A stretch of DNA of 64,000 nucleotides from Crambe crambe (Eukaryota; Porifera; Demospongiae; Poecilosclerida; Crambeidae). Positions 1 to 64,000 of the stretch are shown piece by piece; positions within the stretch are counted from its first letter, which is position 1, and every line of letters begins with the position of its first letter. Made by a program: the position numbers and the translations under genes. The stretch covers positions 3,348,001 through 3,412,000 of the forward strand of contig OZ004592.1 of assembly GCA_963924555.1 (NCBI GenBank). The letters are read 5' to 3'. The notes under the pieces were generated by a model that was not told the origin of the DNA, ran no database searches, and was given only the letters and a program-made list of their open reading frames with translations.

Positions 1-2054
1 CAAAGACTTTCCTTTTCCATAGCATTGCTAGCAACTGCCTATTATTGGGCAAGATGGGATTAGTCAGAAGGCACTCCTGGCCATCAACCTTATTGTAGGA
101 CACTTAATAAAGAACTTTGGAATGCTATTGTTCAGGGGGTGTGAGTAGTCAATTATGTATTCCCCAACACTTTAAAACAAAAGTATAGACTGCACATCTA
201 TAGCATGTATATAGCATGTACTGCACACCTAGTGTGTGTATTGGGACATTTTAGTGTAAATATAATTACAGTGTAGGATTGCCAGACTTTGGAGTGACCC
301 CCGAGGTGAGATTAACATTCAACTACCCACCCAGCTTTGATTTCATACTCCTCCACTCAATATGGGTGTCCTATAACTGATTGACAGTTGACTTGATTAT
401 TGTCTATAACCAATCTGAACCCAGCTGCACCTCCTTGCAGAAATAAATCCTGTCCAGAGATATCTCCACAATTGGGTATGACTTTTGTGGATCTCCGTCA
501 GAAGTTTAAACAGCTTACGGCCGAGGTCAGTTTGGTGTTAGTGAAAACTAGAGTATATCTTGTTCATCTGAGAGACGGTTACTTAAAGGATGCAAAATAT
601 TTTCATTTTTCAGCTCGATAGTTGAAATCAGCAAGCAAAACATTGCAAGATGAATCAAAAGAACTGATAGCTAAGGGGAGGGGGGGGGGTATCCTTGTTT
701 CTCAAGTCCCACCAATCGGAGAGCATTGCTAAGACAACCTAAGTATAGATCTAGAATTGAAACATCAAAACCCAATCATGCAATTACAGAGTTTAGTTAA
801 GGACAGCATAATTATATGCTATAAGAATTAGCGTACCGATAGCTCTGTTAATACGTAAGGCAAGCTTTATTTAAGGAGTAATGCTAGGAATAATTGCAGT
901 AATCTTTGGTACAGTCATTTAGCTAACTCCACATTCTAAAAAATCAAACTGGGATGCAGATGTACACATGCACATAGTGCATAATAAGTCACGGTCAACT
1001 GGGCATCCTCAATAATCGCACTATTTCATATAGCAAAATTTCAGAAGAGATGGGTGCTTCCTTCTCAGGTAAGCAGTAAGCAAATATCTGGAGTAGCTAG
1101 CTTCATGATAGCTAGGGTCACCTCGTCAGATCATGGTCATACCCGTTACCTCAAAACTAGATGAATACACCATTTCAATGAGTCTTCAATTGTGCTACTG
1201 TTCAGAAATTAAACTAATCATTAGGATGATTATCCAAGGAATCTGTACTGGTACACCTGGTAAAATAAATGTGCTAAGAAGTTCACAACTTCCATTTCGT
1301 CACAGCTAAGAGGGAGTACCGTGTCCTGTCACAGCACTTCAAGTGTATAAGAATAAAACAATGGAAAGATGAAATAGCCCTAACATTGAGTTACCCTTTC
1401 ACTATATCCAAGGGATTGCTACCTCTTTCATCATACGAGCCTAGATATTTGTTAAAGAGGGAATACTGTGTCCTGTAATAAAACTTCAGGTGTAGACAGA
1501 CTCAGCTCTTATTATTCAGTCACCCCTTCCACTATATAGCAAGATGGATTAACGAAGTCAGGAAAAGACACAAAATATTTTAGCAAAATATATTTTACTA
1601 AACTAAAACTGATTTTAGCAAATCAGTTTTCAGAAATTTTATTAAGCCCTTCATAGAGAACTCACCTGGTATCATACTAAAGCCAATCACAAGCTACAAA
1701 ATCACATTGATGTGAGAAAGAGCATTCTGAAGCATGTTAAAGAATGGCTCAGACCACAAACTCTATTCTGATGCTGAAAATATCAATGTCCAACCCATAA
1801 CCCATGGATAGTTTTCCCCCTTGCACATGTTGATATATCGGCACATGTTGAGACTGAGCATGTACACAAACTTGTTATAGTTAGGAAACAAAGTCCAACA
1901 CAGTGATGTTAAAGATCACATACTTCAAGTCTGAGCCATTCTGTAATTATACCAAACAGTATTATGTAAAATAGCGATGTATACAAAGTTAATGTCCACA
2001 GTATTAATAGCAATACATTATAAATGAATGAAATAATAAAAAAAGTTGCATAGT
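1..2054. other. No gene recognised
   Basis: AT-rich sequence downstream of NUP35. The only open frame of note (400-621) shows no recognisable motif and no splice context. A 30-base A/G-rich stretch lies at 670-690. The 3' UTR and polyadenylation site of NUP35 must lie just left of 2055; an AATAAA-like context (minus strand) occurs in the TTTATT-rich stretch around 2030-2040. Confidence 0.5.
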
Positions 2055-5000
2055 TCACCAACCAAACATATACTCCATGGCCTTTGAAAATATACTGCCA
2101 CTTTTTTGTGGGATATTTGGATCACATGGTAAAACCTACAAAAAACATAAAACTGTAATTATATACACAGTAATATCGAAGACTATGGAGAAATGGCAAA
2201 GTAGGCATTTGAAATTCTACATGCACATGCTCAGCAAATTTTTCTTAGCAATGTTGAGGGCAATCATATTTAGTGATAAGTTTAGTGCAATACGCTGCCA
2301 AACTTGCTCTAAAACAATAAAATTGTAATTGTTCTATTTGTTATTTTTCACTCGTTAAGTATTATTGTTGAGCATGCGCACGGCACTTTCTGCAATATGA
2401 ATCAAGAGCGGAATATGGCGAGTTATTTTTTTCATGAGCCAAAATACAGTGAAATGACCTATCTTCACATTTTAAGTGACATCGCCAGCAAGTTGCTTGT
2501 GTAACTGAAGTTTTCATTCTTGTTTCTATGTAAACAGTTAGCTTAAAGAAAATTTTCGAATTTAAAAATTTAGAGGGACATATTCCCTGCCTTCTATGGG
2601 ACATTTTGTATAGGGTAGGTCATGCAGAAGTGCACCAGTAAAGTAACTGCAGAGATTATGTCTAGATACTAGCTTAAAATTCTTTCCACATCCGACGTTT
2701 CGGCCTGGTGTTCAGGCCTTCCTTAGGGATACAATTACAAAACTGAAAAAAATACATGTAGTGAGGTGACTTATAAGGCTTAGTCAGATGACTTAATCCG
2801 TGATGCGTGACTGGTTCTGACCGGTTCAGGATGAAAAAACAAAAAACAAAAAAACCCAAGGAAAACACTATCAGACCAATGGTGGTGGGTGTGGCTTCAT
2901 GCTCAGAGCCTTGATAGTAGAAACCAAGCAGCCAGGCAGATCAAGGCCAACCTTGGTTAAAGCACTTATCCTCAGGTGTTAGATGGATGTGCAGTGCCTC
3001 CTTCACCCTCAATTCTCTGCTGGCTCTGTCAATCACTGGTTTCCTGCCATAGGATTGAGTGGTGCACCTTCCACACATGCTCAGCAACTGCTGACTTCCT
3101 CTGTTCTCCTTTCCTGCATGCATCCTGGTGCTCGCTCATCCTTTGCTCCAACCTTGTCACTCTAATTCTTTTCATATTTGCATGAAGTTATTCCCTTTCT
3201 GTTAGAACTCACTGAGCATATCATACCATTCCACCTTTGCTTAACTTACACCATCAAATGACAACATGACTCTTTACCTTCTCCACATAAGCCAGGCTCC
3301 ATCCCAAAGAAACTATTATAGACTCTACACCAACAACCCTTGCTTCATTCCTTGGTGCTGCGCTTTCCAAATGTGTGCATTCCCATGCAAAGAAAAGCTC
3401 AATGATTAAATTCTTAATATATATTGCTCAAGGATGATCAACTGAGAGAGAGGTTCAACATCTTCACTCATAGGTTCGGGCAGAGAACAAGAAGGTCCAT
3501 TGATGAAGAAGAAAACTGAAGAAAGTCACCAGATCAATGGCTGACCCAATTTCTTTTTTTCTTCTTGTTGTATTAATTAACATGGGCAAGTGCAATGAGG
3601 AGTGTGCCGGATATTGGGAGCATAGTATTTTTGAGAATATTTTGGCAGAGTTTGTTTCCCCTCCATAGCTGACACACTTGCATCAATCGAAAGCCTATGA
3701 GATACATTATCTTCAGTGAAGTTTTACATTTTGCCAAATTATTTAGATGAACAAGTTAGGACATTAGATAACTTTTTTCATGTGTGCTATCTGTACAGGA
3801 ATATCATGAAAGCTAAGACTTGGGGTGTATAGAAAACCAAAGAAGCGAGCCATGTAAACACCAACTTTTGAAGACGGATGACTTTGCTCTGTGTTTCACT
3901 ACCAAGGAGGTCATACCATTTGGCAAGTGCTATGGCATTTACAACACTTCAAGAGCGAATTAAACTAGGGCAATGTACAACATTAATTTTGACAAACAAG
4001 TATTCCTATAGCTAGGCTTTTTAGAGCTGATGCTTCAACTGAGTAATGTAAGTGGCAGGCAGCTGCATACATACAAAACTGTAATGCTTACTACCCAACA
4101 ATCCACCGACATATATATATATATATAAATTTCAATGAGTCATAATCTGAGAGTCAGCTCGAATGTTTCCAATCCCACTCTGCCTTTTCTATCTATGGTA
4201 TGTGCATGTATTAATAATGAGGTTCAAGATAAATGAGGACACGAATAAGAAAAAGTATGGAATTAACATATCTGTTACTGGCTGCTGCATATGAAGAAAG
4301 ATGTAATGCATAGTGTGTACCATCTTTTACTGACAAAAGCGATGAGATAGAAAGCGTAACCACGTGCTTGCTCAGTACTACTAGCCACTTACAAGTCTTT
4401 TTTCACACTCATCGTGGATTAAGCTCGTGAAAATACAGCCACCTTACTCGTGAAATAACTCGCCATATTCCACTCTGACTCATGTAAAGTTTAAAATATT
4501 TTATTCTAAATAAAAAGAAAAGTCGGGATGGCTGTATGCAGTTCAGCAGCAAGAGAGTGAACTTCAGTTACCCCTTACCCACCACCAATATACGAGCTAA
4601 CTATTCCTACTTCACTCCCATAAATGAGATATAAAGTAGGAATAGTTAGCTCGTAGTTTGGAAATATTGTTGATGGGTAAGCAGTTACTTGACTGAAGTT
4701 CACTCTATTGTTGCTGAACTTTTTGAATTGCACACAGCCATCCTTACTTTCCTTTTCATTTAGAATAAATATTTTTTCCTTTACTTGTTCATCACTTTTT
4801 TTGATGTAATGCTCTATAATCAACTGGATGCTGTGATCCTGATCCAAAGTTCATGTATTGTAGCTATGTAATTCATTGGAGGTTTCACATAATATTGCGT
4901 GAGCCGAAATGAAAATGATCTGGAAAGACTAATGCTGATGTGGAGCTCGTATCTATACAGTTTATAATTATAAGTTTGCCATTAACCTAATTTGTATTTT

Positions 5001-8000
5001 TTACTGGTGTTATGCATGTACCTGATAAGTATTGCATCAAGGCTACAAGACTAGTACCTAGGTTTACGCTCTGAGACCAACATCAAGAGAGAAAGCTAAT
5101 GACAGATTCGTTAGTCACTTGTGAGGTCAAGGTCCAAAAATCACGTATACAAGGGCTAGGTTGAAAGCTAGCAAGTTGGAAAATGACATGCTATTTTTGA
5201 ACATGTCAAATTAAGGTAAAGAATTATAGCACTTCAAGTAGTGTGGTATAAAAAGCATTTAAACGAACAATTTCTGATGATGATGAAAGACCAGAAAAAC
5301 AGCAATTTTAGAAATCGCTGTAAAATGATACTGCTTAACCGTTTAACCGCATTTTATTTTTATGCGCATGCCTATGTGCATGATCTAGTTGCACAGTTGC
5401 CAAGTGATTTATATATGCTGCATCTAAGCGATAGTTGGAGGCAGTGAAGGATGCCCCACAGGGGAAAATTGGAGTTCGTAAACTGAAAAGTGTAGTTCCA
5501 GATGAACAAAAGAGAGCGAGAGTCAAACAAGAGGTACTAACCGCTCACAAACTCACAAAACTGGGCTATTTCTTCTTCAAAGCGTATTGCCTCCATATTC
5601 AAGATGTGCCTCCAGTTACACATGCCACTCTGAACCAAGTCTCAACAAAGTCCCCGTTGGAGCAAAGGGTAAGGAAACTGATTTGGAATCGAACATGAAG
5701 TCATTTTGGTCAGAAACATTTCCCAAAATCATTCCCGAACGAATAAACATGGTGGGAAGGAGCCAGCTCAAGGCCAGAGTTATAGACCAAATGCTTTGTC
5801 TACATACTCAACAATGCAACCACTCATTTCGCTTCAAGATGCAGGAAGTACTGTATCCATCTGGGAGTGGAGAAAAAGGATTCTACAAGAGTGGTGAATG
5901 ATGTGTTCGAAGGTAGATGGGATCTAGTCCCAGAAAGCATCAGAGCACCTATCAGAGCCATTCTACCAGAGAGGGTGGACAGTGACAATATATATCTTGA
6001 CTTGAAGAAATTTCCATCCAAATACGTGAGAGCGACCTACAGGCTCTCTCAGGTGATGCCAGACAGCAACATCTGCTTCGCTCCACTCAGGAGGAGCTGC
6101 ATTCCATGCCACATAAAACTAGACACAGAAGCATTGGCCCAAATATTTGTGCCTTACAAGAAGGCAGTGGAGGCAAGAAAGGCTGCATCAATCTCAAACA
6201 GATTGATTTAGGTATGGGGACATGTTCTCGATTGCAGAGTAGTGGATGGGAAGTCCAGAAAGTATAGATTTCACCATGAAATTGTGACAGACGTTGTGGT
6301 CGTCAGCCTGCTTTACTCCAGAGAAGAAATCCAAACTGTGTCCACGGTGTGTACCGATAGTAAAAGCAATGTGCAGAAAGGGCAAGCTGCAGATGAAGTT
6401 ACGAGCTGCATTCCCCCTTCGCAGACGGTGGGTCTCGACCCAGGAAAAAAGAACGTGGCAACTAGGATAGATAATAGAGGGGTATCGCTGAAGTATTCCA
6501 GCAGGCAGAGGGCTTTTGAAAGTAAACTTTGCAGGTACAAGAGAGTACTGAAGAAGGAGAAGATAGCAGCTGGAATAGAAACACTCGAGACAAAATTATC
6601 CAAGTTTATTCATAGCAGCAACAGTTTTGATGACTTCCTGCTGTACCTCGAGGCAAAAAGGCAGGAAGGCAAACAGTTTCTATCATCAGGAGAAGTGGAG
6701 GGGGTGGAAATTTAGACCATTCTGTAATCGAAGAAGTAGCGAAGCCCGTTTTGTGAACAATGTTGCTAGCACATATGGCAAGAAACTGGTCCAGACAGGA
6801 GCAAATGAAAGGTTGTCAGCCATCTCCCACAATTGGCCTCCGTAAAACTCTTTCTACTAGGTTAAAAGTAGGACAGACCTCTATCACTGTGCAGGAATTG
6901 CAAGAGGCCTTTTGCCAATGTCGTTTCCAAGGACTCCTCTGCACCCAAGCAGAGGTGCCATCCTGTGAACAAAGCTGTCGATGCAGTCGGACAATCTAGT
7001 AACTCACGACGTGTCTGAAGTTAGCTGTGACGCCAATTGGCATTAATAGCCTCTAAAGGGTTAACACCTAAATCAATCAAGGCAATTACAACATGCACTG
7101 TGCTGTGCTACTATTCACATTATAGTACTGTACTTATGCCTGGGGCATTTTGGAGATATACAATTTCAATGAGTCATGATAATGAATAGACCCAAAGTAG
7201 ACATAAAAGATCCTTTGAAAAAGAACTGATTAACCTGATTTTGTGATGTAGAAGCATGATATGCAGCATTCAGTGGTCTCATAGTGACAGTGGTCAGCTG
7301 TGGTTCATCCTTGGAATGAGAATCCATCACAGTCTATTGTAACATAACTACCATCAATACATATATACTATATACATGACATCTGTGCATCCTACTTACC
7401 TTATCTATACATTGTTGTACACCAACCATTATACCATTTCCAAATACCTTGCCATTCTTGCTTAGTGCCTATTAAACATAAAAAAAAAAGTTCATTATGA
7501 GACTACCATAATAAAGGATGGGCCTGTGGTATAATTGCGGTTGGTATTTATGAAGTAGCATTTAGCTGCACATGGTCAGGTTGTAAGAGAAATGTGGATG
7601 ACTCATTTTTTTGACAGTGACCTTCTAAATGAATTTGAGGCTGTAGATGCTGAGTATAGTCCTGAAGCCCAGCAAAGTGACTACTCTATGATCAGTAGGA
7701 CTTCTGATGATGGTGGTGAGGAATCTGATAGTTGTGATGGAGCGAACTTAAGCATTCGTGAAGAAGATGAAGCTGAAGAGATACATTCATGCGGCAAACT
7801 TGTCGTTGCCACTTTGGCTTGAGTGGCAGAGCTTGTTTGTGCCAGTTTACTCAGGAGATAATTGCTGCTAGTCGTATAAATTTGCCAGACCTTGTGATTT
7901 TGTCATATCTACAAAGCTAATCGACGACATTTTAAGGTCAAGGAAATCATTCCTGTATCAGCTATTGGTTTCATGGATATAAAGTATGTAAGACTACTTA

Positions 8001-11000
8001 CCTGTTCCTGCATGATGTGGGACCTAAGTGTTAAAAGAATTTAGTTAAGGTAACATTGCCTATTCTCGGAAACTTTCAACGCTACTTTGGACTGGAAGCA
8101 ACTACAAACTTACTAAAATAAAGACTAGCCTTTCCTTTTATCATAGCACAAGTTTAGTAATCATAACTGCTGGCGCCCTTGCTTGGCAACACTAAATATC
8201 AAGGTGGTTCAGAATTTCCAGAATTGCCTGAGTGTCCTGATTCCGGACACTTGCTAACAGCAACCTGAATCACCTATGAATTGGAAAGGTTCAGTCACTC
8301 TCTAATAGTTTAGCCCTCGCTCTGTTCATGGCTACTTTATTGCTGGTCTTTTCTTCTTCGTTCTTCGTTCCGGTGGACTGTACTGGCCTTTGAAACTGAT
8401 GAGGTCATTTTGCATTAAAATTAATGTGTAATAAAAATTAAGAGTTAGCTAGCGCTGAATTGAAGGAATTCATTCTTCTAGAGTTGCTGCAGATATTAAG
8501 TAGGAGCAGTACTTTGTCAGCACCAGGTTCTCACTGCTACAGTAGCTTTGGGTGTCTGGGATTAGGAACTGTCCGAAATTAGGCCATACTTATTTTGATG
8601 AGTATGGCATAGTATAATGGCAATACTAAACAACCCAGGATGTGGTACAGTTCATTAATAACTTTCCTAATGTCCATACCTTACCTTTGCCTGGGAGGCC
8701 GGGCAGTTTAGTGACAGCAAGGCCTTGCTTCTCCCCACTTACATGAGTAAAAGGCATGTGTATAGAATGTATCGTAAAATTGCTGAGGGGATGATTGTGT
8801 TAGTCGACAAAAGTTTGAAACTGTGTGGAACGATTTGCTACCTGCATGAAACCAGCCACAGATCTTTGTGAGGTATGTCACTTGAATATTGTGAAGATTA
8901 CACACTTGGTATCTGAAAAGTCCAATCGAAGCAGAGCATCATCTTGAGTTAGCAAAGCAGGAATGACTAGTATATAATGAAGAATGTCTCAACAGTGCAC
9001 AGGAATTGAAAACTAATCCTACTAGTCCCAAGTTTACTCAAATTATGCTCAGCAGCTACATTATCCAAGTAGTCCACAGCAAGTAGGGCCACTCCATTTC
9101 TCTTCTAAATAAAAAGGTTAGTAGGGATTCTTATGCAGGGACAAATTCTTGAGTATGTTCTCCTGGCCAGCTGAATAGAGCATTACATCAAAAAAGGTGA
9201 TGAAAAAGGAAAGGAAAATATTTATCTAAATAAAAAAGAAAAGTAGGGATGGCTGTGTGCAGTTCAAAAGTTCAGCAACAAGAGTGAACTTCAGTTAAGT
9301 AACCCCCCAAACTACGAGCTAACTATTCCTACTTCACTCCCATAAGAGATAGAATAAGAATATTCTTTCCTTTACTTGATTGCCTGATGAGAATGAACAG
9401 TTGTGGAGTGATGGTAAATGATTCAATTTTACCAAAAAGGAGTTATCTTGATAATAGCAGTAGGTTATAATTCCTCCTACTTTTTACTTTGATTTAAGGA
9501 TGATCGAGAATCCAAGTTTGGTGGAAATTCAATACTCAACTGCTAGGGTGATCAATAATTTAAAGTGAATTGATGAAGATGACAATGCGCTAGCTGGGCG
9601 GCATCGATACAGCAGGTACTGTGTAAATTAAACAGACAACCCACTAGAAAAATATTCACCCAATTACTGAAAAATATCTTTTGGGTAATGAAATATTTCT
9701 TTAAACTGTTATGGAAGTTCGTAAAACAAAAAACAGTATAAACTACATAGGTGTATAGCATTGGAAATCCACCACAATAAAAACAGCTTGTTGGACCCTT
9801 TGCACATGATAGTCCCACCTCATTATACACTACAAAATACAATACCTTTTTTGCATCCAATTTTGATTGATATAAAATGTGCATCCAATTACCATTAGAC
9901 ATAACCTGCATTAACGAAAATTTATTTTTTTAACTATAATTCTGTGGCATGATAACAGATTAGTGCTTATAAAGTGGGTTAAATTTTATATTTGAAAAAG
10001 GGGTAGAAGATTTTGGCAAAAAAAAAACAATAAAAAAGGCAACAAAAAACATAATTACATACCAAGTAGAAATACGTAATGTAATCTAAAATAAGTAATG
10101 CAAAGTGCATTTCTTCTGTGAGTATCTCAGCGCTTCGTTGTCATCATGGATCTCTAAAGCAACTTCATCCTTCTTCATGCTATTAGAGCACCTTACTCTA
10201 CTCCGTTTTGGACTGCACTACCATCTCCATGTTGACGATTTTTACCATACAATCTAAGAACACGTGCAAGCAGAGTTCTTTAACTTTCTCAGCAAGCCTT
10301 GATTGCAGACAGAGATGAGACTCTGCTAACCAGTGTGTACGTGCAAGTCTTGTGGCCATCACAGTCGCTTCAGTTGTAAGGTTTGCAAAAAATGTACCTC
10401 TCCCCTTCAATAAGAAATCTGTAAGTAGTAAGGGCAATGTGCAACATTTGAGTCACAGCGAGCGAGCGAATAAACCAGTATTTCCTTTTTGGGCTGATAT
10501 TCAATTTATGCTTCAACTCCTTGTAAGATCTGTGAGTTATGTAGTGGCAGGCTGCTGCATACATAGAAAAAAAAGCACTTGGATAAGCCAGGTACCTACA
10601 ATCTGCTTAGATATTAAGCTCACCTAAGACTGTAGAAATCAATCAAGGCAATTACAATTAATTGGAGTATGTGCATTATGCACACACAGTGCTCAACATT
10701 GATTTGAGCTGAGCCAAGTAGGCTGGCTCTACTTATTTGTGCTTCAGACTTAGCTATGTATACATAAGATAGCAGAAACAGAGTCTGGTTCTAGCCATCT
10801 ACATAGAATTTGACAGCGAGCGAGCAAGCAAGTATTCTTTAGTGCTTCAACTCAGAAGATTTAGCTGTGGTATATATATACACATATACTTACAATTTCA
10901 ATGAGTCATGACCTGAGAGTCAGCTCACTCGCTAAAGAATGTATAGGCTGTTCTGGAGGTAGGCCCAAGGGCACTGGTGCCAGTGATGGTTACTCTGTAG

Positions 11001-13039
11001 GCTATTCTGGAGGGGCAGTTCTGGACATAGGCCAGAGTGCCAGTGAGGTTACTCCGTAGGCTGTTCTGGAGGGTACTGGGATCTCTGAGGGTAATAAATC
11101 GTTACTGTGATAAACTAGTTTACCTCTTGCAGGCCATCCATCTGAGCCAAATAAATTTTGTACTTGACTTCCTCCTGCCACCACTTCCTCCACCTCAACG
11201 CATTATCATTCCTACTGCACTGCCCCATCCACTAGCACCACAAGACCAAAGATACTTACACACCCTACCCTATACAAATAACATGCACTGCATGCTGCTC
11301 TACTTGGTATGTTGGTAATACTTGAAAACAAAACAAATAAACAAAAAAATTATTCTTGCAATCTCAGTACTTACTACAATTATAGAAGAGCAAAAAATCA
11401 TAATTATATCATCTTCTATTTCTTAGCCATTACTCGTAAAATAATAATGTTGCAAGCAGTTTTATTTCAGTGAGAATGCACATTATTCGCATGGAATTTA
11501 CATGCATATCGAAATAATTCAATGCACTGTTATGTGATGAGTTGACCGCTATAAAGTATTCAATTTTCTTCTTGATTACTTTAAGGTGGGTATTATTGGC
11601 GACTTGTTAATTTAGCGAATTTAGCGAGTAGGCCTTTATTTGCTAATATAAGTACACGCTAATAATAAAATTTCGTATAATTAGAAGTAATATTGAACAA
11701 AAACAGTGCTAGCTGTTTGAGTGTCCTGGTGGAGTTAGCTAGCTAGCTAGCTAGCTAGATCGCTATTGTCTTCATCAGAGTCTGTTTCGGATACTTCTGA
11801 TTTCATGGACTCAAGAATGGCAGCAGTAGGGTGGAAAAAGGCAGGAGTGACAGGTGATTGAAGTATCACTATTCCCAGTGAAGATCCTTTTTGTTCAATT
11901 CTACAAAAACTAACTCTCCAATGATAGTTACTGACACAATAATGCATTGTATTGTTTGTGCCTGATATTCTTGAAGCAACTTCATATAAAACTACATTTA
12001 AGAATAGAATACACAAAGCTCAAAATTAATACCCGCCAAATACGGTATCCCCTTAAAACACTGAAATTAGTAGCCGCTAATAATACCCACCTTAAGGTAG
12101 CTTCTTTCGTTCTTCTACAAGGTGTATAAAATTTTTCTATTTAGTATGTATTTGGCCCAAGATTGGAAAAAAAAAGTACATACCAAGTGATTACATACCA
12201 AGTATGTGTAATGTGATATTAAAGTTTTAGCTCATGGAAGGTCTGATTTTTTTTGCATGCTGGCTACTGACAAATCACAGGATAGCAGGAGATTAAGTTT
12301 TATAGCTTCTAGTCTAGCCAAGTTATATGACCCAGCCAACCCCTTCAGTCCTGCTGCGCAACTTGTGCCTATGACCACCCTTACCAACTCAACCGCAACA
12401 GCTCACAAGTTGCTGCACAGTAGATGGAGCCATAGCTATACCTCTATCTATGATAGAGCTTAGAAAGGCTTCAAACATTAGCTAGTCACCCATAAAAGCT
12501 TTGTGCACAGAGAATCCAACAACAGAGTCATGTCAAACTAAGGTAGGCTTTCCAGCTTATATGCTTGCAAACATAAATGCTACTTCACTACCTTGTTGCT
12601 CATCCTAGACTTTAGTTGGCGCTTCATAGCATGAACTAGCTTCTCATCTCCTAGCTGGTAACCACGTCCCTTGTGCAGTCATTAATTTTTTCTACTTGGT
12701 ATGCAGTTGGACTTGAACATTACTGATCACATTCATTACATTTTAAATTAGCTTTTATTCATAGTTTTGCAGATTTAAGAGCTAAATGACCTTTGACCTC
12801 CATCTGGCCACAGCCCAGTAAACATGTGAACATGAGCACACTCTGCAATGCAACCAGGAAAGTTATTTCTTCATACAGGTCCAGTCATATCAAGCTAGTT
12901 GATTAAGAAATTTACCTCATATTTAATGATATTTCCATACTGAGAGAATTTATCAATGATATAGGAAGATGCAGATGGAGGAAATCCAAACACAGTCACC
13001 CAACACTCATCAAAATCTTCACCATATGTCACTTCCTTG
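2055..13039 (-). CDS. NUP35: NUP35 (nucleoporin Nup53/Nup35), 3' half, five exons
   Basis: Nuclear pore scaffold protein; in animals it binds NUP93, NUP155 and NDC1 and has an RRM-like dimerisation domain and a C-terminal amphipathic membrane-binding helix. Exons read on the minus strand: 13039-12916 (KEVTYGEDFDE then WVTVFGFPPSASSYI, the start of the Nup35 RRM); 9905-9846 (VMSNGNWMHILYQSKLDAKK); 7468-7400 (ALSKNGKVFGNGIMVGV); 7333-7235 (VTMRPLNAAYHASTS); 2094-2055 (SKAMEYMFGW then TGA). All junctions have AG/GT sites, and phases match for the first four exons. The last exon needs phase 2, so a short exon between 2.1 and 7.2 kb remains unseen. The order and wording follow vertebrate NUP35 closely from memory of the family. 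The N-terminal FG-poor region is not placed with certainty. Introns hold a Fanzor remnant, a Penelope fragment and several MITEs. Confidence 0.92.
2690..3190 (-). pseudogene. Penelope-like element, GIY-YIG endonuclease C-terminus and 3' end
   Basis: Reading leftwards, about 3180-2941 encodes fragments RLEQRMSEHQDACRKGE, then ELRVKEALHIHLTPEDK, the hallmark tail of the GIY-YIG endonuclease that follows the reverse transcriptase in Penelope-like elements (KSAVAEH...EALHI). Frames are broken, the reverse transcriptase is missing, and the copy is 5'-truncated. Downstream, at 2729-2694, is a stable hairpin (GGCCTG/CAGGCC) next to GAAACGTC that recurs after the other Penelope fragments here. It lies on the NUP35 strand inside an intron. 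Confidence 0.72.
2694..2729 (-). ncRNA. Hammerhead-like hairpin at Penelope 3' end
   Basis: On the minus strand: CTAAGGA, then a perfect 6-bp stem GGCCTG-loop-CAGGCC, then GAAAC. This resembles the hammerhead core (CUGANGA, stem II, GAAA) but has A for the essential G5, so it is probably inactive. Penelope-like elements are known to carry hammerhead motifs. Confidence 0.35.
4501..4772. mobile_element. Palindromic MITE, AGTAGGGATG family
   Basis: Left arm (TTATTCTAAATAAAA, then GGGATGGCTGTATGCAGTTC) is the inverted complement of the right arm (GAATTGCACACAGCCATCC, then TTTAGAATAAATA). The centre carries a second nested palindrome (GAGCTAACTATTCCTACTTC and its complement). No coding capacity. 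Near-identical copies lie at 9219-9345 (truncated) and 30407-30690. Confidence 0.75.
5435..7060 (+). pseudogene. Decayed Fanzor (eukaryotic TnpB-like, RuvC RNA-guided nuclease) gene
   Basis: Fanzors are transposon-encoded relatives of TnpB/Cas12 that cut DNA guided by an omega-RNA. Successive frames give, in family order: an N-terminal helical stretch EVLTAHKLTKLGYFFFKAY (5530-5590), a middle region with YRLSQVMPDSN (about 6030-6070), the RuvC-I motif GLDPGKKNVAT (6430-6465, catalytic Asp in DPG), a basic helix, SEARFVNNVASTYGKKLV (6735-6795), PTIGLRKTLSTR (about 6820-6860), and a C-x-x-C zinc-ribbon half LCRNCKRPF (about 6890-6920). A decayed RuvC-III-like CDAN (7027-7038; functional copies have RDxNAA) ends it. 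At least four frameshifts or stops make it non-functional. Length of about 540 codons fits a Fanzor. It sits antisense in an intron of NUP35. No ends of a carrier transposon were identified. Confidence 0.82.
7592..7822 (+). CDS. Unassigned acidic open frame in NUP35 intron
   Basis: Seventy-six codons, very acidic (THFFDSDLLNEFEAVDAEY, later GGEESDSCD and REEDEAEE). The composition resembles the acidic N-termini of some transposases such as piggyBac, but no diagnostic motif is present and the sequence after the stop is not coding. It could be a transposase fragment or chance. Antisense to NUP35. Confidence 0.2.
   Translation: MWMTHFFDSDLLNEFEAVDAEYSPEAQQSDYSMISRTSDDGGEESDSCDGANLSIREEDEAEEIHSCGKLVVATLA
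7823..9845. other. NUP35 intron without recognised gene
   Basis: Between the exons at 7468 and 9846 I see no coding region beyond the acidic frame at 7592-7822. A truncated AGTAGGGATG-family MITE occupies roughly 9219-9345 (AAAAGTAGGGATGGCTGTGT and ACTATTCCTACTTCACTCCC). Confidence 0.45.
10053..11325. mobile_element. Non-autonomous TIR element, ACATACCAAGTAG family
   Basis: Left end TTACATACCAAGTAGAAATA (about 10056) is the inverse of the right end CTACTTGGTATGTTGG (about 11300-11315), about 1.26 kb apart. The interior is shared with the cluster at 31.8-34.0 kb (a block containing AAGCCTTGATTGCAGACAGA, and a GGAGGTAGGCCCAAGGGC minisatellite unit around 10950-11080). A minus-strand frame inside (10437-10198) is conserved with 32101-31790 but matches no family I know. 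An inverted copy of the AGTCAGCTC/TCATTGAAATT repeat lies at 10897-10935. Confidence 0.6.
12171..12715. mobile_element. TIR element, ACATACCAAGTAG family, short copy
   Basis: ACATACCAAGTG followed by ACATACCAAGTATGTGTAAT at 12178-12210 and the inverse CTACTTGGTATGCAG near 12695-12710 bracket about 0.5 kb without coding capacity. It lies in the intron between NUP35 exons at 9905 and 12916. Confidence 0.45.
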
Positions 13040-13817
13040 CTATAAAGATATATTTTAAAATGATCCTGAGCAATGAAGAATATCTTTTTCAAGAGCCTTT
13101 CTTAACCTCTAAAGTACTGTACAAGTTTCAGTTACTGACAAGTACAATTAATTTAGAGTTATTACATACACTATACTTTGAATCTACACATTGCTGGAAC
13201 CTAGATTACTTTGAATAGGAAATCAAGCCAAATAACAACCATTATGTGTAAGTGAATCTACCAACACTTGAGCTACAAGCTTTAAAAATGAGCTATGTAA
13301 CTGCCCTGAATTAGATTGATTGAATAGCTGCAAAAATTAGTTGAGGTAAAAATTTTATTTTCATACTGGCATTCAATAGATGAGATTCAAGGTTCAGAAA
13401 GCAAGGTGTTTTACAGAAGAAAAAATCTTTTGCATAAGCACACATCACAATTGTGTTGATCACCAGCGGATACTATTAAAGCTTTCAAGTGGCAACAAAT
13501 GTCCTAAGAAACATGCTGTTGTTTTTTCCTTGGATACAAACTTAAAGACAGTCTTCTTCCAATTTCCTACTGCCTAGATTCTAAGGAGGTATGACAAAGA
13601 CTATGTTACTATAATAACTGTTCACATAAGATAGATAATATAAATTTCAATGGAGTAGGGTTTGAATATCTAGAGTGCTCCTGAATATATACATGCATAA
13701 ACAAAACAAAAAAACAACAACAAAATTTTTTATGTTCCTTTAATTGCACATGTTGTGTAATGTAAGTAAGTCATGCCTTATCTGGCTTACACTCTACACT
13801 AGAGAAAAGAAAGACAG

Positions 13818-14183
13818 TTCTCATCTCCCTGTTCATGTGGCAAGTTTTATTTGGGGGAAACAGTCAGAAGATTAGAAACTAGATTGAAGGAACACATAGA
13901 TGCATGTGAGAAAGGAATGTGGGAGAAGTCAGCTATAGCTGAGCATGCCTGGGTGGAAGGACATAGGATATTGTGGGAAGAAGCATCAATTGTGGACAGG
14001 GCAAGAAGCCAAACTGAACTATTAATGAAAGAGGCTTTACACATCAGAAGTGAAACACCAAGTGACATTTTGAACAAGGATGGGGGTTTGGATATTCATG
14101 GATGCTGGGTAGAAACCATAAAAACACTAAAACAAAGACAAGAGACAGAATCTACACAGGCTATTTACACAAACAGCCTCTAG
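13818..14183 (+). pseudogene. Penelope-like GIY-YIG endonuclease fragment
   Basis: Frame opens upstream without a Met: SPCSCGKFYLGETVRRLE (13824-13877) is the GIY-YIG start with the C-x-C pair seen in Penelope/Neptune proteins. It continues RLKEHIDACEKGMWEKSA, IAEHAWVEGHRILWEE and LLMKEALHI, ending at 14183. This is the DNA-nicking domain that normally follows the Penelope reverse transcriptase; the reverse transcriptase is absent, so the copy is 5'-truncated, although the domain itself is unbroken. The 3' tail carries the hairpin at 14242-14271. Confidence 0.8.
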
Positions 14184-14241
14184 CCATTGCAAAATTTGAA
14201 TTTAAATCTTTTTTGTTTATTTAATTTTTGTAATCATAAAA

Positions 14242-14271
14242 CTGTGAAGAAGGCTAGAGACCTAGCCGAAA
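14242..14271 (+). ncRNA. Hammerhead-like hairpin at Penelope 3' end
   Basis: CTGTGAAGAA, then stem GGCTAG-AGAC-CTAGCC, then GAAATG. Position after the GIY-YIG frame and the stem-plus-GAAA layout match the motifs at 2694-2729 and 29278-29308. The CUGANGA half is degraded here. Confidence 0.33.
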
Positions 14272-14416
14272 TGTAGGTTTCAAAAAGAAATTTGTTAAGC
14301 TGAATATAAAAGAGAAAATAAAAGAAGTTCTCATCTTGCATGTACTTTTACATTCTTGTGAAAAACTTAAATACTATGCACCAGGTATGTATTAGCATGA
14401 TTATAATGATAATTGC

Positions 14417-14479
14417 AGCAAGCGAGCGCAGCGAGCGAGCTGACTCTCAGGTCATGACTCATTGAAATTGTAGATATAT
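14417..14479 (+). repeat. Short dispersed repeat ending in (TA)n
   Basis: GCAGCGAGCGAGCTGACTCT, then CAGGTCATGACTCATTGAAA and ATATATA. A direct copy is at 15495-15560; inverted copies are at 10897-10935 and 4129-4165; a fragment is at 7164-7185. The AT-dinucleotide tail suggests a short retroposon end or a MITE that prefers TA-rich sites. Confidence 0.6.
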
Positions 14480-15486
14480 AGACCTTATTCGATTACGTCA
14501 TAGTTTTTATTACATGCGCGCACTATCGCCATGCTGAGTGGCAAAAGTGTACAGCAAGCTTACCGAGTGGCAGCTGTTTTGTGTAGCTATGGCGAGTGGC
14601 TTTAGTAGGAACTATTCTAAATACCATGTAGAGCAAGAGAAGTGTGTCAAGGACAGCTACAGAGAGAAGCTGGACTTGATTGGACCTGGTATGGACACTT
14701 GATTGGACCTGGTATGGATGATCCATACACCCTGACACCTGCAGCAGCTGTTGATATTACTGTGAATATGCCAATCTGCCAGAGGTAGAGTGTACAATTA
14801 CCTGATAGCTATTGCTAATGTCACATGTTTCTTCAAGTATAGCATTTTATCTGAACTACTTGCCAAGTGGTGGCTACACCAAACCACATTTGCCATTGAA
14901 GACAAGTGATGGTAACAGCAATGCTATAGCTGATAGCTCTGTGTCCGAGTCACTAGAGGAGAAGTGGTGTTATTGCAGAAGAGGTGAAGATGTAGGGGAT
15001 ATGATCATGTGTGAAAGCAAGAAGTGTGCAATAGAATGGTTTCATTTGGGATGTCAAAGAATAACATATGCACAAATATCAGGAAAATGGTACTGCCCTG
15101 ATTGTAGGAAAACTGTAAAATAATCATTTATACAGTTATACTTGTATTTCAGTTGTGCCACCAATTTTAAAAAACAATACAATACAATGTGACAAAAATA
15201 ATGTATAACAGGGTACAACCAACTTGCAACAATTACATAAAGCACAATATTTTATCAATTCTACTAATTCTGATTCAGGGGTCATTATCATGTTAATTAG
15301 AATAGTTGATTATAATATATTGTATTTTTGCCTCAGACTTGCTCCACATGTATTCTAACCCAAGATAGCTGACGTGGTGCTTTCTTGACAAATGATTTTT
15401 TCCCCCTCTTGTAAAGGGTGGGATATTTATTTCTGTTGCCTCGACCAACTGCACAAGCAGGATAGTCACCACTCAGAATAAGGTCT
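14480..15486 (+). mobile_element. 1-kb TIR element with PHD-finger gene
   Basis: Ends AGACCTTATTC (14480-14490) and GAATAAGGTCT (15476-15486) are perfect 11-bp inverted repeats, with ATAT on both flanks as a possible target duplication. It encodes two pieces of a larger protein: YHVEQEKCVKDSYREKL near 14620-14670 and a PHD finger (14941-15120). The first piece resembles the start of the YqaJ-exonuclease/PHD proteins common in sponge, cnidarian and fish repeats, so the element looks internally deleted. A 25-bp tandem duplication (TTGATTGGACCTGGTATGGA) at 14676-14722 breaks the frame. Confidence 0.6.
14812..15123 (+). CDS. PHD-finger protein fragment (transposon-encoded)
   Basis: One hundred and three codons. 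Residues about 52-100 form a C4HC3 PHD zinc finger: CYC ... CESKKC ... WFHLGC ... WYCPDC, with the WFH and WYC aromatic positions typical of ING-like PHD fingers that bind the histone H3 tail. The N-terminal half (LPSGGYTKPHLP) is probably the C-terminal end of the missing central domain; the annotated Met is arbitrary because the exon likely begins at an acceptor upstream. Related long proteins join this finger to a YqaJ recombinase domain. Function here, if any, is unknown. Confidence 0.7.
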   Translation: MLMSHVSSSIAFYLNYLPSGGYTKPHLPLKTSDGNSNAIADSSVSESLEEKWCYCRRGEDVGDMIMCESKKCAIEWFHLGCQRITYAQISGKWYCPDCRKTVK

Positions 15487-15584
15487 ATATAATTGCAGCG
15501 AGCGAGCTGACTCTCAGGTCATGACTCATTGAAATTCTAAATATATATATATATATATATCAGAGAGTGCGCTAGCACTCTCTA

Positions 15585-16370
15585 AGTAGGGATGGCAGGA
15601 GGTCATAAGACTGTATAAACTAAAAACTCTTCTTTCTCCTCTACCCTTACTCTACAGGTTCTCAGAAGGCTACAGTGAATTATTACATTTACAAAGAAGA
15701 GAGGAGAATGTTCAAAAACTAAAAATTCATTCGCTAACATAAGAAAAAAACGATGTCTAAAAATTGACTTTTGTTCTATTTCTTTATAATAATAATAATA
15801 ATAATAATAAGGATAATAATCAGATCAGCGTACCGACTTACTGGCTATAATCATCAAAATTCTGCTTTGGCCATCTGTTAGAGCGGCACCTAGAGGCTGA
15901 TCTTTTGCTATTAGCTTTGACTAAGGCTCTACTTCACTATTCAATAGCACTCGGCACTAGCTAACCTTTCTACACCATTTTGAAGCGCACGTCAGTAGGG
16001 GGCATGGCTTATGGGCGGAGCCGCAAAAGCTTTTAATCGTTATTTATTTCTTATCCGATGATGTTCCAGTCACTCTTTGCTGAATTACAGTACAGATGCT
16101 CATCCTATAGCCAGTATATACACTTGGCTGTACTCTCAGTTGAAGTGATACATTCAACTTCAAGCACTAAGAAAAAAGAAAAGAAACAAGTGAGCGCAAA
16201 AAATTTCTTCTAGCTGGGCTGTATAATGTACTGCAGCCTCATATGAAAACAATCCCTACTTTTACAATGGCCCATAGCTAGCGGTAGGCAGTGGATGTAA
16301 ATGTAGGGATTGTTTTCAATGAGGCTGCAGTACATTATACAGCCCAGCTAGATTTTAGGACATCCCTACT
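15585..16370. mobile_element. TIR element, AGTAGGGATG family, with TA duplication
   Basis: Left AGTAGGGATG (15585) and right CATCCCTACT (ending 16370) are inverted, each flanked by TA, which points to a Tc1/mariner-type end. The interior is non-coding, with an (AAT)n run at 15786-15815 and a strong palindrome at 16210-16351 (CTAGCTGGGCTGTATAATGT and its complement). A related copy is spread over 35.5-36.55 kb, its right end inverted at 36420-36540; solo ends occur at 29698. Confidence 0.65.
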
Positions 16371-16386
16371 TAACCTTTTTTTGGCA

Positions 16387-16440
16387 AGCGAAGTGAGCCA
16401 CTCTCTGGTCATGTCAACGGGAGCTCGAGATATATAATAT
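16387..16440 (+). repeat. Dispersed repeat flanking the LINE (left copy)
   Basis: GCGAAGTGAGCCACTCTCTG, then GTCATGTCAACGGGAGCTCG and a TA tail. A direct copy lies at 19204-19260 on the far side of the LINE. It resembles the 14417 repeat in layout (GCGAG-rich start, ACTCTC, GTCATG, TA-rich tail). Confidence 0.6.
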
Positions 16441-16451
16441 ATACACAATAG

Positions 16452-18900
16452 CTAGCAATAACAGCAAACTATCATGGTACTCTTACAGACTATCTGGGAT
16501 CACTATGCTCTACCCATGAGAATATTATTATTATTGGAGACTTCAATTACCCGGACATATGTTGGTCTACGCTAACAGCAACTACACTTCATTCCAACCA
16601 ATTTTGCGACTTTACGTTAAAGTATAACTTGCTGCAACTTATTGATTGCCCTACTCATGTTAGAGGTAACATCCTAGACTTAGTCCTTGTCAACAACAGT
16701 GACTTGGTGAATGGAATAACAATTTGTAAGGATGACGAGTGTCTTATACAATCGGATCACTTCCCAATACATCTAAACTTAAATATAAAGACGAAACAGG
16801 AATGCAGTAAGAAGCCTACCCTTGTGTATGATTATCAGAAAGCTGACTGGAGAGGCCTCTGTGATTACCTAATGGATGAGGACTTTAGTGCTTGTTTTGA
16901 GTCGGAAGATGTAGAATTAATCTGGGCAATATTTAAGCTAATAACTACATCAGCTATGGAGAAATTTATACCTAGAGTGAGACTGAAGAATCACCAATTT
17001 CCGAAACGGTTTGATGCCGATCTGAGGCATAGGTCCAATTGCCTTAATACATTGCGGAGAAAATGTCCTGTGAACAAAAATGAGACAGCTAAAGACAAGT
17101 TTATGCAGACCGAAAAATGCTTCGAAGAAGACTGTCGAATGGCAAAAACAGCATATGAGAAAAGGCTTATTGACAAAGTGGCAAATTCTGGGAGTAGAGA
17201 TCTATTCAAGTACATTGCGTACTTGAAAGAAGGAGGAGTGATCCCAAAGACAGTCTACTTAAATTCTGAGACAGCATCCAATGATGAGGAGAGAGCTTCA
17301 CTTTATTTCAATTCTGTATTTACAGTGAGCTCGTACACCTTGCCACTTGTTCCTGAACTCCCTACATCAACATAAAATCCCCACTGAATGGAAAATACAT
17401 TGTATCTCTCCTATACACAAATATGGAGATAGAGCCATGGTCAACAATTATAGGCCAATCTCTTTGCTTAGTACTACATCTAAAGTCATGGAACGCCTCA
17501 TATACAACAAATGTTATAGATTCATAGAAACAAAATTGTCAGCAGCACAATTTGGATTTAGAGTTAATCACTCTACGGTGCAGCAACTTCTAATATTCTA
17601 TAGTCAAGTATATGGCCAAGAAGGAGCTTGTAACTTGGCAGACGTAATATTTCTTGACTTCGCTAAAGCATTTGATACTGTGCCCCATCACCAATTATTA
17701 TTGAAGTTACGAAATATAGGAATCACTGGAAAGCTATGGCTTTGGTTGAAAGAGTATCTGCTGGGAAGAGTGCACTGTGTAAGTATAGATGGAGTCAAGT
17801 CAGGTCTTCTACCAGTAACCTCAGGGGTACCGCAAGGTAGTATCCTTGGTCCTTTGTTCTTCTTGGTCTATGTTAATGATTTACCAGACTATGTCATCCA
17901 TTCAAAGCTGCTGTTGTTTGCAGACGATGCCAAGTGCTTAAAAAGAATAGCATGCTCGGAGGACATCGCCCGCCTACAAGAAGATCTCGATTCCTTGAAC
18001 AATTGGAGCCTACAATGGAAACTGAAATTTAAAGAATCCAAATGCATCCATATGAGAATAGGTGGTGAATCAGTAGACCCCTCTCTTTACGAAATTAATA
18101 GCGTTCCTATCCCTACCCAGTCAAACAATAAGGATCTGGGAATACTAATTTCATCTGATCAGACATGGAGTGATCATATAAGACATATCACAGCAAGAGC
18201 ATACAAGATTTTGGGTCTATTGAGACGTACCTTTTCTTCGACAAACTCTATACACGAAAAGAAGATGTTATACATATCCCTGGTCAGATCTCAGCTGGTT
18301 TACTGCTCAGAAATATGGAAGCCTTGCTATAGAAAGGATATCGAGAAACTTGAAAAGGTTCAGAGGCGGTCAACAAAATTTATACTCAATGACTATAAGA
18401 TGGATTACAAGAAGAGACTGACCAAGTTGAACCTGCTACCGCTAATGTACATGTTAGACCTGAGAGACATAATGTTTTGTGTAAAACAAGATCGGGCCTG
18501 CATAAGAAAATGAATATTACAAGATCCAAAAAGAATATATGTAGGAATTTCTACTTTAACCGTATCGCTAGGATCTGGAACAAGCTGCCCCCACAGGATA
18601 TAAACAGACCTCTTGCCTCTATAAAACAAAGTATGATCAAGGAATTAACAGATCACTTTATATCTACTTATGACCCCAATAACCCATGCACTCTCCACTT
18701 CATCTGTCCGTGTGCTAAATGTTCCCACTTTCCACAACCACCTCTCTTTAACTAAAATTTTAACTGCATGGACGGCTGTCACACACCCTGACAGACCGAC
18801 AATACAACTCAACATTTTCATTCCTTTTCATTGTGCAAGTCATGATGTAATAAAGTATTGTGAAGCATTAAAAAAAATTTTTTTAAATAATAATACGCAT
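16452..18900 (+). pseudogene. Jockey/CR1-like non-LTR retrotransposon (LINE), truncated and broken
   Basis: Open from 16452 to 17375: C-terminal part of an apurinic-type endonuclease with GDFNYPDICW (16536) and SDHFPIHLN (about 16755), followed by a linker. A deletion with a frameshift near 17347-17375 removes the first reverse-transcriptase blocks. Frame 17347-18513 then gives RT motifs YRPISLLS, DFAKAFDTVPHH, GVPQGSILGP and the catalytic LLLFADDAK (FADD), followed by the thumb. A last frame shift at about 18477 gives FYFNRIARIWNKLPP, typical of the CR1/jockey C-terminus, ending at 18755. The 3' UTR ends near 18900 in an A/T-rich tail. The element copies its RNA by target-primed reverse transcription; this copy cannot. 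Confidence 0.88.
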
Positions 18901-19010
18901 GCACACGTTCGTTTGACCTTCGACCCCACAAATGAAACATGCCCATAGCACTTAGAACAAATAGCTAGAGCTTATTGCTTTCTACAGCATTTTGTCATAG
19001 AGGCGCTAAG

Positions 19011-19060
19011 TGGATTGTAGGCACGCTAAGTGGATTGTAGGCACACGCTTTCTAAGTGCT
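19011..19060. repeat. Twenty-base tandem duplication
   Basis: GCTAAGTGGATTGTAGGCAC occurs twice in a row (19013-19053). It sits in the short stretch between the two LINEs. Confidence 0.7.
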
Positions 19061-19073
19061 TGTGGTAAGCATT

Positions 19074-19145
19074 ATACAGCCTCCTGTGTATGCAGCTGCC
19101 ACAACCACTGCAATATCTTAGGCCAATGAGTCAAAGTACAAATGA
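19074..19145 (+). repeat. About 70-bp direct repeat, left copy
   Basis: ACAGCCTCCTGTGTATGCAG, then CTGCCACAACCACTGCAATA and TCTTAGG recur at 21092-21165, bracketing the RLE-type LINE and its flank. It could be an unusually long insertion duplication or two members of a repeat. Confidence 0.7.
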
Positions 19146-19203
19146 CTTTCACGAACTGCTTTGCTCACTGATTGAATATGTTACACGAACATACCCTAGT
19201 TGG

Positions 19204-19260
19204 CGAGTGAGGGAAGTGAGCCACTCTCTGATCATGTCAACGGGAGCTCAAGATATAATT
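19204..19260 (+). repeat. Dispersed repeat flanking the LINEs (right copy)
   Basis: GAAGTGAGCCACTCTCTGAT, then CATGTCAACGGGAGCTCAAG and TA-rich tail, a direct copy of 16387-16440. It directly abuts the poly-T (antisense poly-A) tail of the next LINE at 19262. Confidence 0.6.
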
Positions 19261-19261
19261 A

Positions 19262-21088
19262 TATATATCTTTTCTTCTTTTTTCTTTTTTTTTTTTTTTT
19301 CTTTTTTTTTTTATTTTAATTATGATTAAAATTAATGAGAATCTGCTTCATTAGCCACATTTCCTGCTTCATGTAGAAAAGGTGTCAGGACAAGTGAAGT
19401 CCCATACCAAAATTCTGCCACACTTCCAAGGGCAAAGGGTGACTCCATCAGGTCTCTTTCCGTCACTTCTACTGATTCCACTTGGTTCTAATTTAGAGGC
19501 GATTTTTGCAGATGATAAAGATCTTTTTAACAAGGCATTGATGGAACTATGCCTCAAATGTCTCCCCTGACTCTTTTTGCAGCTTAGACCATGAGTGGCA
19601 AGGACATCTACAGGGGAACCACAGTGACTACAGAGATGAGGTAACACCAAAGGAACACCCAATCTCAGGCCAACAGCAATTCTAATGGTGTCATCATCAA
19701 GTCTCAGTCCAAGAGACGATACTGGCAATGCATGTAGCCATGCCCCAGGCTCCTTTTTAGTACCAGCTAGCAAGCGAGCCCTAGATTGATCTGAATCACA
19801 TGTTTAGTGTGGCTTGAACCAAATGTTTATCCCAGGACTTCTGCAGAAAAGAGTCTGGGATAGTTGGTGGAGGATTATCATGACCCTGACTCCATACTCT
19901 AAGGGCAGATGGAAGCAAATCATAGTCCAGGTCACGAAAACCAGCTGGGAGAATTTGCTTGATAAGATCATAACAAGCAGTAGCCGATGCCAAAAAGGCA
20001 GAAGGTGCCAACTGCTCTGCTCTTCTAATATCAAGTCCCCCAGACCTCACAGGAAGTGATGCCTGAGTCCATGCATTGTCACTAAGAGTAACGTTCAAGA
20101 TCGCAGATACTAAATCTCTCTGCAACTCATCAAAGTTAGACAAAAATGAAGAAGAAAAGCAAGGAGAGGAATGAAGGATATACAGGAGCTTAGGGATAGA
20201 AAAGGCATGACGGAGAAGACTAAAAGCGTCATGAGCTCTAAGGTTACAGAGCCTTTCTCCCATTGTCTTCAAAGACTCTAACTGAATCTTGATTTCTTTA
20301 TCAACCCCTTCACGACTACCAATTGGAGAACCAAGTAAGGCTGCTAAATCTGGATGCACAACAGAGAGACCAGGAATTTCCATCAAAAGAGCCCCCAAAG
20401 TGGAATGGTCTTTACATATCACTTCTGATTTGCTACGATTGAGATGTAAACCAAGATCAGCTGCTAATTCTGAGACTCTCCTAAAATCATGTACAATATC
20501 AGCAAAGGAACCACCTAGAGTAACATCATCAAGATAAAGAAGACGAAAATCTGAGTTTAATTCTGGCACTATAGAATTAATTGTAAGACAGAATAGTAAA
20601 GGGCCTAATGGATCACCTTGCTGCACACCTTCACATGAATCTATCACAAAATCACCAAAGAAAAGTGAAGAAGGGGAGCTGTATGCTGAAAGAACTAATG
20701 GCAATAATTGTGGTGCTATATCATGAACAGCCCAGAACATCTTATTCCTACTAAGGGAATTGAAAGCATTTTTAAAATCCAATTTCAGAAGGAGGTGATC
20801 AGATGGCAAATTATTCAAATACAAACGTGCTGCATGTGCAGCAGATTCAGCACCCTTGGAAACACCGAATCCCAACTGAAAAGGAGCCAGCACTGAACTT
20901 AAGGACTCTTTCACCCTAAAAACTGCACACTTTGCTGCTAATCTTCTAAGGGTGCAGCCAACTGCAATAGGGCGGACTCCACCATTTTTTTTTGGACAAT
21001 GCAATCAATGAAGCACCAAAGAAAAAAGAGCATATATGATCAGGAGTTTTTCCCAGTATTATTAAGGTGACAAAAGAAGCAAGAGCTT
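19262..21088 (-). pseudogene. RLE-type (R2-like) non-LTR retrotransposon, 5'-truncated
   Basis: Read leftwards from 21088. The reverse transcriptase (21004-19796, 402 codons) has NGGVRPIAVGCTLRRL, DFKNAFNSLSR, GVQQGDPLGPLLF and LLYLDDVTLGG (YLDD catalytic box). After one frameshift near 19797, SRARLLAGTKKEPGAWL leads into the C-terminal domain: a zinc knuckle CSHCG...HGLSC and a restriction-like endonuclease signature RPDGVT...VWDFTCPDT (PD...D). A run of A's near 20990 causes another frameshift at the 5' end. The 3' tail is the T-rich run at 19262-19318 (poly-A on its strand). Autonomous copies nick a target with the RLE domain and prime on it. It is flanked by 70-bp direct repeats. Confidence 0.86.
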
Positions 21089-21091
21089 TAT

Positions 21092-21165
21092 ACAGCCTCC
21101 TGTGTATGCAGCTGCCACAACCACTGCAATATCTTAGGCTTAGTCCAATAAGTCAAAGTACAATG
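21092..21165 (+). repeat. About 70-bp direct repeat, right copy
   Basis: Second copy of the 19074-19145 sequence, with a 6-base insertion (TTAGTC) after TCTTAGGC. It abuts the 5' truncation point of the RLE-type LINE. Confidence 0.7.
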
Positions 21166-21169
21166 ACCC

Positions 21170-21390
21170 ATCGCTGGCATATGGGTTTATAGTCCTGTAT
21201 GTCAATTTTTCTCTTGGATTGTGTAAATGGAACAATCTACGATTTGCAGAGAGGCCATCACATGTTACTGCTAAGACTTTAGTCTCATTAGTCTTGTGTC
21301 TTTTGTTTTGTTTTGTACTTTTTTCTTTCTTTTCTTTTCCTCCTTCTTGTCTCTCTTCTTACCTCCACTCTCATTCCTACACTCATTTCA
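21170..21390 (-). repeat. Inverted duplicate of a P-like transposase segment
   Basis: This segment is the reverse complement of 23865-24095: it contains the transposase codons for DGLSANRRLFHSHN plus the polypurine insert (pyrimidine-rich here). The two copies are about 2.5 kb apart in inverted orientation, so the region can form a large hairpin. Confidence 0.8.
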
Positions 21391-21987
21391 CAATGACGGA
21401 TCACATGCGCTCATTAATCTAGTAATTTAGGTTCAAATCCATCCGCATTATTGTTTTTGCAAAGCGTGCGAAATGTGGTTTTGGGAAAGGAGGAGCTGGT
21501 GCAGCTGTATTTAGCGGTTACAGACCTCGGAGAAGCTACAAGTAGTAGGTAAGATATCTAGAGAAAGGTTTATAGACCATAATTCCAGTCCCATATTCCT
21601 GAAATAGCTGTCTTTAGACCGAAGTTGACCGGCTAGAGGGCTAGTTACCGAAGTACAAATTTTGTCTCCCTCTAGAGCTCAAACCACTAAGCTGGCTACA
21701 GTTTCTATAGTGTATTTTTGGTTTATATACTTTATAGCTCTGTAAAAAACTATTCCGTGAGTTTTTCTTCTGGTAGAAGTGAATAGTGGTGATGGTAGTA
21801 CCCATCTTTTTGTCTCCCCATGCTGGCCAACTGTATCACCTAAGACTATTTTCAGGTGTAGAATTGAAGACAAATTAGTTTGTTTTTTGCATGAATGTTG
21901 TGAATGAATAGAATTCCCAGGTTCGAGTGGCTATATTCGTGGACACACTTGGGGTGAAGTAATAATTATTGGCTATACTTGTAGGAT

Positions 21988-24900
21988 ATGCCTAGGAAGT
22001 TTCGTTTAAAGTGTCCCTCGTAAGAATGAATTCAGAAAAGCACATGCACAATGTTGTACAACTCATCTCACCCAAACCTGAGAATGTTTGTATGTCGTCT
22101 ACTTCCAGAGAGTCTGATGAAGAATTGATATAGTTTCAATCCCAATAGATGAAGTACATGATAGTGGGATATCAACCATTGCTGAGTTGCAGAGGCGAAT
22201 CAATATTTTGTCAATTTTACATGATGGTAAGCTGATGGCTTCTTATGAAAGTATATAGTGGCTAGCTAACTTGTATACATAGTTGGTATTCTTCATTAAT
22301 AAAAATAGGGTGGATTAATGTTTATGCTGCCTCTGACATGAGTCCTAGAGATGCTATTGTACTTACCAAGGTAGAAACAATGGATTGTGTTGCACAGGTA
22401 TAGCTATAGCTCAAATATTGTTACAATGTCATTAACTAATTTTTTATGAAACAAAGATTCGCTACAGTATTGATGGTGATTTCAAATGGACTCTACAGAT
22501 TGGAGGAGATAAGATACCATCTGATTGTCTAGCTACATTGCCACAAGTTCTCAGTTCAGTCTCCCATGTGAGAAAAGTAATTGAGGGGCTGGAATGCTTC
22601 CAGTTTTGTACAGGGAACAATGACAACAAGTACTTTCCTATTCAGGCTGCAAGAAAAGGGGTATTTATGGATTCCACAGGTAAATTTAAAATTTAGATGC
22701 AGCAGTTCAATTCCATACCATGCAGATTCAAAGGTAGTGGCAACTTTTGTCAAAGACCATTTTCCCTACCACACCATTCGAACTTCATCTTGTCGGCTCC
22801 TAGTACCCAAACCCACTTTGCGATGTGACCACTGTAGTACTCACAGAAAAAATTCGAACTCTATGTTGCATCGGCACCTGAAAAGTAGTGAGACTGATTC
22901 TAGCCATCCAGAAAGCCACACCAACTACAGGTTTCTGGGCACACCTGAAAAACATGAGCGGTTACAGCGCTTACGGCAGAAAGCTAGGGTGTTAAGAGTT
23001 GCATTGCAAAAGAATGAAAGAGAGATTGGAAAGAGCAATAGAAGAGAGGGGTACTCAAGTGGATGCTGATCTACATGGCAATCTTTCCAACATCATGATC
23101 GAAAATTCACCGAGACATATCCACCTGATTCCTTTGCCCACATATTCTGGGAACAGCACCACAAGGCTTCTTTACTGAAAGACTCTCGTTCTATGAAGTG
23201 GGAGCCTATGATGATTAGATGGTGCCTCTACCTTCGTTATTTATCATCAAGTGCATATGAGACGCTACGTTCATCCGGTGTGTTGAAACTACCTTCATAA
23301 CGTACTTTGAGGGACTACACGCATTATACCCAAGCAAGCTGTAGATTTTCAAGCGAAGTCGATAAGCAGATAATGGATATAGCTTCAATCCAGACATGTC
23401 CAGAAAGGGAAAAGTATGTTGTCATCTTAATGGATGAGATGCACATCAGAGAGAACATAGTATATAGGTATAAGAACTATTTATAGCTAAGCATGTATGT
23501 ATGTAGTAACAAGTTATCATTTACCAGGCGTACTGATTGGTTTCACTGAGCTTGGTGACATCAACACTCACCTGGAGGCATTTGAGCATAAAATTGAGGA
23601 AGACCATTCTGATGAAGTACTCGCTGATTCAATGCTAGTTCTTAAGGTCAGGGGGTTGTTTAGCCAGCTGAAATTCCCATATGCTCAGTTCCCTTGCACT
23701 ACACTCAGTGGACATCAAATGTTTGAAGTTTTTGGGATGCTGTATGCCAACTAGAGCGTTGTGGATTTAAAGTTGTTTTTTTTTTCCTCTCTAATAAATT
23801 TCATGCAAGCAATGAGGTGGACCAACTAGCTATAATAAGCTATTATTAAGGGCCCCCTTAAAGGGAGCAGATGTAGGAATGAGAGTGGAGGTAAGAAGAG
23901 AGACAAGAAGGACGAAAAGAAAAGAAAGAAAGAAAGAAAAAAGTACAAAAGAAAACAAAAGACACAAGACTAATGAGACTAAAGTCTTAGCAGTAACATG
24001 TGATGGCCTCTCTGCAAATCGTAGATTGTTCCATTCACACAATCCAAGAGAAAAATTGACATACAGGACTATAAACCCATATGCCAGCGATGGTCGGTTG
24101 ATTTTCTTTTTTTCAGATCCCCCTCACCTAATGAAGACCACCAGAAATGCTTGGTTCAATAAGTGTCGTAAAATTTGGGTTAGTTGCCCCAGATAATGCC
24201 TTAAAATTAATGACCATTGTTATTCCTCAATAATAGTGTAATGGAAAACCTATTTCGTGGTCTCATCTTATTACCTTATATGAGAGGTGTCAACCCATGT
24301 TACCGAAATTGAAGTTTGAACATATCAGCCTTACCAGTTATTCAAAAATGTGTGTGGACTTAGCAGCTCAAGTACGTAACTAAGACCATAATATCAGATA
24401 GGGGAAGATTGGTTTAAATTGATTATAGGTACTCAGCAGCTCTGTTTCTAAAGCTCTAACACATACTTTGGACGAGCCAGCAAGGAACACAGCAAAATTT
24501 GCACTGATGTTTGACAAAAATTTTGATACACTAAATGTCAGTAGCATTTCAGCAGGGCAGTTGAAAAGAAATCCTTTCAAAACCCCCTTCCGTTCAGCAT
24601 CAGATTTTAGATTGAAGGTAACAACTGCATGATTGTAGTAGCTATTTCATTTTAACTTATAATGATTAAACAGTGGCTGCAAGATGAATTTCTTCCCTAT
24701 TTGGATGGTTGGGAAGCGAGTGTTCATGAGAGAGCTGAATTCTCAAAGAAGGAGATGCTGCTCAGTCATAAGACCAGAACTGGTCTTAAGCTTACTGGTA
24801 AGGTAGAATAACCATTACAGCTAATACTTTACGTTTATGTATTATTATTACAGTTCGTTCATTTGTGGATTTGGTAGAACATCTCTTCACCATTCCAGGT

Positions 24901-25150
24901 GTTAAGTTATTCTTGAGTAACAGATTGTGCCAAGATCCTGTCGAGGGCTTCTTTGGACAGCAAAGACAAAGGGGAAGAGTGAATGAAAACCCCTCAGTTC
25001 AATAATTTGTTGAGAACACACGAGCGCTGCGTGTAATAAAAGGTGTGTGTGGGCAAGTCCGAGGAAATTGTAGAGGAGCAATCTCTAAGAGAAAAGGACC
25101 TGAAGTGGATAATACCCTTCTACCGAAACATAAAATTAAACATAAGTAAT
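21988..25150 (+). pseudogene. P-element/THAP9-like transposase, most complete copy (gene 2)
   Basis: Cut-and-paste transposase of the P superfamily (RNase-H-fold DDE type). Exons seen: 21988 MPRKFRLKCPS; about 22138-22226; 22311-22399; about 22465-22680; 22724 onward. Family landmarks follow in order: CRLLVPKPTLRCDHC, TNYRFLGTPEKHERL, WCLYLRYLSSSAYETLR (23222), RTLRDYTHY (23305), LMDEMHIRENIVY (first catalytic Asp region, about 23429), GVLIGFTELGDIN, DGLSANRRLF (24002), DPPHLMKTTRN (second Asp, 24117), WLQDEFLPYLDGWE (24675), DPVEGFFGQQRQRG (24936) and NENPSVQ (24985) before an in-frame stop. Several frameshifts (near 22130, 23045, 23290) and a polypurine insert at 23765-23980 disable it. No THAP zinc finger is evident at the N-terminus. 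Confidence 0.85.
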
Positions 25151-25200
25151 GATGGTGATAATGATGATTGATAAGTATAACAGAGTCCAGAAAAAATTAG

Positions 25201-26000
25201 CTATTGTTTGCTTTCGCTTTCAGATTCATAAAATTTTCTTCTTGTAGCCTTGGATTTCTGTAATGTTTGTTTCTTCGACTGCTTATAAAGCTCCATGCAT
25301 GAGTTGGCAAATGCAAAGCCACGAATTGTTACATATAGTTCAAAAATCATGTCAAGAAGCATAACTGATAAATTGTCATCTAGTTCAGATGAAAGGACAA
25401 ACCAAAGACTTCGTACATCTTCGTTTATCTTTAAACTCTTAATAATATCTCTCTTCACTCCATCGTGTCTTGCAGATGATAATGTTAAATGATGCCTAAT
25501 CTCCTCCTCAATGTAACAATAAATAAAAGACTTCATCGGTTACATGCCACAGACCACCACGATCCAGTGCCTTCATCCAATCTTCAGATGCATGTTCAGA
25601 CTCCAATCCTTTTCCTCCAAGCTCCATCAAAGTCAATATCATATCTGTCTTGTGATGTATGCTTGATGATTCTAGTTTATCTAGCGACTTGCGACACACA
25701 TATCCAGCAACATAATGCAAAGCACTCTCATCATCATATGTAAGTTGACAGCCACAACTTGTATGGGATATTAATTTATGCTTGACAACATCTTTGAAAA
25801 ATTCATGGCTAATAAATTGGTAGAATGTTGGAGCTCAACAGATTTCCTGAGAAAATCCTTCCATTGTACATCCGATGTGCGAAGAAGATGAAATTTACCC
25901 CACATCTTGTCCTTTCTGGATCTTAGGGTCGGAGAAGCAATCTTTGAACTGCAAGGTGATGTACTTACAGAAATTTCTAACACTGCAAGATTTTCATGTT
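25201..26000 (-). pseudogene. Companion protein of the P-like transposon (gene 1), YxxGYxxR family
   Basis: Convergent to gene 2, its stop lies about 50 bases from gene 2's end. Reading leftwards: KDKMWGKFHLLR (about 25920-25880), HEFFKDVVKHKLIS, ALHYVAGYVCRKSL (25722-25680), SEDWMKALDRGGLWH (25585-25540), CYIEEEIRHHLTL (25520), then LLDMIFELYVTIRGFAFAN (25375-25315) and a basic tail ending ESESESKQ at 25201. Two frameshifts (near 25800 and 25525). The same motifs occur in the elements at 40.6 and 48.9 kb, always starting next to a terminal repeat. I do not recognise this protein; all-alpha and basic C-terminus suggest a nucleic-acid or transposase partner, which is inference. Confidence 0.72.
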
Positions 26001-26334
26001 TCTTGCATCATTGAGAAACTGCTGTGGCTGTTTTTAATGCCTCAGCTGCATCAGTGGAGGGCACTTGGAATCCACTATCTGTAAGTATTGTATCTAAAGC
26101 CTTCATAAAGAAATCTAAACAATATAAAAACCAAGGTAAGTACATTGCCAGCCTCTTTTAGTAGATGCCTGACCTATTCCATTTTTGAAACGTGATTATA
26201 GCTGGTTCTAGCCATTCAACTTCACTGTAGAACTCAGAATTCTTGCAGTATATTAATGTTGCTATGCAAATCAACGTGCACGCGCCTTGTAACTATAACG
26301 AGGATGTTTTTTAAATTTTACCCGCGAAACTGTC

Positions 26335-26370
26335 GTTTCCAATCCCGTGCCGTGAGTTCTTATATCCATG
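26335..26370 (-). mobile_element. Right terminal inverted repeat of the P-like element
   Basis: GTTTCCAATCCCGTGCCGTG ... TATATCCATG matches the family end (CATAGATA...CGGGATTGGAAAC on the other strand). It marks the gene-1 end of the 22-26.4 kb copy. The matching left end was not found; it may have been lost where the inverted duplicate and LINE lie. Confidence 0.7.
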
Positions 26371-26389
26371 GATTAATAGGCAATCACAT

Positions 26390-26580
26390 GCTTTTTTCGT
26401 GCAATTTGGGTATAATTGCATTCGGAACTGTCTAAAATTGCACTCGGCTATGCAATTACCTAGCCAGTTCCTCATGCAATTATACCCAAATTACACTCAA
26501 AAGCATATATTTACCTATACAAGTTCCTCGTGCAATTATATCCAAATTACACTCAAAAGCATGTAACTACCTATACTAAT
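26390..26580. repeat. Fifty-three-base tandem repeat with an inverted unit
   Basis: Two consecutive units of AGTTCCTCATGCAATTATAC, then CCAAATTACACTCAAAAGCA and a TACCTATAC end (26466-26575), preceded by a partly inverted unit (TGCAATTTGGGTATAATTGC) at 26400. Confidence 0.7.
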
Positions 26581-28035
26581 TCTGCTAATTTAGAATACCA
26601 GGAAGAAAGTACAAAAATTTCATAGCAACAACTCTGGCGAGGTTTTCTCCAACTTAGTTAAATACACATTATTTAAAGTGTTATATATATGAGGTATTGG
26701 CAGAATATGAATTCAGAACACTAGAAGTCATTTCTTTCCATTGCAATGTAGTAAAATGTCTGCCAGATTATCTCTGATAGTAAATAAGGAACATAACTAA
26801 ACTGTGCAGAAATATGTAGCATACAGGCTAGTGTACAATTAAATATAGTAGAATTACTATAGGAGTGACTCATTATGGAGTAGAAAATTACAGTTTCCTG
26901 TTACCATTAGCATAGATACAGGTAAACGGGACCACAGAAAAAAGAAAGCTTTAAGATCACTTGTAGATAGAAGGAAGTACAATGTACGTTGTTCAAATCA
27001 ATAAAAAGATGCTCCTGACACATCTCTTCTCCCAGTGTTTCCACCTGCCAGTTCAGATTTCCCATCAATTTCACTCACTAGCCAAATCAATACCTTCTAA
27101 TGTTCCAACTTCTCCACCACTTGTTTAGCACCTCCAGCAAATCTCCTTCCTTCATCACCCAGACTCTCTTCACTCTTACTACTAGCTATCACTGCTAGTA
27201 TACTACCAAAGGTGCTACAGTTGTAGTATTAGAGGATAGCGAAATGTACAAAGTTGCTTGTAAAGAAGATGGCTATATGTTGCCAAATATATAGGTTGAA
27301 ATACACAGATGGTTACCACAGGCTTTTCTACAAATGTATATCTATTCTTTGATTGTACTGCACTGGGAGGATGTTGATTAACCTTCAGGGTATGTATGCA
27401 CTTGATATTATAATCATTGTGTTATAACTTGCCCTTGTGAATAAAATGGATCAAACTGAGCAGGAGAAGTTGAACTCTGCACTCGTGAACTCCCTAATAA
27501 TCAAAAAAAAAAAGGCACAATTTAACATGCTGCACAAAAGATTATAAACACAAGTTTAGGATGTCTAAACTCTAAAAACCTGAGTATCCTGTCCCAAACA
27601 CAGCAAAGGACTACTAGGAAGACCCAAGCTTAATACTAGTCCTGGACATTGCTACTAATACAAAAAACATGTAGTTTAAGAAAGGATGCAAATAAAGCTA
27701 CACACACACACACATACTATCTACTGCACTAATGTGTAATCTTGTAACAAACTCCAGAATGCAAGTAGATAATTCAAGTCCACATCTATATAGGTAGATA
27801 ATCATGAGATTCTATGTTTTGTGTCCATGTTCTTGATAGAATAAGTATTGTTACCTCTTAGCAAGATGGAAAAAGCATGAAAGAGAATGCATATATAGGC
27901 TAGTGTACCTCTTATGCAATCAGGATGGTCTACAATATAGACAAACAACAGCACTCATTTTGGACTCTATGTATCATAGCAACTATCCATAATTCCTGGT
28001 CTTATTATGTATCTTATGACAGTGGAGATTAATAC
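26581..28035. other. No gene recognised
   Basis: AT-rich sequence with an (AC)n run near 27702-27713. A minus-strand Ser/Glu-rich stretch at 27180-27100 (SKSEESLGDEGRRFAGG) is open but lacks family resemblance. Confidence 0.4.
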
Positions 28036-28143
28036 CTGTAGAAAAAATTTCTGATCCACAATGTGAAATGGAGCGTTCCAATTCATGTGTATTGTGTACT
28101 TCCTTAGCTTTACTGAAACTCAATTGCCGCCTTGCTGGTGATC
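28036..28143 (-). CDS. Candidate host exon (possibly 5' NUP35)
   Basis: A 108-base open stretch with a good acceptor (TTATTTAG before GATCACC) and donor (ACAG before GTATTA) encodes SPARRQLSFSKAKEV followed by a polar tail ending EIFSTG. It lies on the NUP35 strand upstream of the first certain exon. Its exit phase (1) does not match the entry phase of the 13039 exon (needs 2), so at least one more exon would be required. NUP35 has a similar short Ser/Arg stretch before its RRM, but the match is weak. It could belong to another gene. Confidence 0.35.
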
Positions 28144-28786
28144 CTAAATAAATAATCTTAAAATGATGCCTGTACACTAAGGTGTGATGTACCTAACTAT
28201 AGCTATAATCTACTAAATAAAGAAGCTATGTGTATGTAATTGCAATGACTAGCTACTTGCTCATGAGTACACAGCAAAAAATCAACTGTAATAGGTATTA
28301 ACAGAACAAAAAATGTTATTAAAGTACTAAACTAATTTTTTGATCTGTAGACCATGTACAGACCAAAAAACAACAAAAAAATTTTAAAAAAAAATAAAAA
28401 AAACCAAACAAAAAAATAGGTAGGTGGGGCAGACCAGACCTGTTATAGGCTGCAGATTTTTTGCTGTGTAGGCTACTTGTAGTGAGCTTCAATTAACTCT
28501 CATTACTATCACCCATTTGTCAATTTTTCTGACATAAAAACTAATTCTTGAGAGGTTATTCTAGCTATATGGCTGTGAGGACCTGTGTGCAATGTGTTTC
28601 ACACAGTTGTGCTACAGGATATATGATACACCAGTTAAGCTTGCCTCTATCAGTATATTAATTTTAAATAGGCACCTTAGCTATAATAATAATAATAATA
28701 ATCCCTGCTTATTATTCTCAGCTAACATGATAAAAATTCAATAGAATTAGTTCTCATAAAATTAGCTTATGAAACAAACCACCAAC

Positions 28787-28817
28787 GTTTCGACCAGAAT
28801 ACTCTAGCCTTCATCAG
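28787..28817 (-). ncRNA. Hammerhead-like core in Penelope 3' end
   Basis: Minus-strand copy of the motif described at 29278-29308, in the left arm of the palindrome. Confidence 0.42.
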
Positions 28818-29277
28818 GGTGATACAAAAAATGCACACAGAAACGTCCTTATATAGCTACGCTCGTTATCTAGACAACGCACATGCAAACGCCTATGGAT
28901 ATTATATTATAGTATGCCAATACCTGAAGTCATAAACACTATTTCCCTAAGGCTTTAAGCGTAGAAACCCAGCAACCTTGAAGTTCTAGACCTACATCCC
29001 TATTAAAACGCTGCTCTTCTGAAGTTAAACCAATATGAAGCGCTTCTTTTAGAAGCAGCTCCTTCCTAGTCCTAGCTTGATCTACAACTGAAGCTTCCTT
29101 CCATAATATAACTTCAAGGTTGCTGGGTTTCTACGCTTAAAGCCTTAGGGAAATAGTGTTTATGACTTCAGGTATTGGCATACTATAATATAATATCCAT
29201 AGGCGTTTGCATGTGCGTTGTCTAGATAACAAGCGTAGCTATATAAGGACGTTTCTGTGTGCATTTTTTGTATCACC

Positions 29278-29308
29278 CTGATGAAGGCTAGAGTATTCTG
29301 GTCGAAAC
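29278..29308 (+). ncRNA. Hammerhead-like core in Penelope 3' end
   Basis: CTGATGA, one A, a 7-bp stem with two G-U pairs (GGCTAGA/TTCTGGTC), then GAAAC. CTGATGA and GAAAC are exact hammerhead core sequences; the extra A between the core and stem II departs from the canonical form. Stems I and III are not clearly definable, so self-cleavage is uncertain. Confidence 0.42.
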
Positions 29309-29355
29309 GTTGGTGGTTTGTTTCATAAGCTAATTTTATGAGAACTAATTCTATT

Positions 29356-31745
29356 GAATAATAATAATAATAATAACAACAACAACAACAACATACCAAG
29401 TAGAAAAATTAATAAAGTAAATAAATAATGTAATGTTTCTGCTCTTATATGCACTCTAGAGCTTCATTCTTACCATCTCAGTACTTAGTACTGTCATAAA
29501 AGAGCTGGAAATTACATGCCATCTTCTCTTTTTCAGCCATTATACGCTGGTAGTTTAGTAAGGCCAGCAGAACGGAACACCACTTTTCCCCTAGCTACAT
29601 AATTAGACGTCACGTACTAATGTGTTATACCAGCGACCCTTTCCCAATTCACACCTGCCACGCCAGGAGATAGTTCTAGAGAGTACGATAGTACTCTCTA
29701 AGTAGGGATGACACGGATTGCCCCATTACACCAATATAAAGCATTATGCAGGAATATGCTTCTCTTCTATCAACGACTCCTGTCTTGAAGACACAACACT
29801 TTAAATGTGCTAGGACTCAAGTATGAAGAGCATAAGATAAAGCAATGTCATTCTACAGCGATTTCTAATAATTGCCGTTTTCATCTGGTTGTTCATCATC
29901 ATCATCATCATAATCATAAAATAACTTATTTCAGAAATGGTTCATTCACCAAATATAATTTTTATACCAATTTACTCAGAAATGACTGTTAATTTGACAT
30001 GTTCAAAATAAGTTGTCACTTTCCAACCTGCTAGCTTTCAATCAACAACGCAGCAGACATTTTTACCCCGCCCCATGCATGTGATTCTTGCCTTGCACCT
30101 GACTGGCACCGGTCTGGTTATGAATCAAGCCTTGATGTAACTCTGATCAAGTATATAAGGTATAACACCAGTAAAAAGGCCTTTAAAATGACAATCAACT
30201 GTATAATATGAGCTACATCAGCATCTATCATTCCTTTTGGCTGAAATCTCTGATAAACTGCATAGCTAAAATACATGTCTGGGATGGATAGGAAGATCAT
30301 AGGTAATAAGTATCTCTGAGACTATAATTATCATAGATACTCATTATTGCTATCTCTATTACCTTTCATGGCTGACTAGCTAACTTTAGTGCTATATTCG
30401 ACATGTCTATAAAAAGGAGAAGAGATGGCTGTGTGCAGTTCAAAAAGTTCAGCAACAAGGGAGTGAAGTTCAATCAAGTAACCCCTTACCCATTACCAAA
30501 CTTTGAGCTAACTATTCACTCCCATGATAGGCCAAGATGGCATAAAGGGAGTGAAGTAGGAATAGTTAGCTCGTAGTTTGGCAATATAAGGTGTTACTTG
30601 AATAATGTTCACTCCCTTGTTGCTGAACTTTTTTGAACTGCACACAGCCATCCCTACTACTACTTTTTATTTAGAATAAATATTTTTTCCTTTATTTGTT
30701 CATCATCTTTTTTGATGTTCATGCACGGAGAATCGAACAGCAGAGTCATGTGGAATGACTTTCCAGCTTGTACTAAGCTATTATCTATGCTACCTTCAGT
30801 ACCTTGTTGCCCGTATTGTTGCTCTTCCCTAGGCTTTAGTTGTATTTCTTCATAATATGAACTAGCAGCTAGCTATCTGGATAGATGAAAACCCCACCCC
30901 TTGAACAGCTTATTCATGTGATGACCATTGCCAAATATTCTAGCTTTGAATAGAAGTAATTTAATTTACTACTACATGCACTTCAGAGCTTCACTCTTCC
31001 CATTTTAGTACTGACTACTGTCATACTAGAGCATGCAATCTTCTTTTTCTCAGCCGTTGCCGGGCAAACATTGATAGTTTAGTGAGGACAGAGGAATGGA
31101 ATGCCGTTTTCCACCTAGCTACATAATTAGATGTCACATACTAATGTATATATCAGCAACTCTTACCCATGCATGAGTTGCTGCAGAGATATAGAACTTA
31201 GAAAGGCTTTAAATAGAGCTAGGCAGCAGTGCATGTAGGATCAAACAACAGAGTCACGTGGAAAATCACAAAAAAATAATAATAAAGATAGGCCTTACAT
31301 ATGCTTGCAAATATAAACCAACTAAGCCATCTATGTTAATGTTGCTCTTCCTTTGGTATTTTCATAGCATGAATTTGCTTGGAGTTTCATTCTCGACATC
31401 TTAGCATTTACGACTGTTATGAAAGAGCCAAAGATTATATGCCATTTTCTATTCTTAACAATTGCTTGAAAGTCCGAACAGTTCAGTTGTGCTGCTGTTA
31501 CGCCATTTTCATTTCTCTATGATCAGTATACATAATTTGGCAGCAACGGTGACAACCATTACCAAATACTTGGAACCCCGCTAATTATAGCTTCGTACCC
31601 AGGGTCGAAAATTATCCATTGTTGATAAACAATAATAATATATAATAAATTCCATCTTCACTATAAATCCTGTAGCAACATGCAAAAAATAATAATAATT
31701 CTATAACGTACATACATGGCCAGTGCTGAGACTTGTTCTAATCAT
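29356..31745. other. Repeat-rich non-coding sequence
   Basis: Starts with (AAT)n/(AAC)n, then an ACATACCAAGTAG end (29391) followed by sequence similar to 30940-31130 (GCTTCATTCTTACCATCTCA, GCTACATAATTAGA). A solo AGTAGGGATG end is at 29699-29710. Contains the palindromic MITE at 30407-30690. No host exon recognised. Confidence 0.5.
30407..30690. mobile_element. Palindromic MITE, AGTAGGGATG family
   Basis: Arms GATGGCTGTGTGCAGTTCAA and TTGAACTGCACACAGCCATC bracket the same nested palindrome as the 4501 copy (GAGCTAACTATT / AATAGTTAGCTC). Right flank ATTTAGAATAAATATTTTTT is also shared. Confidence 0.75.
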
Positions 31746-31746
31746 T

Positions 31747-34020
31747 TTTCTACTTGGTATGCGGTTACCCTTGATTACATACCAAGTAATTATATATATA
31801 TGTAGAAAAAAAAGAAGAAGAAATACGTAATGTAAAATAATCTCATGTTTCTTCCCTGCGTACCACAGAGCTTCGCTGCCATCACGGATCCCTGAAGTAC
31901 CTTTGTCTTTTTCCATGCTATTGAGCGCCTAACAACTCTACTCCGTTTTGGACTGGGCATCAGGTCAGAAATTGTACTACCGTCTCCATGTAGACAATCT
32001 TTACCGTACAATCTAAGTACAGAGTTCTTGGCAAGCCTTGATTGCAGACAGAGATGAGACTCTGCTAACCAGTGTATACCTGCAAGTCTTGTGGCCATCA
32101 CAGTTACTTCAATTGTAAGATTTGCAAAAAAATGTACCTCTCTCCTTCAGTAAGAAATCTGTACAAGTAAAGAATACAATGTAGGCTGTTCTGGAAGTAG
32201 GCCCCAGTAGGTAGTTCTGGAGATAGGCACTGGTCCCAGTGACCATCTGAGCAAATTTTGTGCAGGTCGAATCAACACTTGTCTTCCCCCTGCCACCACT
32301 TCCGCCACCTCAACACATTGTCATTCCTACTGAATCTCCACCACTGCCCCAGACCAGATACTTTCACACCCTACCCTATAACTTATTATCGTAATGAATA
32401 GTGTATAAATAGCACAAATAACATGCACTGTATGCTGCTATACTTGGTATGTTAGTTACGCTTGAAAAAAAATTACATACTAAGTAGTTACATATACCAA
32501 GTAGAAAAAAAAGAGTGTAATGTAATAATCAAAGTGCGTTTCTTCCCCAAGTACCTCAGCACTTCGCTGCCATCACGGATGTCTAAAGCAACTTCGTCCT
32601 TTTAACTTAGAGTGCCTAACTCTACTTCGTTTTGAACAGGTCAGAAATTGTACTACCATCTCCATGCTGATGATCTTTATTTAAGAACACAGAGTTCTCC
32701 TGTAGCAGCAAGCCTTGATTGCAGACAGAGATGAGACTCTACTAAGCAGTGTGTATTAGCAGGCATTATGTATCTAGTCAGCTTTACTATCACCGGTAAT
32801 TGTACCACTGTTTCCATGTTGACGATCAATCTAAGAACACATGCAAGCAGAGTTCTTTAGCTTTCTCTTGTAGCAGGAAGCCTTGATTGCAGACAGAGAT
32901 GAGACTCTGTTAAGCAGTGTGTACAGGCAGGTGAGTAACTAGTCAGCTTAAACTATCATCTGTATTAATAGCTGACAAAAAGCAGCTAGGTCATAATCAG
33001 CTGCTTGTATTATTGGAAATGTTTCTATCTTTTATCAGGTTATGGCCTTCCAGCTTCAATAATCTGTGACTTGGGACACTAGTAAGAGAGTAGAGTTGTG
33101 CTTCCTGACCTTTCACCTGTTTACTTACTAGCAAAATAATAAGATCAAAATAATTATTGCCTTGACAGCTTGACACATCTGTAACGTAAAAAAAAGCATA
33201 CATTTAATAAATATGAAGTAAACTCTACTTCAACTCTTGAAATAAATAATCTAAATAAAACCACATTTCTTCTGGACTGCGCATAAAATTGTACTACCTT
33301 CTGCATGTTGACAAACCTTTACTGTATGATCATATGCCACATGTAGCTAGGTTACTGAGAATACTTTTTTCTTCGATTGATTTTGGCAAGTTGTGCAAAT
33401 CTTATGGCCACCCTATCAAAAAATGTAGCTTTTCACTTCAAGAAGAAATCTGTCAGTAGTAAAGACTACAATGTAGGCCATTCTGGAGGTAGGCCCAAGG
33501 GCAGTGGTGTCAGTGATGGTTAAATAAATGTGTCTGGAGGTAGGCCCAAGGGTAGTGGTGCCAATGATGGTTACTGTGTGTCTGGAGGTAGGCCCATGGC
33601 ATTGGTGCCAGTGATGGTTACTATACATGTGTCTGGAGGCACTGGTGCCAGTGATGTAGGCCATTCCGGAGGTAGGCCCGAGGGGACTGGTGCCAGTAAG
33701 GGGGTTGTTCTGGAGAGCACTGGGATTATAGTGAATTATTACTGTGATAAACCAGTTAATCTCTTCTTGCAGGCCATCCACCTGAATAGCCTCATCATAA
33801 TAAATTTGTACATGTCAAATCATGCCATACTACTTGACTTCTATTTCCTCCACCACAACACATTATCATCCCTACTGCACTGCCCAAAACCACAAGACCA
33901 AATCACACCCTACCCTGTAACTATTATTATAATGTATAACGTATAATAAGCACAAGTAATATGCACTGCATGCTGCTTGACTTGGCATGCTGTTACTCTT
34001 GAAAAAACAAAAAACAAACA
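31747..34020. repeat. Cluster of ACATACCAAGTAG-family elements
   Basis: Ends recur at 31747 (CTACTTGGTATGCGG), 31787 (TTACATACCAAGTAATTA), 32447 (CTTGGTATGTTAG), 32490 (ATATACCAAGTAGAAA) and 33976 (CTTGGCATGCTG). Between them the block with AAGCCTTGATTGCAGACAGA ATGAGACTCT appears at 32035, 32705 and 32880, in the same orientation as at 10300. The minus-strand frame 32101-31790 shares protein-level similarity (HWLAESHLCLQSRLA) with 10437-10198, hinting at a decayed gene of unknown kind. Confidence 0.6.
33476..33725 (+). repeat. Minisatellite, units of about 45-60 bases
   Basis: Five imperfect units of TCTGGAGGTAGGCCCAAGGG, then a GTGGTGCCAGTGATGGTTA core. Single or paired units occur at 10950-11080 and 32195-32245 inside the same element family, so the array grew within the element. 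Confidence 0.75.
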
Positions 34021-35500
34021 AACAAAAAAAAACACTTTTCCTTTAAGGAAAAAATTATGACGGTGATACTGGTCAGCTGGTAAAAATAGAGTCTGAACAT
34101 ATTGGATGAAGTTATGAAGTTGAATGTACATGGGCATGTCGCCTATGTTTTCCTTTACTCGTATAGTTAGAAATCTTAAATCTCATAGTCAACTTCCTAG
34201 TGTAGGGCTCACTTTACTCATCTCCATCAAATTGAATGTAATTTTATATGCATTCATGAAGGCACTAAACAATGTGATTTATGATGGTAGTTCAGACCCT
34301 ACAGTAAGCTAGACTGTTCTTAACAGCTCCAGTTCATTACTATCAGTCAAATTGCTAATGCACCAGAAGTCTATTGCCATAATATAATGTTAATTTCATG
34401 AGAATACAAACAGTATCCAGAAAATTAAGCATAAATAATGGCAGCTGTTTTAGTGTGAGTTAAAGGCTTTATTCTACAAAAGATAGTAAACATGCATTAA
34501 AAGATATTCAACAATACGGAAGAGAAGGTAGTGATGCATGCGTATGAAGTAGCCAGTCTCATAGTATAATTAGAGTGGTCAAATTTCATTTCTCCATGAA
34601 TTAAGAATTTGATTTTTTGTGAATTTTCTAGTGTATTTAATGGGATACAAATTCCTACTGTTTTTTTCCAATAATGTCATTTTATTGCAAGATCCCAAGA
34701 AGACATTTCTCCCTACTACATTTAATCTTCCCTGAGCCTAGATTCATGTGTATATTTGACTCAACTATTTGGTGAACAGCTGACATAATACTAACATACA
34801 GTATGGCTAAGAAGTTGTGTTTGATCATGCATGCACACACTTTATTGGAACAAATTTGATTTTGATATAAGAATAAGATAATATACCATGAACATCTATT
34901 GAGTCGATGAATGTCTTACACTGAACAGGAGAAATGGTTTTTGACCACAAGTAGTATTCTTATCAGCCACTGAGAATTTTTTTTTTTAAGTCATTACTTG
35001 AAGGAATTGTTAAAATTTCATTTTCAAAAGTCCTGAGAGCCATAAGTGGAGAGTAACCAGCACACCAACACACCTGCTTCTTTAAAGAATAAAAAATGCA
35101 CCCATTGTCCAAGCACTTTAGTTTCTAGCTATGAACTCAATTCAACAATGAATCTTGATGCTATGAGAGCCCAACAAAGAGGTGAGAGGAGAAAAAAAGA
35201 AGGAAAGAAAAAGAGAGAGTACAGTGCTACTGCGACTGCAAGCTGGGTCTGGCTATGTAAGGCTACTGAAACTAGCCAGGCTGGCGAAGATGATAGAAAC
35301 AAGTAAGGGGCCGGAGACAGCAGTAAGCCTAGGCCAGCAAAAAAATGCAAGGAGCCAAACACTGCAGCAAACCTAGAAAGCAAGCAAGGTGCCAGAAATT
35401 ACACAGGGAAAGCCTCACTGAAGGAAGAAGAGCAAAGCTTTAGCTGATGACATCACTGTATTGCAAAGGATGGAACCAGAAGAATGAATGTACAATATCG
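34021..35500. other. No gene recognised
   Basis: Includes short open frames at 34124-34312 and 35046-35306 (the latter Lys/Arg-rich, RGERRKKEGKKKRE) without splice context or family motif. Confidence 0.4.
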
Positions 35501-35504
35501 AGTG

Positions 35505-36545
35505 CGGTAGCAGTCTCTAGGGATGGCGGGTCAAAGGTCATAAAACTGTATAAAATTTCTCTTCTACCCTTACTCTACAGGTTCTCAGAAGGCTACAATG
35601 AAATATTAAATACTACATCTATACAGAAGAGGGAAGAGTGTGTAAAAAATCTAGAATTCATTTGCTAACATAAAATATAATATCGACTTTTGTTCCATTT
35701 CTTTATAATAAATAAGATCATTGCACCAACTTACTGGCTATAGTTTTGTTAGAGCGGCACCTAGAAGCTGATCTTTTGCTATTAGTCCTACTCACAATTC
35801 AGTGATATCAATATAGCACTCGGAACACTAGCTAATCATAGATAATATAGATACTCTGGAGGTACTGTAGTATCTACGAGCTAATCTTTCTCTGTCATTT
35901 TGAAGCAAGAAGTAGGGCATATGGGCATGGCCACGTATAAGTAAGCTCTAATCAGTTCAGTAGCCCTTAAGTTTAGCTAGCTAAGCTAGGTCTTCAGTTT
36001 AACTAGCTATTTATTCTGATGATGTTCCAGTCACTACAGTACAGATGCTCATCCTATTATAGCCAGTAGCTACTTGGCTTTTGTGTAGTCAGCTCACTTC
36101 AACATGCCATGCACATGTCACTTACATTGCTGTTGCTGTAAAGTTTTATATTAAATAATAGACAAAATTTAATAGCTAAACAAAATTTTTAATCACCAGT
36201 GACTGTGTACATACCTACAAAAGAAAAAAGATTAAGATAAGGTTTATATAAATCTGGTTTTGTATAGTACTGTACTGTAGCCTTGTGTCAAATAACCACT
36301 GCTTGAAGTGAAGGTCAATACTGCAACCATCAATTTCTTACATACACAAACTTACTTTCAACTTTACAGTTATTTTTAAAATAAGAACAAGAAAAAGGAT
36401 AGAAACAAGTAAGCACAAAAAATTTAAAAGGTTAAGTAGGGATAGCCTAAAATCTGCTGGGCTGTATAATGTACTACAACTAGCTATGGCAGTTGTAAAT
36501 GTAGGGATTGTTTTTGTATGAGGTTGCAAAACATTACTAAACCTT
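35505..36545. mobile_element. Rearranged relative of the 15585-16370 TIR element
   Basis: Direct match to 15590-16120 from 35515 (GGTTCTCAGAAGGCTACA, TTAGAGCGGCACCTAGAAGC, GATGATGTTCCAGTCACT), then the right-end segment in inverted orientation at 36420-36540 (GGTTAAGTAGGGATAGCCTA, GCTGGGCTGTATAATGTACT). Divergence suggests an old copy with an internal inversion or two nested copies. Confidence 0.6.
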
Positions 36546-36550
36546 TTTAT

Positions 36551-36779
36551 TTAGAAGAAATTATTGTGCTCGTGTATATATAATAGTACTACATGTGAAG
36601 CAAACAGAGTATCAATTATTTTGTGATTTAACATGCCTGGGAAAATTGGAGTACTTGTTTCAGTAGGATATGTTAAAGGATATCCATGTAGTTCCTGTAC
36701 AGGAGGTCCTCTTAGTGATGATTTACCATAATCAGATGCATTTTCTTTGTCCATTGAATTGAACCTCACACAAAATGAC
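36551..36779 (-). CDS. Candidate host exon, open to about 36551
   Basis: Preceded by a good acceptor (CTCTTGCAG) at 36780 on the minus strand, this stretch encodes MDKENASDYGKSSLRGPP and then LTYPTETSTPIFPGML, a low-complexity, Pro/Ser/Thr-rich sequence of the kind found at nucleoporin N-termini. I cannot fix the donor: GATTATG/gtaaat near 36710 is one option. It may be an N-terminal NUP35 exon, given the same strand and a segment vaguely like the family's LPGFL motif, but this is inference. Confidence 0.28.
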
Positions 36780-36867
36780 CTGCAAGAGTATCAAATTTAT
36801 AAATCAAAGGTCAGGTTCATGTTTCTGTATGCAAATAATTAGTTGGAAGATGAATTAAATAATCACT

Positions 36868-36906
36868 TGCATATTATTGCAATCACTTGCATATTATTGC
36901 AATCCC
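36868..36906. repeat. Twenty-base tandem duplication
   Basis: AATCACTTGCATATTATTGC occurs twice in tandem, followed by a partial third unit AATCCCTTG. Confidence 0.75.
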
Positions 36907-37554
36907 TTGTAAGGGTAACCTATGACCATCAATAGGACTAACATAAAATGAAGTGATTTTCTCAGAAAACAGTAAGTTATAGCTGCTATGACTGCTTACC
37001 CTATATTTTATGCACATTCTTATCATGCAGGAGAATTTGGAGGCTGAAAGACTCAAAACGGAAGAATAATAAAAGCACACTTTTTCATGATTTCTTATTC
37101 TTCAGGTTCTTGATCATAATAATGGCATGATCTGGAGAAAAATTGGGCTGCGCTTGGGCCATGTTCTATATTATTCAGACCAGGTCCACGTCCCATTGGT
37201 TTAGCCTCTAGTTCACTCAGAATACGAAGAAGCCATTAAACATAACACACGTGTAAACAATGAACGTTGCCACGACCCTCAATCATTTTACGAGTTAAAC
37301 CCCGAGGTCAGAACAAAAATCAGCTCTAAGATAACTATAGCTGTACTAAGGACAGCATTCAACCTATGAATGATAAGTAATGCTCAAGTGCCCATGAGGT
37401 GTGCATTATTTAGAAATGAAAGCTAGCAGGCAGCTCAGCTGATTTTAGTCTCACTAAATTGATTCACCAGGCTTGATGGGCCTGGCATAACAAGAAGCTA
37501 TAATGAGATGGATATAGGTAATGACCGCAAAAAAAAAAAAAAAGAAAGAAAAAA

Positions 37555-37725
37555 TTAAAGAAAAAACTTTTATTCAAATAAATGAAGGTGATGTATAGTT
37601 AACTGGTCAAAAATTAGGTTGTATTCAATTTCATCCTCATCTATTCAGCTCTTGTTGCAACTCTTTTTTGACCAGTTCATCCCTACATCACCTTCATTTA
37701 TTTGAATAAATGTTTTTTCTTTACT
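37555..37725. mobile_element. Palindromic MITE
   Basis: Arms TTCAAATAAATGAAGGTGAT and ATCACCTTCATTTATTTGAA, with further pairing out through AAAGAAAAAA/TTTTTTCTTT. A single arm (ACATCACCTTCATATTTGAA) is at 45508. No coding capacity. Confidence 0.7.
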
Positions 37726-37789
37726 TGTATAATATATAATGAGAAGTCGAGCTAAAATTACAATTGGCCAGAAATTTAGTTCTGAAGAG

Positions 37790-38095
37790 CAAACGGGCTG
37801 CTTAAACTGCTGAACAGAAAAAAGAATGTCTTAGAAAGCATAGATTAAGAGATCAAGCAAAATGTGCTGCTTCTCAATGCACAAAGCAAAGGCAGACTAT
37901 GCTACATAGTTTGTGAGAGAACCAGAGCAGAAGGTTGTCATCAGAGACAGCTGAGGAAAGAAAGGCCAGGCTGGAAACTTTGAGAGAGAACCAGAGAAGA
38001 AGGTTGTCTTCAGAGATAGCTGAGGAAGAGAGGCCAGGTTCCAGGATTATCATGCTGCATTCCAGACCTACATGCAGCAATATTCGATGAACCAG
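37790..38095 (+). pseudogene. Arg/Glu-rich repeat protein fragment
   Basis: Reading across one frame gives RLRDQAKCAASQ, then two repeats LRENQSRRLSSETAEERKA and LRENQRRRLSSEIAEE (units of about 20 residues, 66 bases). Such LRxxQxxRxxxExxEER repeats occur in proteins carried by large eukaryotic transposons, including some Helitron-like ones, but nothing else here supports a specific family. Confidence 0.35.
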
Positions 38096-38099
38096 TAGT

Positions 38100-40560
38100 C
38101 AGAGCAAAGATGCTGAAATTTCATTCTGATATCATTGCTGTTGAGTGTGAAAGATGCTGTACCTGTTCAGAAGGCTCAAACTAGCATACAATGTTGAACA
38201 TACATAAGAACTCTCCTATTAACTGCCCCTCTCCCTTTCTTTTGCCTCTCATAGACCCCCCCCCCCCCCTGGAGACCAAATAGACTGGCATGTTTTTTGT
38301 TAACCTTGAATTTGAGACCTCAGGCTCACTTCACAATGGTAAATTCATCACTCTTTAGGCTCACACCTACAGGTGGAGCTATTCTTTCTGTATTCACCTC
38401 AGCACTAATTTAAACTCACAAGAATAACTACACCAGCCACAGTTATGTGCAGAGTGGGGACAGCATCTGTGGACAGTCACTTTTTTCCTAGCCAAAAAGG
38501 ATATAGACCACTTCTGCAGGTCCTGTAATAGGATTTTTGGAATTATGTCCTTTTGTATCAACACAATCCAGTTTTTTGATGAATTTCAGCAATTAAAATA
38601 CTCATAAAATCATTGTAAAACTCTTTCTATGATAGGACTTAGATATAAATCCATAATAGGAATTTCCACTTTCTAGGATGATTTACGTGCAAGATTCTTG
38701 GCTAATACTTTCGATATGCCATAACACAGTTTTCAACAATATTGCTGTGATCACCAAAACTCACTCTCACCCAGCTGAGGATAATGGCATTCATTGAATG
38801 CTGAAAGTGGCGTGACCTTATAGTAGTGTTCTCTCAGCTTACTCCTATAGAAAGGGTCCTACTTCAAGTGTCATGTTGTCCAGTATAGACAGGCTGCTAA
38901 CAGGATAGGTGACTCCCAAGTATTATGCTAAAATATATGTCTGTGTCCTGCTGAAACCCACCAAGCGACAAAGCATGCCTCTAGCCCTCTACATTATGAT
39001 GAAATTAACTTAAGGTTTCGGTATACTGTTCTCAATTTACTTCATTAAATTGAGCAAAATTTGTGAAATTTTCAAGTATAGTTTCCTGAAATTATATTAA
39101 ACTTGTGGCATGGCTTTTGTTCAAAAAGCTAGTGTGATTGAATTTCTCACTTTGAATGCCAAAATATCTTGATTTTTAGACTTCATTTTCTAACTAGTAA
39201 GCTTTGCAAAGCACACTTATTAATTGCATTCCACACAAAAATCTTGTTGCCCACACTTGTTAAGGAGCCTGGTATTTGAGCAGCTAGGATGTCCATCCAC
39301 CGGGTGTACTGAGCCAAAGGGATGTCTTTGCTGATAGACTCTTAGCCTTCAGTAGCTTTCATATCCATAGTGGCACTTTCTGCATATAACTCAAAATAGT
39401 TTCCTCAGAGACACTGCTCAAAATCCTTCTCAGTTAATTCTCCACAAGCCAGGCACTCACTAGTTCATAAATTTTTCTTAACCTTACACACAGGTCAGCC
39501 ATCTTAACTTTCAATAGATGCAGACCGAGATGAAAATGTGGTATATGTATAGTTCAAGCTGGCATGAAAATATGGAGTCATTGTCACACGTATAGAGTCT
39601 AGTGTTGGAATTGTCCCTGGCAGAATGCACTTGTCTCACATTTGGTCCAAGTTTGATGTATACTATGAATGAATATGATGGTAATGATATAATTTTTAAG
39701 GTGTTTTGCATGTTCATGTTATACTATGGGTGTGTTGCAGCAAGTCTTTCAGTAACCACTCACAACAGGTTGGAAAATGACATGCTATTCAAATGTTGTA
39801 TAGTGGAGTAGTATGGTGGTATAAGAATTATAGCATTAGAATGAACCATTTAAGCTTTGAAAGATGATGATGAACAACCAGATAAAAATCTTTATCTTTT
39901 GCACTCCATACTCAAGTCCAAGGTGTTTTGTCAGTCACAAGTCACTGATATTATGAAGGAAAAAATACTTTGCACTACTCCAGTGGGCGACATCTGTGCC
40001 ATCACTACATATCAGTGAAGAAAGTCGGGGCTTACAACTTCTAGCTCACTGGGTATCTCTGATTTCAAGAATACTATCAAGTGACTAAGGTAGGGACTAG
40101 TCTGGTGCAGCTGACCCTTTACCAACCGGGAGGGAAGGAAAGGGTCTGGGGACACAATACTTGGATTTGTACTTTTAGCTGCTAAATGAATGAATATACG
40201 TATTCTGACATTCAATGACGCATGACATAATGCTTGATGACATCATCTTGAAGTAGCTCCGTATTTTTAGCAACTGCGAACGTACAATATTTATATTAAT
40301 GCGCGCTACCATTAACGTCATCACAGGTACGTCAACCACTTCAGTACCTTCTGCACTATGCAATGCATGAATGTATGCTGATGCAGCTAGCATGTTGTCC
40401 AGGTAGCCTTCATGGTCACAGCAGCAATGTAATCTTTGACATAGCCATGCTGAGCTGAAGTCACGGGAGGGAGCATGTCTATCATTGCAAAAACTGTCTG
40501 CATGCTCCATAATTAGACTTCCGCAAGTGCACAAGTCCAAATATTACGATTGGTAAAGGG
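38100..40560. other. No gene recognised
   Basis: Contains a poly-C run at 38260-38273 and no motif-bearing frame. A minus-strand frame at 40540-40175 is open for 121 codons with several Cys/His but matches no family I know. Confidence 0.4.
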
Positions 40561-40568
40561 TCGGCTAT

Positions 40569-42294
40569 GTGAGACCATAGATACTATAAACTACGTGTAC
40601 GGGATTGGAAACGGCACATTAATCCGTTGAATCCGTGTCCGAGGGCGTGGCCTTGCTTAACTCTTTATCCGCGAGCAACGTAACGCGGGAGATTGCCGCT
40701 GCATCGAGCTAAGCTAGCTACTGATCTCTGTGATCCTCTGAGTTACCTATGGCCACTTGCATTCCAGTTAAAGGTTAGCTGACAACTTATTATTGTATAA
40801 AAAAGGGAGAGAGAAAAATGAAAAATAGGTAGCTAGGTGATATTTAAGTTAGCTAGAGGCTACTTCATATCTGCAGATAGTTGTCTGGAAGCTATAAAAG
40901 CTGCTTGCCATAATATGAGCATGGATGCAGATTATGATACCTCCGTGGATAATTGTAAGATTTTAATTGACATGGCTACTAAGTTATATGAGCTATACCA
41001 GCAACCCAATTCCATTATTACTGAGTTCAGTAAATGGCTTCTAGATTCTATCTCAAAAATCATTACAAAAGGTATAGAAAATTTTCAAGTATTAAGGAAA
41101 AATTATGGATTGAGTTTCACTCACTCCGGAGTTCATCTTCATTTATTGAGAAGTGGGTGAAATTCCTCACTGATTGTGGCATAACCATTGAGGCCCTATT
41201 TTATCAGCAACTTACTCTGAATTTATTCATCTCACTGATAGAAAAAGCATTACCTGTGACAGTTGATGATATGTACACACCAATATAAAGGAGCTAATAT
41301 ACAAAGGACAGTGTGCAATTAGGTATATTGGAGGCTACATAGTCAGATCCATTCACAAAGACTGCACAGTCAAAGAAATTTTACTTGGACTTGACTTACA
41401 ACAGTGACGATAACATGGAACCATCTGAATCGGAGGAATGGATGTGTGGTGTGCCATCGATAGGGGAGGTTTAATCCACAGCTTTTATTATACCCTATGT
41501 GCCATAGAATATAGTACACGGTGCCATTTTAATATAACAGGAATAGATACTCTCCCATGCACATTAACAAGATGTTCTGAATGATTATCTCTGCCTCTTT
41601 TACATCTCTGCAGATTCGACCCAATCATCACTAGCACTGTGAGACTGTTGCTGTCTTTTAGCATTGGAATACATACATTTCTTTGACTCATAGCTATAAT
41701 TCAATTTTAATAATAGTCATTTTCAAAAAAGTGTAACAAATTAACTGTTTTCTCTAGCATCAAAAGCTTATTACAGGTACATATGGTAAGCATTGCTCTA
41801 CCACTTTCAGTAGAGTGGTAGGCATTTTAGCTAATAGTAATGTAGAAGTGTTACTACAGTTGAACTGGTTTTTTTCATCCAAATTGTTCACTCTGCTGAA
41901 TGTAATAGTATTACATGACTTAAAATATGGTTAAGTACATGTAAGAAACTATTCTCCAACTAATTTTCATTGTCATTACTGTTCACTGTGAGTTCTAGGC
42001 AAGTTAATGTTACTAACATGCAAAAAAGTAGCCATTTTCACGGTAACTAGAGTTTATGAACTATTTCTGCAACTCTTTCATGTAAAAGCTTTGCTAGTTA
42101 CCTTGCTAATCCACCGCAGGAACTATTTCTCCTTTGGAGATGAACTTGGGATGCGTACAACACGCGAAATTCGCCAAAACAGGAAACTAACTTGTCTAGG
42201 ATACCTCGGACAAGGATGAATTACATTGCCATATACGGATGCGGGGGCGGGTTTCCAATCCCGTACACGTAGTTTATAGTATCTATGGTGAGAC
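40569..42294 (+). mobile_element. P-like transposon, 1,712-bp copy with 7-bp target duplication
   Basis: Element 40576-42287. Left end CATAGATACTATAAACTACG, then TGTACGGGATTGGAAAC is matched exactly by the inverted right end (GTTTCCAATCCCGTACACGT to CTATG). GTGAGAC flanks both sides (40569-40575 and 42288-42294), a perfect 7-bp target duplication. Only the companion gene (gene 1) is present; gene 2 is deleted, so it is non-autonomous. Confidence 0.9.
40750..41620 (+). pseudogene. Companion protein (gene 1) copy in the 40.6-kb element
   Basis: Begins 170 bases inside the left terminal repeat: MATCIPVK at 40750, a likely intron (donor AAAG/GTTAGC about 40773, acceptor CTGCAG about 40877), then CLEAIKAACHNMSMDADYD and LIDMATKLYELYQQPNS. 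After another probable intron or frameshift: SIKEKLWIEFHSLRSSSSF (41080-41140), FLTDCGITIEALFYQQL, then AIRYIGGYIVRSIHKDC (41310-41360) and, past a frameshift, AIDRGGLIHSFYYTL (41455-41500). KxKxWxxFHxLR, YxxGYxxR and DRGGLxH align with 25201-26000. Frameshifts and stops show decay. Confidence 0.7.
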
Positions 42295-42618
42295 TAGGTA
42301 GGGACTTAACAATAGTCTGCAATACGGTATGGTGCTCATGTGATGTGCCCACCAGTAAGGAAATTTTACTCACTTGTCGGTTAAAGTTTGTTGACTCTGA
42401 GAGCATTTTTGAAAGGGTACCTATAAACAAATTTGATATGTTTCGTAATCAATTAACGTGCAATATCACTTACGTGAGTTTTTACGCCAGGAGAACCAAG
42501 CAGAAAGGGAGGTAAGTACCCAGGACCTGTATCCATATTATGCTACTTAGGAAAATCGAATGGGCAGGGGTCGTCACGCCTAAAAGTCGTTGGCCACGCC
42601 CATAAAGCTGCGGTATAC

Positions 42619-42720
42619 CATAGCTAGATATGAGGTTTTACGGGATTGGAAACGCCCAATGAACTGCACAACCGTGGCGCGTTGACAGATGCGCACGCGC
42701 ATGCAGCATTAATTATATCA
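42619..42720 (+). mobile_element. Left end of a P-like MITE, cut from its body
   Basis: CATAGCTAGATATGAGGTTT, then TACGGGATTGGAAACGCCCA ATGAACTG, nearly identical to 47589-47680. It runs to ATTAATTATAT and then joins a low-complexity stretch and the RLE-type LINE end. Confidence 0.8.
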
Positions 42721-42755
42721 TAAATTAATATGATATAATTTATGATAATAATGAT

Positions 42756-43538
42756 ATGATAATTTATGATCAGGATACCCGAGACCGGGTTCGGGCACTC
42801 GCTTTATCAACTGCCATCCCTCATGCCGGTGATTGGTTGAATGTTATCCCAGCTCCTGCACTTGGTCTCCATCTTCATGACAGGGAGTTTCGCTGTTGTT
42901 TGGACTACTGGCTTGGTCTTGAAGTTTTCGGCAGAAACTCAAGATGCCCAGCATGTTCCAAAGAGGGCATTATGGATCCCTTCGGGGACCACCAAGTGGG
43001 TTGTGGAGGAAATGGAGACAGGATATACCGCCATAATGCCCTACGTGATGTCCTCTTTTCTGCTGCTCAGTCTGCCGCTCTCGCACCAAGGAAGGAGGTC
43101 ACTTCCCTCATCCCAGACACTAACAGCCGCCCAGCTGATATCTTCCTCCCAAACTGGTCCAGGGGCCTCCCAGCTGCCCTGGATGTGACAGTTATCTCCA
43201 CTCTGCAAACTTCCACTCTGTCTGGTGCTGCCAAGGATCAAGGCTATGCCTTAAGGGTTGGTGAGGGGAGAAAGATAGCAGCACACCAAGAAGCATGCCA
43301 GGCGGTGGGGATGTCATTTGTCCCCCTTGTGGTGGAGTCGCTGGGAGGCTGGAGTGAGGAGGCTGCCCTTACCATTTCAAGAATTGGCCGCCTCCTGGGG
43401 CAGAGAACTGGTTCATCACCAGGAGAAACTACTCGTCATCTTTTCCAGAGACTATCTGTGGCCCTCTGGAGGGGTAATGCCACCCTTTGGCTTAACCGCC
43501 TTCCAACTCACTCTCCCTGGGTGGATGGTATCATCTAA
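42756..43538 (+). pseudogene. RLE-type LINE, C-terminal endonuclease domain
   Basis: Uninterrupted 260-codon frame. It holds the end of the linker (AGDWLNVIPAPALGLHL), a zinc knuckle CPACS...GDHQVGCGG (Cys-Cys-His-Cys, 42955-43015) and the restriction-like endonuclease RPADIFLP...ALDVTVIS (43130-43200, catalytic-type PD...D layout with A after P). It is homologous to 19773-19369 but from a different subfamily (about 30% alike by eye). No reverse transcriptase remains: a 5'-truncated insertion. The Met shown is incidental. The 3' end is a short (AAAAAT)n tail at 43608-43630, as in RLE elements with microsatellite tails. Confidence 0.82.
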
Positions 43539-43633
43539 CTGTCTTTTCATCCAATATTTATTACTGTTGCTAGCTAGTCTAGCCTTTGTGATAAAATTAA
43601 TTGATATGTAAAAATAAAAATAAAAATAATTAT

Positions 43634-44862
43634 CATAAAGAGGTTTACGGCCGGGCCGCGGGATTGGAAACGGATCACGTGCTCTCGTTAGGCGCGTTGT
43701 TGACAGCTGAATGACATAGCACTTTTGTCAAAGTTGCTGTTCTGACAAGATCCGTGAGGTAAGACTTATGCCAATGATACTATAATACACTAGGTCATAG
43801 ATTTACTGTATGAAATAAATTTTAGCTCAGATTTTCAAGTTTATTCCTACAAATACTACTGTAGTGGTTAATGGGACTGTAATCCCTCTCACGCTTGATG
43901 GAATCAATTGCTGTTGCCCATTTTCTGATCAAAAGGCATGTAAACTTTAGCTACATGGAATAGTAATGTTAGTTTTTGTATTAGCTGACATATATTGTCT
44001 CTAGCATTTGTAAGGCCAGACCTAATAGATTTTCTGTTGCTCGGGCCCACCCGGGTCTATTTTTGGTCAAGCTGAAATAAAAATTTCTATCATGACTTAG
44101 CCACTATCGGCTCAATTTGGCTGTAAAATAATTAAAAATCAGTAATTTTTTAGCTTTGTAAGCTCAATTTTATTGATCTTCTGATATGAGAAAAAAATTT
44201 TTTCGGCCACCCGGGTCACTTTTTTGCACTCAGCAGCCCGAGCAACAGAAAATCAATTAGGTCTGGCCTAAGTGGTGTTAAAACTGTAATCCCTCTCCCA
44301 AGAAATAGATTAACAATATTGCAACTGTATTAGTTATTTCAGGGAAAGGATAGAACAGTAAATGGAATTGGTGCATTCGTTTTCTATACAATAGTCATCC
44401 TATGGAGATGGCAAGCTTACTATATTTCCCCCCTAATATCCATAGGGTCCACAGGACAGCTGACTGAGCCGAATTCTTAAGGTGGATGGTGTCAAAACCC
44501 AACAGCCAAAAGCTGGAAGTATTGCAATAATGCTGATGAGGGAGAACTGAGCAGAAACTGGCGGATAACTTTGGGGCAAAATTATCTAGCTATAATAATA
44601 ATGAATTTATGTCTAATTTTAATACCAAAAGTCATTCTGACCTTTCTTTCAAATCAATCACATAAAATTAATGTATAATGAACAATGATAGGTACTCATA
44701 GTTATAATTACAAGGGAAAAAGTTATGAATAATTAATAACTTCCTTCCTCAGACTCTCCAACTTCAACTCTCTCACTCTTCTTACTATTCTGTGAGCTGT
44801 AGGGGCAAAATATCACTTTAACTGCCTTGAAAGGAGTGAATATTGATCTCTTTTCACAACGA
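43634..44862 (-). mobile_element. P-like MITE body, inverted relative to its left end
   Basis: From 43634 (CATAAAGAGGTTTACGG, an 8-base insert, then CGGGATTGGAAACGGATCAC) the sequence is the reverse complement of 48695-47700, ending at GAATATTGATCTCTTTTCAC. A Harbinger-like MITE (44014-44268) interrupts it. With 42619-42720 it makes one element whose body has been inverted. Confidence 0.8.
44014..44268. mobile_element. Harbinger-like MITE, 255 bp, TAA target duplication
   Basis: Terminal repeats GGCCAGACCTAATAGATTTT and AAAATCAATTAGGTCTGGCC, about 33 bp with one mismatch, extending through GTTGCTCGGGC. TAA lies on both sides (44011-44013, 44269-44271). The uninserted state is visible in the related copy at 48312 (minus strand: TTTGCAAGTGGTG). 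The 3-bp TWA-like duplication and GGCC start fit PIF/Harbinger. Confidence 0.85.
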
Positions 44863-47290
44863 TTAATACTAGAGATGCTCGTATAGCATTAGTTGGGCGA
44901 GCAAGCAGCCAGTGGTCATTTCAATGTGCTCCTCCCTCACTTATGATTATATAGCCCCAACAGTGACTTTCGATATCTAGCTATTCAGGTTGTTAACTGA
45001 CTTGGTGCATTCCCAGTTAGCATTAGAGTGTCTTCTCTGAACCCAGGCTACCACTCCTGTTCAGACTCAGTAGCTAGTCTCTCAAATAATGAGCCCTCAT
45101 ATGCTCTAATCTGGCAGCTCTGTGTTCTGCTGACTCTGCTCTCCTTCTGGCTCTCATTTGCTCTGCTCTTGCAGCATTACTCTGTACATTCCCTCCTCCT
45201 GGCTCTATCTGTCGCATTTCTTTGCTAGTCTTGTTTTTCTCTGTTCCTTTGACTCTGTTCTCCTTCTAGCTCTGTCTCTTTCATTTCTTTCATGAGGTCT
45301 CGCTCTTCTTTGCTGGTCAGTTTCTAGAGGGTGTTCTGGGGCCCTCCTTCGCTTGTTTTCTGGTTCTCTGGTTTCCATAATACTCGCTACAATATAGTGT
45401 TTTAACTTCAAGCTTAACGAAAACGATTGCTTATTATGACGTTGCTTAGTAGCTATTTCATGCGCATGCGTAAGCGCATGCGCATTTTGAGTGACGTACG
45501 AATAACTACATCACCTTCATATTTGAATAAATGTTTTGTTTTAAGTAGAGCCCGGGGAGCGAGGCTAGTCATAGATATACTAGATCATTGTAGGACGAGC
45601 CTGAGCTGAAAGTGATGCATGTTGGTTTAGCAAGGAGAATTTTTGAATTAATAATTAAAGACAGGAAGGAAGTACTTATTGCTGACAAGTAGATGTAGAT
45701 TGATAGTTACTCATTCTCTGCAGCTGTTTCTGAAAATTATTATTTTTTTCTGAAGACTCTCAGGATGTAGAGCTTGGGGACTCTTTCCTCATTTTTCTCT
45801 GAATGGTTTGAATTTTCTCAGGATTTTGAGCCATGGCACTTGTGCAACCATACCCGATTCTTTCCCCAGCCCCAAAGAGAAAGGAAAGAATCGTGTTAGT
45901 TCGAGACAGACGTGTTGTAGTCCGACCCTTTTCTTGGGCCTGCGACCCCCAAGAAAGGAAGGTGTTTTAACTCCTTGTAATTATTCAGATGACGTTTAAG
46001 GTAAAGGGTCGCTACGCCAGACTGGACGTATTGCGGAAGAAGTAGGTCTAGTGAGACCATAGGGCATATCGATCCGCGAAGAGGCGAAAGGGCATGCAAC
46101 TGCCAATGCTCTATATGTTAGTAAAAATAGCCTAGCACGCGGTAGGCTCTGCCCGCATATGTCCGTTTACTGCAGTAAACTATAGCTAAATATATTATAG
46201 TATCAATTTACATTTCGCCGTCTATTCTCATTATCTCTAATTGACTCCGTGAGACCGTCTCCAGCGCCAGTGACTCTGTATTCGGCATAGAAACCCGTAA
46301 TTTACTATTGTATCCATGCGTGTAGTTCGTGATAGCGCGTTACAGCATAGATATGGTTACAGTGATTGTATTGCCACAATAGTTAAAATCCGGAAATGTT
46401 TTAAATCAATTATGGTTATCCCTACATATAGAGCGCTATCACGCTCTCTGAGAGAGCATGGTATCAATTGTATACGCATAGTTCAGTATGTTTGAATTGC
46501 TTTATCTCTTAGTATCAGTCATTTTCTGAGTTTTTTCTTTCTGTTCAGCGGTCTCAGAAGCACTGCCGTTTCCTCTAAACTTGGCTTTAAATTGATCCAT
46601 TGTATAGTAACTAGTAGTGAACATTCAAGAATTTCATTATCAAACATACACAGACCTGAATTCGATACTCGCTTCAGAATAAGAGTATTGGACGAAGCCA
46701 GGTAACGAGGCGGTTGCCACCGTTCTTCGTATAGACAATTTCGCCTGTCCAATTCTAGGGCACACGAACGAAATGAGCAACCTTCGTACGGATTATATCG
46801 ACAAAGTCATAAATCCTTAATTCACTCGGAGTAATTTTGCACAACTATGAGCCTGCTCTATGAATAATATTTATCGCTCGCGATTGCGCTTTAAATATTT
46901 ATTTATTTTTTTATATGAAAATTTTGCAAAAAGCATGGAGACAAAATAGCATAGCAAGCTAGCTAACCTATACAGTGAAATAACAAGAAAAATACACACA
47001 CACACAAAAAAGAAACTAAAAGAAATTATTCAGATGACGTTTAAAGGCTAATAATGATGAACTCGAGGTCACATCCAGAGGCAGGGCATTCCAAATAGTA
47101 GTGACATTGGGGTAGAAGGAAAATTCATAAAATGAATTTTTTGGTTATGAGCGAACATCTAGTTTAATACACTCGGCCTTGGTTCCTCTTAAAATTGTCA
47201 AGTTCGCATTAAAGCGTACGAGAATGGCTCGTGATTGCTATTTAAAATTTTTTTAAAGGGATACAAATTTTATATATCCCTGTACAGGGA
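44863..47290. other. No host gene recognised
   Basis: Contains an isolated P-like family end fragment (CATAGATATACTAGATCATT at 45572), half of the 37555 palindrome (45508-45535), and the Arg-rich fragment at 45205-45411. Other short frames lack family motifs. Confidence 0.45.
45205..45390 (-). pseudogene. Arg/Glu-rich repeat protein fragment
   Basis: METREPENKRRRAPEH starts a frame with units such as ETDQQRRARPHERNERDRAR and RTESKEQRKTRLAKK. This style of ExxEQRxxRL repeat resembles the fragment at 37790 and the N-terminal region of some large transposon-encoded proteins. Unassigned. Confidence 0.33.
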
Positions 47291-47310
47291 ATCCGGAACA
47301 AAGTAGGATG

Positions 47311-48779
47311 GCAAATGGCATGCCATCTCCAACGCTGCACAAAATTAAAACTACTTGAGTACATATGGTCAACTAGTATCTTTCATTTTATACCAAAAGT
47401 AAGGCAGCTAGACTTCTATTTTAGTAGTAGGAGTGCCACAAAACTTTTCAGTCACCTATTTCCACGTTTTTCTTCCATAGCAACAGTAAATAGACTAAAC
47501 TGACATGATAAACTACTACAGCTCTAGGTCATTGAGCCTTTTCATTTATAATCATAATTATTGCTGCGCTAAATACCTTGCCTTTCACCATAGATATGAG
47601 GTTTTACGGGATTGGAAACGCCCAATGAACTGCACAACCGAGGCGCGTTGACAGATGCGCACGCGCATGCAGCATTAATTATATTAATGGCCGTGAAAGG
47701 AGATCAATATTCACTCCTTTCAAGGCAGTTAAAGTGATGTTCTGCCCCTACAGCTCACAGAATAGTACAAGTAAGCTAAGGAGAAGGTATTGAAGAAGTG
47801 AAGAGTCAGAGAGTTGAAGTTGGAGAGTCTGAGGAAGGAAGTTATTAATTATTCATAACTTTTTTCCTTGTAATTATAACTATGAGTACCTATCATTGCT
47901 CATTATACATTAATTTTATGTGATTGATTTGAAAGAAAGGCCAGAATGACTTTTGGTATTAAAATTAGACATAAATTCATCATTATTATAGCTAGATAAT
48001 TTTGCCCCAAAGTTATCCGCCAGTTTCTGCTCAGTTCTCCCTCATCAGCATTATTGCAATACTTCCAGCTTTTGGCTGTTGGATTTTGACACCATCCACC
48101 TCAAGAATTCGGCTCAGTCAGCTGTCCTGTGGACCCTATGGATATTAGGGGGGAAATATAGTAAGCTTGCCATCTCCATAGGATGACTATTGTATAGAAA
48201 ACGAATGCACCAATTCCATTTACTGTTCTATCCTTTCCCTGAAATAACTAATACAGTTGCAATATTGTTAATCTATTTCTTGGGAGAGGGATTACAGTTT
48301 TAACACCACTTGCAAATGCTAGAGACAATATATGTCAGCTAATACAAAAACCAACATTACTATTCCATGTAGCTAAAGTTTACATGCCTTTTGATCAGAA
48401 AATGGGCAACAGCAATTGATTCTATCAAGCGTGAGAGGGATTATAGTCCCATTAACCACTACAGTAGTATTTGTAGGATTAAATTTGAAAATCTGAGCTA
48501 AAATTTATTTCATACAGTTAATCTATGCCCTAGTGTATTATAGTATCATTGGCATAAGTCTTACCTCATGGATCTTGTCAGAACAGCAACTTTGACAAAA
48601 GTGCTATGTCATTCAGCTGTCAACGCGCCTCGGTTGTTAGTTGCTAACGAGAGCACGTGATCCGTTTCCAATCCCGTAAACCTCTTATATCTATGCTTTC
48701 ACCCTCTTTCTTATTTTGTGTAAGATTTCTCTGTTCGCCAGGTACCTACACGGATGGTCTATAAATTCTACGCGCGCAT
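47311..48779 (+). repeat. Left arm of a long inverted repeat (interrupted)
   Basis: GGCAAATGGCATGCCATCTC (47311) to CTTTCAC (47588), resuming at 48696 (CTTTCACCCTCTTTCTTATT) and ending near GGATGGTCTATAAATTCTAC GCGCGCAT (48779). It is the reverse complement of 50930-51283; the 47589-48695 transposon splits it. Confidence 0.88.
47582..48702 (+). mobile_element. P-like MITE, 1,107 bp, with 7-bp duplication CTTTCAC
   Basis: Element 47589-48695: CATAGATATGAGGTTTTACG, then GGATTGGAAACG; right end GTTTCCAATCCCGTAAACCT to ATATCTATG. CTTTCAC occurs at 47582-47588 and 48696-48702. The paralogous site at 51005-51011 (minus strand) has a single CTTTCAC and no insert. On the minus strand about 48490-48385 an open stretch (FIPTNTTVVVNGTVIPL) may be a relic exon. 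Otherwise non-coding. Confidence 0.92.
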
Positions 48780-49011
48780 CACTGGCACTTTCTTTGAAAG
48801 AACGGAAACCTGGCGATTGTTCCAAGACGTATTTTTCCCTTCCCCTCCTCGCAAAAAAATACGTAGGGCGCGCGAAATCATAGATACTATAACCTCCGGA
48901 CACGGGATTGGAAACGGGTGGTTCGCGCGAGATTTTAGAATACAATCCGCGTTGTTTGCTGAGTCAGCAAAGACGTTGCCAAACAGTAGTGAAGGCAAGT
49001 ATTTCGCAAAT

Positions 49012-49740
49012 AATGGCTGAAGCTATAGGAGAAACGTCTTCAACTACAAGTAAGCATAGTAAGTTAAAGATTGTAACCTTAAATCCTGCTATGTAATTCA
49101 CTTTTTAGGCCCCTCTCAGTGAGTCTGAGATATTAATTCAGGCAGTAAAAGAAGGTAGCTAATGGGTTTAAAATTCCTTCATCAGATGCTTCTGCATCTC
49201 TGCTATGGATTAAAGCAAAACTTGAAAGCTGACATTCATTCCTGCAGTCCAGACACCATGCATATAACTCTCTTGCAGCTAGCAAACTTGAAACAGCTCT
49301 GACTATTTAAAGTCAGCTGTAAACAAAGGTGGGAATTTATAATTATAGCATTTGTTCATCGGATGAATTCATCTTAATGTGGAAGAAAATGTGATGAATT
49401 TCCCATCTTCCAGAATATCATCTGATTTTTTTTTTAGGTGAACATATGATGGGGGATCTACTGTTACAGCAGCATGTCCTTTCTCTTATCAAGAGCCACT
49501 TTGAGGTATGCTGCTGGATACATATATAGAACTGTGAAGGACAGAGTCCATGGTATACTATTGTAGGAGCAATTAAGAAATGTCATGTAGAAAAAAGATG
49601 AAATCATGGGAGAAGTAATGAATTGGTCTATATAATAGGATGAATGTCGAAATTGGGAAGGAGTTGCTGAAAATGATCATTGAAGGGTGGATCAAGATGA
49701 GGGAGTTCTCATTTGGTGATGCGTGGTTGAAACTTTAAGC
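49012..49740 (+). pseudogene. Companion protein (gene 1) remnants in the 48.9-kb element
   Basis: MAEAIGETSSTTSKHS opens 130 bases inside the left end. Further pieces: APLSESEILIQAVKE (49108-49155, flanked by TTTTTAG and GTAGCT splice-like sites), SSDASASLLWIKAKLES (49182-49230) and ELLKMIIEGWIKMREFSFGD (49660-49720). The last aligns with the C-terminal LLDMIFELYVTIRGFAFAN of the 25.2-kb copy. The central YxxGY block is missing here, so the gene is deleted and broken. Confidence 0.55.
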
Positions 49741-49831
49741 AGAAGTCCCTCCAACATTCTAAAGGTCCTCATCACCGATAAATCAAGAATTCATGCAGCA
49801 TGCATATTTTTTCTGAATATATTATAATGAT

Positions 49832-50290
49832 TCATTCATGTTTGGAAATCATTCTCCGCTTTGCATTTTCTTTTTCTAAATCAGGCTTGGAACTGTGAGC
49901 CCTGCAATTGCCTCTAACTGGACCTCTGCAAAATGTATTAATCACCCATAGTGCTTGAGTGTTGTTGATAAATTCCTTGACACTAGGATTATCATGAGTT
50001 CCACCTCTTTGTCGCTGGCACCCACAAAACTTTTCAGTGGATCCTGGCAAAGGTGCTCACTCAAATTTTTTTTTCACTCCATCAATGGAAAACAGAATAT
50101 TCCATTAATGATAATAGAATATTAGCAAGCTAACAAGAAGCTCTAGCTAGCTAGCTACCTGTCATTTTCAAACCCAGCAAGGTCTCAGGGCTAAGGAGCA
50201 TTTTCTTTTTCTCAACTTTGGAAAACCCTTTCATTGCTTTTATACTCCATCCAAATAGACAAGAAACTCTTCCTTTAGCCACTATATATA
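49832..50290 (-). pseudogene. P-like transposase (gene 2) C-terminal remnants in the 48.9-kb element
   Basis: Reading leftwards: WLKEEFLVYLDGV (about 50270), KMLLSPETLLGLKMT (about 50190), then STEKFCGCQRQRGGTHDNPS (50040-49985), VKEFINNTQALWVI and GPVRGNCRA. These match WLQDEFLPYLDGWE, LLSHKTRTGLKLT and EGFFGQQRQRGRVNENPS of the 22-25 kb copy in order. The fixed spacing supports a shared gene structure. It converges on gene 1. Confidence 0.8.
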
Positions 50291-50876
50291 AAATAAAATG
50301 TAATAATAAAAATCATCACAGGTAGGAGTATAACCATGCATTTAGTTCAGAGTTGACCCAATTGGGTTTTTAAAGTTTATGGTTATAGCATATTTATGAT
50401 GTGTAACTTAAGGCTTACACTAAAAGTCAACTCCTCTAACTATGCACATGCAAAACTACTTTTATTTTGCTACAACATCAACTAGTTATTTTTCATAATA
50501 AACTTCTCCCAACTGGTAAATTGAGCACACAATTACAAACATTAATGGCTTCCTGAACTTACAAAACCCAGATTTTTTCCCAGTAATATTCAAGTCTTAG
50601 GGGAAAAAAAGCATTCTATAACAAACTTTATCTCTATGTATACCATTTGGTGGAAAAATTAATGCAAAATAGTTTAATTCAACACAGAAAACCTTTCACA
50701 CAGTTTTCTTCTCCAGGAATTGACCAACCACGGCAAAACTAGCCATATTAATGAACTAGGGTTTAAATTTTTGTTTTAAGTGTCAAAATGAGTAGTATAA
50801 AGTATTAGATAAATTATTTTCTTACTGGCTCGCTCTATTCATCCGCTTCAGAGCGCTGTCTTTATTCTCCTTTTAT

Positions 50877-52016
50877 GTGCAGTCATAGATATACTAGACT
50901 ACGTACACAGGATTGGAAACAGGGCATGCGCGCGTATAATTTATAAACCATCCGTGTAGGTACCTGGCGAACAGAGAAATCTTACACAAAATAAGAAAGA
51001 GGGTGAAAGGCAAGGTATTTAGCGCAGCAATAATTATGATTATAAGTGAAAAGGCTCAATGACCTATAGCTGTAGTAGTTTATCATGTCAGTTTAGTCTA
51101 TTTACTGTTGCTATGGAAGAAAAACATGGAAACAGGTGACTGAAAAGCTTTGTGGCACTCCTACTACTAAAATAGAAGTCTAGCTGCCTTACTTTTGGTA
51201 TAAAATGAAAGATACTAGTTGACCATATGTACTCAAGTAGTTTTAATTTTATGCAGGGCTGGAGATGGCATGCCATTTGCCATTGATGGTGTAAGAAGCC
51301 ATTTCACTATGTTGTTGTTCTTATGTGAGGAGATGAGATACTTTCTTGTATCAGGGGCAGGAAAGGATACACTGGGGCAGCTTTATTCTTCATCTTGATC
51401 CCCCAAAACAAGTATATCACAACAAATCGCTCGATGAATTGGATGCTCAGCAGTGCACTATCAATACTTGTTATTATCATTTTCTTATTATAACATGATA
51501 GGAAATATGTGTAAAGTGACAGTATTAGTTACTACACTATAGTATCCTTCTTTACTATAGCTTTTCTTGACAGCCAGCCATGGGTAATCTGAAGAAACAA
51601 TAACATTGACATGATTTTTTTACAGGCACCTTTAAAAAGTACATATGTACATATGAATGATCACTACCTAACAGATTGGTGGAAAAAAAGAGACTATACT
51701 TTTAATATCCAAGCTCCAGAGGTCCACAAAGTCGAACTACCATTGTTACTCGCAATTATACCCTCTATCACTTGAGAAACCAGCCTTTTTAAGAACTATG
51801 CTTGTTTAGCACTATACTAGCCCACTCTTTGCATTCTTTAAACTTACCAATTGGCTATAGTTTAGCAGAAATTTGGCACACTACTTCTCCTCCCCTGTTT
51901 GTTTGGGGCAATTTAGCACGAACAGCTGCCTACACGGATTGTCAGTATTGTCGTTATGGGCGCACGTGACCTGTTTCCAATCCTGTGTACGTAGTCTAGT
52001 ATATCTATGGTGCAGT
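50877..52016. mobile_element. P-like MITE, 1,126 bp, nested, with 7-bp duplication GTGCAGT
   Basis: Element 50884-52009: CATAGATATACTAGACTACG TACACAGGATTGGAAAC and its inverted right end. GTGCAGT flanks both ends (50877-50883, 52010-52016). It carries the right arm of the long inverted repeat. No coding region recognised. Confidence 0.9.
50930..51283 (-). repeat. Right arm of the long inverted repeat, with an unoccupied insertion site
   Basis: Reverse complement of 47311-47588 plus 48696-48779. At 51002-51014 the sequence GGGTGAAAGGCAAGG joins without the 1.1-kb insert, giving the pre-insertion state. It lies inside the 50884-52009 element, so the left arm is probably an older member of that element type lacking its end. 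Confidence 0.88.
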
Positions 52017-52401
52017 CAACAAAAATTACAACGCGGAGTGCACGCAAGCAATTCAATGGTTGTCATAGGCGCACGTGAGCCCGTTTCCAATCCCGTGTCC
52101 GGAGGTTATAGTATCTATGAAGACATCCACAAGTGCTGCGGGCGGGCGGTTATTATAATGATTCTATTATTGCTTCGTTGTTTGGTCCTGTCTTCATCAT
52201 TCTCCACGGGCTTTCCCAAAGAGCTGCATGTGAAGTCAAATGTGCGCGCTCTATTGCGTGCATGAGCAATGGCAGGCGCTAGGCAGTAATAATATTTTTT
52301 TGATGCGGTGACATTTTCGATACGTGGGCGGTGGACAGGAAACAATCATTCTATTAATAGCGGCCTAATACATAGTCCCGATGTCACAGTTTACCATCGC
52401 T

Positions 52402-53140
52402 AGCGACCTAATCTCCTAGGATATTTCGTCGCCGCCAGGATATATTGTCGCTGCATATAAAGTAGCTATTAGAGAGGTGGAGCTATATCTGATTATACAG
52501 ACAATCGCTCGCCGACAAATTCCCCTAGCAATAAAAAATCTCCTAGGTCGTTTCTGTCTCTTTAGCTATATTTCTATGCTGTTTTATAGGTGCATCGAAA
52601 TCTCAAGCTTGTTAGCTATTCACCTTTATAGTTGGGTGTATTCGCTCATACTTCAAAGGAGCATGTTTTTTCCCTAGTATCTTGCTTAGCTAGAAAGTTA
52701 TTATTTTTTGCAAGTGTACGGCGATGGAATATTTATTACTGATCGATATATTGATGTGAATGTAAGATTGAGCTTTATACAAAGGAAAATATTCTAGATA
52801 GCTACTTACGTGTAATAGCTAGCTAGATGCTACAGAGTAACATGCCAGTCTCTTAGCTACTATAGAAATTAGTTTTTATACTGCTATAATATAGCCCAAT
52901 AGCTAGCTACATATCAGGAATCGAACCAGAGACCGCACGTTCAATAGTACGCTTTATGGTGAGTGACTATAGGAGATAGATATCTCCGCTATATGCTCTG
53001 GCTGTGTAATATCCAGTAATTATAGTCATGCATGCAGTGCTGAGCCAAAAAAATGTCCTATAAGAGATGTATCAAGTAATGTAGCTAGCTGCGACAATAT
53101 ATCCTGGCGGCGACGAAATATCCTAGGAGATTAGGTCGCT
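52402..53140. mobile_element. 739-bp element with about 50-bp GTCGC-rich terminal repeats
   Basis: Left AGCGACCTAATCTCCTAGGA TATTTCGTCGCCGCC ... matches right ...GGCGGCGACGAAATATCCTA GGAGATTAGGTCGCT, reading inverted, essentially without mismatch. No coding capacity. Part of its interior (52450-52860) recurs inverted at 55325-55760. Confidence 0.8.
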
Positions 53141-54624
53141 CGGGACAGAATTTCTGTCGCCGCGACAGAATCTCCCAGCGACGAAATAAACTATGAATAA
53201 ACTATGACACCGGCAGCCGGCTCTGATTAGCTTACCTTGGAGTGCCCGGCGGCAGGACAATAGTGGCTAATACATAGGCCAACGAAGCTGGCCTATGTAT
53301 TATATAATGGCGAGCGAACGCAGCGAGCGTTAGGTATATGGGACGTACTATTCACGCACTGTAGTGACTCCAAGGCTAGGCAACACTCGCCCAAAGAGCT
53401 CTCTAAGGCAACCAAGAGGTTAGAAGTATAAATATCCGATATTTGCAGCGTTGCCACAGTATACACAGCCGTTTTTACCGGGCACTTAGCGTTTAATTAT
53501 TTCCACTCGTTGATTTACGGTATCATACATGACTATTAATTATTTTTACCACAAGTACCTTGGTAACTGGCTCAACTTCCAAACCAAAACTTCTGCCATT
53601 GGTTCTTAATATACTCACTGATCCAAATCAGTACCTATCTTAGCAACTATCCAAGTACTGTTTATAAGCTTGCGCATAAAAAAAAGGTCAAACCACTTAG
53701 CAATGCGCAGCGGTCCTAGTAACCAAATTATGTATCATCTTACAGGTCAGAAAGGGATCATTTTCTGTCCCGTCAGAAATGTGTGATTCTGTGAATCGTG
53801 GATCCCTGCAAAGTACGTGAAGCCGTTAAAGTGGCTCTTGAACAGAATATGCTTTGCAACAGTGACATGAGTTCCACTAAAATAATATGCGGCACCTCGT
53901 GGTCGAGTTATTTTTGTATAACACAGCTTTGGAAAATCAATATTGTCTCATCTCACCTTTATTAATATTTCAGAGTCACGACTAAGTCTTGGTAGAGTGA
54001 TATGTGTGCACAGCAACTATAACTATTATAGCTAAAGGAATTATGGAATGCGCTAATTATGTACTAGACTGTTATTATAGCTGTGTGATCAATACTTCAT
54101 TAAAGGTTATTACAGGGGAGAGGTTGAATTGTGATCACAAAGTTACACACACTGAAATTTCCAAGAGAAACTTGAAGGAAACACTATTTTTTGTACGCAA
54201 GGGCACGGTATATTTCATGACATTTTAAATAGAAAACAAGGAAACATGCCGTGCCTTCGTATATTCTATGAATTTCCTTATCAAGTTTCCTTCAGGTTTC
54301 AGGCTAAGATATCTCCTACTTTACTTTGTTGCTCTCCTCTCATGCATAGTTGTAGGTATAGCAATAGAGTGACGAAATCTCATATTTTGTTGCTCTCCAA
54401 TAGCTATGTTCTTGACATCTCCAACTCCCAAAGACACTATATTTCAACAAGCTGACTAGGTTATGCACCAATATTTTTTTCTGTTGTTCTTTTTTGTATT
54501 TATTGTGGCTGTTATTTTTTTAAATCCTCTCTTGGTTGCTAGATCCTCAGCTTGCATGGTGCCCCATCTTCTTTTTTGTTGTAACTTATCTCATTTCTTA
54601 AGACGTCATCTTGTACTGCTGTAA

Positions 54625-54662
54625 ATCATATAATAATAATAATAATGATAATAATAATAATA

Positions 54663-54709
<47 letters not shown>

Positions 54710-54742
54710 GTAATGATAATAATAATAATAATAATAATAATA
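54625..54742. repeat. (AAT)n microsatellite
   Basis: About 35 ATA/AAT units with rare GAT interruptions. It opens a long minus-strand tyrosine/isoleucine frame that is an artefact. Confidence 0.95.
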
Positions 54743-55235
54743 GAGTAGATTTTCAATTATCACCATATATGAAAGGACACTGCAGAGGACAGCCTGGACA
54801 TTAATAAAATAAAATTCCACAATGGAAAGATAGGGCAAACGTGCACTAATTAAATATGAAGCGCGAGGGATCAATGAAATAATACCGTGCAGAGAATCCA
54901 GCACAAAAGAAACGTCCGAAGATCACTTAACATCGGGCAATCTCATTCATAATCGGATACCCTCTAGTAGAAATCACGCAGTATACGATACCAACTAAGC
55001 TTATACAGACTAACTGGTAGCCCCAAGCTGCTACTACAATCGTTCAACAATTTGACTTCCCAGGTGCAAACTGGGCGGAGCTAGTAGAATTTAAAATGAA
55101 CAGGTCAAGCAACTTGATATTCGGTATCTATGAGATTGCCCGATGTTGAATTTTAATTTTATTAATGTCCAGGCTGTCCTCTGCAGTGTCCGTTCATATA
55201 ATGGCGGTCGATAATTGAAATTCTACTCTATTATT
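54743..55235. repeat. Foldback, arms of about 90 bp
   Basis: AGAGTAGATTTTCAATTATC, CACTGCAGAGGACAGCCTGG (54743-54805) and the inverse CCAGGCTGTCCTCTGCAGTG ... GAAATTCTACTCT (55165-55235). Nested inside, AACATCGGGCAATCTCAT (54929) pairs with ATGAGATTGCCCGATGTT (55126). Confidence 0.8.
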
Positions 55236-55324
55236 AAAATCTCCTGTGGTATAATAAAATCTCCCAGGATATTAGCTACTTATCTAGCTCTATGCACTAG
55301 ATAGTTATATCTAGCTATAGCTAT

Positions 55325-55760
55325 TGAGCTATGCTATAGCAGACTTTCTATGAGACATGTTGCTCTGCAGCATCTAGCTAGCTATTATGCGTAAGTAGCT
55401 ATCTAGCAATACTGATTTGTATAAAGCTCAATCATGCATTCACATCAATATAGATCAGTTATAAATATTCCATCGCTGTACACTTGCAAAAAATATTAAT
55501 TTTCTAGCTAAGCGGGAAGACACTAGGGAAAAAAACATGCTCCTGAATAGCTGCACCTATAAACAGCATAGAAATATCGAAATAGCTTAATAACTAGTGA
55601 AAAAATATCCTAGGAGATATTATCTAGAAGAGATTTATCATTATTAAAGACCAGAAACGACCTAGGAGATTTTTTATTGCTAGGACAATTTATGAGTGAT
55701 TGTCTTCAGCTATACCACCTCTCAAATATCCTAGGATATTTTGTCGCCGCGACAGAATCT
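55325..55760 (-). repeat. Inverted copy of the 52.45-52.86 kb interior
   Basis: GAAACGACCTAGGAGATTTT, TTATTGCTAGGACAA and TTGTATAAAGCTCAATC are inverted relative to 52460-52790. With 52402-53140 it makes a 3.3-kb foldback around the (AAT)n tract. Confidence 0.78.
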
Positions 55761-55784
55761 CCCTGCGACAAAATAAACTGTGAC

Positions 55785-57165
55785 ACGGGTGTCGCGGTTT
55801 ATTCTGTCGCTGTGAAATTTTGTCGCAGTGACAAAATTTCACTGAAAATTGTGTCGCTTGGCGACACAATTTACCGGGAGATTTCGTCGCTCCTGTGAGA
55901 TTGTGTCGCTCATTGTGTGAGACTATAGAACTATAGGTAATCCTGGATACCGGTTTAATACTTCAAAAGAGGACACAAACTACTCCTCTTGCTCTATTTT
56001 TGGCAACTATTGAAGGTCAAACTTCTTGTGCACTGCGACTGATAGCTACCCTCTAATTTTGAAACTTACTGGAGATTGATTGTCAGTGAAAAGCAAGGTC
56101 GTAGGCTAGGCTTTGTGTGGCCACAACAACAATCATTCGGAATTAGCCCAACCCACCAATTTTTGAGTGCCTTTATTCTTGGCTCTCAAATTTAAATTTA
56201 ATTATCCACAAGTCACTGCTTGTTATAGAGAAAAGATTCAACTTTTATCTGTCTACTTTACTAGCTATCTGCTCCCAGTCACCATTATTTTTCCCCATTA
56301 TCTGGGCTAGTGACTATAGCTATTATAATAATTATAGTGCATGAACAGAGAAGCCAGTGACTGTAGTAGCTATATACGCTATAGTAACTGGTGGGTGCTT
56401 GGCAAGGATAATGTTAAATGATAATGACAATAATGATGATGATGATGAACGAACGAAAGAATAATAAGAAGGTGAAGTTAAGGTGATAAATCAACTGTCC
56501 TTGCTCCGAAAAAAAACAAAAAACGGAGTGTGAGCAAGCAATTGCTTTGTAGATTTTTTCCCCATCGGTATTACCTCCTACCCCCGCTTGATTACAATAT
56601 CCTGGTGAGCTGTTGTTCCAGAAATATCCTCTGGTACACTTAGTCCGAAATTTCCAACGTCTCAGATCAAAGTGTGTCTGACTGAGGATGCCCAGCTTTA
56701 TTCATGATGCGGTTCCATGCCCTGTTCTTTTTTTCCAGAGAACGTCATGCATCAATAAATTTCTTCTGGACCCCAGACTCGAGTTTCATTTCTCTTTCCA
56801 GGCTTCCATATGGGTTTTCTGTGCCATTCTCCGGGTCTTCTATCAATGGCTGCATTCTTGGTGGTTGAGATAACCCATAAACTAGTCCGAAGTTGTTTGA
56901 CAAGGCTATACCTATGGGAGATTAATCATGGGGTCTGGAGAGATAGTGATGGCAGCGAGTTTTGGCTGATGTAGAATTGAGATGTTAAGAACTTGTTTGC
57001 ATCATATATTTTCATCATAGAACGAGCTAAGATGCGAGGTCGAGAGCGACACTATCTCACAGGAGCGACGAAATCTCCCGGTAAATTGTGTCGCCGAGCG
57101 ACACAATTTTCAGTCGCCGCGACAAAATTTCACAGCGACAGAATAAACCGAGACACCGGCACTGG
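55785..57165. mobile_element. Foldback element with GTCGC-repeat arms
   Basis: Left arm 55785-55915 (TCGCGGTTTATTCTGTCGCT, ACCGGGAGATTTCGTCGCTC) is inverted at 57040-57165 (GAGCGACGAAATCTCCCGGT, CAGCGACAGAATAAACCG). Each arm is itself made of short GTCGC/GCGAC repeats that can pair locally. The interior of about 1.1 kb has no recognised gene. Confidence 0.75.
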
Positions 57166-57535
57166 GTGCCTGGCTGGTTACTTGAACGGACCGATCCTGT
57201 TGCTGGGACTGTAGACACAGCGTTCTATATGATCTTCCTCCTTAAGAAGGAATAATATGGGCACATTCATTGGTATGACTCGGGGCAGTAAAATATGTTT
57301 GCTAGCTGAACCTGTAGTACAAGTTTTCTCTGTTTAGTAATAGAATTCTAGAACTGAAGTGGGTAAGACAATTTTCTGGCTCCATCTCAATTTGGTGATT
57401 TAGCTTTATATATAGTGTTATACTGCACAGTTCTTACGTAGCTCTGGATCTGGTGGTATTGTGATCCTTTCCTTCAGTGATAGAATGTGTATGACTGATT
57501 TTACTGATTGTTCTAGGGATAGATTATAGCTACAG

Positions 57536-58740
57536 TATGTGGTGTGTGTATGAAATTGGAGCTTTACATACCCTTTTGTTGGCTCATGATGGAGTGTGTA
57601 TTATAGAGAATCTTGGCTCCCTCAAGAAAGATGTTAGAGAAATTCTGAAAAAAGGTATGTAGCTATAGTGCATAATTATGTAGTTAGTAGTATTTATGCA
57701 GCCACGGAGAGAGATTGGGTGGTTTTGAATGTGCCTAGACTGAAGCAGAAGGGCGAAACTAAGGCTCAAGAATTATCTTGGCCAGCCTCGTACCCAGGCC
57801 CTGTGAAAAAAGCAGGGTCTGGGTATCAAGAGCCATAGAAGGAGGGCCTGGAAAGTATATTATAATAATTATACTAAGTTGTCCCCTAAAAAAGAAGGGA
57901 TTATAATGGAACCTATACATTAATCATTGTATTGACTCTATTAGGACACATCAGTCATCGATAAAGGATTAGTAGAGTGAGTCTGGAAATATATAACTGA
58001 TACACTTTATTCATAATTATTAGTTCACATAACTTTGCAGTCATTTTGGGCTGGTAGTAGTGAACAACCCCACTGACCTTTCTTCTCAAGAACACCTGCA
58101 TGATGTCATGATGAGTCATATCATGAGCAGTAGCAGAAGTGGAAGCTCTCCTCCCCTCTTGCCTCTTGTGGATCTGCATCAATACTTGTGCATGGCATCA
58201 GTGATAGAAGTGGAGTTAAATGAAGATGCCTCCATTCTTTATGTTGCTAGTCGTAGAATACGGATGTCTGCATCACGTGGTATGGACATTCCCATCGGAG
58301 CTCTCAACAGCATGTATGTATTTCAATTGGTAATGTATGTATGGTTTAGTATAATTGTCATAGGAAGCATTTTTTTTTGCATAGATCAATCCAAAGATCT
58401 TGCCTTACCAGAAGAAAGTAGTCATACATATATTGTCATACTTTTTCAGTGTGTGGCTCATTTCACTTGCCTAAGTGATTGATAGTAGCTGGATGAGAAC
58501 AATTTCTGTTCTCTGAACAATTGTATGATACAATTGATTGTCAGGAACTAATTTATTCTTTTGTGTGTAGGAATGCCATTGCATGTGCACATGCTAAGCT
58601 AAATCTGAAGAAAAAGGTTAGTCACAGATATGTCATCAGGTAACAAATTCTCAATGACTATGTATGTGTCGGGTGTGGATTCAGAAGATGCAGTAATTTA
58701 TATGAAGAATCACTTACAAGCCGCTTTGGTGAGTTCTAAT
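57536..58740 (+). CDS. MCMDC2: MCMDC2-like (MCM domain-containing 2), C-terminal exons
   Basis: MCMDC2 is a divergent MCM-family AAA+ protein needed for meiotic recombination in animals. Exons: 57536-57654 (YEIGALHTLLLAHDGVCII, then ENLGSLKKDVREILKK, the degenerate Walker B region); 57702 to about 57795 (ATERDWVVLNVPRLKQKG); about 58028-58313 (HFGLVVVNNPTDLSS, VASRRIRMSASRG, PIGALNS); 58571-58616 (NAIACAHAKLNLKKK, the MCM lid); and a last piece near 58680-58730 (EDAVIYMKNHLQAAL). Phases join 57654/57702 and 58313/58571. SRRIR followed by AHAKLNL is the MCM lid signature, with the specific wording closest to MCMDC2. About 35 residues expected between the second and third exons are missing, and no upstream exons were seen among the foldbacks to the left, so the gene may be truncated. 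Confidence 0.65.
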
Positions 58741-58929
58741 TTATTTATTTTGTACCCAAGTACCCAAATTAAGTTCAAAGCCCTAAATCATGCTAGCTCT
58801 TTACACTTTTGCTTAATACCCAGTTCTTGGTTTATCTCCTTGTTGGTAGAGAGGTAAGTTAAAAGTGTGGAGAAGGTCACCTAAAGCATCCCCAGGGGTC
58901 TTTTGTTGTTTCAAATTTTCAAAGCTTCC

Positions 58930-58942
58930 CCCCCCCCCCCAA
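58930..58942. repeat. Poly-C run
   Basis: Twelve to thirteen C's in a row; another is at 38260-38273. Confidence 0.9.
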
Positions 58943-59169
58943 TAAGATCCTGCCCTGAGTCAGCCTCTGGGCTCAGGAATGATGGTGGTGTGGTGTATGT
59001 GTTAGTATATTCATTGAGTACTTGGAAAAATTATTGGGGCTTGTATAACTACTTCTTCTCCTGTGAAAATAAGTCCCTATGTGTATTGCATAGTTGCATT
59101 GATGTATGTACAAGCTCTGCATGTATTTCCTTGAATAAAATGCAATGCTTAGCGAGTGAACATTGGTGA

Positions 59170-59700
59170 TTGTGCTTGCACACTACTGTTCACTTGTTGC
59201 TAACAACAACAACAATAAAAGTCTAGCTGCACTTATAGTGCTAGACACTGATTTAATTGAACACCTGGTCTAAACATGGTATATATAGCATCATCAACCA
59301 CAAGTGTTATGTTTACTTTTTACGATAGTTTGATGAGAGCTTAAGACTTCTTCATAAACAGATTGTAGACTTTTGCAAGTGCCATAGAATGGCTAATCAG
59401 CATGAAGAGTAGTTTATCTATTTTTATTTCATCATGACTCCTAAATCAAAGATATTTTCATAATCATGACCCATGCTATCTATTGTGTATTCAACATTTT
59501 GCAATCGCAATTCATTATGTTTCTTATGTAAGTACTGTTAAGAAAGAGTGTCAGTGCAGAGTTATCACCATTAGCCTTGTTCCTGGTATTATTTTTCAGA
59601 AAACAGTTAAATACAATGCTGTATAATTATCATCCTCATGGTTTATAATTACATTCAAGGTCATTAGATTAATTGCATCCATAGAGTTTGTTGACTGTTA
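59170..59700. other. Intergenic sequence, no gene recognised
   Basis: Short AT-rich spacer between the convergent MCMDC2-like gene and the astacin gene. A short (AAC)n run lies at 59203-59215. Confidence 0.5.
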
Positions 59701-59704
59701 CACA

Positions 59705-60710
59705 GTCACTCACACTTGAATGTCGAGTTCTTCTGAGGTATGGGCTTCCTTGAGACCAATACACTAAATAACAATCGTATTCCTCCCATTTTTACTAAAT
59801 GCCTTTTGGTTGTAGTGCATGATCGAACCATAATCATATCCCAGTTCATATGTATTCACTTCAGACCTGGTACGCCTTTTAAATTGACTCAGGTACTCTT
59901 GAGGTATATTTTCTTTGTTGATCTTGATGTATGAGTCTCGATTGGGTCTGGTATGCTCGTGCCATAGTCCAATTGCATGGCCTATTTCATGCAGGATAAC
60001 ATGATAGTCTTGTCTGTACCCACTGTATTGGTGTAGCAACCTTTGCCATCTGAACGAAATACCAGGGTATGTTCTCCAGCATGTTCTGTTTCTTGGAAAG
60101 TCAAACAAATCTTCTCGCTCCACTCTCTGATTGCTACTTTGATCTTTCCTGCTGTAGAGTCATTCAAACTTTTATGGATGTGATAAACTACTCTTCCTTC
60201 TGGCCAGTGTAGAGACTCTTGTACTGCAGTTGTGGAAATCTAAATGGTTATTATTGCTAATGCTAATCTAATGGTTATAATTATGTAATGAACTTACTTC
60301 AGCATTTAGTGGCCCCTCATAGTATGCCTTAATCAGCTCTCTGCTGATGGCCAAATCACCCTCAAAGTATTTTCCATTACTATATATATCAAGTTTAGGA
60401 AGATCATCATCAGCTTCCATGAGAGGAAACGCATCCTATAGAATTATCTTAAATTCAAACACACTGGTTACTAAAATGGCATTGGACAAAAACTCTCAAT
60501 CTCTTTTCAATGAATCCACCCATGCAGAAACGGCTCCTTTCCCATTTATTTGAAATGCTGCAATCATGTACTAAATCATCATTCAACTCAACTCACTTTC
60601 TGATGTGCAATGTGATTTCCAAACTGATCCCTTGAGTTCACTCTAATCGTTGGTCTGCACCAGGAAGTAGTGGCCAACAGACAAAGAAGCATTACAGCAG
60701 TTTGATGCAT
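59705..60710 (-). CDS. Secreted astacin-family (M12A) metalloprotease, frameshifted
   Basis: Exon 1 (60710-60597) gives a signal peptide, MHQTAVMLLCLLATTSWC. Exon 2 (60435-60298) is the propeptide (KYFEGDLAISRELI). Exon 3 from 60239 begins the protease domain (HWPEGRVVYHIHKS, AIREWSEKICLTF, GKGCYTNTVG). All junctions are AG/GT and in phase 0. Near 60020 the frame shifts: the zinc site HEIGHAIGLWHEHTRP and Met-turn SIMHY lie in the next frame (60123-59764), which ends NTIVI then a stop. Compared with tolloid/BMP1, about 16 residues between the GC and HE motifs are missing at the shift. After the stop, IGLKEAHTSEELDIQ resembles the domain's end. No CUB or EGF domains follow. Either a young pseudogene or a sequencing/assembly error. 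Confidence 0.85.
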
Positions 60711-60898
60711 GTTAGTGCTAGCTATGTAGCTACGTATAAGACACTTCTAAATGTTGAATGATGTCTCTAGCAACTTGTATGCTGATTATAATGACAAGGG
60801 ATATAGTTGGTATTGTATGAATATTACAGTTACACTATTGGACAATGACGCTTACCTATTTGGAATCTGCACAGTAACAATGCCATACCCAGGAAGCT

Positions 60899-60922
60899 TT
60901 GTGTGTGTGTGTGTGTGTGTGT
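60899..60922. repeat. (GT)n microsatellite
   Basis: Twelve GT units just upstream of the astacin gene. Confidence 0.95.
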
Positions 60923-60964
60923 GGCAGCTGGCTTTCATTTTCTCTTTGTAAGTGGTGGGGGAGA

Positions 60965-61010
60965 GAGTTTCTTCCAGCTTGGCTTTCCCATATACCTATG
61001 ATTAGTTAAG
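60965..61010 (-). pseudogene. Stray death-domain exon fragment
   Basis: Minus strand reads a splice-like site, then GKPSWKKLS, the helix-4/5 signature seen at 61692 (GRPSWKKLAEA) and 63230 (GRPTWKRLAKA). It is a broken repeat of the neighbouring gene's exon. Confidence 0.5.
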
Positions 61011-61643
61011 ACACTGTAATGGGGGTATCCCCACACTAGTGATGATGACCTTTCATCTTCATAATTATGCAAACGCATAAATATTTATATTGTACGTCCA
61101 TCCTAACATTGTAGTTTCTTTCTGTGATGACCTTGGGTAAACTGAGCACGTGTGCTTGGCCCTCAATGCTTTGCATTCCTAGTTGATAACTTAATACTTT
61201 TGCACCTTTGTCAAACTGAAGTGTCATCGCATGGAGTGTGTTTGAGAGAGGGAGGGTCTGAAGAAAAAGAAGAAGCTAACTTTCAAGGCTAGGGAGAGAA
61301 GCTGGATGGCTATAGTGTTACAGGTCTGCCCCACCCCCCACCTAAGGTTACCATACAAATAGGTATGTTATGTTAGCTTCGCCACCACTCCTCTCCCAAG
61401 CAGCTATTTATTAAAGGTTATTCCATTGGCTACAAAATATAGTTTTGATATTTGGGATCCAATTTCACATAAGCAATAATTTTCAATCACATACAGCAAA
61501 TAGTGGTACAGAATTCAGAGGGTCAATTCTTATGATAGCAGAATTGTTACATAACTTTGCAGGCTGGTATAACAGGAAAAAAGGAAATTAATAAACTTGC
61601 ATTCTTGCATTATAAAAACTTACTTTGTTTTGTAGCGATATTT

Positions 61644-64000
61644 TCAAAAAGTGCATGCCTCTGCTAATTTCTTCCAGCTTGGCCTCCCATACCTATGTGT
61701 GTATGTATAAGCAATTAATGAACACGATTAGCAAGTGGATTCAATTTGCTTGTCTAGGTACCCACAGGCCTTTTGCAACTTGAGTCTGGTCTGATTGATC
61801 TAACCTCAGAACCATACATAATTGGATGTCTAGTCGTAGAAATAATCCTAATGCCAAATACCTAGGGATAGCATTTTCTAAATGCTGCAGCAGCATAAAG
61901 AAACTGCATGAAGAACCTATTTCAGGTCATCATCCATACACGCTCTATTTTGCCTACTAGGATACCAACTTTCAAGGTGACCTCAGCCTTCGTAGAAAAG
62001 GCTAGCTTTAATAACTACAGTAGTAGGTTGTATTGATATTTTCATGCAGGTCTATGAATTAACTACCTCCTTTCCCAAATTTTTCTCTTTACCTGTGATA
62101 GTTGTAGTTTAGTTTGAGCCATTCCATCATGGCCATGTTGAGACTCATTGCACTATCCCTGGGGTGGTTTTGCTGGATCCTGTCCAATGCAGATCCTTTT
62201 AAATGTAGCTTAGTAAATAATTGCCTCCATTGAGCAGAAAGGCTTTCAATTGAATTGAACACTTCTCCATAATCCTCAGGTGCTAAAATAGAACAAAATA
62301 CATGAAGGAAAAAAATGATTCTTTGTGGAAAAAAAAAAATGTTGTTCTTAATAAGGAACAACTACTAAAGCCTATTTGCATTCACTTGATCCCTTGATAA
62401 TTTATTTTTAAAAAAACAATAAAATAAAACAACCAGCTCATAGAGTGGGTGATCAGCTCTCTGCTGGTGTCTTAAATGTGAAAACTGAGAAGATATAGTG
62501 AATGATCAAGGGATCAAGTGGTAATTTTCGTAGGTGCTGCTAAATGGATAGACTAATTTATATGGGAGTTTCAAGGTCATAATTAGAGTTGCACTCACTT
62601 AGCAAACTCTGATCCACAAGTTCCAGCAAGATATTATCTACATGAAATGCACAAAGTCATTTTACTCTGCACCAACCACATTATAGGAATAATAATACAA
62701 GCTGTATATGTATGTTGCTAATGTGGTATTCTCAGAAAAACCAATATTACTCAGTGGTTTTACTCATGTTTCCAACAACCAATTCCCTCAACTACCCTAG
62801 GATAACATTATGGTCATGATATTTTAGGAATAGATCCCATGGCTCCATGCTTATGTTATAAGCTCATAATTTGTCTGTCCACCAAGCCAGCGTTTAGTAT
62901 TATTGTTAAATGTCTCTGGAATAGATAAGAGAATACATTATGTAAGCTCTCTATTAAGAAGAAGGGAAAAAAAAATCATCGACACTGCATCTCTGACTTA
63001 CCTGGTAGTCTTTGTGCAGGAACTGATGGTGGAAGCAGAAGAGATACAGAAGATAGAGGCAGTGACGAGAAAGGAGATTGCTCTAAAAATAATTATTAAT
63101 GGACAAATTTATTTGTATCCCCCCATTCCAAGCCCCCTATTCCAACCTCCCTTACTTTGGTGCTTCTTGATGATTTGTTTAAAGAGTCTATATAGTCCAG
63201 CTCTCCCACAGCCTTAGCTAATCTCTTCCAGGTTGGTCTTCCATACTTCTGATAGTTATAGTTCATTTTCAGCCACTCCATCAAGGCAAGATCCAGACAC
63301 ATCATACTATCTTTTGGGTAGTCCTGCTGGAATTTGTTCGTAATTTAGTACAAAGTCGCTTCCACTGAGCAGAAAGAGTCTCTACTGAGTCCAACACATC
63401 TCCATGATCATCAGGATCTGCATAATAATATGCAGGTACAGAACATTTACCTCACATTATTAAGTCACCGTGGACCACTTACAACTAAGTCTTTACTCAA
63501 GCCATGTTTCGTCATCTAACATACAACTTTCAAGCTGAACAAGAATAGGTATCCAACCGATGTCACAATGTTGGTACATAACTGCATACATATACCTCAG
63601 AAAAGTCATCCAATTCAGCATCAATTGTCCTGAAATCACCGCCACTTTTCCATAAACGGAGATGGTGGTCATCAGTAAGTTGATCAATTAAAGCATCTAT
63701 TAATTCCTATAATAACATAATACGTATAATACGTTTAATCTCATTTGTAAACTTTTCTAGCTAGAAGGGTTATACCTCATGTGAACATGAATAAATGAAT
63801 GGCAAACTCTTAATGGATGACTGATCTTTATTCCTTTCTAATGGAGTAGAACTGAAATCTGTTTTTTTGGATGGAGCAACATCCCCTTTTGTGGGTTGAG
63901 TAGATTCTAACTCTGGGATAATACATTATAGTATTAGCTAATATAGCTATAGCTAACTTTGCTTTTTACCTCTTTCATTGAAGAGTTTTAATCTTGTACT
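61644..64000 (-). CDS. Multi-exon gene with tandem death domains, 5' end beyond the window
   Basis: Exons on the minus strand: 63912-63776 (Ser-rich linker, KGDVAPSKKTDFSST); 63706-63596 (ELIDALIDQLTDDHHLRL, DFRTIDAELDDFSE); 63417-63156 (first death domain: ETLSAQWKRLCTKLR, then CLDLALMEWLKMNYNYQKYG and RPTWKRLAKAVGELD); 62282-62094 (second: SLSAQWRQLFTKLHLKGSAL, MAMMEWLKLNYNYHR); 61692-61644 (YGRPSWKKLAEACTF, stop). Phases agree for 63776/63706 and 62094/61692. Death domains are six-helix adaptor modules in apoptosis and innate-immune signalling; the W-K-x-L and WL-(K)-x-x-Y positions fit. In the 63417 exon a shift between KLRTN and the QQDYP-like segment breaks the frame and removes about five residues. 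The second domain ends early. Function of the whole protein is unknown. Confidence 0.7.

Follow-up and report, generated by a model that had tools for sequence, protein, structure and literature searches.

Convergent two-gene P-like transposons in the sponge Crambe crambe and a candidate split transposase

A 64-kb stretch of the genome of the sponge Crambe crambe (hereafter the window) contains three loci in which related transposon ends enclose a gene other than the P-like transposase. These loci raise the question of whether this companion gene is a genuine part of the transposon and, if so, what it contributes to transposition.

Decayed elements in the window

We obtained matches to the companion profile in all three elements (Table 1), as the initial annotation had proposed; its further claim that a transposase converges on the companion at two of the loci holds for elements 1 and 3, with element 2 retaining companion remnants only. 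Frame breaks and stops show the window's gene copies to be decayed, and the reversed 64-kb window gave no match to either the companion or the transposase profile.

Element 1 aligns by blastn with the full-length copy on contig C8 (C8a) in two blocks, namely C8a 35-2484 with 21396-23773 and C8a 2480-4892 with 23981-26370. All three loci are real, but this one starts near 21,396 rather than at 21,988 as first annotated, and its left terminal repeat is lost. A joined piece of its transposase matches PF21787 (E 5.5e-11), the genome-search matches run from 23070 to 25146, and a stop-free copy of its companion, 93% identical, is present at C8:4762001-4762738. Separately, the segment 23916-24093 recurs as an inverted repeat at 21168-21345. 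Element 2 is flanked by the target duplication GTGAGAC (40569-40575 and 42288-42294), and its combination of intact ends with a decayed companion alone is compatible with an internal deletion. The residual parts of element 3 are 70-96% identical to the copy C13c (blastn), with no target duplication at the ends of the element.

Table 1. Transposon features in the window (TIR, terminal inverted repeat; TSD, target duplication)
Feature	Position	Strand	Basis
Element 1, left-truncated two-gene P-like element	about 21396..26370		blastn to full-length C8a, 93% identity
Element 1 transposase exons, decayed	22451..25146	+	transposase profile, best stretch E 5e-75
Insertion in element 1, ~0.2 kb, right part A-rich	23774..23980		gap relative to C8a
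Element 1 companion (putative detached C-terminal domain), frames broken	25204..26115	-	companion profile, three stretches, E 5.6e-36 to 2.8e-15
Element 1 right TIR	26335..26370		first 37 bp of C8a = 26370-26334, 100%
Element 2, companion only, perfect TIRs; putative deletion derivative	40576..42287		inverted arms 39 bp
Element 2 companion remnants	40888..41533	+	companion profile E 7e-14 and 1e-9 (41064-41533); outer piece 0.06
Non-autonomous element, related TIRs (CATAGATATGAGG...)	47589..48695		TSD CTTTCAC
Element 3, internally deleted C13c-type two-gene element	48879..52119		perfect inverted arms 41 bp; blastn to C13c
Element 3 companion remnants	49492..49729	+	companion profile E 9e-6 (49640-49729), 0.0098 (49492-49551)
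Element 3 transposase 3' exons (RNase H C-terminal part)	49853..50287	-	transposase profile E 1.6e-18
Nested non-autonomous element inside element 3, 1.1 kb, same TIR kind	50884..52009		TSD GTGCAGT

Genome-wide linkage and element ends

An accidental association, in which a host gene or a gene of another transposon happens to lie near P-like copies, might account for a locus such as element 2 with its companion alone. This explanation is refuted by the genome as a whole. First, a companion was listed within 6 kb of 64 of the 75 transposase clusters, and all 64 pairs are convergent, a pairing on which we rejected the companion as a host-gene remnant or chance neighbor. Second, companion and transposase are enclosed by one set of terminal repeats and target duplications, so that the initial annotation's own alternative, a host or unrelated transposon gene, was not seen. 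Third, convergent pairs occur in many families in this genome, and the arrangement recurs in the nine divergent families that we compared. The lineage of two-gene, convergent P-like elements that had been proposed from the window is therefore borne out genome-wide. The elements would be P-superfamily cut-and-paste DNA transposons of ~4.9-5.0 kb with TIRs of roughly 24-38 bp and 7-bp target duplications, and the three window loci would be decayed members of this large group.

Ten copies, all chosen through companion matches, were read whole. Both ends were complete in seven, six of which have perfect 7-bp target duplications (CTGCCAG, GTTGAAT, TGATAAT, ATTATAG, GCTAAAC and ATTGTAT); duplications of 7 bp also flank three of the four two-ended window elements. 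This length is that of Galileo, a Drosophila member of the P superfamily with mostly 7-bp duplications (PMC4168063), and not the 8 bp of the P and zebrafish Pdre2 elements. Galileo differs in its THAP-bearing transposase and long TIRs, and the part of its description cited here mentions no second gene (PMC4168063).

Eleven transposase clusters were without a listed companion, and a full-length member with a transposase only was absent from the six of them that we inspected. A convergent companion is clear in two of these and a convergent fragment is present in a third, while two more are transposase fragments. The sixth, on contig C6, is two-ended and 99.4% identical to C10b; we rejected it as a counter-example, since it is a copy of C10b with an internal deletion that takes the 3' end of the transposase and almost the whole companion. 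A Mantel test over nine families gave r 0.803 (r 0.593 with ten families, after which L022, of the same family as C12a and with an inflated transposase distance, was dropped), and the companion is under long-term constraint.

The catalytic chain and its companion

The sole copy whose transposase gene was fully modelled, C12a, has an open gene of 8 exons coding for 823 aa with predicted RNase H and GTP-binding domains. It exceeds the curated cut-offs of PF21787, PF21788 and PF21789 in the Pfam scan, and at E values up to 1 matches P-type families only. Its residues 527-768 match chain A of the Drosophila P transposase structure (6p5a_A, E 9.4e-13), with SDPPHL paired to SDTPHL and QDPLERFFG to QDIVEHFFG; the surroundings of the second catalytic aspartate and of the glutamate are thus conserved, and the first aspartate (DEMH/DEMK) is aligned only in a weak second stretch. 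The gene would encode the catalytic chain, comprising an N-terminal region, an RNase H domain interrupted by the GTP-binding insertion and, in the place of the C-terminal domain (CTD), a short basic tail: the chain ends ~75 residues past the catalytic glutamate without a CTD. In this chain, the only one tested, the THAP domain PF05485 had no match up to E 1, and it is precomputed for 3 of the 120 best of 513 matching homologues. A search of the genome with PF12017 found no match, and neither did its controls.

The companion gene starts at the opposite terminal repeat and would encode a protein of ~340 aa, in which a helical N-terminal region precedes a probable homologue of the P transposase CTD. 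The YxxGYxxR, DRGGL and LLxMI...RGF blocks, which had been noticed as shared between the window loci, are all parts of this one conserved protein. It resembles the P transposase CTD through a match to 6p5a_B, outside which lies the helical extension of ~110-160 residues; for a second companion model, 6p5a_B is absent among the 50 matches listed by Foldseek. The companion profile had no match among PDB sequences, and the companion none in viral contigs. We gave no weight to the label PF22824, precomputed for a few homologues and not reproduced in the Pfam scans.

These scans bear on whether a P-like element instead acquired the companion as an accessory gene from an unrelated source. Foreign second genes do exist, such as the nuclease on the complementary strand of KolobokP (PMC9587614), and the companions match no Pfam family above cut-off. 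However, the same scans yielded neither a nuclease nor a Myb family, leading us to reject a foreign accessory protein of known Pfam family, and both structure and gene fusion indicate a P CTD, making capture very improbable. The initial parallel with Harbinger accordingly stands for the two-gene architecture, but not for the second protein, which resembles the P transposase's own CTD.

The fusion is seen in three hypothetical proteins of the sponge Ephydatia muelleri (P0033, P0035 and P0041), which have the same transposase and the same companion domain as in C. crambe but differ in that these are joined in a single predicted chain that carries the companion domain at its C-terminus. Both trees group them with the C16a/L019 family.

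A probable split transposase and known two-gene systems

The two genes and their linkage are established; that the catalytic chain requires the companion is what we infer. These data suggest a two-part form of the P transposase, an enzyme so far known as a single chain, and very probably the C. crambe elements have a split transposase whose CTD is supplied in trans. The putative partner role is strongly supported by the predicted structure and by the fusion in the Ephydatia gene models. The CTD would dock from a separate polypeptide, with the N-terminal helices of the companion taking the place of the linker, and so complete the transpososome. These extra helices beyond the 6p5a_B match could also suit a companion that keeps the CTD fold in another role, as repressor, host-factor adaptor or target selector, beside a catalytic chain that works alone. 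We consider this unlikely, given that the modelled chain stops short of a CTD, that the constrained companion adjoins most transposase clusters and that it occupies the CTD position in the Ephydatia gene models.

Whether the split extends further is a more tentative matter. Among the 120 best of 513 matches, 104 of the 109 measurable homologues have no more than 130 residues after the catalytic motif. In support of a wider split, P-like transposases without their own CTD might thus make up a broad clade in animals, each an obligate two-polypeptide machine served in trans by a convergent gene. The homologues come from molluscs, echinoderms, hemichordates, amphioxus and sponges among others, those outside sponges being known here from transposases alone. 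As the fused Ephydatia forms sit among split ones in both trees, under a midpoint root only, their single chain would be a later re-fusion. We rate this wider reading at somewhat below even chances.

The Drosophila P element, with its transposase DmTNP (PDB 6p5a), and vertebrate THAP9 share with these elements the RNase H core with a GTP-binding insertion, the TIRs, the SDPPHL and QDPLExFFG surroundings and the CTD fold of the companion. In contrast, DmTNP is a single polypeptide that begins with a THAP domain, whereas the chain modelled from C. crambe lacks a THAP match and the CTD is encoded by a separate convergent gene. We found no two-gene P element or split P transposase among the titles and abstract openings of open-licence PMC articles (probably excluding Repbase Reports). 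In PIF/Harbinger elements, a Harbinger transposase is accompanied by a Myb-like second protein; the present transposase matches P-type Pfam families only and the companions have no Myb match. In maize MuDR, mudrA and mudrB are transcribed convergently. MuDR is similarly a two-gene element, with one gene for a transposase and the other for a further protein, though MURB has no assigned function and mudrB is confined to Zea in the portion of the account cited (PMC3276141).

Although the P element is among the best studied transposons, the action of its CTD, borne on a disordered linker, across subunits is known from one reported complex, according to the part of that work cited here (PMC7776569). 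With a split that occurs in nature, in copies that are open and recently mobile, this role can be tested directly by adding or withholding the CTD on a polypeptide of its own. The split further suggests that transposition is under two-key control, would account for a number of unnamed animal proteins as pieces of transposons, and is a candidate basis for a two-component P-type system of gene transfer from outside insects. Among animal transposons, KolobokP and Kolobok0 (KolX) likewise pair a transposase with a second protein, on the complementary strand in KolobokP, but the second product, a His-Me finger nuclease or KolX, is not described in the passages cited as a piece of the transposase (PMC9587614). 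Moreover, Kolobok elements have TTAA duplications, whereas those of the C. crambe elements are 7 bp long and varied.

Convergent pairing of the companion with the transposase

In the Crambe crambe elements, the transposase (gene A) and the YxxGYxxR companion (gene B) are linked, convergently oriented genes within common ends, and copies with both frames open exist. Searching the 143-Mb genome (119 contigs), we obtained 152 companion matches, of which the 150 listed form 131 clusters, and 129 transposase matches in 75 clusters; since only 150 of 297 and 82 of 676 candidates, respectively, were scored, these genome-wide counts are lower bounds. Among the matches listed, 64 of the 75 transposase clusters have a companion within 6 kb, a proximity found for about 1% of random genome points, and all 64 pairs are convergent. 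Among the same matches, the other 11 clusters have no companion within 6 kb. Six of these were opened: in two, a companion is clearly present and convergent (E 1e-44 and 2e-28); one has a convergent companion fragment (E 1e-5), and in three no companion was found. Two of these three are transposase fragments, whose matches end before the profile end. The third, the two-ended L052/L055 copy on contig C6, is 99.4% identical to the copy C10b and was considered as a full-length transposase-only member; this is ruled out by a deletion that removes the transposase 3' end together with nearly the whole companion, and the copy is a recent internal deletion derivative.

From the companion side, the 131 clusters comprise, among the matches listed, 64 with a convergent transposase, one with a tandem transposase and 66 with none. 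Some of these 66 are artefacts of the limited scoring: the loci L014, L015, L022 and L027, for instance, have a convergent transposase once their own DNA is read. Thirty companion loci represent 27 distinct places, at 25 of which the transposase converges on the companion; one of the others is without a transposase within 1.5 kb, and one is rearranged. Two loci, L018 (C16:5515589) and L019 (C16:5583589), have the same companion sequence; they are separated by 68 kb and oppositely oriented, and may have originated by duplication or recent local transposition.

Anatomy of full copies and the catalytic chain

Ten copies, selected via their companion matches, were read whole from contiguous pieces. 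Both ends are complete in seven, which are 4.89–5.02 kb long with TIRs of 24–38 bp (up to one mismatch allowed), and six of the seven have perfect 7-bp target duplications. In C10b and C8b the TIR match is restricted to the inner part, and the left end of C6a was not found with the motif used. The open companion frame of the two-ended copies begins 209–491 bp from the right end, counted from the open-frame start, from which the true start codon may differ and which a small upstream exon may precede. The transposase of C12a, modelled by hand, has eight exons separated by GT-AG introns of 47–85 bp; its frame is open over 823 codons, and 57 bp lie between its stop codon and that of the companion. 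C13a, at a different target, is 99.98% identical to C12a with both genes open, and C10a is 99.1% identical with one additional stop.

A Pfam scan of the C12a chain recovered RNase H N (E 4.8e-22), the GTP-binding insertion (E 3.3e-20) and RNase H C (E 4.7e-7), all above cut-off, and found no THAP domain. Among solved structures, the chain matches the Drosophila P transposase best (E 9.4e-13 over residues 527–768). The DPLERFFG motif with the catalytic E starts at residue 744, and the chain terminates at residue 823; whereas in the Drosophila enzyme the C-terminal domain (CTD) follows in the same chain, the C12a chain as modelled is without it and has a lysine/arginine-rich tail there instead. 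The companion, in turn, is predicted to have the CTD fold. Among the best 120 of 513 transposase homologues, a set picked by similarity to a CTD-less query and possibly biased, the alignments of 109 extend beyond the catalytic motif, and 104 of those chains finish within 130 residues past it.

Homologues, fusions and a proposed mechanism

Homologues are known beyond the Crambe crambe genome, and Ephydatia muelleri has separate companion-type proteins (P0022, P0026). Seven predicted proteins have the one-chain order transposase–companion domain: P0033 and P0046, from Ephydatia muelleri by name; P0035, P0039, P0041 and P0045, taken as Ephydatia muelleri from their Em gene numbers; and P0058 from Amphimedon queenslandica. 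The companion domain is nearly whole in P0033, P0035 and P0041 and partial in the other four. Fusion of the companion to the transposase in a relative is seen at the level of predicted gene models; as a gene finder could not merge convergent genes, a same-strand gene order at least exists in these species. In both the companion and transposase trees (midpoint-rooted only), the six Ephydatia-type fusions group with the C16a/L019 family (support 99/99 and 100/99), with P0018 also inside this group in the companion tree; P0058 is placed elsewhere, on a long branch. Companion and transposase distances are correlated across nine families (Mantel r 0.80, p 0.0018). Between eight families (28 pairs), companion pS is 0.69–0.87, near saturation, against a pN of 0.43–0.53, showing long-term purifying selection on this gene.

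Catalysis is of the P-superfamily type, with the enzyme probably divided between two convergent genes. We propose that the companion docks on chain A, completing the transpososome; a domain already working via a disordered linker would be the easiest part to provide in trans. A review of the P element describes a 66-kDa product without the C-terminal third as a repressor (PMC7776569). By itself, chain A may therefore have no activity or act as a repressor, which would make the companion the key. No two-gene P element or split P transposase was found among the titles and opening lines of abstracts in a literature search covering mostly open-licence papers.

Elements of the window and their surroundings

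The three P-like loci of the initial annotation, in the window at C15:3348001-3412000, were recovered with the companion and transposase profiles, which found no match in the reversed window. The transposase described there as opposing the companion in two loci was likewise matched in elements 1 (+ vs −) and 3 (− vs +). Element 1 is real, with a left bound other than the one claimed: a full-length, 93% identical copy on contig C8 sets it near 21,396. The gene copies of all three elements are decayed.

Coordinates of elements and genes (window positions unless a contig is given)
Feature	Position	Strand	Description
Element 1 transposase exons	22,451-25,146	+	transposase profile
Element 1 companion	25,204-26,115	-	companion profile
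Element 2	40,576-42,287		perfect inverted ends; 7-bp duplication GTGAGAC; companion remnants only
Element 3	48,879-52,119		perfect inverted ends; companion remnant (+); transposase 3' exons (-)
Nested element within element 3	50884-52009		~1.1 kb; non-autonomous; own 7-bp duplication GTGCAGT
Non-autonomous element	47589-48695		7-bp duplication CTTTCAC; TIRs related to those of nested element
L052/L055 copy	C6:2863200-2870953		two-ended; non-autonomous; ~3.4 kb; 3' ends of both genes absent

Directly left of element 1, an inverted transposase-exon piece (21155-21345; 98% to the copy C8a over 113 bp) is a sign of local rearrangement at that end. Beside the element, a 402-aa open frame (19796-21004, −) matches the reverse-transcriptase domain PF00078 (E 1.2e-18) and is probably a LINE-like fragment. 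The nested element and the one at 47589-48695 each have long inverted pieces in common with the other's surroundings. Long inverted arms of 512 and 316 bp, 97–99% complementary, at 43699-48624 suggest a foldback-like or recombined element. A 260-aa open frame at 42756-43538 (+), without a match in the Pfam scan, contains clustered cysteines and histidines as well as a PADIFLPNW...DVTVIS stretch resembling an endonuclease; the frame is enclosed by TIR-like motifs at 42643 and 43661.
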